The translations under genes were made by a program, and so were the position numbers. This document shows positions 1 to 64,000 of a DNA stretch of 64,000 nt, piece by piece (the first letter of the stretch is position 1; each line of letters opens with the position of its first letter). This DNA is from Moringa oleifera (taxonomy: Eukaryota > Streptophyta > Magnoliopsida > Brassicales > Moringaceae): the NCBI GenBank assembly GCA_021397835.1, contig JAJFZO010000056.1:1-64000 (forward strand), written 5' to 3'. Below the pieces are notes generated by a model. It was given only the letters and a program-made list of their open reading frames with translations, was not told the DNA's origin and ran no database searches.

Positions 1-1118
1 ATTGGGTTTAATCATCAATACGAGGCCTAACCTTCATGGAACATAGATCAAGCCACTAGGATATGATATTTTCTCTTATGGACTGCCATGTTATTTATTT
101 TGATATCTCATTGCCCAAAGTTTCAAATGGATCCTTCCAAGTTCATCTCACTCATTCCATTTTCACGATTAAAGATTGATTTTAAGCCATTTACAGCCTT
201 TGCTACATTTACTTTTTCCCATTCTTTGTCCACTTTATCTGGGTTGGGCTGTTTTCCAACTATTTGAGTATATCTGGGTGCACATGAAGAGGCAATTTCC
301 AATACCTATGAAAATAATAACCAAGTTGGTGAGCAAACTACATATAGCTCACAAGTCTACAACCACATGACAATAAGCATTTAAGGTTATTCAATCGGCC
401 ATGCTTGGAAAAGACCGACTGCTTGAATTAGAAAAGGGGGGAAAAAAACAGAGAAAAAGCTCTTTCATATGCCACAAATGTCACCATATCTTGTACTGGG
501 AAGTTCTATTAGCACTACCCTAGAAGATTTTGTTACTCCACATGAGAAACTTCTCTCTGCATTTGGAGGCACCAACAGTACTTTTTTTAGTGCTAATGGT
601 CGTCCCCTTTCAATTTTGTTCACCTAATTTCAAAGCGAACACGCATATGGAAGCTGTTCACCTTCACTTGTTCAGCCAATTAGATCAAACATTTGGGTCA
701 TAACTTCACTGGTTCGATATACACAAAAATCGACTTTAGCACAACTGTCTCATGGACTACTTCCAATAAAGAAGCCCTCTCCATATTGGTTCTACAATTA
801 AACCCACTTACATGTTACCATCACTAATTTCTTGTAGTTACCTTTTTGCTAATGAGAAGGAAAAAAAATCTCATTGTTCAAGAAAAAGTGTGATATGGCA
901 CTTACAATATCACCAAGAGCACTAAAAAAACCAACTAGCCATGTTATTATCTACAGACTACAAAAAAAAACCAACACAAGTGTAGCTGCTCAACTCATAG
1001 AATACTCAACAATAAAGATCAGTTATTCCAAGGTTTTCAGAAGCCTAAACAACCCAGCTGCTTCCCTAGTTCATGAAAATTCAATGCAGAAAGCTTGAAC
1101 TTCAATGAATAGTTCATT
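1..1118. other. Unassigned AT-rich sequence left of duplicated segment A
   Basis: No gene, RNA or repeat is recognised here. Short open frames exist on both strands but none shows a known motif or a run of exon-like coding sequence with splice sites. The right edge is set by where similarity to the second copy of segment A begins, at the ATTACATAAAAA text near 1116. Confidence 0.5.
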
Positions 1119-2076
1119 CATTACATAAAAATTGTTATCAATTAGTATCAACAAAAAATGCTGCCAAAAATAAGACTTATGAACACAGGGTAAACCCATA
1201 TCGAGCAATACTAGTACGTCAGTTTGAGGCACCATTAAATGTAGTTTGGAATATCAACTTTGCAACTGAATCAGGATTTCATATTGCATCAGGAATTTAA
1301 GTCTTTTTCCTAAGATATCACCACTGAAATAAGTAGCCTACCATTACTTATTGCTATTACTACAATTATGTTGCAACTAGTATGTTGCTTTAAAATTTAC
1401 ATATATTTAATTCCGCACATCACAAACAACAATATTAACGCAGACCATAATATTAAGAGGCTACACAAACAACAATCAGCTTACTCAATTATAATAGTCC
1501 TGGATGTAGAAAAATACATGCACTGTCAATGATTTTATTTTGAATTAAACTTTGCAGGAAAACACATACAAGTCGGGCAAGTGTGTTTTGCATGTATTTA
1601 TCCGAAAAAAGAAGAAGATTATTTCTAGTTAACATAATCTAAAAATCTTTAAGGCTACAGAAAAGCCTTGTTAAAAGAGTGAAATTGTATAGAAGCTAAA
1701 AATAATTATTAGTATGGCCTGATAAAAAAAATTTGTTAATATGGCTAAATTTAGCTCATAGAGAGCAATTTGTAGGTCGAAGTGTTTTTCTGTCTATCAT
1801 TTTTTATTCATTCAATTTTTTTCTTTTGGTTACAATTTTACTTTTCTTACGTATAAAAAGTTAATCCTCCAATCTGCTTGTCTTTAGCTTGAATGTTTCA
1901 AATTGATGACATCATTTTTTTCTTATCAGAAAAACTATTGACACATCATACGAAGACTTACCCAACCAAGCACAATGAAGCAGATCAACTCAAGTTTTCA
2001 AACCTTTTATGCCCAGAATGTCTAATGAAGTAAAACCAGTAGAAAGATCACCACAAAGCATAGGAGAAGAATGTAC

Positions 2077-2566
2077 CTTGATGTTCTCGCAAGATGATAT
2101 ACAATTAGTCATGTACATGTGTATAAAATCTCTAGGAAGTTCTGCTGTTGTAAGTCTATTCATAACTTCCATCGAGTGTAGGCTCATCTCTATATTAATA
2201 AGAAGTGTAAAATAGCTGCATCAATATATGTATATCAAACATCCACATCATACAAGTTTACTAAAGTTAAAATGGTAATGGAATTGTATTCTTTAATTAG
2301 AGTAACCAAAAAGACTATCCACTAGAAACACACTTAGCAATTTTAAGAGAATTTATCAATTTAGTGAGAACTTCAACTGCAAATTGGGGACTGTTCTCCA
2401 TCAATTCTTGATAACAAGATACAAGACCTTTTAATATCAAAGCAATATGTAAATTATATAATAAAAGTTACATTATAGTTATCAGATCACATACCAATAG
2501 CTTCCTTGGTGTCAGCTCACAGTGATACACAAGCTTTGGTTCATTCACCAACTTCACCAGGACTTG
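2077..2566 (-). pseudogene. CNOT11: CNOT11-like gene fragment, three exons (left copy)
   Basis: CNOT11 is a subunit of the CCR4-NOT mRNA deadenylation complex. Three minus-strand exons can be read: 2566-2495 (24 codons, contains PKLVYHCELTPRKL), 2406-2334 (ELMENSPQFAVEVLTKLIN) and 2215-2077 ([19 protein letters not shown], then [14 protein letters not shown]). The order and wording match the conserved C-terminal half of plant CNOT11 as I recall it. The first exon has acceptor CAG and donor GTATGT; the third has acceptor GCAG and donor GTACAT. The middle exon's acceptor is damaged: the TAG seen in the right copy reads CAA here, so use of the next AG would shift the frame. The expected continuation (DKYMQNRLVRLV) and the N-terminal exons are not found nearby, so this is a fragment. 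Confidence 0.78.
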
Positions 2567-4029
2567 CTGGACAAGAAAAGGAAAAAGTCTCTTCTTTATC
2601 AATAATTATTAATGCAACAAGTATAAATAGAATGTGTAGTCTGTGAAATTCCAAGTTTGAAGGCAAATTTATTGTCAAATAAGCCATAGATGCAATCAAT
2701 TTACCCTAGAACCAGATCAGAATTCAGTCATTACTTAAGATATGTGATGCTCCCTTATTTTTCCACAGAGCTTGGTTTTACACTTTGTACATGGAACATG
2801 AATCTTTTTCTTTATTCAGAAATCAATTTTCAAAAAAAAGAACCTAAATCTTACTATTAATGCCAACACAACCTACAACCCTTTCCTTCCTTTCTCATAT
2901 CAGTAACTTTTGCACTTATGTAGATGCATTCTGAAGATTTCTTATAACAAACAACCATAGAAAAAGAGGATGATTTTAGTAAATTGGTGTTATCTATGAG
3001 AGGTGGAAAAACAGACCATTGATATCTCTTCTGGTGTTCATGGAAAAGACAATTAGAAAAGAAGGCTCTTTCCAACATTGACATTTCTTAGGTGGTGTGC
3101 GGACTAGTAGTCAAGAGAGGTATGGCCTTGGACAGGGGTCGATGGTCCAAATGAGACTAAGAAAGCAATGTCCTTATTCTCCATGGTCATCTTTGGATGG
3201 AATAAAACAAATTAGAGGTCTTTTGAAGAGACAGAAAACTTTATTTTGGCACTGAAAAATAGATGGCAGCATGCACTGCATTTATGGTGTAGGGGACATT
3301 CTTCTGCAAATGAACAGGAACATATTGGCGTCATTGTTCTGACATGTAATTAGATATACTTGTACATGGGTAACACCTCCTTGGTGCTCTTTGTAGATAA
3401 AACAATTGTTTCCATTAAGAAAAAAAAACTTTAAAAAGGCGGTAAAAAACATATGCACTAAATATTATCTACTAGTCATTGATAATTATCATGAAAGGGA
3501 ATATCCCCTAGATTAGGGCCTTAACACAAGCTTAAATATTTCAATATGATTTTCCAATACCTAAAACAAAAATAAATATTTTAATTTCTTTTGTAAGAAA
3601 ACATGGTGGTTCATCCATTGCATGGCTATTAAAGACTAATCAGCTTCAGGAACTCAGCCTAAAGATATAGCCATAGCACCAACAAAGAAGACATACTAGT
3701 AACATAATGAAGAATACACACTCAGTGGTTCATCCATGAAATTCCTATGCATCAAAAGTAATGCTAGAACCAACCGCTTAATTTTATAACAAGTCTCATA
3801 GTTTGACCTTGCATGTGGAAGCTGGATTAAGTTTTTTTTTTTTTTTGAAGGGTTAAGTTGCAATTTTTTTCAACCTTTATACAAGAGTTGAAGTCGTTAT
3901 GGTAATATTTATTTGGCTTGTCTATGTAGCTTGGTCTAAAGTTGATGGACTTGAGCTTGCATATCACTTTTTGTCTGACAGTTTTATCTTATACACTCCA
4001 ACCACATAGGATGTGGTGGTGTATGATGC
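2567..4029. other. Non-coding interior of segment A
   Basis: No recognised gene. A minus-strand open frame at 2857-3084 is kept in the second copy with one residue changed, but the whole stretch is nearly identical there, so this is weak evidence of selection. It includes a T-run near 3831-3846. Confidence 0.5.
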
Positions 4030-4036
4030 TTGCTAA

Positions 4037-4143
4037 TCCTGCTATACTCCTACGACAACTGTTACTCAGTTATACTCTTATATTGCTACACAGCTACTGC
4101 TACTCCATTCAAACTGCTACTTTCCCTCCTACTCAATCTATTT
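4037..4143. repeat. Short CTGCTACT minisatellite inside segment A
   Basis: About 100 bases built from CTACT/GCTACT words spaced by CCATTCAAACTG-like text. This is the reverse complement of the motif family that makes up the minisatellite half of the 2.1-kb array units at 26.9-59 kb. It is followed by AT-rich text with repeated ATTTAGC words. Confidence 0.8.
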
Positions 4144-4499
4144 AGGGCTAAATTTATTTTTTTTAAAAAAAATACATTTAGCACTAAAAAAATATATATT
4201 TAGCGCTACGCACCAAGGATGATATTATAGTATAACTTTTGGTACTCATGTTATGAGAAAAGATTCAGATCTTCGACTAAATTTGAGTTGTGTTAATTTT
4301 TTTATAAAATAATACATATAATAATTTAATAAAATTATTGATTAAAATTTATTTTTTATTTCTTATATCAACATAATAAATCAACCAAAAATCTCGTCTT
4401 ACCCATCTGCTTGAAAATCAAAAAGCAAAAAAATCTAGTAAAATGGCATGGGACCAAAGAATACTTAAAATGACTATAAAATCCTTATCCCGTAATTAA

Positions 4500-4622
4500 A
4501 CTATAAAGACCCTTTTACCTCCCCTCTACTTTGGTCTTGGACCTTAATAAATGTGAGAACCCTTTTTCTTTTTTCTTTCCCTCTACTTTCTTGATCTTAA
4601 ACCTTAATAAAGTGAGATCCAC
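4500..4622. repeat. Imperfect tandem repeat, period about 74 bp
   Basis: Two adjacent copies of a block containing CCCTCTACTTT, then ACCTTAATAAA, then GTGAGA. It is present in the same form in segment A' near 63240-63360. Confidence 0.65.
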
Positions 4623-4884
4623 GCCTATGGACTTGCCTTTTGAGTGACTTCTTAGCATCTGTAAATGTAGAAACAATTCAAAATGTCTAAGTTAAAAAAG
4701 TCTCTAAGACAAGTTGTGACACAGACTCACTATTTTGTTTTACATAGAAGGCCATAAGGTTTTGTCATCTTTTAATGCTAATGAAAACATCTTGGTTATT
4801 CTTCTTTCAAACTCATAATTCATTATATAATAAAGGAAAGAACATGGTAAGGCTCAATAAGTGACAAAAATAAACCTGTTATAG

Positions 4885-5040
4885 GACAATAGTACCTAGT
4901 TTAATAATCTGTGACACTTTCTTTTTTCACTTCTAACATTAACACAAGAAATTGATATCTCATGTGGCATCTTGATCTCCGTATGTTTCTTATGTAATTG
5001 ATTCTTCAGGTTTTGATAGGATTTAGAATCTTTTAATGTT
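4885..5040 (+). repeat. Direct repeat left of the Copia remnant (LTR-like)
   Basis: About 150 bases ending in GGATTTAGAATCTTTTAATG that recur at about 6217-6376. They share AACATTAACACAAGAAATT and TCTCATGTGGCATC. The second copy of the segment (63625-63771) has this sequence only once, which fits LTR-like or insertion-associated repeats. No clear TG...CA ends or tRNA primer site could be fixed. Confidence 0.6.
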
Positions 5041-5420
5041 TTGATAGCAAAGACTTCTAATGTGTCATTTCTAGATTAGTAACTAAGAAGATAAAGACTT
5101 GGAAGAATGAGCATCATCCAAGTCATAAGATTAATGCACAAGTAGTCAAATCTGTTGGCCATGTTAACAAAAGAGGCAGTATATAAAGCTTCTATGTTTT
5201 TTGGTTCTGTTGCTACTGAAGAAAGTTTTATACCCCCTCATGATTGAGTCTTTTAAAAAGTATTGAACTTTGATTGTAATTGAAGAATTATGGCCCTATA
5301 ATTGTCAAACTTTTTATCTTCATAAGAGAGTTTCATCAATTGTATACAAAGATTAAGTGTCTTTCGTTACTAGTGTCTTGTGTTGGATTCATTATTGATG
5401 GATTTGTAAAGTTCGATTCA
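5041..5420 (+). promoter_or_regulatory. Possible LTR promoter/leader of the Copia remnant
   Basis: Between the left direct repeat and the gag-like frame lies a stretch with a good TATA box (CAGTATATAAAGC near 5178), followed by about 240 bases of leader-like sequence. Position and content suit a U3/R/U5 region of a Copia LTR. It is absent from segment A'. No primer-binding site is recognised, so this is inference. Confidence 0.4.
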
Positions 5421-5439
5421 AGATAATGATGGTTTGAGT

Positions 5440-6216
5440 TCTTCATTTGAAAGCCTGTATATGATGAAATCACTCACCAACAAAGTATATCTCAAAACAA
5501 AGTTTTTTAAAGTCAAGATGAATGAAGATAATAGTCTTGATGAGAATCTTGATGAGTTAGAAAGTTGCCAGTGAAAAGATTAATGATGTAGATCAAGCTG
5601 TGATCTCATTAAACTTACTATCTTCTGCATATGACCAATTGAGAGATACCATAAAGTATAGCAAGGATACATTGTCAATGGAAGAGCTGGAGTCAGTCAT
5701 AAGATCAAAGGAGCATGAATTAATGTAGAACAAAGGGGTTAGAAGCCTTGAAAGTAATAGTGAAGCCTTAATAGTTAAAGGAAAACTTGAAAAGAGATCG
5801 AATTCTCAAGGGTGGCATTCAACTAAACACGAGTCTAACAAGGTCTAAATCAAGGGAGGCTGGAAGAAAGTGCTGTTACTATAAAAAAGTTGATCATATC
5901 AAAAGTTTTGCAAGGAATTAAAGAAGAAACAACAAGAACAACAAAGAAAGAAAGGAGATGCTGCAGTTGCTGCATCAAAAATGGGATGTATTGACATAAT
6001 TGAATCAGGAAGCATAGATTCTGGATTTTTCCTACAGCTTTAATATGTATCCCAAAAATAAATGGCTTAGGGACTTTAAAGAAGTAAATAATGGAAGGGT
6101 GATCATGGGAGATGATTATTCTTGTGATATCAAAGGGATTGGCTCCATTGCTTTCAAGCTTGATGATGGTTCAACAAAGATACTTACAAATGCAAGGTAT
6201 ATTCCTTAGTTGAAGA
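5440..6216 (+). mobile_element. Ty1/Copia retrotransposon remnant: gag and start of protease
   Basis: Gag-like reading from about 5480 includes KTKFFKVKMNED, VDQAVISLNLLSSAYDQL, DTIKYSKDTLSMEELESV and IRSKEHELM, as in Copia gag (UBN2) proteins. A degenerate zinc knuckle follows near 5845-5915 (GRKCCYYKKVDHIKSFAR; the family pattern is CX2CX4HX4C, and the cysteine spacing is damaged). From about 6010 the protease/pre-integrase part is readable: IDSG, WLRDFKEVNNGRVIMG, DDYSCDIKGIGSIAFKLDDG, then ILTNARYIP. Stops (for example after HELM) and frameshifts disable it. The remnant stops abruptly at about 6216; no integrase or reverse transcriptase remains. Confidence 0.88.
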
Positions 6217-6376
6217 GAATATTATAAAACCATAATACCTACTTAATAATCCCCTGTCACTTTCTTTTTTCAATCATAACATTAACACAAGAAATTAATA
6301 TCTCATGTGGCATCATGATCTTGATTTGTTTATTGTGTAATTGGTTCTTTAGGTTTTAATAGGATTTAGAATCTTC
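6217..6376 (+). repeat. Direct repeat right of the Copia remnant
   Basis: Second copy of the 150-bp repeat at 4885-5040, with about 10-15 percent differences by eye. After it the sequence rejoins segment A' (the TTTATTTAATTATA text), showing that the Copia material is an insertion relative to A', or was removed from A' by recombination between the repeats. Confidence 0.65.
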
Positions 6377-6577
6377 TAATTCTTTAGTTTATTTAATTAT
6401 AAAAGAAGATGTTTATACTTGATAAATTTAATAAAATAAATATAACAAAATTTAAATTATAGTTACAAATTTTTTTTAATTGAGTTCAATTTAAATGTTG
6501 TTATTAATTTAAAAAATAAAAAAATTATTGAAATTAAGATCTTATACAATAAATTTTATCTTGAAAATTTTCAATTT

Positions 6578-7846
6578 AGTTCATGTTGTGAATTTTTTTA
6601 AAATGACTATTCAAATTGCAAATATTTTACAATAAATTTTAATTTTAAAATTTTTACAAAAATAAAAAATTCCAATTACCTTCAAAAAAAATTAAATTTT
6701 TAATATTAAAAATATATTTTAAAATCTTTACACAATTAAATTTTTAAAAAGTTTGTGAAAAAATAAGTTATTAGTCAAAATTATTTAATATTAAAATATT
6801 AACTTAGAAAAAGTACGTAAAATTTATTTAAATCATTATTAAAACATTTCAACAATGAAACTACTTTGTTCTTTTACAATAACTAGATGAAAGTCCAAGT
6901 TATGGCTTTTGGACTCAATATCTAATCTAACCAAATTGAAAAACTAAATATACAATCGATATATTAAAGTTTTAAAAAATAAATTTAATTTAAAATTTTT
7001 TTCATCTTTATTCTAAGATCTCTTTCATTTATTTTTTTCATTCTCACCTTAATATACAATAAATTACAACAAGAAAAAACATATCTTTATTTTTTCAAAC
7101 AGATGAACAAATTATAAAATTAGAGATCTGATGTCCTGTGACAATGTTTCCTACATGATTTGAAAGATACTGTATTGCATGTGGTAGGATTTCTAATAAT
7201 ATAGTGAATTGATTATGAAATCAAAATGAGTTGAAAGGATGCCAGAAGATTCTTGGTGGATGTCCTCTCTCTGCCTTTGTTTTGTTATGTGCTTGTGAAA
7301 GCCAAAGATAAATGCTAAAATGCCCTTACTGAATTCAAAAGCAGCCTTTTTCTTTATGGTTCACTTTATGAGATTCAATTGAAAACATCAAAAAGACTTA
7401 AAGGTGGATACTGTATGAAGAAAAGAAAGATGAGTTGCAGTTTTATTTTTGTGCAGAGCTGTTAACTTTTGACTCTATTTAATAATCTAATAATTGCCTT
7501 TTTCAATTTTAGTACTATTTTTTTGCTTATCAAAAGAGATTTTTTTCATCAAAGTTGACTATTTTTATATATAAGGAGGTCCTATTGCAAGGGATTTGCA
7601 TTTTCATCTTTAAAGTTGAGAACTTGGCCAACAGAACAACATCCCCTTTTTTGATCAAATAAAAAATGATTATGTGATTACGACCACAAGAAAGCACCAA
7701 GATACTAGGTTTTCTCAAAAGAAAGATTTTAAAACTTTAAAAGTCTAAAGGCTGATGATCAAAAAGATTAATATCTTTACTTTGATTGAACAAATCATGT
7801 TTATATATTCTATTATGTTATTAAACACTAACATTTTTTCAAAAAT
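6578..7846. other. AT-rich spacer, no gene recognised
   Basis: Low-complexity A/T text to about 7110, then more mixed sequence. Nothing with a known motif or exon structure is visible. Confidence 0.5.
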
Positions 7847-8455
7847 CAATAAAAACTTAGATAATTTGAAAAAATTTCTTATTGCTTGAATTGATTAGTG
7901 TTCTTAAAAAAAGGTATACCAATTCCTATTAAAATTTAAAGTTACAATTGTCTATCCACTAAAAGCTTAGTGGTTAGTGAAGTGAGCTTCGAATTGAATC
8001 TTTAAGATGATGCCTATGAAACTTAAACCCGACATGTTATCTTAAGGTTAAGCTTCTTTACCTAAAATTTTAAAAATTTAAATTATCTTAAACATTTTAT
8101 GTTAAGACTTAAAAGTACTTTTTATAATTTATCATATTAATAAAATGTTATAATTATTTATTTTATTAAAATTATTACACATTTCTTCAAAACCTTAATA
8201 TAAAGAGTCATCTAACTATTTAATATACCTATCACTAAATGTAAACTTCATACAAATCAAGCCTTTTCACTTTGCTAAGTATTCTATTTATAAATGAAAT
8301 GAGAGAGAGAGGTTATGATTAATTGTAATTTCCCTTTCCCCTCAAAATTCATAATTGCAATTAATACTTGAAAGTAAAAAGCATAAATGACATTTTAGAA
8401 GCTACATTTTGCAATCCTCATAATGGAGTTCCTATACCCCACTCTTATCCATTTG
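7847..8455 (+). repeat. Direct duplication, copy 1
   Basis: Matches 8950-9615 with many substitutions and indels. Shared landmarks include the CTTAGTGG word, AAGTGAG, TAAGACTTAAAAGTA, CTTAATATAAAGA, TATTTAATATACCTAT and AGCTACATTTTGCAATCCT. Divergence by eye is well above that of segment A/A', so this is an older event. Confidence 0.85.
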
Positions 8456-8561
8456 ACAACCATAATCAAAGCCATATTAATAACAAAACATCTATGTAAG
8501 CAATTGAGCTGTGCTTCATTTTAATATTTCTTATAAGAATGAAAGTAATATGATTATATTG

Positions 8562-8790
8562 TTAGCGCAAGTCAAATATGCAACATGTTTTCATACAATA
8601 ATACACATATATCAAGTATGAGAAAGTAAAGATTATCAAAACCTTGAAAGAATATAAAATAAATTCCATCCTTTTTTGATTTGCCGATTGAAGTACGTGT
8701 TTCTGCAAAGCATGAAGCACAAAAATCCCATGTCCAAGTGCTAATTCATTGACCTCGAAGACCGCATCTATCACATCACCTCTTCATTCA
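8562..8790 (-). pseudogene. Exon-like minus-strand frame of unknown family
   Basis: The minus-strand frame reads IDAVFEVNELALGHGIFV and then LHALQKHVLQSANQKRMEF. Unlike its AT-rich surroundings it has protein-like composition. It ends at a plausible donor (CAAG/GTTTTG near 8640), after which the reading becomes low-complexity. I do not recognise the family. It sits between the two direct duplication copies at 7.85-9.6 kb. It may be a single captured exon; a chance frame is the alternative. Confidence 0.35.
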
Positions 8791-8949
8791 TTAGAAACAG
8801 TAGGTATGCGAGAGGAATGCTTTTACTAGCACATGTATGGATTCTGGTGTTATATTAATCACAACTTTCTTGATCTAAATTTATCTTTCGCTCCCATCAA
8901 CAGGACTTACCACTCCAACACAACCTAGAAGACAATATGCTGATTCTAT

Positions 8950-9615
8950 TAAATCAATAAAAAATTAAATAATTTGAAAATACTAGTTCCCACGAAAATC
9001 TCATTTTATACTTCTAAAGTATTGAGAAGCAGCTGAAAAACTTCTTAGTACTTAAATTAATTAGTGGACTCAAAGAAAGATAGGCCAATTCCTGTTGGGA
9101 CTCAAACTCATAATCATCCATCCACTAGAGACTTAGTGGGTTAATGAAGTGAGTTTGTATTGGAGATCATGCCTAAGAGACCTAAATCTAACATTTTTAC
9201 CCTAAAGGTAAGCTTGTTTACTTAAAATTTTAAAAATTTTAACTGTCATGAACCTTTTATTGTAAGACTTAAAAGTATTTTTATAATTTATTAAATTAAT
9301 AAAAAATTATAATTATTTATTTTATTAAATTGTCACATACTTCTTCAAAGCCTTAATATAAAGAATCACTCTTATGACTATTTAATATACCTATTACTAA
9401 CTAGATGTAAACTTCACTCAAGTGGAATCTATTCAGTTTGCCAAGTATTCAATTTATAAATGAAATGAGAAGGAGAAAAAGAGGCTATGATTAATAGTAA
9501 TTTCCCTTCCCCTTAAAATTCACAATTGATATTAGTACTTGTACGAGCATAAATAACATTTCAAAAGCTACATTTTGCAATCCTTATAATGCAGTTCCTA
9601 TGCCATGCACTTATC
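8950..9615 (+). repeat. Direct duplication, copy 2
   Basis: Second copy of 7847-8455, offset by about 1.1-1.17 kb. The similarity ends near the GTTCCTATGCC text at about 9605. Confidence 0.85.
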
Positions 9616-10735
9616 TTATATACTAGCAATAACACCTTGTAATTTTAACAAAACGAAGGTGATCAATGCTAAGCACTACATCAGTCAATCTGACCAAAAA
9701 ATATATAACAAAAGAACCATCAAGTATCTTTCATACTAATATTTGATTTGGGAGGAAATTAAATGCACTAAGGTGAGAAAAATTAAATTCTTAGACACCT
9801 AGTCTATTATTGCCAAAAAATCATCAAGAGTAACAAATGCCAAACCCTGTCTTCATGGTAAGACAAAACATTGAGCTTGTTACTCTTTTAACTAATTATA
9901 GTCGATTATTAGCATTTAAACAAACCTTCATCAATCTTCGTTTACAGAACCTATAGTAGTGGATGCAACTATTTTTTTACATTGATCTCATTTTACTTTT
10001 TTTATGATCCATTTTAAAGTTAATGAACCTTTAAATGATAAAAATTAAAGTACTCACTTTTAGATGTTTTTACAGGACCAACAATCAGTGCATGAATTCT
10101 CAAGATTTTGCTTTTTTTTTTTCATTTAGATCTTTGTTTCTTAATAATTAATTTGGTGTAGGGTTAGATAAGTGTGCAATGTCTTACTCAAGGCACATTG
10201 ATTTTCCTTCTTTTTTTTTCCTATAGGTTCTCTCTCGTGAGTTTAGCTTATGAAGTTATTAATAATTAAGATTATAATCATTAATTAAAGAAATTATCTC
10301 ATAACTTTTGTGTGTTTATAAATGAAAATTAGGCTTTTGATTGAAGAACACTTATTAAAGTTGACACAAAAACGGCATGTAATCAATATGATATCTTTCT
10401 TGAAACTATGTGGTAGAATAAACGTATCAACAACCTCCACAATTATAACGTCTATCTACAATTGGTGACTTTACATGCATTCACTTGTTAAAAAGAGACA
10501 TGCACAAGCTTAACGTAAATTCTGTTAGGGGAAACGAGTACAGACTTCATGCCCTTTGAAATTTTATTTATTAGTTGTTCTTTCAAAAAATGCCTCGTTT
10601 TATATTAGCTATTGCAAAGAAGATTTTGTTAGCCAATTTGAGTACTTATAATGGTATATCTTACTTGAAGCCTGACCTAATTATATGCTTCGGAAATAAT
10701 TGAGAAGCGCTGGAAAACAATTTCAAATTATCATT
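9616..10735. other. AT-rich spacer, no gene recognised
   Basis: Mixed AT-rich DNA with short T-runs near 10111 and 10210. No coding or repeat structure is recognised. Confidence 0.5.
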
Positions 10736-11165
10736 GTTATATATAAAGCATACATATATATAATCTATATAAATGAATTATATATAAAGCATATTTTTAA
10801 AATTGAATATATATATATATATACACAAGTTACAAGCGTACTTGTGTATATGTATGCATATATATAACTTGTAGTTGTACTTGATCAATTTTATCTATAA
10901 CATAGAATTAGGCGTATATGTATAATCTTATAATTAAATATATATACATGGAAGTTATAAATGTATATGAATCACAACTATATGTTATAATCATCATAAA
11001 ATTAATATATATTACAATATATAAATATTAATTATTAAGTACTAAAATTAATCAAGCAAACAAGTAATATCATATATACACACATATATATATATATGTG
11101 CTTATAACTTATATACTCTTATAATCGAATATATAATGTATATAGAAATTGTGAATATACATATG
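10736..11165. repeat. Degenerate TA/TATATG microsatellite
   Basis: Dense (TA)n, ATATAC and TATATG words, including perfect TA runs near 10809-10822 and 11083-11098. A small inverted repeat, ACACAAG...CTTGTGT, lies at 10821-10847. Confidence 0.85.
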
Positions 11166-11179
11166 TATCTCGTTTTTAT

Positions 11180-11470
11180 TGAAATTATTGTAAAGAAATA
11201 AAATATTCGATTTCATTTATAAAAACCTAAAATTTTAAGAAATTTTTATTGGAAATTTCAACATAAAAAGAAATTTCAATAATAATTTTTTTGGAATTTT
11301 TTGCTAAAATTATAATAAAAAATAAATCAAGTTCAACTAATACTTTTTGCATGAAATTCTAATAGAAATTATTGTTGAATTTCATCTAAAAATTTTAACA
11401 AAAAATTTTGTTGCAATTTAAGTTTATATTTATAAAAAAAAATAAAAAACAATTTTCAAAATTAAATTTT
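11180..11470. repeat. Cluster of GAAATTTCAATA-like inverted motifs
   Basis: GAAATTTCAA, its near complements and AAATTTTGTTGCAATT recur in both orientations. It may be the remains of a small inverted-repeat element, but no terminal repeats or target duplication could be fixed. Confidence 0.3.
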
Positions 11471-13310
11471 TTAAAGAAAGTCATGCAAATCCAAACCCAA
11501 AGTGATAATAACAAGTCTTCATTTAGCAAGCCAAGCCCGACCAAACAAACTTATTAAAGCCCACACATAGACTATACAAACTACATTGCTTTTTAAATAA
11601 TACACATATAAGCTCAAATATCATATTAAACTGATAGATTATTGATGTTCACTTTTCTTATTTTGTAAATTGATTAACGAAGAATCCATCATCATATTAT
11701 TAATTAGCCCAAAACCTGACGACCTCAAACTGCTTCACTGTTATAAGAAGTTTGCAGAAAGTTAACAATCTTGTTCATACAGTAATGAGTAGGCTGTCAA
11801 AGACAAAACTCCACTTATTTAAAATATAAAGTTTAACCTCTAATTCATCATAAAAACAAAAAATAAAAATAAAAACAGCAGTATCATTGGTCACTCTGTC
11901 ACTTAATTTCTTAATAAAAATATATAAATTATAAAACATAATATAAGGGAATTATATCTTCATCAAACAAGAAATTAATGGTTTTCTAACTTAAATGTTT
12001 TAAAAATATAAAAAACTTTAAAAAAATTAATTAAATTTTAAGTTAATTACATTGAAAAGATTTATATTTTACTAATGATCTCGAATTAAAATTTATGAAA
12101 AAAAATTTATCTCTATTTAAAATTTACAGTTTTTGTTAAATTTTTAATTTGAAATTTTTGTTAATATTAATAATTTAGCACACATATATGATATTTATAT
12201 AACTTTTACTTATGTAATTACTTTAATTATCTTTTTAAACATTATAAAAAAATAAAATATTTTTTAACATTAAACTTAGTAATAAAATATTAAAAATAAA
12301 AATAATATTTTATTCATTTCGATAGTGTATAATAAAATGTTGGGTTAATTTTAGAAGCAAACAAATTCACATGCACGCGATTCGTGAGCACAAAACTATT
12401 AATAATAAAAAATAAAAACTTCACATTAAAATTAAATAAAAACGTAAAATTTAAATAGATATAATTTTTTAAGTTTTAATTCAAAATTATTAATAAAATG
12501 CATGTACTTTTAATATAATTAACTTTTAAAATTTTATTTAATTGTAAATAATATATAATTTAAAAAATTCAATAAATCAAATTATTTATCACTATATGTT
12601 TTAAAAATAAAAATATTTAAATATTTTCAAATGTAAGTAAATAGAAAGCGAGTAAGCTGACCCCAACCAAGATAACCCTAACCAGTTAAAAGGGCACATG
12701 TTACCAAGGACCAAATACATAACATTAATCAAATCTATAAAAAAGTTTGTAATTAAATTAACAACAAATTTTAATTTAAAAAACTATGTAATTTCGATTG
12801 AGATGATTTGCTTTATGAATTTAAAGCATTGAGAGAAGAAAATTCTCTTTTGAAAAAAGAAAAATAAACGCAATAGTAAGTATAAATCAATGATGTTTTT
12901 CAATTCAATGTTTTTTTTCACCATATAAATTTTATTTTTTCACTGAAAAATTTATTCGTCATCAGACTTTTTAGTTAATACAAATTCTAATAGATCTAAT
13001 TATTTTTAATTAAATTATAATAAACTCAATTGGTTAAAATAAAATTTAGAATATATTCATATTTTTATATCTATAAATTGGTAGCAAATTAAATAAGCGC
13101 GCTTCAAAAACATTTATTACTTAATTTTTAAGCATATATATTTTAAGAACGTAACTTATACATTAAAAATTGTTCAATCACCTCTTTTTTATAATACTAT
13201 AATTAATTTATTAATTATTTTTATAAGTTTACAAGTATCTTATCTGATGATCAATTTCTCAGTCCATCATTATAATTCCTCAAATACATAAAGACATGCA
13301 TGCCATTAAG
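11471..13310. other. AT-rich spacer, no gene recognised
   Basis: Long A/T-rich text with no exon-like frame, apart from a small GC-richer patch near 12655-12700. Confidence 0.5.
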
Positions 13311-13317
13311 GATCACT

Positions 13318-13445
13318 AATGGCAAGGGGTTTCGAAGCCGTCAGCAGGGATGGCCTATCCGCACCCGCACACTCCGTAGCTTGGCTAAAACGTGGCACGT
13401 AGTTATGATGTGGCTCTTTCCCTTCCCATGAAGCCACGAGAGCAA
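13318..13445. promoter_or_regulatory. GC-richer island with ACGTGGC/CACGT core
   Basis: This patch is much richer in G and C than its surroundings and contains AAACGTGGCACGTAG near 13388, an ABRE/G-box type ACGT core. Such cores bind plant bZIP factors. No gene start is recognised next to it, so a regulatory role is only possible. Confidence 0.25.
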
Positions 13446-14210
13446 ACTTAGGACTCATAATTACATTGTACGAGCTCAACTAAACTTAGTAAGTACGAAA
13501 CTATTTATTCATTTTTTATGTTATCTTGTTGTGACTATTGAGACATTGATCTTAGAAAATAAGTCAGATACTTGCATTGTATGACATGGTCATGGTACAT
13601 GAACTTTAAAATTCTGGAACAAAAGAGCTATGCAGCATATTGTATATTTATAAATTATAAATAAAATTTTAATGTAATATTTAAACAAATTTAAATTAAG
13701 TTTAAAAACATATATTAATTTGCATGATAAACTAGTAAAAAGATTTTGGAAATTGATCAGTATGTAACGTGGATCATCAATAATCAAATTAATTTAATTT
13801 TTATTCAAATAAATTCTCTAAATATTTTTTTAAACAAAATTACTATTATTAGCGGACAACAATTTTAATTCTTAAATTATAAAAAAATAAATACTTAATT
13901 CATTAAGAAACACAAAAAAATTTTAGCAATGATTTAACAAATTTTAGCAATGAATTATTTTGTTAAATGTTGTTCTTTACTAGACATACCTTTAATTAAC
14001 CATCAATAAATTTTTTTATTAAAAAAACAAGAAGTTTCTGGTAAGTTAGAATAATGCAACTAGAATATTCCAATTTTATCTCAAGTAAATTCTGGTAAGT
14101 TCTAGAACAACGTAGAAATTCAATTGGATCAAATAATGGATTCATATTCCAATATTTTAAAATTATTATTGTCGCTTAATTCAACAAAATTGTACCAATA
14201 TTTTAATCAA
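13446..14210. other. AT-rich spacer, no gene recognised
   Basis: No recognised coding sequence. A direct repeat of ATTTTAGCAATGA-type words lies at 13920-13950. Confidence 0.45.
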
Positions 14211-14218
14211 GGTGGTCC

Positions 14219-14626
14219 TTGTTTTGGCCTTTTAAGTTGGGACAAATAATTTGCTGCAGCTGTTTTTGTAATGCTACTCTTTCCTTTCCAATATTATTAA
14301 CTAATATAAAAGCAAATAAAATAATAAAATCTTTTGCCACTATGTATCGCAACTTGCCTCAATTGGTCATGAATCAGACAGACTTGCCCGTCTGTGCCAC
14401 TTCAATATTCCTCAGTCCTCACCTGTTTGGCCCACACTCTCCCAAGGCCAATACGTGCCCGCCTGAATGGTTTACACGTGTGTCCCATGCTAGTGTATCA
14501 TACGGCTTTGAGTTTCACGTTTGTTTTCTTCTGTCAAATAAGAGTACTGGTTTAGGAACTTCAAAACATTTCAACAATTCTTTTGTTATATTTTTATTTT
14601 TTTATTTTTTTATTTTTGTGAATTAA
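14219..14626 (+). CDS. Open frame of 135 codons, doubtful gene
   Basis: This is the longest plus-strand frame in the left half of the window. Its middle (14340-14530) is GC-richer and contains a CACGTG G-box (ACACGTGT near 14475). The predicted protein has no motif I recognise and ends in a low-complexity F-rich tail encoded by the T-run near 14590. There is no sign of introns, neighbours or homology. It is more likely a chance frame through a GC-richer patch than a gene. Confidence 0.15.
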   Translation: MFWPFKLGQIICCSCFCNATLSFPILLTNIKANKIIKSFATMYRNLPQLVMNQTDLPVCATSIFLSPHLFGPHSPKANTCPPEWFTRVSHASVSYGFEFHVCFLLSNKSTGLGTSKHFNNSFVIFLFFYFFIFVN

Positions 14627-14629
14627 TGA

Positions 14630-16495
14630 TATCAAATCTTTCCAAAGAAAATCCTTTTAATTTTTACTAACATAATGTTATAGCTACTACATATTTTAAA
14701 ATCTTGATGATTTATTATATTTTTTCTAGAATTGTTCTTAAAACATGTGATTTTGTCCATTACTTCTCACTTTATACGTATTTTTTTATTTTTTGATTTT
14801 TCAATATTGATTAAATTAATTATAAATTAATTATTTTAATTTCATTTAAATTAGATTATATCAAAAAATATAAATATTATAAATATTAAATTTGAAGATT
14901 ATTGGCTTGAAATTTTTTACATATTTAAAAAACTATTCAAACAGAAATTATAATAAAAATTTAGTTTTATAAGAATCAAAATTTTATTTTAAAAATTTTC
15001 ACAATTAAAAAATTTAAAACATTCAAAAACATATTTCGTAAAAGAAAGATTGTTCAAATTTAAAGGAATGAATTTGAAAAGGAGTATAGAATTTATTTAA
15101 ATTATTTAAGATAATTCAAGAAAAAAATATTGTTAGTTTTTCATAATCATTTGAGTTAAAATTTAATTTAAATTAAATAAAAAGATTAGATATATCAATA
15201 GAGATATACAATTAATTCTATTGATATATCAAAATTTAAATTAATAAGCCTTTACAATTTAGAGTGCATTTTTTTATATGTACCTTTTAAGTTTTTACTT
15301 GAAGGGGTTGAACACAATTTAATCTTAACATTTCATATTTTTAAAAAATTATTGTATTACTTAGATTTTTTATTTTTGATTGTTCTAAGATTATAAGAAA
15401 TATTCTCAAAATAAATAGTATATGCAATATTAAATAAAATAAAACAACAAAATTACCATTAATTAATATATTTCATTTAAAAGAGTTTTTTGAAATACTT
15501 TGACAATAATATTTGTTAAATCATTATGTTGAGAATGAGTAATTGTAAGCAAAGGTAAACTTCTCATTTGAATTGGCTTATTAAATCAGCATTAATTATA
15601 TAGAATGGGTATCCGTGGATCCAAAGGAAAGCTCTATTCTCTCGATCACCACTAAAATAGGTATACGTGGGTGTACAATGGAACTTCTCGTTGTGGATGA
15701 TTTGTTATATTATATTTCGTTCAGATTAAAAGAGTAAGCATGAAAGGAAATGAACAATGATGACATCAAACGAGAATGACTATCTGATTACTTGAATGAT
15801 CTAGATTGATTGAAGAACTAAATCTTTTCAAGAAGAGCATGATCAGGAATTTAATAATAGTAAAGAGTTTGAGCTTTAAGTTTGGATCGCTAAGCATGCT
15901 GGCCCATGGGCTCTATTTCAACTATCATTACAATATCATAAATATCTCGATTCATAACTATTCTCACCCATTTAAACTTGCACAATAAGCCATAAAAACA
16001 GGTAAAGATTTTTTTACTAATTTAAAATTAATGTTAAGTTTTAAGATAAAAATATAAAATTACTATTTATAATTTAATATATTAATATAAAAATAAATAA
16101 ATTATTTTATTAAATTATTTTAAATTACTATTTCTTTATTAATTCAACAAAATATGTTGATATATCATTTAAAAAAAGAAAGTGTTGACTACAATGCAAA
16201 AGATTATAATGTAAATTTTATTAATACCTTAAGAAAGGACCCATGGGTGAGTCATATGCTACAAAAGCAATACATATCATAGTCCAATTATTTGATTGGC
16301 CATGCATATCATGATGGTTGTCCCGTGGAGTCCAATTAGGCCATCTCAACTCTATACACCAAATTTAACACCATTTTGGTGCTCAAAGAAAATTATTTCA
16401 GAATATTTCAAAATCAATTTTTTTCATCTCCGATCGTTGCATAAAAAAAGCGATTCAAATTTGATTTTTTATAACTTTTTTTATATTATTATACT
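14630..16495. other. AT-rich spacer, no gene recognised
   Basis: A/T-rich DNA throughout, with a somewhat more mixed stretch at 15590-15960 that holds no recognisable exon. Confidence 0.45.
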
Positions 16496-16499
16496 TTAA

Positions 16500-19400
16500 T
16501 TTAACAAAATTACAAATATTAAACCTCACTATGTAGTTGTGGTTTTGTTAATTTATTTGGATTTTAGCTTTTGTTACTATTTATATTTTTTATTTAATTT
16601 TTAATTTTATTTTTACATTCTTTTATTTATTTATTTTAGATAATTTTATATTTTTATTGATTTCTTTACTATTTGATTTATGGTATTTTTATCACACTTT
16701 TTTCTTAAAATATCAATGGAAATGTAATTTTAAATTGTTTCTATAGAATATTTTATGATTCTTAAATTGTTTTAAGTTATTTTTTTTATCATTTCTCATT
16801 TTAAGTTTTTTAATATTTTGTGTTTTCCAATTATTTTTTATTTTCTTTGATTTTTTAGATTTTATTATATTTTAATTTTTAATTTTAAGTTTTATGATTT
16901 TTTGATATATTTAATATTTATTTTATTTTATCTTTGATTATTTTTTCAACAAAATCTATTTTTTTTTACTTTGCAAAGAGTTTTATCTTTTTACTGATAT
17001 CTTTTTCTATATATATTTTCTTAATTTTGTTGGATTTTTTTTACTTTTTTCTATTTTCTTTAAGTTACATTGAGTTTTATTTTTTACTTTCTTTCATTAT
17101 TTTCTTTCAGTAACTTTGTTTTTTTTAATTTTTAAAATTTTTTATTTACTTTTATTTTATTTTTAAAAAAAACTTATTTTTTTATTTTTGTCTATTTTAA
17201 TTTAACAAAATAAAAAATATTAAACTTCACCAAGTGGTTGCAATTTTGTTAACTTATATGGTTCAGCTTTTGTTTACTTTTTACTTTTTATTTTTTTATT
17301 TTTTAAATTTTATTAAAGAATTTATATTTTTATTTATTTGGATATTCTTTTGATTTTTGTTGTATTTTTATTTTTTACTATTTAATTTATATTATTTATA
17401 TTATATTTTTCTTTAAAAGATCAATATAAATCAATTTTTTAATGTTTTATATAATATTTTATGATTCTTTAATTATTTTAAATTATTTGATTTTTTATAT
17501 TTTTTAAGTTTTTAAGTTTATATTTTTTAATAATTCACTTTTTCTTTGAATTGTTTGGATTTTGTAATTTTTTTCTATTTTTATTTTGTTTATTTTTAAT
17601 AATTTTTTGATATATTTTTATATTTTACTTTATTTCTACTATTTTGTTTTCCAACAAAATTTATTTTCTTACTTTGCAAAGAGTTTAGTTTCTTTTAATC
17701 AAACAAAATTTATTTTTATACGTATTATCTTTTAATCAAACAAAAGAGGTTAGTTTCTTTTTATTTTTACTATTTATTTGGCTTCGTTTGATTTTCTTTT
17801 ACTATTTTTTAATTTTATTTTAGTTACTTTTGGTTTTTTAAATTTTTTTCATAATTATTTTTATTTTATTGAGTATTTTTATTTTCTAGTATTTATTTTT
17901 TAGTAACTTTATTTTTCTTAAATTTTTAATTTTATTTATTTTTTTATTTATTTTTGTTTCTCACTTTGTTTATATTTTTTGTATTTTTATTTTTTTTTTG
18001 AATTTTTGTCATCTTTCACTACTTTAATACTAAGTGGTGATAATTTTATTATTTTTTATTTATTTAATTTTCAATTTATTTTTTACGCACTTTCATTTAT
18101 TTCTTTAGATAAATTTCATTTTTTTTCATTTTTTTCATTATGTTAATATTTTTTATTGTTTTATTTGTTGTATTTTAATTACATTTTTTTAAAAAATCAA
18201 TGTAAATCAAAATTATTTTGATTTTTTAAAAATATTTTATGATTCTTGAATTATTTTAAATAATAAATTATTTTACAATATTTTTTTTTAATTTTTCATT
18301 TTTTAAGTTTCTAATTTTTTAAGTTTCTAATAAATATTTAATCTCATCAAGTGGTTGCAATTTTGTTAGCTTATTTGGTTTAACTTTTGTTTACTTTTTA
18401 CTTTTTTAATTTTTTGAATTTTATTAAAAATTTTATATTTTATATTTTTTCACTTTTTGTTGTATTTTTATTTTTTTTACTGATTGACTTATTTTGTTTT
18501 TATTATATTTTTTTAAAAGATCAATATAAATCAAAATTTTTTTAATTCTTTTATAGAATATTTTATGATTCTTTAATTATTTTAAATTGTTTTATATTAT
18601 TTTATTCTCTTTTTTTTTAAGTTTGTTAATATTTTGTATTTTTAACTATTTTCTTTGATTTTTTTGGATTTTATAGTATTTTTTATATTTTTATTTTATT
18701 TGATTTATTAATAATTTTTTGAAATATTTTTATATTTTTTTATTTTATTTTTACTATTTTATTTTTAATAAAAAATTATTTTCTTACTTTGCAAAGAGTT
18801 TAGTTTCTTTACTATTGCCTCTTTATATATATACACATATATATGTATGTGTATGTATATATGTATGTATGTATGTATTGTCTTGACTTTGTTTAATTTT
18901 CATTTACTCTATTTTTTTCTATTTTCTTTTAGTTACTTTTGGTTTTTTAAGAAAAAGTTCTCATAATTATTTTTTATTTTATTGAGTATTTTTATTTTCT
19001 AGCACTTATTTTTTCAATAACTTTATTTTCTTAGATTTTTTATTTTATTTGATTTTTAACTTCTTATTTGCTTTTATTTTTCACCTGTTTTATGAATTTT
19101 TGTCATCTTTAACTATTTTAATATAATATAATGACAAATATTAGATCTCTCTAAGTGGTCCTAATTTTATTAGTTTATTTTTTTTTACTTTTTGTTATTT
19201 TTATTTTTTATTTATCTAATTTTGAATTTTATTTTATTTTTTATGTACTTATATTTATTATTTTAAATAAGTTTTATATTTTTGTTGTATTTATATTTTT
19301 TATTGTTTGATTTGTTGTATTTTTATTATATTTTTCTTTAAAAGATAAATACGAATTAAAATTATTTCTATTTTTCTATAAAATATTTTATGATTCTTGA

Positions 19401-21130
19401 ATTATTTAAATATTACAAATTATTTTATATTATTTAATATTTTTATTTTTTAAGTTTTCTAATCTTTTGTGTTTTTTCTTTTTTTAGTTTTTTTTACTTT
19501 CTTTGAATTTTTTTGATTTTATTACATATTTTATTTTGATTAATTTTTTATTTCTAATGATTTTTCTTGATATATTTTTTTAAATTTAATATTTTATTAT
19601 TTTTTTAAATAATTTTTTTCACCAAAATCTGTTTTGTTGCTTCGCAAAGAGTTTGTTTCTTTGCTATTATCTTTTTTTGATAATACATATGTATTCTCTT
19701 GTTTTTTTTTTTTTTTTGGATTTCTTTCATTTTCTTTTGTATTTTATTTTAGTTACTTTGATTTCTTAATAATTTTTTTATATTTATTTTTTATTTTATT
19801 GCATGTTTTTAGTTTTATTCACTTATTTTTTTCAGTTACTTTATTTTTCTTGGTTTTTTTATAGTTTATTTGGTTTTTCAGTTCTTTCATTTGTTTTTAT
19901 TTTATTTCTTGTGTTTTTCAAAATTTTTATAAATTTTAATTTTTCAAAATTTTTATAATTTTTTAGTTTTATGATTTTTTTGTTTTATTACATTTTACTT
20001 TTTATTTTTTATTTTATTTGATTTTTTGATATATTTTTATTTTTATTTTTATTTAGCAAAATTACAAATTCTAGACCTTACTAAGTAATTGCAATTTTGT
20101 TAATTTCTTTGATTTTTAAATTTTTACTTGTTTTTTATTGGATTTTTGAATTTTATTCACTTATTTTAGATACTTCTATGTTTTGTTGCATTTTTATTTT
20201 TTTATGGTTTGATTTATCATATTTTTATTACATATTTCTTTAAAAGACAAATCCAAATCAAAATTTTTTTAGAATATTTTATTATTCTTGAATTGTTTTA
20301 AATTATTTTACAATAGTTTTCTCATTTTTTTATTTTTTAAATTTTCTAACCTTTTTGTTTTTTTTCATTTATGTTTTAGTTTCTATGAATTTTTTTGATT
20401 TTATTACCTTTCAATTTTAATTTTTTTTTTGGAAATTTTCTTTTTTATGATTTTATTTGATATATGGTTGTTTATTTTCTTGATTTTCTTGGATAAATTT
20501 TGTTTTAAATAAAATTTATGTTTTTGCTTTACTATTGCCTTTTATTATTATTTTCTTTTAGTTATTTTGAATTTTTTAAATTTTTTAATTTATTTTTATT
20601 TTTTAAGTATTTTTAGTTTCTTTCACATTTTTTTACTATATGTATTTTTAGTAACTTTATTTTTTTTGAATATTTTGTTATGTAATAAAAAAATTTTTAT
20701 AAATAATTTTGTAGGGAATTATTTAACATGCATTAATCATGAAATTATAATGGTTAATTTTTTTTTTAAAGATACATTCGTAACTTTCTCTTTTTTAAGA
20801 GATTCTTGGAGTGTTTATCACTTAATAGGTCTAAAATCATTTAAGCATTTACTTAAATCCTCAAAGCAAAATTCGTACTACCTAAGTATATGATTTACTA
20901 TTTTTTATTTTTTAGATTTTATAAAATCTAACATTGATTTTTTTAATTTGTTGAATTTTTTATTTTAATTTTTTTTGGTTTTTCAGTTTTTTAACATTTT
21001 TAGTTTTTTTTGTTGATCAGATAGTTTTGAATTTTTATTTTATTTTTTATATTGTTATTTAATTTTTTATTGTGTGTTAATATTTTTCTTTGAAATTTAT
21101 CCATTGTATTAGGTATTTTGAATTTTTTAT
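16500..21130 (+). repeat. T-strand-biased degenerate tandem repeat, about 4.6 kb
   Basis: The plus strand is dominated by T for more than 4 kb. Beneath the bias is a decayed repeat. A landmark like ACTAAGTGGTTGCAATTTTGTTA recurs near 16520, 17225, 18345, 19145 and 20075. TTTGCAAAGAGTTT recurs near 16970, 17672, 18788 and 19640. ATATTTTATGATTCTT recurs near 16748, 17453, 18234, 18560, 19383 and 20274. Spacing is irregular, about 0.7-1.1 kb. Long F/L/Y-rich frames here are products of the T bias and are not genes. Confidence 0.8.
18815..18880. repeat. (TATG)n / (TA)n microsatellite
   Basis: ATATAT and ACACATATAT pass into repeated TATG units (TATGTATGTATGTAT) inside the T-rich repeat. Confidence 0.85.
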
Positions 21131-21384
21131 TTATATTTTTGAGTTATTATATTTTTATGGTTTTTTTGAAAAACATCAATATAAATCAAAATTTTTTAAA
21201 TATGTTTATAGCTTTTTAATTTTCACTTATGCTATTAATTATTGAATTTTTATTTTTAAATAATTTTAAATTTTTACATTTTAAATATTTTCAATTAAAT
21301 TAAATATTTTAAAGTCAAAATTTATCATACTTTTAAAAAATAATAATAAAATAAATAAATAATAATAATATTATTATTAATTTA

Positions 21385-21640
21385 TCTCAGAGCATGCCAA
21401 GTGCATGTTCTCAAAACATCCTTTTGCATGTTTTTTAAAATTAAATAAACTAATAAATAATAATATTAATTTATCTCAAAACACGCCTTCTGCATGTTTC
21501 TAAAATGAGACCGTTGTGCACCTTCTTCCTCTCCTGCTTCTCAACATGCCTTTTGCATTTTTTTAAAATTAGATCGTTGTGCACCTTCTTCCTCAGCTTC
21601 TCTCTTTCCCTCTCTCTCTCAAAATCTTCTCTTAATCCTT
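21385..21640 (+). repeat. Short tandem repeat with CATGCC/GCACCTTCTTCCTC words
   Basis: Two to three imperfect copies of text containing TTTTGCATG, AAAATTA and GTTGTGCACCTTCTTCCTC, followed by a CT-rich tract (CTCTCTCTCTC near 21615). The CT-rich end recurs near 23225-23280. Confidence 0.6.
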
Positions 21641-21663
21641 GAGAAACCAGGTTGAATGAAAAA

Positions 21664-22171
21664 TTTCACATCAAGAAAGAGACACAAAAACAGGGTAAGA
21701 TCTCAAACCACCGGTTCGATACTGTGCTCTGTGTTGTACTTCCCTCAAAATCGAGAATAGGCAGTTTCAGTTCCGGCTTCAGCAACGTCCAATTAGCAAG
21801 CCTCCTTCATGCTGCACTTTCATGGCTTTGGCTTCTCTTGATCGCCCCCCTGTTATTTCTCTTCCAAAATCTCCAGACATTTACAACACTTTTCAAATAG
21901 GCACCGGATGAATTGGGATTCCTCTTTCCTTTGCAGCCCAATCTTGTTTACTATAGAAGATGAGTGGCTCAAGTAAATTCTCTTGCTCACTTCTTTTTAA
22001 TAACGTTTGCAGTCAATAAAAGTTGAATTGTTTTTATTTCTTTACCGAGCTTTATTTGGAATCATGGCAAAATACTTGCTGTAGATCTTGAGGCATTCTT
22101 CGAGTATGTGTTTTATGGTGTTAACAGTCTGGAGAGATATTACTTTTGATTTTCTTTCTTGAGCTTCCCTT
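21664..22171 (+). repeat. 507-bp tandem duplication, copy 1
   Basis: Matches 22172-22690 closely. It starts with AAGAAAGAGACACAAAAACAGG followed by a donor-like GTAAGATCT, which resembles a 5' leader exon and intron. A 29-codon frame begins at ATG 21822 (MALASLDRPPVISLPKSPDI) and ends at a TGA shared by both copies. I do not recognise the source gene. Confidence 0.85.
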
Positions 22172-22690
22172 GAAATCAAGAAAGAAACAGGAAAACAGGG
22201 GAAGATCTCAAGCCACTGGTAATGTTGTGCCCTATGTTGTACTTCCCTCAAAATCAAGAATAGGGCAGCAGCTTCAGTTTTGACTTCAGCAACTTCAGAT
22301 TAGCAAGCCTCCTTCATGCTGCACTTTCATGGCTTTGGCTTCTCTTGATCGCCCTCTTGTTATTTCTCTTCCAAAATCTCCAGACATTTACAGCACTTTT
22401 CAAATAGGCACCGGATGAATTGGGATTCCTCTTTCCCTTGCAGCCCAATCTTGTTTACTATGGCAGATGAGTGGCTCAGGTAAATTCTCTTGCTCACTTC
22501 TTTTTAATAACGTTTACAGTTAATAAAAGTTGAATTGTTTTTATTTCTTTACCGAGCTTTATTTGGAATCATGGCAAAATACTTGCTGTGAATCTTGAGG
22601 CATTCTTCGGGTATGTGTTTTATGGTGTTAGCAGTCTGGAGAGATATTACTTTTGATTTTCTCTATTGAGCTTCCATTGAAATCAATGCA
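22172..22690 (+). repeat. 507-bp tandem duplication, copy 2
   Basis: Second copy of 21664-22171. The same 29-codon frame starts at ATG 22329 and stops at the same TGA; its few differences from copy 1 include P to L and N to S. The frame after the stop is not open in either copy. Confidence 0.85.
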
Positions 22691-23214
22691 AGATAAATGT
22701 TTCTGAATGTTATAAACATTAGTAATAATTAGTTACCAAGTTGAAAATATGTTATCTTAGCTAGAAAACGAAAACATGATGGATTGAAATAATTGAATTG
22801 ATGAAGCTCTTGGTTCACTGGAAACTTGCTTGACTTTGTCATATTATGGCATAGATTTACTCTTCATTGTCTGTCATTTTGCTACTGAAGGCATTGCATT
22901 TCTTGTCATATGTCTGCTGAGTTTTAGGTTTAAGAGATGTTGTAGCTTGAGAAAGAAGTAACTTTGGAGCAACCTTATAATATGTTTGTTAGATACTACA
23001 TCAGAGATGGAACATAGCAGGCCAGAGGAAAGAAGGAAACCAGAGAAGCCCGTGAATGGTATATTTTGGATTACACATCAAATTGAACTACATAACAGTA
23101 GATCATAGGTGGGGAAACAATCACACCATTGGAAGTTCTGATAAGGTGAATAACCAAGAAAAAAATCATACATGCAAGTTTTTAAAATAAGATTGGGCAG
23201 CTATTTAAATGCTC
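22691..23214. other. Spacer between gene fragments, no gene recognised
   Basis: Mixed-composition sequence without a recognised frame or repeat. Confidence 0.45.
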
Positions 23215-23362
23215 AGGCCTTCGGCACCTTCTTCCTCCTCTGCTGCTCTCTCCCCCCCCCCCCTTCTCTCTCTCTCTCAAAATCCCCTCCTATTCCTTGA
23301 GAAAGCAGATCGATAGAAAACATTCACGTTTCAAGAAGAAACAAGGAAACAAGGGAAGATCT
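23215..23362 (+). repeat. Partial third copy of the CT-rich leader repeat
   Basis: GCACCTTCTTCCTC, a run of eleven or so C, CTCTCTCTCTC, CCTTGAGAAA and GGGAAGATCTCAAG match 21572-21715. The copy stops where the zinc-finger pseudogene begins, so this is a junction. Confidence 0.7.
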
Positions 23363-23815
23363 CAAGCTTTGGCATAAATGCTATTCTTTATTTCAGGTAG
23401 GGATGGATCAGTTGGATACTCTTTCTTCTCTACTGCCAGCAGGAACATCATTAGATTTTAAAACCACGGGAGAAGATACCAATTCAGAAGGAGAATGTGA
23501 GAGCCTATTCTCTGGTGCAGAAGAAAGAATAGGTGAGCCAGAATTTGAGCTATTAATGCACACCCTAGTTTCCTCCTACTTATAGAGCAAGCAGAAGCAC
23601 TTCAAGAGAAATTCTCATGCTTTTGAGCCTTGGATGATCAAAGATAACATCAACAGGATGATAACCATCGGTGTCCATGCAGTTTGGATCAGTGCCCATA
23701 GATAAAAGCAGTTTAATTACATCTGCTGCATTAACAGATCCACTAGAAGCAGCACAATGAAGGGCAGTGCTTTTATCCATACCACATGTGTGATCCACAT
23801 CAACCTCAGTATGGT
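23363..23815 (-). pseudogene. Ankyrin/CCCH (TZF-type) zinc-finger gene fragment
   Basis: Plant TZF proteins combine N-terminal ankyrin repeats with tandem CCCH zinc fingers and act in RNA regulation and stress responses. Reading the minus strand from 23815, the ankyrin part is clear: CGMDKSTALHCAASSGSVNA, then DVIKLLLSMGTDPNCMDTDG and PVDVIFDHPRL. A stop follows near 23580. In another frame come NSSNSGSPILSSAPENRLSH and SPSELVSSPVVLKSNDVPAG, and after a further shift KEYPTDPSLPEIKNSIYA, which is the linker just before the zinc fingers. The zinc fingers are missing because the match ends at the 23363 junction. At least two frameshifts and stops make it a pseudogene. No introns are seen, as expected for this family. 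Confidence 0.85.
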
Positions 23816-25860
23816 ACGGCTTCTTGTTTAAGCTCTTCTAAAATCTTGTGCTTAATGCTTTAGTTAAACCCTTTTATAAGATGTTGCTACTTGTGTATGA
23901 TTCCTTAGTTGCTCTGCAAACAAGTTATGTTGATGATGATATTTTGGCCTACCATTCTTACGTGGTAGTGCCGTTTCCAGCAACTCTTGCTGATTATCAA
24001 TAGATTTTAACAGTTTAGCTAGAGGGAGTCATAGGAAATGTACAAGGGAGATGATGAACAAGACATAATTTGCCATAAGTAACTATGATAGGAGCTTGTC
24101 GTTGTTTTCCTTTGCTCTGAGTGGGCATCATAGCTAACCATGGAGTCCAGCAGCTTTAACTCCTGGTGTCAAACAAGCCTAAATGAGGGTTTCTTAGCTA
24201 CTAAAACTTTCTCTAATCAGATCTTCATTCAAATTGGAAGAGCCAACATAAAAAATTTAATGACTTAGAGGGAAAAAAAATCGATATCATTGTCACACTG
24301 CAGTAAGTGAGAATTCTTTTTTTTTTCTTTTCTGCTTCGTAAGGCTGAATGTGCAGTAAATTTTGGGTTTTTTGTTATGTTAATCGCATGGCATATTTGA
24401 AATGTTGCCAACACTAGGTTCAATTTTGCAAGGTGCTGATGGTGCTGCTTTCCAGTACTTGGGTTACACACCTGTACTTTTTATTGTAAGACTCTTTACT
24501 ATTTTGATTTTATGGATATTCAACTAACCTTTGGATCACAGGAACGTTATTCATAGTTGGAGGTATTGGTTTTAATTATTTAGCCAGACTTTGAATTTTA
24601 ATATTTATCGTTCTACACCTAGTAGTGACCTGCTTTTTCGAGAGAGCTTCACCGTCATTTTCTTCCTCTTCCGAATTATGTTTCTCAAAATTTCACCTGG
24701 ACCAAATTATGATTTTCGCTCATCAACCATGCAGTTTACAATATGACCTGTGGTATGTGGAGTCCCTATAGTCTCTTTAACTTCTAAAATGGTGTTTCTT
24801 GTTTTCTTCCATGGCATTGTATGTTCATATCATGGATCCCAAGTCATATGGCCAGAGTTACTCTTGACATCCAGTGTCTTCAAGAAAGAATTATTAACTA
24901 TGGCCTAAAACTTAATTGTGCAATAATTTTTCTTGATTGACTAACTAGTTATGAATCCTTTTATGTGGTTGTCACCTCTTTGCTTAGAATCTCAATGTTA
25001 ACTATATCTCTTACACCAAGTTCCTTGTTGAGAAAGAGATTGTACAAGAATAAAGAGAATATCTTTACCAGGCCATAAATCATTTGAAAACTTGATGGTT
25101 GGAGAAAAAAGTCATATGTATGATGATAGGATTGTCTTGGATTTTCTTTAAGTTTCTTGCCTATTGTTTTTTTCTTGCATGTGTTTTCTTGATTTTGTTG
25201 GATTTTTTTTTTTGTTTTATTCAACTTAGTTTTCATGTGACCTTTCTATGCTTTTTTACTTGTTACTTTTTACTTTTTATGATTAAGTATTGTAATGGAT
25301 TTTACAGCATTAGTGCTAGTACTAAATATCATATCCATTTGGAGGTTATAAAAATCAAAAATTTTATCAAAGTGTCATGTAGCCCATTTAGCTGGTTCTC
25401 CATGTGCACGCACGTGTACTTAAATCACAAAACAATAGTGGAGACTAGAGAAACATGAATGTAGATTCATTAATAGAATTTGCACCGAGGAATACTCATG
25501 TGAGGGAACATATCCACAACGTATTCTAGTTGAAGTCTTTGTAATATTGAAATGCATATTAAAAGATAGCCTTTTGAAAGAGCAAAGCCTTTCAAGCAAG
25601 GTAGTGGAACTGCAAGCACTATAGTTTATGCTTATCTAATCTTATCAAGCTTGTTTACTTGCCAGGATGTTTACATGCTCCGTAGAAACTATGTCATGTT
25701 GAATGTTGTCATTCCATTTTTTGCAATATTGATTCAGCCATGTAAATCATCTTATTTTTAATCTTTTATTGTTTACTGATGTCAAATCAAAAATTGAAGA
25801 TTGTTTCTTTGCTAACTATTAGAGATGGCCCAAATTACCCTCATTGTACTTTTATTTAAG
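23816..25860. other. Spacer between zinc-finger and 14-3-3 fragments
   Basis: About 2 kb with no recognised exon. Composition is more mixed than in the 6-21 kb region. Open frames such as those at 24265-24471 and 25099-25458 are short or F/L-rich and show no motif. Part of it could be decayed 14-3-3 intron or exon sequence that I cannot recognise. Confidence 0.4.
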
Positions 25861-26167
25861 GCATTTTAACGAAGCCATTGCTGAGCTTGATGCTTTGGAG
25901 AAGAATAAAAAGGATAGCTCTCTTATCATGCAACTCTTAAAGGATAACCTCACTCTCGGGACTTCAGATGCACAAGTCAGTGCAGAATCTCTCTTTCTCT
26001 CTCTGTCTCTTTCACCCTCACTTTCTTTCACACACATAGAGCTGAACTTATAAAAGAAGGCTATACTGAACTTCATTTTAGTTTTTGATGGTAATCCAAT
26101 GACTTAGGTCTGGTGTGACGTATGTGTGCTATGCTTTCTGCAGGACCACCTAGATGAGCTATATAAG
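25861..26167 (+). pseudogene. 14-3-3 protein gene fragment, C-terminal exons
   Basis: 14-3-3 proteins bind phosphoserine/threonine sites on client proteins. The exon at 25861-25976 reads [18 protein letters not shown] and [18 protein letters not shown], matching the last helix of the family (EAIAELDTL...DSTLIMQLLRDNLTLWTSD). It follows an acceptor-like TTTATTTAAG. One extra T at 25864-25867 breaks the frame between the expected AF and NEA, and the family's W in LTLWTSD is G here. A second small exon at 26144-26167 (after TTTCTGCAG, before GTACTG) reads DHLDELYK and may be the variable tail. Only the 3' end of the gene is present. It joins ACC1 intron sequence at about 26175. Confidence 0.85.
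25982..26036 (+). repeat. CT-rich microsatellite in the 14-3-3 intron
   Basis: CTCTCTTTCTCTCTCTGTCTCTTTC directly after the 14-3-3 exon. Confidence 0.6.
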
Positions 26168-26174
26168 GTACTGT

Positions 26175-26810
26175 ACGCTTGTTACCTTATTGAGACGTTT
26201 AATGTTAATGAATATCATTATGTACTAGATATAGATGGAGCACCTAGTTACGGAGTGGATTGCCGAAGTAAACCTTCCAGCTGCTCAAGTTGCAATCAGG
26301 ATGGGTGTTCCTCTTTGGCAAATTTTGGGTACAATAGTGAAGTTCATTAAACTTTTTTCCTTAGTCATTTAATGTAGTATATGCTTATATTTAATCAGAA
26401 ATAACATTAACTACTACTAACCCCTTTTGATTTTGACAAGAGAAATAGCTCTAGGTCGAAAGGTCATTGTGTAGTTGTTCATGTGACAAATGAAGATCCA
26501 CATGATGGTTTTAAACCTACCAGTGGGAAAGTACAGGTAAATTGTTAGGTTTCTTGAGCAGTCACCGTTGATGCATTTTATTCCTCATTTTCACGAACTA
26601 GAGTTGAGCTGCATAATTCTATGACTTTTAAAAGAGTTGAATTTCAAAAGCAATCCAAATGTGTGGGCTTGCCTTTTTGTAAAGATAATTTATTTTATTT
26701 TTTTTTCAAAACTATATATTGATAGCATGGTCCATTTTCTACCTAAGTGATTAAATTTCTTACTTGCAGTTTAGAGGAGGCATTCATGAATTCTGAGATT
26801 CTCAATTTAG
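26175..26810 (+). pseudogene. ACC1: ACC1 fragment, leading copy (unit 0, exons E3-E6)
   Basis: ACC1 is the cytosolic multidomain acetyl-CoA carboxylase that makes malonyl-CoA. This copy holds exon E3 at 26235-26330 (EHLVTEWIAEVNLPAAQVA, then MGVPLWQIL), E4 at about 26425-26536 (SKGHCVVVHVTNEDPHDG, FKPTSGKVQ), E5 at about 26634-26684 (ELNFKSNPNVWACLFVK) and E6 at 26770-26809 (RGGIHEF, stop, DSQF). These match the biotin carboxylase domain (EHPVTEWIAEINLPAAQVA, FKPTSGKVQELSFKSKPNVW, GGIHEFSDSQFG). E4 is still open, with acceptor/donor CAG|GTAAAT. It lacks the disabling changes shared by the array units, and E6 has one stop. E1 and E2 are absent because the copy joins 14-3-3 sequence upstream. 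Confidence 0.93.
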
Positions 26811-26875
26811 TAAGTAGAAGTTACTAATCTCATTTGAGTATGTTAAAATTTTGAGTATCAATTTTGGTATAATTA

Positions 26876-27300
26876 TAGCAGCTTAAATGAAGTAGTTGTA
26901 ACAGTAGCAGTTTAAAGGAGAAGCAGTAGCAATATAACACTAACAGTTTAGATAGAAGAATAGTTAAGATGGATTACCAGTAGCACTTTAGCTTGATTAG
27001 TAGTGGTAGTAGCAGTTTTGATGAGTAGCAGTAGTAGTAGCAGCTTTCATGAGTAGTAATTGTAGTTTAGATAGAAAAGCACAAGTAGTAGCAGTTTTGA
27101 TGAGTAGTAGTAGGAGTTTAAACGGGTAGCTGTAGCAGTATAACAGTAGTAGTTCGGATTGACAAGTAGTTACAGTATAGCTGTAGTAACTTAAACGAAG
27201 TGGCACTAGCAGCAACAGTTTAGAAAAGTGGCACTAGTATAGTAATGTAGCAGTAGAAGTTTGGTTGGTGTGGCACTAGGAGTAGACATTTTGATGGAGG
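26876..27300 (+). repeat. GTAGCAG minisatellite, first block
   Basis: Degenerate words of GTAGCAG, AGTAGTAG and GTGGCACTAG alternate with TTTAGATGGA, TTTGATGAG or TTTAAACGG spacers, giving a loose 20-40 bp unit. This first block is shorter (about 420 bp) than the 700-bp blocks that follow. On the minus strand it reads as long L/Y/T-rich frames (codons CTA, CTG, TAC, ACT), which are not genes. Confidence 0.9.
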
Positions 27301-27344
27301 ATAAGTTTAGATTTGTATCATATTTTCTAATTGAAATTGAAATT

Positions 27345-28613
27345 TAGTGGTTCAGTTACTTTGTGATCATCATAAATATGTTGCAGCTTTTCGTTGTAGG
27401 GATTGTAATATTCAGAGGAGATACCATAAGTTTTATTCTTTTTATTGTCATTACATTTAGATTTGGTTATTATGTATAATGTTTTTCTTATTTTGCTATT
27501 TTTTTTATTGAATTCAAATTATATCCTATCTTTCTAACAATAAGAGGGGAAGAATAGCATTTATCCTTTCAGAGAATGTTTTTATTAGATGTTTACTTTT
27601 TAATGTGTGTGGTACATGTTATTAAGGAGGGTCAAATTACATTGGCCCCTTTGAAAACTATCAAGGAACTTCAGCAAGCAATTAAATGGTTCGCTAAATG
27701 GTTAATTACTTTTGAGCTGCAACCGTCGAGTATCTTGAAAGCATGGACACTAATAAATGTCATTTTTTAATACCCAATCTTGTATATCAGGCATACTTTA
27801 CTGGCTGTTCCCTCAGGTATACTTCATAAATTTTATTTGCATGTATTCATTCATGTCATTATCTTTATAGATGATATTTTTGACTTAGGATGCGAAAAAT
27901 CAGGTTGATAAGTTTTGACTTCGTTATTGTTGTGGTTTTGAAATAAGGCGTTTTGTGTTTGAAATGGCTTGCCAGCTACCTCATTAAGATGTTTAGTGTT
28001 AATGAATGTCAGCAAGTATTGCATACAGGTGAAGAACCCAATTACAGAGTGGATTGTTGATGTAAAACTTTATGCTGCGCATTTAGGTCCGATGTTCCTC
28101 TCTCGCAAATTACTGGTACGATAGTATATTTCATTAAATTGTTCCTCGTAGTTATTTAACACAGCATGTCAAATCTATGCCTACATTTAATAAGAAATAA
28201 GGCTATTTTCTAGCATGAAAATCCTCGGCTACCGCTAACCTAATTTGGAAAAAGCAGAGTACGAGGCCAAAAGGTTATTCTTTAGCTATTCACTAGACAG
28301 GAGACAACTGGATGATGATTTGAAACCCACTGATGGGAAACTACAAGTAAATTGTCACCTTTCTTGAGCAATGATAGTTGATATATTTTATTGCCCATTT
28401 TTATGAACTAGAGTTGGGATGCATAATTTTTTGATTTTTCAGGAGACTTAAACCAAATATGTGGGCTTGCTTCTGCGTAAAGATAAGTTATTTTGTTATT
28501 TTTTTTTTCAAAACTATATGTTTGATAGCATGGTTCATTTTCTAACTCAATGATTGCATTTTTTACTTGCAGTTGAGGGGAGGCAATCATGAAATCTGAG
28601 ATTCTCAATTTGG
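27345..28613 (+). pseudogene. ACC1: ACC1 pseudo-unit 1
   Basis: First unit with all six exons: E1 27345-27429, E2 27618-27790, E3 28028-28115, E4 28211-28346, E5 28443-28482, E6 28573-28613. E1 reads as RDCNIQRR, ACC1's RDCSVQRRHQK. E2 begins IKEGQITLAPLKTIKELQQ and, after a frameshift, continues AATVEYLESMDT. E3 has lost codons after HAAH (GCGCATTTAGGTCC). The E2 acceptor ACAG is ACAT here. The E4 donor is AAGTAAATT instead of AGGTAAATT. Confidence 0.9.
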
Positions 28614-29429
28614 TTAGTAGAAGCTACTAATCTCATTTGAGTACATTAATATTTTTTAGGTAATATCATACTGTTTATTTAAAAGGAATAGTGAACATGA
28701 TAATAGCAAAAGTAGCACTATAACAATACCAATAGTAGTATAGCATTATAGCAGTTGCAGTGTAATAGTAATTCAGATAGAGGAGCAGTAGTAGTATTGC
28801 AGTAGCAGTTTAAACGCATTAGTAGTGGGAGTAGTAGTTTTGATGAGTAGCAGTAAGATTGACAATTTAAATCGAGCAGCCGTTGCAGTAGAGCAGTAGG
28901 AGCTCGAATTTATTAGCAATTTTGGTGTAGGTGTAAAAGCTTAAATGGAGTAGTTGTAACACCAAAATTTTAAAAGAAAAGTAATAAAAGTATAATAGTA
29001 GCAATTCGGAGAGAGTAGTAGCTGTGATGGATTAGCAGTTTAACTTGTTTAGCAACGGTAATAGCCGTTTGGATGAGTAGCAGTAATAGTATAAGCTTTC
29101 ATGAGTAGCAATTCAAGTTTAAATAGAAAAAGCACAAGCAGTAGCAGTTTTGATGAGTAATAAAAAGAGTTTAAACGGGTAGCTGTAGCTGTACAACAAT
29201 AGTAGTTCGGATTGAAAAGTAATTGTAGTATAGTTGTAGTAGCTTAAACGAAGTGGCACTAGCAGCAGCAGTTTAGAGTAGTAGCACTAGCATATAGAAG
29301 TGGTAGCTTGGATAGAGTAGCAATGGCAGTGCAGTAGTATAGCGATAGAAGTTTGGTTTGAGTAGGACTAGCAGTAGAGGTTTTGAAGGAGGAGAAGTTT
29401 AGATATGTATTGTATTTTCTAACTACAGT

Positions 29430-30724
29430 TGAAATATAGTGATTCAGCTACTTTGTGATCATTATGAAAATGTTGCAGCTTTTCATTGCAGGGATTGTAA
29501 TATTGAGAGGAGGCACCAGAAGGTTCATTCTTTTTGTTGTCACTAAATTTTGATTTGGTTATTACGTATAATATTTTTCTTGTTTTGCTATTTTTTTTAT
29601 TGAATTCAAGTTATATCCTACCTTCCCAACCATAAGAGGGGAAGAATAGAATTTGTCCTTTCAGAGAATTTTTTTATTAGATCTTTACTTTTTAATGTGT
29701 GTGGTACAGATTATTAAGGAGGGTCAAATTACATTGGTCCCTTTGAAAACTATCAAGGAACTTCAGCAAGCAACTAAAAGGTTCGCTAAATGGTTAATTA
29801 CATTTGAGCTGCAACTGTTGAGTCTCTTGAAAGCATAGACACTAATAAATGCCATTTTTTAATACCCAATCCTGTATCACAGTTATACTTTGCTGGCTGT
29901 TCCCGCAGGTATACTTCATAATTTTTATTTGCATGTATTCATTCATGTCAATATCTTCATAGATGATATTTCTGACTTAGGATGCGAAAAATCAGGTTGA
30001 TAAGTTTTGACCTCGTTTTTGTTGTGGTTTTGGCATAAGGCGTTTTGTATTTGAATGGCTTGCCAGCTACCTTATTAAGATGTTTAGTGTTAATGAATGT
30101 TAGCAAGTATTGCATACAGGTGAAGCACCCAATTATGGAGTGGATTTTTGATGTAAAACTTTATGCTGCACATGTTGCATTCGGGGCCAATGTTCATCTC
30201 TCGCAAATTACTGGTACGATAGTATATTTCATTAAATTGTTCTTCGTAGTTATTTAACACAGTATGTCAAATCAATGCCTATATTTAATAAGAAATAAAG
30301 CTATTTTCTGGCATGAAAATCCTTAGCTACCGTTAACCCCTTTTAATTTGGAAAAAGCAGAGAGTACGAGGCCAAAAGGTTATTTTTTAGCTATTCACTT
30401 GATAATAGAAGACCGGATGATGATTTGAAACCCACTGATGGGAAACTACAGGTAAATTGTCACCTTTCTTGAGCAATGATAGTTGATGTATTTTATTACC
30501 CATTTTTATGAACTAGAGTAGGGCTGCAGAATTCTTGGACTTTCAAGAGAGCTAAACCAAATATGTGGGCTTACTTCTGTGTAAAGATAAGTTATTTTGC
30601 TTTTTTTTTTGTTTTTTTTCAAAACTATATGTTTGATAGCATGGTTCATTTTCTAACTAAATGATTGAATTTCTTACTTGTAGTCGAGGGGAGGCAATCA
30701 TGAAATCCGTGATTCTCAATTTGG
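29430..30724 (+). pseudogene. ACC1: ACC1 pseudo-unit 2
   Basis: E1 29430-29522 (NVAAFHCRDCNIERRHQ), E2 29710-29882, E3 30120-30212 (VKHPIMEWIFDVKLYAAHVA), E4 30310-30451, E5 about 30549-30590, E6 30684-30724. The E2 acceptor GGTACAG and the E6 donor GTAAGT are intact. A T-run with a G inside it (30600-30620) marks the E5-E6 intron. Confidence 0.9.
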
Positions 30725-31544
30725 TAAGTAAAAGCTACTAATCCCATTTGAGTACATTAATATTTTTTAGGTAATAATATACTGTTTATTTGAAAGGAAT
30801 ATCGAACACGATAATAGTAAAAGTAGCACTATAACAATACCAATAGTAGTATAGCATTGCAGCAGTTGCAGTGTAATAGTAATTCAGAGAGAGGAGCAGT
30901 AGTAGTATTGCAATAGCAGTTTAGATGCATTAGTAGTGGGAGTAGCAGTTTTGATGGGTAGCTGTAAGACTGGCAATTTAAATCGAGCAGCCGTTGCAGT
31001 AGAGCAGTAGGAGCTCGAATTGATTAGCAATTTCGGTGTAGGTGTAAAAGCTTAAATGGAGTAGTTATAACACCAGAAGTTTAAAAGAAAAGTAATAAAA
31101 GTATAATAGTAGCAATTCGGAGAGAGTAGTAGCTGTGACGGATTAGCAATAGCAGTTTAACTTGATTAGCAACGATAATAGCAGTTTGGATGAGTAGCAG
31201 TAATAGTAGAAGCTTTCATGAGTAGCAATTCAAGTTTAGATAGAAAAACACAAGCAGTAGCAGTTTTGATGAGTAATAAAAGGAGTTTAAACGGGTAGCT
31301 GTAGCTGTATAACAATAGCAATTCGGATTGAGAAGTAATTGCAGTATGGTTGTAGTAGCTTAAACGAAGTGGCACTAGCAGTAAATGTTTAGATCAGTAA
31401 CACTAGCATATAGCAGTGGTAGCTTGGATAGAGTAGCAATGACAGTGCAGTAGTATAACAGTAGAAGTTTGGTTTGAGTGGGACTAGCAGCAGAGGTTTT
31501 GACGAAGGAGAAGTTTAGATATGTATCGTATTTTCTAACTAGAG

Positions 31545-32838
31545 TTGAAATATAGTGATTCAGCTACTTTGTGATCATTATGAAAATGTTGCAGCTTTTC
31601 ATTGCAGGGATTGTAACATTGAGAGGAGGCACCAGAAGGTTCATTCTTTTTGTTGTCACTGAATTTTAATTTAGTTATGACGTATAATATTTTTCTTGTT
31701 TTGCTATTTTTTTTTTATTGAATTCAAGTTATATCCTACCTTCCCAACCATAAGAGAGGAAGAATAGCATTTATCCTTTCAGAGAATGTTTTTATTAGAT
31801 CTTTACTTTTAATGTGTGTGGTACATGTTATTAAGGAGGGTCAAATTACATTGGCCCCTTTGAAAACTATCAAGGAACTTCAGCAAGCAATTAAATGGTT
31901 CGCTAAATGGTTAATTACATTTGAGCTGCAACTGTCGAGTATCTTGAAAGCATGGACACTAATAAATGTCATTTTTTAATACCCAATCTTGTATATCAGG
32001 TATATTTTGCTGGCTATTCCCTCAGGTATACTTCATAAATTTTATTTGCATGTATTCATTCATGTTAATATCTTTATAGATGATATTTTTGACTTAGGAT
32101 GCAAAAAATCTGTTGATAAGTTTTGACTTCGTTATTGTTGTGGTTTTGAAATAAGGCGTTTTGTGTTTGAAATGGCTTGCCAGCTACCTCATTAAGATGT
32201 TTAGTGCTAATGAATGTCAGCAAGTATTGCATACAGGCGAAGAACCCAATTACAGAGTGGATTGTTGATGTAAAACTTTATGCTGCACATGTTGCATTTA
32301 GGTCCAATGTTCCTGTCTCGCAAATTACTAGTACGATAGTATATTTCATTAAATTGTTCTTCGTAGTTATTTAACGTAGCTTGTCAAATCTATGCCTACA
32401 TTTAATAGGAAATAAGGCTATTTTCTGGCATGAAAATCCTCAGCTACCGCTAACCCCTTTTAATTTGAAAAAAGCTGAGAGTACGAGGCCAAAAGGTTAT
32501 TCTTTAGCTATTCACTAGACAGGAGACAATCGGATGATGATTTGAAACCCACTGATGGGAAACTACAAGTAAATTGTCACCTTTCTTGAGCAATGATAGT
32601 TGATGTATTTTATTGCCTAATTTTATGAACTAAAGTTAGGCTGCATAATTTTTTGATTTTCAGGAGAGCCGAACCAAATATGTGGGCTTGCTTCTGCGTA
32701 AAGATAAGTTATTTTGTTATTTTGTTTTTTTCTTCAAAACTATATGTTTGATAGCATGGTTCATTTTCTAACTAAATGATTGCATTTTTTACTTGCAGTT
32801 CAGGGGAGGCAATCATGAAATCTGAGATTCTCAATTTG
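31545..32838 (+). pseudogene. ACC1: ACC1 pseudo-unit 3
   Basis: E1 31545-31638, E2 31828-32000, E3 32237-32329, E4 32425-32569, E6 32799-32838. It shares with unit 1 the E2 acceptor change to ACATG, GAAGAACCC in E3 and CTACAAGTAAATT at the E4 donor. Units 1 and 3 are therefore closer to each other than either is to unit 2. Confidence 0.9.
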
Positions 32839-33654
32839 GTAAGTAGAAGCTACTAATCTCATTTAAGTACATTAATATTTTTTAGGCAATAACATACTGT
32901 TTATTTAAAAGGAATAGTGAACACAATAATAGCAAAAGTGGCACTATAACAATACCAATAGTAGTATAGCATTGTAGCAGTTGCAGTGTAATAGTAATTC
33001 AGATAGAGGAGCAGTAGTAGTATCGCAGTAGCAGTTTAAAAACATTAGTAGCGGGAGTAGTAGTTTTGATGAGTAGCAGTAAGATTGACAATTTAAAACG
33101 AGCAGCCGTTGCAGTAGAGCAGTAGGAGCTCGAATTTATTAGCAATTTTGGTGTAGGGGTAAAAGCTTAAATGGAGTAGTTGTAACACCAAAATTTTAAA
33201 AGAAAAGTAATAAAAGTATAACAGTAGCAATTCGGAGAGAGTAGTAGCTGTGATGGATTAGCAGTTTAACTTGCTTAGCAACGATAATAGCCGTTTGGAT
33301 GAGTAGCAGTAATAGTATAAGCTTTCACGAGTAGCAACTCAAGTTTAAATAGAAAAGCACAAGCAGTAGCAGTTTTGATGAGTAATAAAAAGAGTTTAAA
33401 CGGGTAGCTGTAACTGTACAACAATAGTAGTTCAGATTGAGAAGTAATTGCAGTATAGTTGTAGTAGCTTAAACGAAGTGGCACTAGCAGCAGCAGTTTA
33501 GAGGAGTAGCACTAGCACATAGCAGTGGTAGCTTGGATAGAGTAGCAATGGCAGTGCAGTAGTATAGCGGTAGAAGTCTGGTTTGAGTAGGACTAGCAGC
33601 AGAGGGTTTGACGGAGGAGAAGTTTAGATATGTATCGTATTTTCTAACTACAGT

Positions 33655-34949
33655 TGAAATATAGTGATTCGGCTACTTTATGATCATTATGAAAATGTTG
33701 CAGCTTTTCATTGCAGGGATTGTAATATTGAGAGGAGGCATCAGAAGGTTCATTCTTTTTGTTGTCACTGAATTTTGATTTGGTTATTACGTATAATATT
33801 TTTCTTGTTTTGCTATTTTTTTTTATTGAATTCAAGTTATATCCTACCTTCCCAACCATAAGAGGGGAAGAATAGCATTTGTCCTTTCAGAGAATGTTTT
33901 TATTAGATGTTTACTTTTTAATGTGTGTGGTACAGATTATTAAGGAGGGTCAAATTACATTGGCCCCTTTGAAAACTATCAAGGAACTTCAGCAAGCAAC
34001 TAAAAGATTTGCTAAATGGTTAATTACTTTTGAGCTGCAACTGTTGAGTATCTTGAAAGCATAGACACTAATAAATGCCATTTTTTTAATACAAAATCTT
34101 GTATCGCATGTATACTTTGCTGGCGGTTCCCTTAGGTTTACTTCATAATTTTTATTTACATGTATTCATTCATGTCAATATCTTTATAGATGATATTTCT
34201 GACTTGGGATGCGAAAAATCAGGTTGATAAGTTTTGACCTCGTTTTTGTTTTGGTTTTGGCATAAGGCGTTTTGTATTTTAAATGGCTTGCCAGCTACCT
34301 TATTAAGATGTTTAGTGTTAAAGAATGTCAGCAAGTATTGCAAACAGGTGAAGCACCCAATTATGGAGTGGATTGTTGATGTAAAACTTTATGCTGCACG
34401 TGTTGCATTCGGGGCTGATGTTCCTCTCTCGCAAATTACTGGTACGATAGTATATTTCACTAAATTGTTCTTCATAGTTATTTAACGCAGTATGTCAAAT
34501 CTATGCCTATATTTAACAAGAAATGAGGCTATTTTCTGGCATGAAAATCCTTAGCTACCGTCAACCCCTTTTAATTTGGAAAAAGTAGAGAGTACGAGGC
34601 CAAAAGATTATTCTTTAGCTATTCACTAGACAAGAGAAGATCGGATGATGATTTGAAACCCACTGATGGGAAACTACAGGTAAATTGTCATCTTTCTTGA
34701 GCAATCATAGTTGATGTATTTTATTGCCCATTTTTATGAACTAGAGTTGGGCTGCATAATTCTTTGACTTTCAGGAGAGCCGAACCAAATATATGGGCTC
34801 ACTTCTGTGTAAAGATAAGCTATTTTGTTATTTTGTTTTTTTTTCAAAACTATACGTTTGATAGCATGGTTCATTTTCTAACTAAATGATTGAATTTTTT
34901 ACTTGCAGTCCAGGGGAGGCAATCATGAAATATGAGATTCTCAATTTTG
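33655..34949 (+). pseudogene. ACC1: ACC1 pseudo-unit 4
   Basis: E1 33655-33747 (GATTCGGCTACTTTATGATC variant), E2 33937-34110, E3 34348-34442, E4 34540-34679, E6 34909-34949. The preceding minisatellite tail and E1 belong to a tract almost identical to that at unit 7. The E6 donor context is TTTTGTAAGT. Confidence 0.9.
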
Positions 34950-35761
34950 TAAGTAGAAGCTACTAATCTACTTTGAGTACGATAATATTTTTTAGGTAAT
35001 AGCATACTGTTTATTTAAAAGGAATAGTGACCACGATAATAGTAAAAGTAGCATTATAACAATACCAATAGCAGTACAGCATTGTAGCAGTTGCAGTGTA
35101 ATAGTAATTCAAAGAGAGCAACAGTAGTAGTATAGCAGTAGCAGTTTAGATGCATTAGTAGTGGGAGTTGCAGTTTTGATGAGTAGCAGTAAGATTGGCA
35201 ATTTAAATCGATCAACCGTTGCAGTAAAGTAGTAGGAGCTCGAATTGATTAACAATTTCGATGTAGGTGTAAAAGCTTAATTGAAGTAGTTATAACACCA
35301 AAAGTGTAAAAGAAAAGTAATAAAAGTATAACAGTAGCAATTCAGAGAGAGTTGTAGCTGTGATGGATTAGCAGTTTAACTTGATTAGCAACGGTAATAA
35401 TAGTTTGGATGAGTAGCAGTAGTAGTAGAAGCTTTCATGAGTAGCAATTCAAGTTTAGATAGAAAAGCACAAGCAGTAGCAGTTTTGATTAGTAATAAAA
35501 GGAGTTTAAACGAGTAGCTGTAACTGTATAACAATAGCAGTTCGGATTGAGAAGTAATTGTAGTATAGCTATAGTAGCTTAAACGAAGTGGCACTAGCAC
35601 CAGCAGTTTAGAGGAGTGGCACTAGCATATAGTAGTTGTAGCTTGGATTATGTAGCAATGGCAGTGCAGTAGCATAGCGGTAGAAGTGTGGTTTGAGTAG
35701 GACTAGAACCAGAGGGTTTGTCGGAGGAGAAGTTTAGATATGTATCGTATTTTCTAACTAC

Positions 35762-37056
35762 AGTTGAAATATAGTGATTCAGCTACTTTATGATCATTAT
35801 GAAAATTTTGCAGCTTTTCATTGCAGGGATTGTAATATTGAGAGGAGGCACTAGAAGGTTCATTCTTTTTGTTGTCACTAAATTTTGATTTGGTTATTAC
35901 GTATAATATTTTTCTTGTTTTACTATTTTTTTAATTGAATTCAAGTTATATCCTACCTTCCCAACCATAAGAGGGGAAGAATAGCATTTATCCTTTCAGA
36001 GAATGTTTTTATTAGATCTTTACTTTTTAATGTGTGTGGTACAGATTATTAAGGAGGGTCAAATTACATTGGTCCCTTTGAAAACTAACAGGAAACTTCA
36101 GCAAATAACAAAAAGGTTCGCTAAATGGTTAATTACTTTTGAGCTGCACCTATTGAGTATCTTGAAAGCATAAACACTAATAAATGACATTTTTTAATAC
36201 CAAATCTTGTATCGCATGTATACATTGCTGGCTGTTCCCTCATGTATACTTCATAATTTTTATTTGCATGTATTCATTCATGTTAATTTCTTTATAGATG
36301 ATATTTCTGACATAGGATGCGAAAAATCAGATTGATAAGTTTTGACCTCGTTTTTGTTGTGGTTTTGGCATACGGCGTTTTGTATTTGAAATAGCTTGCC
36401 AGCTGCCTTATTAAAATGTTTAGTGTTAATGAATGTCAGCAAGTATTGCATACAGGTGAAGCACCAAGTTACGGAGTGGATTGTTGGTGTAAAACTTTAT
36501 GCTGCACATGTTGCATTCGGGGCCGATGTTCATATCTCGTAAATTACTCGTACGATAGCATATTTTCTTAAATTGTTCTCCGTAGTTATTTAACGCAGTA
36601 TGTCAAATCTATGCCTATATTTAATAAGAAATAAGGCTATTTTCTGGCATGAAAATCCTCAGCTATCGCTAACCCCTTTTAATTTTGAAACACCAGATAG
36701 TACAAGGCTAAAAGGTTATTCTTTAGTTATTCACTAGACAGGAGAAGACTGGATGATGATTTGAAACCCACTGATGGGAAGCTACGGGTAAATTGTCACC
36801 TTTCTTGAGCAATCATAGTTGATGTATTTTATTGCCTATTTTTAAGAACTACAGTTGGGCTGCATAATTCTTTGACTTTCAGGAGAGCTGAACCAAATAT
36901 GTGGGCTTACTTCTATGTGAAGATAAGTTATTTCGTTATTTTGTTTTTTTTTCAAAACTATATGTTTGACAGCATGGTTCGTTTTCTAACTAAATGATTG
37001 AATTTCTTACATGCAGTCCATGGGAGGCAACCATGAAATTTGGGATTCTCAATTTT
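35762..37056 (+). pseudogene. ACC1: ACC1 pseudo-unit 5
   Basis: E1 35762-35853, E2 36045-36210 (with altered TAACAGGAAACTTCAGCAAATAA), E3 36457-36548 (HAPSYGV-type text; GTGGATTGTTGGTG), E4 36650-36787, E6 37019-37056. The E4 donor region reads CTACGGGTAAATT. Confidence 0.88.
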
Positions 37057-37869
37057 GTAAGTAGAAGCTACTAATCTCATTTGAGTACATTAATATTTTT
37101 TAGGTAATAGCATACTATTTTTTTAAAAGGAATAGTGGCCATGATAATAGTAAAAGTAGCACTACAACAATACCAATAGCAGTATAGCATTGTAGTAGTT
37201 GCAGGGTAATAGTGATTCAAAGAGAGGAGCAGTAGTAGTATAGCAGTAGCAGTTTAGATGCATTAGTAGTGGGAGTAGCAGTTTTGATGAGTAGAAGTAA
37301 GACTGGCAATTTAAATCGAGCAGCCGTTGCAGTAAAGCAGTAGAAGCTCGAATTGATTAGCAATTTCGATGTAGGTGTAAAAGCTTAAACGAAGTAGTTA
37401 TAACACCAAAAGTGTAAAAGAAAAGTAATAAAAGTATAACAGTAGCAATTCAGAGAGAGTAGTAGCTGTGATGGATTAGAAGTTTAACTTGATTAGCAAC
37501 GGTAATAATAGTTTGGATGAGTAGCAGTAGTAGTAGAAGCTTTCATGAGTAGCAATTCAAGTTTAGATAGAAAAGCACAAGCAGTAGCAGTTTTGATAAG
37601 TAATAAAAAGAGTTTAAATGGGTAGCTGTAGCTTTATAACAATAGCAGTTCGGATTGAGAAGTAATTGCAGTATAGCTCCAGTAGCTTAAACGAAGTGGC
37701 ACTAGCACTAGCAGTTTAGAGGAGTGGCACTAGCATATAGCAGTGGTAGCTAGGATAGTGTAGCAATGGTAGTGCAGTAGCATAGCGGTCGAAGTTTGGT
37801 TGGAGTAGGACTAGCAGCAGAGGTTTTGACGGAGGAGAAGTTTAGATATGTATCGTATTTTCTAACTAT

Positions 37870-39155
37870 AGTTGAAATATAGTGATTCAGCTGCTTTGTG
37901 ATAATTATGAAAATGTTGCCGCTTTTCTTTGCAGGGATTGTAATACTGAGAAGAGGCACCAGAAGGTTCATTCTTTTTGTTGTCACCAAATTCTGATTTG
38001 GTTATTACGTATAATATTTTTCTTGTTTTGCTATTTTTTTTATTGAATTCAAGTTATATCCTACCTTCCTAACCATAAGAGGGGAAGAATAGCATTTATC
38101 CTTTCAGAGAATGTTTTTATTGGATCTTTACTTTTAAATGTTTGTGGTACAGATTATTATTTGACATTGGCCACTTTGAAAACTATCAAGGAACTTCAGC
38201 AAGCAACTAAAAGGTTCGCTAAATGGTTAATTACTTTTGAGCTGCAACTGTTGAGTATCTTGAAAGCATGGACACTAATAAATGCCATTTTTTAATACCC
38301 AATCTTGTATCGCAGGTATACTTTGCTGGCTGTTCCCTCATGTATACTTCATAATTTTTATTTGCATGTATTCATTCATGTCAATATCTTTATAGATGAT
38401 ATTTCCCACTTGGGATGCGAAAAATCAGGTTAATAAGTTTTGACCTCGTTTTTGCTGTGGTTTTGGCATAAGGTATGTTGTCTTTGAAATGGCTTGCCAG
38501 CTACCTTATTAAGATGTTTAGTGTTAATGAATGTCAGCAAGTATTGCATACAGGTGAAGCACCCAATTACGGAGTGAATTGTTGATGTAAAACTTTATGC
38601 TGCACATGTTGCATTCGGGGCCGATGTTCCTCTCTCGCAAATTACTGGTACCATAGTATATTTCAGTAAATTTTTCTTCGTAGTTATTTAATGCTGTATG
38701 TCAAATCTATGCCTATATTTAATGAGAAATAAGGCTATTTTCTGGCATGAAAATCCTCAACTACCGCTAACCCTTTTTAATTTTGAAAAAGCAGAGAGTA
38801 CGAGGCCAAAAGGTTATTCTTTAGCTATTCACTAGACAAGAGAAGACCAGATGATGATTTGAAACCCACTGATGGGAAACTACAGGTAAATTGTCACCTT
38901 TCTTGAGCAATCATAGTTGATATATTTTATTGCCCATTTTTATGAACTTGAGTAGGGCTGCATAATTCTTTGACTTTCAGGAGAGCTGAACCAAATATAT
39001 GGCCTTACTTCTGTGTAAAGATAAGTTCTTTCGTTATTTTGTTTTTTTTTTCAAAACTATATGTTTGACAGCATGGTTGATTTTCTAACTAAATAATTGA
39101 ATTTCTTACTTGCAGTCCAGGGGAGGTTTTCATGAAATCTGGAATTCTCAATTTG
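37870..39155 (+). pseudogene. ACC1: ACC1 pseudo-unit 6
   Basis: E1 37870-37964, E2 38153-38325, E3 38554-38646, E4 38750-38885, E6 39115-39155. E2 has lost about 13 bases after ATTATT (the AAGGAGGGTCAAA text of its neighbours), a unit-specific deletion. E6 reads GGAGGTTTTCATG instead of GGAGGCAATCATG. Confidence 0.88.
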
Positions 39156-39969
39156 GTAAGTAGAAGCTACTAATCTCATTTGAGTACATTAATATTTTTT
39201 AGGTAATAACATACTGTTTATTTAAAAGGAATAGTGAACACGATAATAGTAAAAGTAGCCCTATAACAATACCAATAGCAGAATAACATTGTAGCAGTTA
39301 CAGCGTAATAGTAATTCAGAGAGAGGAACAGGAGTAGTATAGCAGTAGTAGTTTAGATGCATTAGTAGTGGGAGTAGCAGTTTTGATGAGTTGTTGTAAG
39401 ACTAACAATTTAAATCGAGCAGCTGTTGCGGTAGAGCTGTAGGAGCTCGAATTGATTAGCAATTTCGGTATAGGTGTAAAAGCTTAAATGGAGTAGTTGT
39501 AACACAAGAAGTTTAAAAGAAAAGTAATAAAAGTATAACAGTAGCAATTCAGAGAGAGTAGTAGCTGTGATGGATTAGCAGTTTAACTTGCTTAGCAACG
39601 ATAATAGCCGTTTGGATGAGTAGCAGTAATAGTATAAGCTTTCACGAGTAGCAACTCAAGTTTAAATAGAAAAGCACAAGCAGTAGCAGTTTTGATGAGT
39701 AATAAAAAGAGTTTAAACGGGTAGCTGTAACTGTACAACAATAGTAGTTCAGATTGAGAAGTAATTGCAGTATAGTTGTAGTAGCTTAAACGAAGTGGCA
39801 CTAGCAGCAGCAGTTTAGAGGAGTAGCACTAGCACATAGCAGTGGTAGCTTGGATAGAGTAGCAATGGCAGTGCAGTAGTATAGCGGTAGAAGTCTGGTT
39901 TGAGTAGGACTAGCAGCAGAGGGTTTGGCGGAGGAGAAGTTTAGATATGTATCGTATTTTCTAACTACA

Positions 39970-41264
39970 GTTGAAATATAGTGATTCGGCTACTTTATGA
40001 TCATTATGAAAATGTTGCAGCTTTTCATTGCAGGGATTGTAATATTGAGAGGAGGCATCAGAAGGTTCATTCTTTTTGTTGTCACTGAATTTTGATTTGG
40101 TTATTACGTATAATATTTTTCTTGTTTTGCTATTTTTTTTATTGAATTCAAGTTATATCCTACCTTTTTAATGATAAGAGGGGAAGAATAGCATTTATCC
40201 TTTCAGAGAATGTTTTTATTAGATCTTTACTTTTTAATGTGTGTGGTATAGATTATTAAGGAGTGTCAAATTAGATTGGCCCCTTTGAAAACTATTAAGG
40301 AACTTCAACAAGCAACTAAAAGGTTCGTTAAATGTTTAATTACTTTTGAGCTGCAACTGTTGAGTATCTTGAAAGCATGGACGCTAATAAATGCCATTTT
40401 TTAATACCCAATCTTGTATCGCAGGTATACTTTGCTGGCTGTTCCCTCATGTATACTTCATAATTTTTATTTGCATGTATTCATTCATGTCAATATCTTT
40501 ATAGATGATATTTCTGACTTGGGATGCGAAAAATCAGGTTGATAAGTTTTGACCTCGTTTTTGTTGTGGTTTTAGCATAAGGCGTTTTATATTTGAAATC
40601 GCTTGCTAGTTACCTTATTAAGATGTTTTGTGTTAACGAATGTCAGCAAGTATTGCATACAGGTGAAGCACCTAATTACGGAGTGGATTGTTGATGTAAA
40701 ACTTTATGCTGCACATGTTGCATTCGGGACCGATGTTCCTCTCTCTCAAATTACTGGTATGATAGTATATTTCATTAAATTGTTCTCCTTAGTTATTTAA
40801 CGCAGTATGTCAAATCTATTCATATATTTAATAACAAATAAGGCTATTTTCTGGCATGAAAATCCTCAGCTACCGCTAACCCTTTTTAATTTGGAAAAAA
40901 GCAGAGAGTACGAGGCCAAAAGGTTATTCTTTAGCTATTCACTAGACAGGAGAAGACCGAATGATGATTTGAAACCCACTGATGGGAAACTACAGGTAAA
41001 TTGTCAACTTTCTTGAGCAATCATAGTTGATGTAATTTATTGCCCATTTTAATGAACTAGATTTGGCCTGCATAATTCTTGGACTTTCTGGAGAGCTGAA
41101 CCAAATATGTGGGCTTACTTCTGTGTAAAGATAAGTTATTTCATTTTTTTGATTTTTTTCAAAACTATATGTTTGATAGCATGGTTCATTTTCTAACTAA
41201 ATGATTGAATTTTTTACTTGCAGTCCAGAGGAGGCAATCATTAAAATTAGGATTCTCAATTTGG
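39970..41264 (+). pseudogene. ACC1: ACC1 pseudo-unit 7
   Basis: E1 39970-40064, E2 40253-40424, E3 40664-40756, E4 40855-40995, E6 41224-41264. Its E1 and the preceding minisatellite are nearly identical to unit 4. The E6 donor is GCAAGT instead of GTAAGT. E2 to E6 differ from unit 4, so the identity is local. Confidence 0.9.
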
Positions 41265-42079
41265 CAAGTAGAAGCTACTAATCTCATTTGAGTACATTAA
41301 TATTTTTTAGGTAATAACATACTGTTTATTTAAAAGGAATAGTGAACACGATAATAGTAAAAGTAGCACTATAACAATACCAATAGCTGTACAGCATTGT
41401 AGCAGTTGCAGTGTAATAGTAATTCAGATAGAGGAGCAGTAGTAGTATAGCAGTAGCAGTTTAGACGCATTAGTAATGGGAGTAGCAGGTTTGATGAGTA
41501 ACAATAAGACTGGCAATTTAAATCGAGCAGCCGTTGCAGTAGAGCAGTAGGAGCTCGAATTGATTAGCAATTTCGGTGAAGGTGTAAAAGCTGAAATGGA
41601 GTAGCTGTAACACCAGAAGTTTAAAAGAAAAGTAATAAAAGTATAACAGTAGCAATTCAAAGAGAGTAGTAGCTATGATGGATTAGCAGTAGCATTTTAA
41701 CTTGATTAGCAACGGTAATAGAAGTTTGGATGAGTAGCAGTAGTAGTAGAAGCTTTCATGAGTAGCGATTCAAGTTTAGTTAGAAAAGCACAAGCAGTAG
41801 CAGTTTTGATGAGTAATAAAAGGAGTTTAAATGGGTAGCTGTAGCTGTATAACAATAGCAATTCGAATTGAGAAGCAATTGCAGTATAGCTGTAGTAGCT
41901 TAAACGAAGTGGCACTAGCAGCAGTAGTTTAGAGGAGTAGCAATAGCATATAGCAGTGGTAGCTTGGATAGAGTAGCAATGGCAGTGCAGTAGTATAGCG
42001 GTAGAAGTTTGGTTGGAGTAGGACTAGCAGCAGAGGTTTTGACGGAGGAGAAGTTTAGATATGTATCGTATTTTCTAAC

Positions 42080-44008
42080 TAAAGTTGAAATATAGTGATT
42101 CAGCTACTTTGTGATCATTATGAAAATGTTGCAACTTTTCATTACAGGGATTGTAATATTGAGAAGAGGCACCAGAAGGTTCATTTTTTTTGTTGTCACT
42201 GAATTTTGATTTGGTTATTACGTATAATATTTGTCTTGTTTGCAATTTTTTTTTATTGAATTCAAGTTATATCCTACCTTCCCAACCATAAGAAGGGAAG
42301 AATAGCATTTATCCTTTCAGAGAATGTTTTCATTAGATCTTTACTTTTTAATATGTGTGGTACAGATTATTAAGGAGGGTCAAATTACATTAGCCCCTTT
42401 GAAAACTATCAAGGAACTTCAGCAAGCAACTAAAAGGTTTACTAAATGGTTAATTACTTTTGATCTGCAACTGTTGAGTATCTTGAAAGCATGGACACTA
42501 ATAAATGCCATTTTTTAATACCCAATCTTGTATCACAGGTATACTTTGCTGGCTGTTCCCTAGTGTATACTTCATAATTTTTATTTGCATGTATTCATTC
42601 ATGTCAATATCTTTATAGCTGATATTTCTGACTTGGGATGCAGAAAATCAGGTTGATAAGTTTTGACCTCGTTTTTGTTGTGGTTTTAGCATAAGGCGTT
42701 TTGTATTTGAAATGGCTTGCCAGTTACCTTATTAAGATTTTTGTGTTAATGAATGTCAGCAAGTATTGCATACAGGTGAAGCACCTAATTACGGAGTGGA
42801 TTGTTGATGTAAAACTTTATGCTGCACATGTTGCATTCGGGACCGATATTCTTCTCTCGCAAATTACTGGTACCATAGTATATTTCATTACATTATTCTC
42901 CTTAGTTTTTTAATGCAGCATCTCAAATCTATGCCCATATTTAACATTTATCCTTTTGTATGAGATCTTTACTTTTTAATGTGTATGGTACAGATTATTA
43001 AGGAGGGTCAAATTACATTGGCTCCTTTGAAAACTATCAACGAACTTCAGCAAGCAACTAAAAGGTTCGCTAAATGGTTAATTATTTTTGAGCTGCAACT
43101 GTTGAGTATCTTGAAAGCATTGACACCAATAAATGTTATTTTTTAATACCTAATCTTATGTCGCAGGTATACTTTGCTGGCTGTTCCCTTAGGTATACTT
43201 CATAATTTTTATTTGCATGTATTCATTCATGTCGATATCTTTATAGATGATATTTCTAACTTAGGATGCGGATAATCAAGTTGATAGGTTTTAACCTCGT
43301 TTTTGTTGTGGTTTTGGCATAAGGCGTTTTGTATTTGAAATGGCTTGCCAGCTACCTTATTAAGATGTTTAGTGTTAATGAATGTCAGTAAGTATTGCAT
43401 GCAGGTGAAGCACCCAATTACGGAGTGGATTGTTAATGTAAAACTTTATGCTGCGCAAGCTACATTCGGGGCCGGTGTTCCTATCTCGCAAATTACTGCT
43501 ACGGTAGTAAATTTCATTAAATTGTTCTCCGTAGTTATTTGATGCAGTATCTCAAATCTATGCCTATATTTAGTAAGAAATAAGGCTATTTCTGGCATGA
43601 AAATCGTCAGCTACCGCTAACCCCTTATAATTTGGAAAAAGCAGAGAGTACGAGGCCAAAAGGTTATTCTTTAGCTTTTCACTAGACAGGAGAAGACCCA
43701 GATTATGATTTGAAACCCACTGATTGGAAACTATTGGTAAATTGTTGACTTTTTAGAGCAATCATAGTTGATGCATTTTGTTGCCCATTTTTATGAACTA
43801 AAGTTGAGCTACAAATTTCTTTGACTTTTAGGAAAGCGGAACCAAATATGTGTGCTTACTTCTCTGTAAAGATAAGTTATTTTATTTTATTTTTTTGTTT
43901 TTTTTCAAAACTATGTTTGATAGCATGGTTTGTTTTCTAACTAAATGATTGACTTTCTTACTTGCAGTCCAAGGGAGGCAATCATGAAATCTGGGATTCT
44001 CAATTTGG
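42080..44008 (+). pseudogene. ACC1: ACC1 pseudo-unit 8 with internal E2-E3 duplication
   Basis: E1 42080-42178, E2 42366, E3 42777-42870, then at about 42945 the intron after E3 jumps back to the text just before E2 (ATTTATCCTTTTG). A second E2 at about 42995 and E3 at about 43406 follow, then E4 43590-43735, E5 near 43832 and E6 43969-44008. The second E2 has right-subfamily text (GTGTATGGTACAG, TTTTGTATGAGATC), while E3 keeps the left-subfamily GTGAAGCACCC. Confidence 0.9.
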
Positions 44009-44824
44009 TAAGTAAAAGCTACTAATCTCATTCGAGTACGTTAATATTTTTTAGATAATAACATACTGTTTATTTAAAAGGAATAGTGAACACGATAATA
44101 GTAAAAGTAGCACTATAACAATACCAATAGCAGTGTAGCATTGTAGTAGTTGCAGTGTAATAGTAATTCAGTGAGAGGAGCAGTAGTAGTATAATAGTAG
44201 CAGTTTAGATGCATTAGTAGTGGGAGTAGCAGTTTTGATGAGTAGCAGTAAGACTAGTAATTTAAATCGAGCAGTCATTGTAGTAGAGCAGTAGAAGCTC
44301 GAATTGATTTGCAATTTTGGTACTGGTGTAACAGCTTAAATGGAGTAGTTGTAAGACTAGAAGTTTAAAAGAAAAGTAATAAGAGTATAACAGTAGCAAT
44401 TCGAAGAGAGTAGTAGCTATGATGGATTTGCAGTAGCAGTTTAACTTGATTAGCAGCGGTAATAGCAGTTTTAACAAGTAGTCGTAGTAGTATAAGCTTT
44501 CATGAGTAGCAATTCAAGTTTAGATAGAAAAGCACAAGCAGTAGCAGTTTTGATGAGTAATAAAATGAGTTTAAACGGGTAGCTGTAGCTGTATAACAAT
44601 AGCAGTTCGGATTGAGAAGGAATTGTAGTATAGCTGTAGTAGCTTAAACGAAGTGGCACTAGCAGTAGCAGTTTAGAGGAATAGCACTGCCATATAGCAG
44701 TGGTAGCTTGGATTGTGCAATAGTAGTAGTGCAGTAGTATAGCGGTAGAAGTTAGTTGGAGTTGGGCTAGCAGCAGAGGTTTTGACGGAGGAGAAGTTCA
44801 AATATATATCGTATTTTCTAACTA

Positions 44825-45196
44825 GAGTTGAAATGTAGTGGTTCAGCTACTTTGTGATCATTATGAAAATGTTGCAGCTTTTCATTACAAAGATTGTAAT
44901 ATCGAGAGGAGGCACCAGAAGGTTCATTCTTTTTGTTGTCACTGAATTTAGATTTGGTTATTACGTATAATATTTTTCTTATTTTGCTATTTTTTATTGA
45001 ATTCAAGTTATATCTTACCTTCCCAACCATAAGGGGGGAAGAATAGCATTTATCCTTTTGTATGAAATCTTTACATTTTAATGTGTGTGGTACAGATTAT
45101 TAAAGAGGGTCAAATTACATTGGCTCCTTTGAAAACTATCAAGGAACTTCGGCAAGCAACTTAAAGGTTTGCTAAATGGTTAATTATTTTTGAGCT
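44825..45196 (+). pseudogene. ACC1: ACC1 pseudo-unit 9, truncated (E1 and part of E2)
   Basis: E1 44825-44923, E2 from 45096. At about 45196, in the TTTGAGCT of E2, it switches directly to minisatellite text (TTTCATGAATTGCAACTCC). E3-E6 and the first part of the minisatellite are missing, which explains the 0.75-kb spacing to the next unit. The junction shares an AGCT word between both parents. Confidence 0.9.
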
Positions 45197-45429
45197 TTCA
45201 TGAATTGCAACTCCAGTTTAGGTAGAAAGGCACAAGCTGTAGCAGTTTTGATGAGTAATAGAAGGAGTTTAAACGGGTAGCTGTAGTTATATAACAATAA
45301 CAGTTTGGATTGAGATGTAATTGCAGTATAATTATAGTAGCTTAAATGAAGTGGAACTAGCAGCAGCAGTTTGGAGGAGTAGCACTGGCATATAGCAGTG
45401 GTAGCTTGGATAGAGTAGTAGTAGCAGTG

Positions 45430-45555
45430 CTATAGTATAGCGGTAGAAGTTTGGTTGGAGTAGGACTAGCAGCAGAAGTTTTGACAAAGGAGAAGTTTAT
45501 ATGTGTATTGGTTGGAGTAGGACTAGCAGCAGAAGTTTTGACGGAGGAGAAGTTT
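45430..45555 (+). repeat. Local 66-bp tandem duplication in unit 9 minisatellite
   Basis: GGTTGGAGTAGGACTAGCAG and the following AGAAGTTTTGAC...GGAGAAGTTTA occur twice in a row (about 45441-45500 and 45509-45560). Confidence 0.8.
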
Positions 45556-45574
45556 AGATGTGTATCGTATTTCT

Positions 45575-46863
45575 AACTAGACTTGAAATGTATTGGTTCA
45601 GTTACTTTGTGATCATTATGAAAATGTTGAAGCTTCTCATTGCAGGGATTGTAATATCGAGAGGAGGCACCTGAAGGTTCATTCTTTTTGTTGTCATAAA
45701 ATTTAGATTTGGTTATTACATATAATATTTTTCTTATTTTATTATTTTTGATTGAATTCAAGTTATATCCAACAATAAGAGTGGAAGAATAGCATTTATC
45801 TTTTTGGAGAATTTTTTTATGAGATCTTTACTTTTTAATGTGTATGGTACAGATTATTATGGAGGGTCAAATTACATGAGCTCCTTTGAAAACTATTAAG
45901 GAAATTCAGCAAGCAACTAAAAGGTTTGCCAAATGGTTAATTATTTCTGAGCTGTAACTGTTGAGTATCTTGAAAGTATAGACACCGATAAATGGTATTT
46001 TCTAGTACCTAATCTTGTATCGCAAGTATATCTTGTTGGCTGTTCCCTCAGGTATACTTCATAATTTTTATTTGCGTTTATTCATTCATGTCGATATCTT
46101 TATAGATGATATTTCTAACTTGGGATGCTGACAATCAAGTTGATAAGTTTTGACCTCATTTTTGTCGTGGTTTTGGCACAAGTCATTTTGTATTTGAAAT
46201 GGCTTGCCAGCTACCTTATTAGGATGTTTAGTGTCAATGACTATCAGCAAGTATTGCATATAGGTATAGTACCTTATTACAGAATGGATTGTTGATGTAA
46301 AATTTTCTGCTGTGCAAGTTGCATTCGGGGTTGATGTTCCTCTCTCTTAAATTACTGGTACGATATTATAATTCGTTAAATTGTTCTCCTAGTAATTTAA
46401 TGCAGTATCTCATAATCTATGCTTATATTTAATAAAAAATAACGTTATTTTTTGGGATGAAAATCCTCAGCTACCTCTAATCCCCTTTAATTTTGAAAAA
46501 GCAGAGAGCACGAGGCAAAAAGGTTATTCTTTAGCTATTCACTAGACTGGAAAAGACCTGGATGATGATTTGAAACTCACTAATGAGAAACTACAGGTAA
46601 ATTGTTAGCTTTCTTGACCAATCATGGTTGATGTATTTTATTGCACATTTTTATGAACTAGAGTTGGGCTGCATAATTCTTTGACTTTTATGAGAGTTGA
46701 ACCAAATATGTGTGCTTACTTTTATGTAAACATACGTTATTTTGTTTTTTCCTTTTTTTTCAAAACTGTGTTTGATTGCATGGTTCATTTTCTAACTAAA
46801 CGATTGAATTTCTTACTTGTAGTCCAGGGGAAGCAATCGTGAAATCTAGGATTCTCAAATTGG
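45575..46863 (+). pseudogene. ACC1: ACC1 pseudo-unit 10
   Basis: E1 45575-45677 (RDCNIERRHLK), E2 45854-46024, E3 46265-46350, E4 46460-46596, E6 46823-46863. It shares with unit 13 the text TGTATTGGTTCA before E1, GTTGAAGCTTCTCATTGCAG in E1 and a shortened ATCCAA(C/T)AATAAGAGT intron word. E3 begins GTATAGTACC, a unit-specific change. Confidence 0.88.
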
Positions 46864-47679
46864 TAAGTAGAAGCTACTAATATCATTTGAGTATGTTAAT
46901 ATTTTTTAGGTAATAACCTGCTCTCTATTTAAAAGGAATAGTGAACACGATAATAGTAAAAGTAACACTATAACAACACCGATAACAGTATAACATTGTA
47001 GCGGTTGCAGTGCAATAGCAATTAAGAGAGAGCAACAGTAGTAGTATAGTAGTAGCAGTTTAGATGCACTAATAGTGCGAGTAGCAGTTTTGATAAGTAG
47101 CAGTAAGACTAGCAATTTAAATCGAGCAGCTGTTGCCGTATAGTAGTAAGAGCACGAATTGATTAGCAATTTCGATATAGGTGTAGTAGGTTAAATGGAG
47201 TAGTTGTAACACTAGCAGTTTAAAAGAAAAGCAATAAGAGTATAGCAGTAGCGGTTTGGAGAGAGTAACGGTTATGATGGATTACAGCAGCAGTTTAGCT
47301 TGATTAGCAATGGTAGTAGCAGTTTTGATGAGTAGTAGTAGTAGTAGCAGCTTTCATGAGTAGCAATTCTAGTTTAGATAGAAAAGTACGAGCAATAGCA
47401 GTTTTGATGAGTAATAAAATGGGTTTAAATGGTAGTTGTAGTTGTATAGCAATAGCAGTTCGGATTGAGAAGTAATTGCAGTATAGCTGCAATAGATTAA
47501 ACAGAGTGGCACTAACAGCATCAGTTTAGAGGAGTAGCACTGACATATAGCAGTGGTAGCCTGGATAGAGTAGCAGTAGCCGTGCAGTAGTATAACAGTA
47601 GAAGTTTGGTTTGAGTAGGACTAGCAGTAGAAGTTTTGATGGAGGGGAAGTTTAGATATGTATCGCATTTTCTAACTAG

Positions 47680-48951
47680 AGTTGAAATGTAGTGGTTCAG
47701 CTACTTTGTGACCATTATGAAAATGTTGCAGCTTTTCATTGCAGGGACTGTAATATCGAGAAGAGGCATCAGAACGTTCATTCTTTTTGTTGTCACTGAA
47801 TTTTGATTTGGTTACTATGTATAATATTTTTCTTATTTTGCTATTTTTTATTGAATTCAAGTTATATCCTGCCTTCCCAACCATAAAATGGGAAGAATAG
47901 CATTTATCCTTTTGGAGAATATTTTTATGAGATCTTTCCTTTTTAATGTGTATGGTACAGATTATTAAGGAAGGTCAAATTACATTGGCTCCTTTGAAAA
48001 CTATCAAGGAACTTTAGGAAGTAACTACAAGGTTCGCTAAATGGTTAATTATTTTTGAGCTGCAACTGTTGAGTATCTTAAAAGCATGGACACCAATAAA
48101 TATTCTTTTATGGTACCCAATCTTGTATCGCAGGTATGCTTTGATGGCTCTTCGCTCAGGTATACTTTATAATTTTTGCTTGCGTGTACTCGTTCATGTC
48201 GATATCTTTGTAGATGATATTTCTAACTTAGGATACGAGCAATTAGGTTGATGATAAGTTTTGACCTCGTTTTTGTTGTGGTTTTGGCACATGTCATTTT
48301 CAATTTGAAATGGCTTGCCAGCTATCTTGTTAAGATGTTTAATGTTAATGAATGTCAGCAAGTATTGCATATAAGTGGAGCACCCAATTATAAAGTAGAT
48401 TGTTAATGTAAAACTTTTTGCTGCGCATGTTGCATTTTAGGTCGATGTTTCTCTCTCGTAAATTACTGGTACGATTGTATAGTTTGTTAAATTGTTTTTC
48501 GTACTTATATAATGCTGTATCTTATAATCTATGCTGACATTTAATAAGAAATAAGGCTATTTTCTAGCATAAAAATCCTCAGCGACCGTTAACCCCTTTT
48601 AATTTTGAAAAAGCAAAGAGTACGAGGCCAAAGGCTATTCTTTAGCTATTCACTAGACAGGAGTAGACCTAGATAATGATTTGAAACCCATTGATGGGAA
48701 ACTACAGGTAAATTATTAGCTTTCTTGAGCAATATTTTTATGAACTAGAGTTGAGCTGCATAATTCTTTGACTTTTAGGAGAGCTGAACTAAATATGTGT
48801 GCTTACTTCTGTGTAAAGATAAGTTATTTTGTTTTTTCTTTTTTTTCTAAACTACGTTTTTGATAACATGGTTCATTTTCTAACTAAATGATTGAATTTT
48901 TTATTTGCAGTTCAGAGGGAGGCAATCATGAAATCTGGGATTCTCAAATTG
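47680..48951 (+). pseudogene. ACC1: ACC1 pseudo-unit 11
   Basis: E1 47680-47776, E2 47960-48132, E3 48374-48466 (VEHPIIK-like; GTGGAGCACCC restores the E codon), E4 48570-48706, E6 48910-48951. The E6 donor GTAAGT is ATAAAT here, and E6 has an extra G (CAGAGGGAGG). Confidence 0.88.
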
Positions 48952-49769
48952 ATAAATAGAAGTTACTAATCTCATTTGAGTACGTTAATATTTTTTAGGT
49001 AATTACTTGCTGTCTATTTAAAAGTAATAGTGAACACGATAATAGTAAGCACTATAACAACATCGATAGCAGTATAGCATTGTAGCGGTTGTAGTGCAAT
49101 AGTAATTTAGAGAAAGCAGCAATAGCAGTAGCAGTATAGCAGTAGTAGTTTAGATGCATTAGTAGTGCGAGTAGCTGTTTTGATTAGCAGCAGTAACACT
49201 GGCAATTTAAATCGAGCAGCTATTGCAGTAGAGCAGTAGGAGCATGAATTAATTAGCAATTTCGGTATAGCTGTAGCAGCCTAAATGGAGTAGTTGTAAC
49301 ACCGGCAGTTTAAAAGAAAAGCAATAAGAGTATAATAATAGCAGTTTGGAGAGAGTAGCAGTTATGATGGCTTACAGTTGAAATTTAGCTTGATTAGCAG
49401 TGGTAGTAGCAATTTTGATGAATAATAGTAGTAGTAGCAGCTTTCATGAGTAGCAATTCCAGTTTAGATAGAAAAGCACAAGCAATAGCAGTTTTGATGA
49501 TACTAAAATGAGTTTAAATGGGTAGCTGTAGCTATATAACAATAGCAGTTCGGATTAAGAAGTAATTGCAGTATAGCTGTAGTAGATTAAACGGAGTGGC
49601 ACTAACACTAGCAGTTTAGAGGAGTAGCACTGATATATAGCCGTGATAGCCTGGATAGAGTAGCACTAGCAGTACAGTAGTATAGCGGTAGAAGTTTAGT
49701 TTGAGTAGGACTAGCAGTAGAAGTTTTGATGGAGGAGAAGTTTAGATATGTATGGTATTTTCTAACTAG

Positions 49770-51040
49770 AGTTGAAATGTAGTGGTTTAGCTACTTTGTG
49801 ATCATTATGAAAATGTTGCAGCTTTTCATTACACGGACTGTAATATCGAGAAGAGGCATCAGAATGTTCATTCCCAACCATGTATAATATTTTTCTTATT
49901 TTGCTATTTTTTTTGTTGAATTTAAGTTATATCTTGCCTTCCCAACCATAAGATGAGAAGGAATAACATTTATCCTTTTAGAGAATATTTTTATGAGATC
50001 TTTCCTTTTTAATGTGTATGGTATAGATTATTAAGGAGGGTCAAATTACATTGGTCCTTTGAAAACTATCAAATTACTTTAACAAGCAACTACAAGGTTC
50101 GCCAAATGGTTAATTATTTTTGAGCTGCAACTGTTGAGTATCTTAAAAGCATGGACACCAACAAACATTATTTTCTAGTACCCAATCTTATATCGCAGGT
50201 ATACTTTGCTAGCTGTTCCCCCAAGTATACTTTATAATTTTTATTCGCGTGTATTCATTCATGTCGATATCTTTGTAAATGATATTTCTAACTTGGGATT
50301 CGAACATTCAGGTTGATCATAAGTTTTGACCTCATTTTTGTTGTGGTTTTGGCATAAGTCATTTTGTATTTGAAATGGCTTGCCAACTATCTTGTTAAGA
50401 TGTTTAGCGTTAATGAATGTCAGTAAGTATTGCACACAGGTGGAGCACCCAATTATAGAGTGGATTGTTGATGAAAAACTTTTTGCTGCGCATGTTGCAT
50501 TCTGGGCCGGTGTTCCTCTCTCGCAAATTACTGGTACGATAGTGTATTCATTAAATTGTTCTACGTAATTATATAATGCTGTATCTCATAATCTATGCCT
50601 ACATTTAATAAGAAATAAGGCTATTTTCTGGCATGAAAATCCTCAGCTACTGCTAACCCCTTTTAATTTTGAAAAAGCAAAGAGTACGAGGCCAAAAGGT
50701 TATTCTTTAGCTGTTCACGGGATAGGAGAAGGCCTGGAGAATGATTTGAAACCTACTGATGGGAAACTACAGGTAAATTACCGGCTTTCTTGAGCAATCA
50801 TGGTTAACACATTTTATTGCACATTTTTATGAATTAGAGTTGAGCTACATAATTGTTTGACTTTTAGGAGAGCTGAACCAAATATATGGGCTTACTTCTA
50901 TGTAAAGATAAGTTATTTTGTTTTTTCCTTTTCTTCAAAACTATGTGTTTGATAGCTTGGTTCATTTTCTAACCAAATAATTGAATTTCTTACTTGCAGT
51001 CCAAGGGAGGCAATCGTGAAATCTAGGATTCTCAATTTGG
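49770..51040 (+). pseudogene. ACC1: ACC1 pseudo-unit 12
   Basis: E1 49770-49863, E2 50027-50198, E3 50440-50535 (VEHPIIEWIVDEKLFAAHVA), E4 50635-50771, E5 near 50870, E6 51000-51040. The E1-E2 intron has lost the text between GTTCATTC and CCATGTATAATATT. The E6 donor is GCAAGT. Confidence 0.88.
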
Positions 51041-51839
51041 CAAGTAGAAGCTACTAATCTCATTTGAGTATGTTAATATTTTTTAGGTAATAACCTGCTC
51101 TCTATTTAAAAGGAATAGTAAACACGATAATAGTAAAAGTAGCACTATAACAACATCGATAGCAGTATAGCATTGTAGCAGTTGCAGTGTAATAGTAATT
51201 CAGAGAGAGGAACAGCAGTAGTATAGCAGTAGCAGTTTAGATGCATTAGTAGTGGGAGTAGCGGTTTTGATAAGTAGTAGTAAGACTGGCAATTTAAATC
51301 GAGCAGCCGTTGCAGTAGAGCAGTAGGAGCTCGTATTGATTAGCAATTCTGGTATAAGCGTAGCAGCTTAAATGGAGTAGTTGTAACACTAGTAGTTTAA
51401 AAGAAAAGCAATAAGAGTGTAGCAATAGCAGTTCAGAGAGAGTAGCAACTATGATGTATTAGCAGTAGCCGTTTAGCTTGATCAGTGGTAGTAGCAGTAG
51501 TAGTAGCAGCTTTCATGAGTAGCAATTCTAGTTTAGATAGAAAAGCACAAGCAGTAGCAGTTTTGATGGATAATAGAAGGAGTTTAAACGGGTTGCTATA
51601 GCTGTATAACAATAGTAGTTCGGATTGAGAAGTAATTGCAGTATAGCTGTAGTAGCTTAAACGAAGTGGCACTAGCAGCAGCAATTTAGAGGAGTAGCAT
51701 TGGCATATAGCAGTGGTAGCTTGGATAGAGTAGCAGTAGTAGTGCAGTAGTATAGCGGTAGAAGTTTGGTTGGAGTAGGACTAGCAGCAGAAGTTTTGAC
51801 GGAGGAGAAGTTTAGATGTGTATCGTATTTTCTAACTAG

Positions 51840-52565
51840 ACTTGAAATGTATTGGTTCAACTACTTTATGATCATTATGAAAATGTTGAAGCTTCTCATT
51901 GCAGGGATTGTAATATCGAGAGGAGGCACCTAAAGGTTCATTCTTTTTGTTGTCAATAAATTTAGATTTGGTTATTACGTATAATATTTTTTTATTTTAT
52001 TATTTTTTTATTGAATTCAAGTTATATCCAATAATAAGAGTAGAAGAATAGCATTTATCTTTTTGGAGAATGTTTTTATGAGATCTTTACTTTTTAATGT
52101 GTATAGTACAGATTATTATGGAGGGTCAAATTACATGGGCTCCTTTGAAAACTATCAAGGAACTTCAGCAAGCAACTAAAAGATTCGCCAAATGGTTAAT
52201 TATTTCTGAGCTGTAACTGTTGAGTATCTTAAAAGTATGGACACCAATAATTACTGTTGTTTAGTTCCCAATCTTGTATTAAAGGTATACTTTGCTGGTT
52301 GTGCCCTTTGGTATACTTCATAATTTTTATTTGGGTGTATTCATTCATGTCGATATCTTTGTAGATGATATTTCTAACTTGGGATGTGGACAATCAGATT
52401 GGTAAGTTTTGACCTCGTTTTTGTTGTGGTTTTGGCACCAGTTACCTTGTTAAGATGTTTAGTGTCAATGAATGTCAGCAAGTATTGCATACAGGTGGAG
52501 CACCTTATTACGGAATGGATTGTTGATGTAAAACTTTTGCTGCGCAAGTTACAATCGGGGCCGGT
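51840..52565 (+). pseudogene. ACC1: ACC1 pseudo-unit 13, truncated in E3
   Basis: E1 51840-51935, E2 52112-52285, E3 52496-52565 (VEHLITEWIVDVKLL). At GCCGGTGT (about 52560-52567) it switches to minisatellite text (GTAGCAGCTTAAAAGG). The parents share CGGTGT at the joint. E4-E6 are missing, giving the 1.29-kb spacing to unit 14. Confidence 0.9.
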
Positions 52566-53124
52566 GTAGCAGCTTAAAAGGAGTAGTGGTGACACCATCA
52601 GTTTAAGAGAAAATCCATAAGAGTATAGCAGTAGCAGTTTGGAGAGAGTAGCAGTTATGATGGATTAGCAGTAGCCGTTTACCTTGGTTAACAGTAGTAG
52701 TAGTAGTAGTTTTGATGACTAGCAGTAGTAGTAGTAGTTTGGCTTGATTAGCAGTGGTAGTAGCAATTTTGATGAGTAGCAGTAGTAGCAGCAACTTTCA
52801 CGAGTAGCAATTCATGTTTAGATAGAAAAGCATAAGCAGTAGCAGTTTTGATGAGTAATAGAAGGAGTTTAAACGGGTAGTTGTACTTGTATAAAATTGC
52901 AGTTCGGATTGAGAAGTAATTGCAGTATAGTTGTAGTAGCTTAAACGGAGTGGCACTAACAGTAGCAGTTTAGAAAAATAGCACTGGCATATAGCAGTGG
53001 TAGCCTGGATAAAGCAGCAACAGCAGTGTAGTAGTATAGCGGTAGAATTTTGGTTGGAGTAGGACTAGTAGTAAAAGTTTTGATGGAGGAGAAGTTTAGA
53101 TATGTATCATATTTTCTAACTAGA

Positions 53125-54419
53125 GTTGAAATGTAGTGGTTCAGCTACTTTATGATCATTATGAAAATGTTGCAACTTTTCATTGTAGGGACTGTAATAT
53201 TGAGAGGAGGCACAAGAAGGTTCATTCTTTTTGTTGTCACTGAATTTAGATTTGGTTATTAGGTATAATGTTTTTCTTGTTTTGCTATTTTTTTATTGAA
53301 TTCAAGTTATATCTTACCTTCCCAACCATAAGAGGGGAAAAATAGCTTTTATCCTTTTAGAGAATGTTTTTATGAGATCTTTACTTTTTAATGTGTATCG
53401 TGCAGATTATTGAGGAGGGTCAAATTACATTGGCTCCTTTGAAAACTATCAAGGAATTTTAATAATCAACTAAAAGTTCACTAAATGATTAATTATTTTT
53501 GACTTGCAACTGTTGAGTGCCTCGAAAGCATGGACCCCAACAAATACTATTTTTTAGTACCCGATCTTGTATCCCAGGTATACTTTGCTGGCTGTTCCCT
53601 TAGGTATACTTTATAATTTTTATTTGCGTATGTTCATTCATGTCGATATCTTCGTGGATGATATTTCTAAATTGGGATGCGAACAATCAGGTTGACAAGT
53701 TTTGACCTCGTTTTTATTGTGGTTTTCGCATAAGTTGTTTTGTATTTAAAATTGCTTGCTAGCTACCTTATTAAGACTTTTAGTGTTAATGAATGTTAGC
53801 AAGTATTGCATATAGGTGGAGCACCTAATTACAGAGTGGATTTTTGATGTAAAACTTTTTGCTGCGCAAGTTGCATTCGGGGCCGATGTTCCTCTCTCGC
53901 AAATTACTGGTATGATAGTATAGTTGGTTAAATTGTTCTCCGTAGTTATTTAATGCAGTATATCATAATCTATGCCAATATTTAATAAGAAATAAGGCTG
54001 CTTTATGGCTTGAAAATCCTCAGCTACCGCTAATCCCTTTTAATTTTGAAAAAGCAGAGAATACGAGGCCAAAAGGTTATTCTTTAGCTGTTCACTAGAC
54101 AAAAAGAAGACCCGGATGATGATTTGAAGCCCACTGATGGGAAACTACTGGTAAATTTTTAGCTTTCTTGAGCAATCATGGTTGACACATTTTATTGCAT
54201 ATTTTTATGAACTAGAGTTGAGCTTCATAATTCTTTGACTTTTAGAAGAGTTGAACCAAATATGTGGGCTTACTTCTGTGTAAAGATAAGGTATTTTGTT
54301 TTTTTTTCTTTTCTTCAAAACTATGTGTTTGATAGCATGGTTCATTTTCTTACTAAATGATTGAATTTCTTTCTTGCAGTCTAGGGAAGACAATCATGAA
54401 ATCTGAGATTCTTAGTTTG
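53125..54419 (+). pseudogene. ACC1: ACC1 pseudo-unit 14
   Basis: E1 53125-53219, E2 53406-53578 (decayed GAATTTTAATAATCAACT), E3 53817-53910, E4 54010-54149 (extra AAAAAG in the DRRRP region), E5 near 54247, E6 54380-54419. The E6 donor GGTAAGT is intact. Confidence 0.88.
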
Positions 54420-55234
54420 GTAAGTAGAAGCTACTAATCTCATTTGATTACCTTAATATATTTTAAGTAATAACATACTATTTACTTAAAAGGAATAATG
54501 AACACGATAATAGTAGAAGTGGCATTATAATAACACTAATAATAGTATAGCATTGTAGCAGTTGCAGTGCAACAGCAATTCAGAGAGAACAACAGTAGTA
54601 GTATAGCAGCAGCAGTTTAGATGCATTAGTAATGGAAGTAACAGTTTTGATGAGTAGCAGTAAGATTGGCAATTTAAAACGAGCAACTGTTGCGGTAGAC
54701 CAGTAGGAGCTCGAATTGATTAGGAATTTCAATATAGGTGTAGCAGCCTAAATGGGGTAGTTGTAACACTAGTAGTTTAAAAGAAAAGCAATAAGAGGAT
54801 AACAGTTTGGAGAGAGAAGCAGTTATGATGGATTAACAATAGTAGTTTAGCTTCATTAGCAGTGGTAGTAGTAGTTTTGATGAGTAGCAGTAGTAGTAGC
54901 AGCTTTCATGAGTGGCACTTCTAGTTTACATAGAAAAGCATAAGTGGTAGTAGTTTTGATGTGTAATAAAAGGAGTTTAAACAGGTAGCTGTAGCTGTAT
55001 AATAATAGCAATTCAGATTAAGAAATAATTGTAGTATAGCTGTAGTAGCTTAAACGGAGTGGCACTAGCAGTAACAGTTTAAAGGAGTAACGCTAGCATA
55101 TAGTAGTGGTAGCCTGGATAGAGTAGCTGTAGCATTGCAGTAGTATAGTGGTAGAAGTTTGGTTGGAGTAGGACTAGTAGTAGAAGTTTTGATGGAGGAG
55201 AAGTTTAGGTATGTATTGTATTTTCTAACTAGAG

Positions 55235-56500
55235 TTGAAATGTAATGGTTAAGCTTCTTTGTGATCATTATGAAAATGTTGTAGCTTTTTATTACAGGGA
55301 TTGTAATATCAAGAGGAGGCACCAGAACGTTCATTCTTTTTGTTGCCATTGAATTTAGATTTGGTTATTACGTATAATGTTTTTCTTATTTTGCAATTTT
55401 TTTATTGAATTCAAGTTATATCCTACCTTCCCAACCATAAGAAGGGAAGAACAGATTTTATCCTTTTGGAGAATGTTTTTATGAGATCTTTACTTTTTAA
55501 TGTGTATGGTCAAATTACATTGGCTCCTTTGAAAACTATCAAGGAACTTCAGCAAGCAACTAAAAGGTTCGCTAAACAGTTAATTATTTTTGGGCTGTAA
55601 CCGTTGAGTATCTTAAAAGCATGGACACCAATAAATACTATTTTCTAGTACCCAATCTTGTATCGCAGGTATACTTTGCTGGCTGTTCCCTTAGGTATAC
55701 TTCATAATTTTTATTTGCATGTATTCATTCATGTCGATATCTTTATAGATGATATTTCTAATTTGGGATGCGGATAATCAAGTTGATAAGTTTTGACCTC
55801 GTTTTTGTTGTGGTTTTGGAACAAGTCATTTTGTATTTGAAATTGCTTGCTAGCTACCTTATTAAGATATTTAGCATTAATGAATGTTAGCAAGTATTGC
55901 ATACAAGTAGAGCACCCAATTACGGAGTGGATGGTTGATGTAAAACTTTCTGCTGTGCAAGTTGCATTTGGGGCTGGTGTTCTTGTCTCGCAAATTGCTG
56001 GTACGATACTATAGGTCGTTAAATTGTTCTCTGTAGTTATTTAATGCAATATCTCATAATCTGTCTATATTTAATAAGAAATAAGACTATTTTCTGGCAT
56101 AAAAATCCTCAGCTTCCGCTAACCCTTTTTAATTTTAAAAAAGCAGAGAGTACGAGGCCAAAAGGTTATTCTTTAGTTATTCACTAAACCGGAGAAGACT
56201 TGGATGACAATTTGAAATCAATTGATGGGAAACTATAGGTAAATTGTCAGCTTTCTTAAGCAATCATGGTTGACGCATTTTACTGTACATTTTTATGAAC
56301 TAAAGTTGAGTTTTATAATTTTTTGACTTTTAGGAGAGCAGAACTAAACATGTAGGCTTACTTCTGTGTAAAGATAAGTTATTTTGATTTTTTTTTTCAA
56401 AACTATGTTTGATGGCACGGTTCATTTTTTAACTAAATGATTGAATTTCTTACTTGCAGTCTAGGGAAGGCAATCATGAAATTTGGGATTCTCAATGTGC
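55235..56500 (+). pseudogene. ACC1: ACC1 pseudo-unit 15
   Basis: E1 55235-55335, E2 55511-55670, E3 55916-56005, E4 56105-56237, E6 56459-56500. The E2 acceptor and first codons (CAGATTATTAAGGAGGGT) are deleted: GTGTATGGT runs straight into CAAATTACATTGG. The E4 donor is CTATAGGTAAATT. Confidence 0.88.
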
Positions 56501-57314
56501 TAAGTAGAAGCTACTAATCTCATTTGAGTACGTTAATATTTTTTAGGTAATAACATATTGTTTATTTAAAAGGAATAGTGAACACGATAATAGTAAAAGT
56601 AACACTATAACAATACCAATAGCAGTATAACATTGTAGCAGTTACAGTGCAATAGCAATTCAGAGAAAGCAGCAGTAGTAGTATAGCAGTAGCAGTTTCG
56701 ATGCATTAGTAGTAGGAGTAGCAGTTTTGATGAGTAGCAGTAAGACTGGCAAATAAAATTGAGCCGTTGTTGTAGTGGAACAGTAGGAGCTTGAATTGAT
56801 CAGCAATTCTAGCATAGGTGTAGCAGCTTATGGAGTAGTTGTAACACTAATAGTTTAAAAGAAAAGCAATAAGAGCATAGCAATAGCACTTTGGAGAGAG
56901 TAACAGCTATGATGGATTAGCAGCAGCAGTTTGGCTTGATTAGTGGTGGTAATAGCTGTTTTGATGAGTAGCAGTAGTAGTAAAAGCTTTCATGAGTAGC
57001 AATTCCAGTTTAGATAGAAAAGCACGAGCAGTAGCAGTATTGATGAGTAATAGAAGGAGTTTAAACGGGTAGCTATAGCTGTATAACAATAGTGCATTGA
57101 GAAGTAATTGCAGTATAGCTGTACTAGCTTAAATGTAGTGGCACTAGTAGCAGTAGCTTAGAGGAGTAGCACTGGCATATAGCAGTGGTAGCCTATATAG
57201 AGCAGCAGTAGCAGTGCAGTAGTATAACGATGAAATTTAGTTGGATTAGGACTAGCAGTAGAAGTTTTGATGAAGGAGAAGTTTAGATATGTATCGTATT
57301 TTCTAACTTAAGTT

Positions 57315-58598
57315 GAAATGTAGTGGTTCAGCTACTTTGTGATCATTATGAAAATGTTGCAGCTTTTCATTGCAAGGATTGTAATATCGAGAGGGGGCAC
57401 CAGAAGGTTCATTTTGTTTATTGTCACTAAATTTAGATTTGGTTATTACGTATAATATTTTTCTTATTTTGCTATTTTTTATTGAATTCAAGTTATATCC
57501 TACCTTCCCAACTATAAGAGGGGAAAAATAGCTTTTACCCTTTTGGAGAATGTTTTTACGAGATCTTTAATTTTTAATGTGTACGGTACAGATTATTAAG
57601 GAGGGTTAAATTACATTTGCTCCTTTGAAAACTATCAAGGAATTTCAGCAAGCAACTAAAAGGTTCGCTAAATGGTTAATTATTTTTGAGCTACAACTGT
57701 TGAGTATCTTGAAAGCGTGGACACTAATAAATACTATTTTCTAGTACCTAATCTTGTATTGCAGGTATACTTTGCTGGCTGTTCCCTTAGGTATACTTCA
57801 TAATTTTTATTTGCGTGTATTCATTCATGTCGATATCTATGTTGATGATACTTCTAACTTGGGATGCAGACAATCATGTTCTTAAGTTTTGACCTCCTTT
57901 TTGTTGTGGTTTTGGCACAAGTCATTTTGTAATTGAAATGGCTTGTCAGCTACCTTATTAAGATGTTTAGTATTAATGAATGTCAGCAAGTATTGCATAT
58001 AGGTGGAGCACCCAATTACGTAGTGGATTGTTGGTGTAAAACTTTCTGCTGTGCAAGTTGCATTCGTGGCTGGTGTTTGCGTCTCGCAAATTGTTGGTAC
58101 GATAGTATAGTTCATTAAATTATTCTTCCTAGTTATTTAATGCAGTATCTCATAATCTATGCCTATATTTAATAAGAAATAAGGCTATTTTCTGGCATGA
58201 AAATCCTCAGCTACCGTTAACCCCTTTCAATTTTAAAAAAGGAGAGAGTACGAGGCCAAAAGGTTATTCTTTAGTTGTTTACTAGACAGAAGAAGACTCG
58301 GATGATGATTTTGAACCCACTAATGGGAAACTACAGGTAAATTGATCGCTTTCTTGAGCAATCATGATTGACGCATTTTATTGCACATTATTATGAACTA
58401 GAGTTGAGCTGCATAATTCTTTGACTTTTAGGAAAGTTGAACGAAACATGTAGGCTTACTTCTGTGTAAAGATAAGTTATTTTGTTTTTTTTTTCAAAAC
58501 TATGTGTTTCATAGCTTGGTTCATTTTCTAACTAAACGATTGAATTTCTTACTTGCAGTCCAGGGGAGGCAATCATGAAATCTGGGATTCTCAATTTG
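57315..58598 (+). pseudogene. ACC1: ACC1 pseudo-unit 16, last forward unit
   Basis: E1 57315-57413, E2 57591-57763, E3 58002-58095 (VEHPIT-like with a Y codon change: GCACCCAATTACGTAGTGG), E4 58198-58336, E5 near 58432, E6 58559-58598. The E6 acceptor CTTACTTGCAG and donor GGTAAGT are intact. Its minisatellite is cut short at about 58975, where the array turns over. Confidence 0.9.
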
Positions 58599-58975
58599 GT
58601 AAGTAAAAGCTATTAATCTCATTGAGTATGTTAGTATTTTTTAAGTAATAACATACTGTTTATTTAAAACGAATAGTGAACACGATAATAGTAAAAGTAA
58701 CACTATAACAACAACAATAGCAATATAGCATGGTAGCAATTGCAGTTCAATAGCAATTCAGAGATAGCAGCAGTAGTAGTATAGTAGTAGTAGTTTAGAT
58801 GCATTAGTAGTGGGAGTAACAGTTTTGATGAGTAGCAGTAAGACTGGCAATTTAAATCAAGTAGCTATTGCGATTGAGTAGTAGGAGCTCGAATTGCTTA
58901 ACAATTTCGGTATAGATGTAATAGCTTAAATGGAGTAGTTGTAACGCCAACAGTTTAAAATAAAAGCAATAAGAT

Positions 58976-59858
58976 GCTACTGCCATACTACTACTGCTAC
59001 TTTATCCAAACTACTATGGCTATATCGCTGCTACTACTCCTTTAAACAACTGTTGCTACTGCTATACCGCTATTGCTACTCCATTAAGCTACGGCTGCTA
59101 CTGTTACTCTATTTAAGCTGCTACTGCTACATTACAACTACTGCTCAATTCGAACTACAACTATTATACTGCTACAGCTACTCCATATAAACTCTTGCTG
59201 CTACTCATCAAAACTGCTACTGCTTATACCTCTCTATTTAAACTACTCCTACTTGTGTTTTTTTATTTAAATTGTTACTATTACTGCTAATCCATCTCAA
59301 CCACTACTGTTGTACTGCAATTGCTACTATATCTAAACTGTTACTATTACTATAATTGCTATAATGCTACACTGCTATTGCCACTGTTATATTGCTACTG
59401 CTACCTTATCAAAACTGCTACAATACTACAACTACTACAATGCTATACTACTATAATGCTATACTGTTATTAGTAGCTTCTACTTACCAAATAGCAAAAT
59501 AAGAAAAAAACATTATACATAACAACCAAATCTAAATTCAGTGGTAACAAACAGAATGAACCTTTTGGTACCTCATCTCAATATTACAATTCCTGCAATG
59601 AAAAGTTGCAACATTTTCATAATGATCACAAAGTAACTGAACCACTACATTTCAACTCTAGTTAGAAAATTTGATACATATCTAAACTTTTTCTCCATCA
59701 AAACTTCTACCGCTATACTACTGCACTGCTACTCTATCCAGGCTACCATTACTATATGCCAGTGTTACTCCTTTAAACTGCTGCTACTAGTGCTACTCTG
59801 TTTAAGCTACTATAGCTATACTGCAATTACTTCTCAATCCAAACTGCTACTACTATAC
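58976..59858 (-). pseudogene. ACC1: Inverted, deleted terminal unit (unit 17)
   Basis: From 58976 the text becomes CTGCTACT-rich, the reverse complement of the preceding minisatellite. Read on the minus strand from 59858, it has minisatellite (59855-59700), E1 (about 59660-59560, with GATCATTATGAAAATGTTG as in forward units), part of the E1-E2 intron (to TTTTGCTATTT), then a direct jump to the end of E6 (TTGGTAAGTAGAAGCTACTA at 59460-59490), then minisatellite to 58976. E2-E5 are deleted. Segment A' starts immediately after. Confidence 0.92.
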
Positions 59859-60816
59859 ATTACATAAAAATTATTATCAATTAGTATCAACAAAAAATGC
59901 TACCAAAAATAAGACTTATGAACACAGGGTAAACCCATATCGAGCAATACTAGTATGTTAGTTTGAGGCACCATTAAATGTAGTTTAGAATATCAACTTT
60001 GCAACTAAATCAGGACTTCATATTGCATCAGGAATTTAAGTCTTTTTCCTAAGATATCACCACTGAAATAAGTAGCCTACCATTACTTATTGCTATTACT
60101 ACAATTATGTTGCAAGCAGTATGTTGCTTTAAAATCTACATATATTTAATTCCGCACATCACAAACAATAATATTAACGGAGACCATAATATTAAGAGGC
60201 TACACAAACAACAATCAGCTTACTCAATTACAATAGTCCTGGATGTAGAAAAATACACACACTTTCAATGATTTTATTTCGAATTAGACTTTGTAGGAAA
60301 ACACATACAAGTCGGGCAAATGTGTTTTGCATGTATTTATTCGAAAAAAAAAAGAAGATTATTTCCATTTAACATAATCTAAAAATCTTTAAGGCTACAA
60401 AAAAGCCGTGCTATAAGAGTGAAATTGTACAGAAGCTAAAAATAATTATTAGTATGGCCTGATAAAAAAAATTGTTAATATGGCTAAATTTAGCTCATAG
60501 AGAGCAATTTGTAGGTCAAAGTGTTTTTCTGTCTATCTTTTTTTATTCATTCAATTTTTTTCTTTTGGTTACAATTTTACTTTTTTTACGTATAAAAAGT
60601 TAATCCTCCAATCTGCTTGTCTTTAGCTTGAATGTTTCAAATTGATGACATCATTTTTTTTTTATCAGAAAAACAATTGACACATCATACAAAGACTTAC
60701 CCAACCAAGCACAATGAAGCAGATCAACTCAAGTTTTCAAACCTTTTATGCCCAGAATGTCTAATGAAGTAAAACCAGCAGAAATAATCACCACAAAGCA
60801 TAGGAGAAGAATGTAC

Positions 60817-61306
60817 CTTGATGTTCTCGCAAGATGATATACAATTAGTCATGTAAGTGTGTATAAAATATCTAGGAAGTTCTGCTATTGTAAGTCTATT
60901 CACAACTTCCATCGAGTGTAGGCTCATCTCTATATTGATAAGAAGTGTAAAATAACTGCATCAATATATGTATATCAGACATCCACATCATACAAGTTTA
61001 CTAAAGTTAAAATGGCAATGGAATTGTATTCTTTAATTAGAGTAACCAAAAAGACTATCCACTAGAAACACACTTAGTAATTTCAAGAGAATTTATCAAC
61101 TTAGTGAGAACTTCAACTGCAATTAGGGGACTGTTCTCCACCAATTCCTAATAACAAAATACAAGACCTTTGAATATCACAGCAATATGTAAATTATATA
61201 ATAAAAGTTACATTATAGTTATCAGATCACATACCAATAGCTTCCTTGGTGTTAGTCCACAGTGATACACAAGCTTTGGTTCATTCACCAACTTCACCAG
61301 GACTTG
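60817..61306 (-). pseudogene. CNOT11: CNOT11-like gene fragment, three exons (right copy)
   Basis: The same three exons as in segment A, better kept. Exon 1 (61306-61235) has PKLVYHCGLTPRKLL, keeping the G that is E in the left copy. Exon 2 (61147-61074) has ELVENSPLIAVEVLTKLINS after an intact TAG acceptor. Exon 3 (60955-60817) has [19 protein letters not shown] and ENIK before GTACAT. Splicing at these sites would join them in one open frame of about 95 codons. The rest of the gene is not seen within the window, so it is still read as a fragment. An alternative is a real gene with distant exons outside or very long introns. Confidence 0.78.
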
Positions 61307-62779
61307 CTGGACAAGAAAAGGAAAAAGTCTCTTCTTTATCAATAATTATTAATGCAACAAGTATAAATAGAATGTGTAGTCTGTGAAATTCCAAGTTTGA
61401 AGGCAAATTTATTGTCAAATAAGCCATAGATGCAATCAATTTACCCTAGAACCAGATCAGAATTCAGTCATTACTTAAGATATGTGATGCTCCCTTATTT
61501 TTCCACAGAGCTTGGTTTTACACTTTGTACATGGAACATGAATCTTTTTCTTTATTCAGAAATCAATTTTCAAAAAAAAATAACCTAAATCTTACTATTA
61601 ATGCCAACACAACCTACAACCCTTTCCTTCCTTTCTCATATCAGTAACTTTTGCACTTATGTAGATGCATTCTGAAGATTTCTTATAACAAACAACCATA
61701 GAAAAAGATGATGATTTTAGTAAATTGGTGTTATCTATGAGAGGTGGAAAAACAGACCATTGATATCTCTTCTGGTGTTCATGGAAAAGACAATTACAAA
61801 AGAAGGCTCTTTCCAACATTGACATTTCTTAGGTGGTGTGCGGACTAGTAGTCAAGAGAGGTATGGCCTTGGACAGGGGTCGATGGTCCAAATGAGACTA
61901 AGAAAGCAATGTCCTTATTCTCCATGGTCATCTTTGGATGGAATAAAACAAATTAGAGGTCTTTTGAAGAGACAGAAAACTTTATTTTGGCACTGAAAAA
62001 TAGATGGCAGCATACACTATATTTATGGTGTAGGGGACATTCTTCTGCAAATGAACAGGAACATATTGGTGTCATTGTTCTGACATGTAATTAGATATAC
62101 TTGTACATGGGTAACACCTCCTTGGTGCTCTTTGTAGATAAAACAATTGTTTCCATTAAGAAAAAAAAACTTTAAAAAAGCGGTAAAAAACATATGCACT
62201 AAATATTATCTACTAGTCATTGATAATTATCATGAAAGGGAATATCTCCTAGATTAGGGCCTTAACACAAGCTTAAATATTTCAATATGATTTTCCAATA
62301 CCTAAAACAAAAATAAATATTTTAATTTCTTTTGTAGGAAAACACGGTGATTCATCCATTGCATGGCTATTAAAGACTAATCAGCTTCAGGAACTCAGCC
62401 TAAAGATATAGCCATAGCACCAACAAAGAAGACAGACTAGTAACATAATGAAGAATACACACTTAGTAGTTCATCCATGAAATTCCTATGCATCAAAAGT
62501 AATGCTAGAACCAACCGCTTAATTTTATAACAAGTCTTATAGTTTGACCCTGCATATGGAAGCTGGATTAAGTTGTTTTTTTTTTGAAGGGCTAAGTTGT
62601 AATTTCTTTCAACCTTTATACAAGAGTTGAAGTCGTTATGGTAATATTTATTTGGCTTGTCTATGTAGCTTGGTCTAAAGTTGATGAACTTGAGCTTGCA
62701 TATCACTTTTTATCTGACAGTTTTATCTTATACACTCCAATCGCATAGGATGCGGTGGTGTATGATGCTTGCTAATCCT

Positions 62780-62882
62780 ACTATAGTCCTACGACAACTG
62801 TTACTCAGTTATGCTCTTATATTGCTACACAGCTACTGCTACTCCATTCAAACTGCTACTTTCCCTGCTACTCAATCTATTT
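62780..62882. repeat. Short CTGCTACT minisatellite in segment A'
   Basis: Counterpart of 4037-4143, with words GCTACTGCTACTCCATTC and CCTGCTACT. It has the same orientation as the inverted terminal array unit that ends 2.9 kb to its left. Confidence 0.8.
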
Positions 62883-63239
62883 AGGGCTAAATTTATTTTT
62901 TTAAAAAATACATTTAGCATTAAAAAATATATATTTAGCGTTACGCACCAAGGATGATATTATAGTATAGCTTTTGGTACTCATGTTATGAGAAAAGATT
63001 CAGATCTTCGACTAAATTTGAGTTGTATTAATTTTTTTATAAAATAATAACATATAATAATTTAATAAAATTATTGATTAAAGTTTATTTTTATTTCTTA
63101 TATCAACATAATAAATCAACCAAAAATCTTGTCTTACCCATCTACTTGAAAATCAAAAAGCAAAAAAATCTAATAAAATGGCATGGGACCAAAGAATACT
63201 TAAAATGACTATAAAATCCTTATCCCGTAATTAAACTAT

Positions 63240-63360
63240 AAAGACCCTTTTACCTCCCCTCTACTTTGGTCTTAGACCTTAATAAATGTGAGAACCCTTT
63301 TTCCTTTTTTTTTCCCCTCTACTTTCTTGATCTTAAACCTTAATATAGTGAGATCCACGC
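63240..63360. repeat. Imperfect 74-bp tandem repeat, copy in A'
   Basis: Counterpart of 4500-4622 (CCCTCTACTTT and ACCTTAATA words repeated). Confidence 0.6.
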
Positions 63361-63624
63361 CTATGGACTTGCCTTTCGAGTGACTTCTTAGCATCTGTAA
63401 ATGTAGAAACAATTCAAGATGTCTAAGTTAAAAAAGTCTCTAAGACAAGTTGTGACACAGACTCACTATTTTGTCTTACATAGAAGGCCATAAGGTTTTG
63501 TCATCTTTTAATGCTAATGAAAACATCTTGGCCATTCTTCCTTCAAACTCATAATTCATTATATAATAAAGGAAAGAACATGGTAAGGCTCAATAAGTGA
63601 CAAAAATAAACCTGTTATAGGACT

Positions 63625-63771
63625 ATAGTACCTAGTTTAATAATCTGTGACACTTTCTTTTTTCACTTGTAACATTAACACAAGAAATTGATATCTCATG
63701 TGGCATCTTGATCTCCGTATGTTTCTTATGTAATTTGATTCTTCAGGTTTTGATAGGATTTAGAATCTTTT
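63625..63771 (+). repeat. Single copy of the LTR-like 150-bp repeat
   Basis: Corresponds to 4885-5040 and 6217-6376. It occurs once here, without retrotransposon sequence, so it marks either the empty site or a recombined site. Confidence 0.6.
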
Positions 63772-64000
63772 AATGTTTTACTTTATTTATTTATAGAAAA
63801 AGATATCTATACATGATAAATTTAATAAAATACATAATAAAATTAAAATGAATATAATAAATTTTAAATTGTAGTTGCCCTTGTTGAATTTATTGTATGT
63901 ATTATATTTTAATTGAGTTCAATTTAAATGTTGTTATTAATTTAAAATTTTAAAAAATTATTAAAATTAAGATCTTGTACAATAAATGTTTTCTTGAAAA

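Follow-up and report, generated by a model that had tools for sequence, protein, structure and literature searches.

We judge it likely, from sequence comparison, that the tandem array in the window (a 64,000-nucleotide stretch of Moringa oleifera DNA, positions 1 to 64,000 of contig JAJFZO010000056.1) is non-coding satellite DNA whose unit derives from a DNA-level copy of the biotin carboxylase region of ACC1 and, as part of the same reading, that a dead mosaic of gene fragments was amplified at two scales, into an array by unequal exchange and then by block duplications. No host function for the array is necessary in this explanation. We infer the mechanism and a heterochromatic location. 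The first-pass annotation of this DNA described a single layer of something larger: the genome contains the array edge many times over, and the seed lay within a mosaic of fragments from at least four genes.

The array and the origin of its unit

Self-BLAST of the window showed that the DNA from 27339 to 58972 repeats head-to-tail with a full unit length of 2.07-2.12 kb, and the repeat of about 2.1 kb described in the first-pass annotation was confirmed over 26183-59859. Exactly 16 forward E1 starts were counted, as that annotation had stated, at 27339, 29431, 31547, 33656, 35766, 37874, 39973 and 42087 (first eight) and at 44830, 45585, 47684, 49774, 51844, 53128, 55237 and 57315 (last eight). 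Some units are truncated or run into one another, and the junctions lie near 42944, 45196 and 52562; a short unit of 0.70-0.76 kb is present in all three arrays that reach it (two on contig C113 and one on C115). Array pieces longer than 700 bp were 84-93% identical to the reference unit, far above chance. The long head-to-tail arrays of similar monomers expected of satellite DNA were found, and the monomers are non-coding: all 41 full-length units examined contain 2-7 in-frame stops over 187-201 codons.

Table 1. Features of the window, with the comparison on which each is based
Feature	Position	Strand	Comparison
Second copy of the 3.9-kb flank	1116..5042		self-BLAST
CCCH zinc-finger/ankyrin gene fragment	23367..23809	-	84.5% to C565 gene
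S9 (prolyl oligopeptidase) gene fragment	24624..25049	+	85% over 396 columns, 89% over 47, C32 gene
14-3-3 gene fragment, directly before copy F	25283..26181	+	83.4% to candidate donor C3:7383357-7384261
Copy F at the array edge, part of ACC1 (gene 10228-10952)	26183..26863	+	76.7% to parent; separate from the array units
Tandem array of ~2.1-kb E1-bearing units (ACC1 exons/introns + TAG-rich spacer)	27310..58972	+	self-BLAST
Reference unit used for comparisons	29431..31546	+	
ACC1-derived part of reference unit	29431..30784	+	ACC1 gene 9394-10964, reverse complement of C3:6655001-6675000
TAG/CAG-rich spacer of reference unit	30785..31517	+	no match in 20-kb ACC1 gene region
Inverted E1-bearing array remnant, closes array	58973..59859	-	self-BLAST
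3.9-kb flank after array	59855..63779		96.8% to 1116-5042; also after array in C115

The exon parts of the unit, E1-E6, which had been proposed to follow the biotin carboxylase domain of ACC1 in order, come from six exons and match ACC1 gene positions 9387-10903 collinearly with five introns retained, as expected if a eukaryotic homomeric ACC gene was the source. A genome search for ACC_central (8 candidates scored) gave one locus, on contig C3, with 7 exon matches. The reference unit aligned to this gene in two blocks across 1.6 kb, one of 488 aligned columns (76.6%) and one of 908 (71.6%). For the array consensus, identity to ACC1 was 0.790 over 599 exon bases and 0.774 over 753 intron bases, again collinear, so the introns are not unrelated to those of the genome's own ACC1, one of two outcomes that would have spoken against the earlier proposal. 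The other, a best protein match to another family, was not seen either: the parent exons aligned by the unit scored as CPSase_L_D2 (3.7e-31) and Biotin_carb_C (2.6e-9) in Pfam, and reached 5.5e-78 against eukaryotic ACCs in the PDB. The decayed unit exons agree with the parent exons at a mean of 57% of aligned codons.

A processed, mRNA-derived pseudogene is ruled out because the five introns are retained and align, which supports capture at the DNA level as the first-pass annotation had held. A functional tandem family of ACC genes is likewise ruled out, since all 41 full-length units are broken and exons and introns have diverged alike from the parent; 33-55 of 643 exon bases are absent per full unit. 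Codon identity of the array consensus to the parent was highest at the second position (0.859 of 199, compared with 0.762 of 202 at the first and 0.747 of 198 at the third). A single-copy relative, locus L033, gave 0.787, 0.808 and 0.808 for the three positions, with no second-position excess. Second-position conservation in the array may be partly due to constraint on the parent's own lineage.

The description of the repeat as an ACC1 exon block holds for its exons and introns, but not for a spacer of about 730 bp, a third of each 2.1-kb unit, which is not ACC1. The consensus spacer contains 56 TAG in 731 bp; 1000 mononucleotide shuffles averaged 18.6 and never exceeded 33. A 32-mer from the spacer, with up to 3 mismatches, gave 349 genome matches, and the control gave 0.

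We also considered a regulatory locus in which inverted arrays produce hairpin RNA and siRNA acting on ACC1. Arrays change strand on contigs C159, C205 and C555, and the window array closes in an inverted remnant, both in keeping with such a locus. However, the consensus exons are about 79% identical to those of ACC1, which would be low for small-RNA targeting. We regard the idea as very improbable.

The gene-fragment mosaic and its relatives

Ahead of the array lies a mosaic in which fragments of four genes (CCCH/ankyrin, S9 peptidase, 14-3-3 and ACC1) are joined; their donor genes, given as best candidates, lie on three contigs. The two top matches of the CCCH donor protein were both from Malvales, Gossypium barbadense at 72% across 65% of the query and Theobroma cacao at 77% across its full length. 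Among the matches listed for the S9 fragment, C523:101903-104420 was also 80-83% identical. In a tree of 23 rows, for which 13 array units were picked from 41, copy F and its counterparts formed their own clade (100/100) apart from the array units. Because of this separation and the absence of E1 and E2, copy F is not a member of the array. It is nearer the parent, and its role as the direct seed of the array is unsupported. The stem of the array clade is long (0.14), and no locus among those examined is a direct precursor.

Related but more diverged copies occur elsewhere in the genome. The fragments are joined in one order, with all four in the window and in L033 and three of the four in the stretches taken of L032, L035 and L036. 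L033 has one ACC copy after 14-3-3, followed by a short TAG-rich stretch. L035 has about 1.4 ACC copies, namely a partial copy and one unit starting at gene position 9364, with a short TAG-rich linker, and L037 and L038 are separate short arrays beginning at gene position 9362. A left breakpoint at gene position 9362/9364 is common to the array units, L035, L037 and L038, and an outer ACC breakpoint at 11344/11345 is common to L032 and L038. This single-copy-to-array series represents relatives and not a lineage, since ACC positions 9362-9519 are present in the units and absent from L033. The genome copy lists are lower bounds, 40 candidates having been scored in each, of 523, 277, 403, 552 and 129.

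In forming the mosaic, template switching or end joining would have brought sequences of separate loci together, and an early tandem duplication could then have supplied the homology for unequal exchange. A different origin, clearly less likely though not negligible, would be a non-autonomous DNA transposon of the Pack-MULE or Helitron type that captured several gene fragments and in which a tandem duplication then arose, as happens in satellites that originate inside transposons. Intron-bearing fragments of several donors are found in copies dispersed over several contigs, mostly 73-83% alike, and MULE transposase domains are abundant, with at least 150 genome matches (150 of 614 candidates scored). 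On the other hand, copies recur at tens of kb on several contigs, and homology runs past the left boundary common to L033 and L036, at C25:7570932 and on C18. Transposon ends were not found at the boundaries examined. In L033 and L032, the inverted repeats found were five imperfect pairs of 26-34 nt (74-83%), none of them placed as element termini. Reading by eye one left and one right boundary, at two loci each, gave no Helitron 5' TC or 3' CTRR/hairpin end. A PF14214 (Helitron_like_N) profile search of the genome for a Rep/helicase source gave 0 matches, although its control was silent as well. Pack-type transposons and gene-capturing Helitrons likewise consist of amplified, usually non-functional host-gene fragments (PMC13317346). 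Unlike them, the mosaic forms clusters and tandem series of copies at several loci instead of inserting singly, and showed no termini at these boundaries.

Repeated edges and block comparison

The array edge (23000-26180) has at least 21 full copies, the window's own included, and at least 4 partial copies at 96-98% identity, with 40 of 277 candidates scored. Where several share a contig they are 22-78 kb apart, and C100, C125, C113, C607 and C555 each carry at least two edges in cis. An assembly artefact or a collapsed tandem gene family could be suspected, as several of the contigs involved are short, at 30-111 kb, and the sequence of C113 stops 119 bases past its second array. However, the edges in cis on five contigs, together with units that differ from one another by 9-14% on average and yet are recovered in C115, leave this source with hardly any probability.

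Of the 12 full units of the window array, 10 were recovered in C115, a possible allele, at 0.96-0.985. A different picture came from C113, which carries two blocks in cis. Their edges are 97.4% identical, while for all 12 window units the best match in the other block was 0.871-0.939, and the units that directly adjoin the edge agree at 0.908. Within a block, the best unit match was 0.873-0.951. Greater similarity of monomers at matching positions between blocks than of monomers within a block, the mark of a higher-order repeat, was found for 10 of 12 units between the first C113 block and the possibly allelic C115, and was absent between the first and second C113 blocks. The C113 pair weakens the view that arrays were copied whole with their blocks and kept. 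Since the units are at best 0.939 alike beside such edges, we infer unit turnover since the block duplication. Amplification at two scales would thus involve larger exchanges that duplicated an edge together with its array, after which units would keep turning over within each array. As to whether the 3.9-kb flank pair might be LTRs, a Pfam search with three ORFs from it gave no family below E 0.06.

Relation to known repeat systems

The birth of a satellite is usually hard to trace, because the seed has decayed. Here one genome holds likely donors, shared breakpoints, and single-copy, partial-dimer, short-array, long-array and repeated-edge forms, which allows a direct comparison of the stages through which a satellite arises. 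The satellite family, for which 349 spacer matches were counted, contains both exon and intron DNA of a metabolic gene present in single copy.

In the pericentromeric duplicon mosaics of primates and the macrosatellites of mammals, tens-of-kb blocks were built from pieces of several genes and then duplicated. The blocks described here resemble them in this respect but differ in their nested internal monomer array and in belonging to a plant genome. A bolder proposal, which we hold to be rather improbable, is that broken pieces of housekeeping genes, joined in a mosaic, came to supply the chromatin of centromeres or pericentromeres on several chromosomes, as 30-100-kb macro-repeats with locus-specific monomers. 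If true, centromere-type DNA would have been seeded by ordinary genes and not by retrotransposons or older satellites.

In a narrow look at the open-access literature, confined to titles and the beginnings of abstracts, no intron-bearing protein gene was found as the seed of a plant satellite. In Lathyrus sativus, satellites are described as arising from tandem repeats inside LTR retrotransposons, with expansion mainly in pericentromeric regions (PMC7004042). As there, a short tandem repeat within a larger dispersed sequence has given long arrays, but here the array was seeded by exons and introns of a host gene, set among fragments of other genes, instead of by a retrotransposon (PMC7004042). 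Higher-order repeats, as described, also amplify several adjacent monomers as one larger unit; unlike them, the larger unit here has a spacing of 22-78 kb and takes in DNA from outside the array, and monomers of two cis blocks are no more alike than those within a block (PMC5615363). The frog satellite PcP190, which is similar to 5S rDNA, was likewise seeded by a gene, in that case an RNA gene, whereas the seed here is a single-copy protein gene with introns (PMC11675491).

The ACC1 parent gene and the array unit

A profile search of the genome found PF08326 (ACC_central), which we take to mark the eukaryotic homomeric ACC, at one locus only, as seven exon pieces. The ~2.1-kb array unit aligns upstream of these exons, at gene positions 9362-10968 (numbered on the reverse complement of C3:6655001-6675000, C3 being a contig of the assembly), in two blocks of 76.6% over 488 columns and 71.6% over 908 columns. 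Parent exons were delimited by eye from splice sites, and a 214-residue stretch from them is eukaryotic ACC biotin carboxylase, as the first-pass annotation had proposed. With gaps left out, the array consensus matched the parent at 0.790 in exons (599 bases) and 0.774 in introns (753 bases). Capture was thus at the DNA level, and the earlier claim of retained introns holds against the species' own ACC1 gene.

Self-comparison confirmed the head-to-tail repeats, at 27.3-59.0 kb of the window, with the 16 forward starts of exon piece E1 counted before. The description of the unit as an ACC1 exon block stands for the ACC1-derived part but not for the other third, a TAG-rich spacer of ~730 bp between the gene end at 10964 and the following 9362 start, for which alignment found no counterpart within the 20-kb gene region. 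All 41 full-length units checked, drawn from C113 (the window's contig) and contigs C115 and C482, contain in-frame stops (2-7 each, over 187-201 aligned codons).

Locations of array features, parent gene segments, donors and mosaic loci
Feature	Location	Orientation	Remark
Copy F, partial ACC copy	window, from 26183		precedes array
Inverted array remnant	window 58973-59859	inverted	closes array
ACC_central exons	C3:6656908-6660881	minus	
Parent segment aligned to unit	C3:6664033-6665639		
14-3-3 donor stretch	C3:7383357-7384261		83% to fragment
Best candidate donor, extra left fragment	C18:4443798-4446133		74-76%
Dispersed locus L033	C563:1002001-1009000		
Dispersed locus L032	C473:291001-298000		

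The gene-fragment mosaic and its dispersed copies

Directly left of copy F lies a 14-3-3 fragment, whose donor stretch is 718 kb from the ACC1 segment and whose window ORF matches PF00244 at 1.4e-6, weaker than the curated cut-off. Left of it are an S9 peptidase fragment (best donor on C32, 85% over 396 columns; donor PF00326 7.2e-22) and, in opposite orientation, a CCCH/ankyrin fragment whose donor on C565 (84.5% over 465 columns) has an intact 735-residue ORF. L033 carries all four fragments in the window's order and L032 three of the four, with the 14-3-3/ACC junction shared. Outside the arrays, donor-to-copy identity is roughly 76-85% and alike for the four genes, which fits assembly of the mosaic in one period. 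Two extra fragments lie beside the mosaic, one at its left, for which the C18 stretch is the best candidate donor, and one at its right, past gene position 11345.

The loci range from single copies to short arrays. L033 has one ACC copy followed by a short TAG-rich stretch. On C25, L035 has a partial copy (10329-10967), a TAG-rich linker of ~90 bp and a unit from 9364 to 10985, and L037 has nine copies with TAG-rich linkers, six ending near 9979 and one long (9362-10968). L038 on C563 has two copies from 9362/9366, the last extending to 11345, as at L032. That these loci share the 9362 breakpoint and a TAG-rich linker means either that the first tandem duplication preceded dispersal or that the loci exchanged pieces. 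A tree built from 23 copies placed the window-family arrays in a single clade (100/100) with a long stem and copies F in a second clade (100/100), while the remaining loci fell with the parent in a third group; no direct precursor of the window array was found among the loci examined.

Among the matches listed, copies of the CCCH/ankyrin fragment also stand in tandem arrays with a period of ~0.74 kb (C473:427-436k and 485-492k; C72:28-37k), a second satellite out of the same mosaic. On C517, C37 and C572, among these matches, further clusters that combine ACC with S9/CCCH pieces recur at tens of kb, which suggests more macro-repeat families derived from it.

Recurring blocks and copy number

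The array is itself nested in a larger repeat. On C113 (111 kb, of which the window takes the first 64 kb), the array's left edge at 22-26 kb has a second copy at 86-90 kb, and there too copy F and an array come next; this order is common to C113, C115 and C482. With scoring applied to 40 of the 277 first-look candidates, window 23000-26180 gave at least 21 full-length matches (96-100%, the window's own counted) on 13 contigs, some of which may be alleles, and at least four partial ones (C100:255646, C125:1072437, C221:25109, C603:75496). On C100 neighbouring edges are 49.7, 78.5, 60.1 and 75.8 kb apart, and on C125 68.7, 72.1 and 50.7 kb; the spacings on C607, C113 and C555 are 50.9, 64.0 and 22.1 kb, respectively. 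A direct duplication of ~500 bp (92%) lies at window 21670-22686, and the sister block (C113:84.6-86.7k) carries three or more copies of it.

A 32-base spacer pattern, allowing up to 3 mismatches, matched the genome (279.5 Mb in 669 contigs) 349 times (190 forward, 159 reverse; control 0). Since it gave 49 matches for 53 unit starts on three fetched contigs, the assembled total would be roughly 375 units or 0.8 Mb. Window-family arrays change strand inside C159, C205 and C555, so head-to-head arrays exist.

Ten of the 12 full window units have a C115 counterpart at 0.96-0.985 (exceptions 35766 and 53128). The edges of these blocks are 98.7% identical, so the C115 block (edge plus array) may be an allele or recent copy of the window block. 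On C113 itself, the edges of the two cis blocks are 97.4% identical, but the best match per window unit (n = 12) is 0.871-0.939, no better than within one array (0.873-0.951); the first units beside the edge are at 0.908. A short unit of 0.70-0.76 kb is common to both C113 arrays and the C115 array, which suggests that the array predates separation of the blocks. Both comparisons fit joint duplication of edge and array, followed by turnover of units.

Proposed origin

Plant satellites can begin as repeats inside retrotransposons (PMC7004042), satellites in general can arise from rDNA spacers and transposons (PMC5615363), and Pack-type elements and Helitrons capture gene fragments (PMC13317346). 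In the open-access titles and abstract openings searched, an intron-bearing protein-gene seed, multi-gene mosaic and two-level amplification were not described together.

Breakpoints, nesting, decay and copy numbers are visible in the assembly, and the array is best read as a dead mosaic growing by recombination. Separate fragments would have been joined by template switching or end joining, the TAG-rich linker would have grown by slippage, and unequal exchange at the 2.1-kb scale would have been accompanied by duplication of larger blocks. The mosaic may also have a transposon origin: MULE domains are common in the genome, but the places inspected had no transposon ends; PF14214 had no genome match, but its control was silent too.

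Pieces that resemble Ty1/copia gag-pol in their motifs occur at window 5048-6219, inside the block, and at L036:6205-7800, where one interrupts the composite on C25; three short ORFs searched gave no Pfam match. Window 16000-21500 is strongly T-rich (GC 13-22%, AT skew about -0.27 to -0.42) with degenerate ATTTT-like repeats, and similar DNA adjoins the composite at C563:1009-1012k and occurs elsewhere in C113 and C482.
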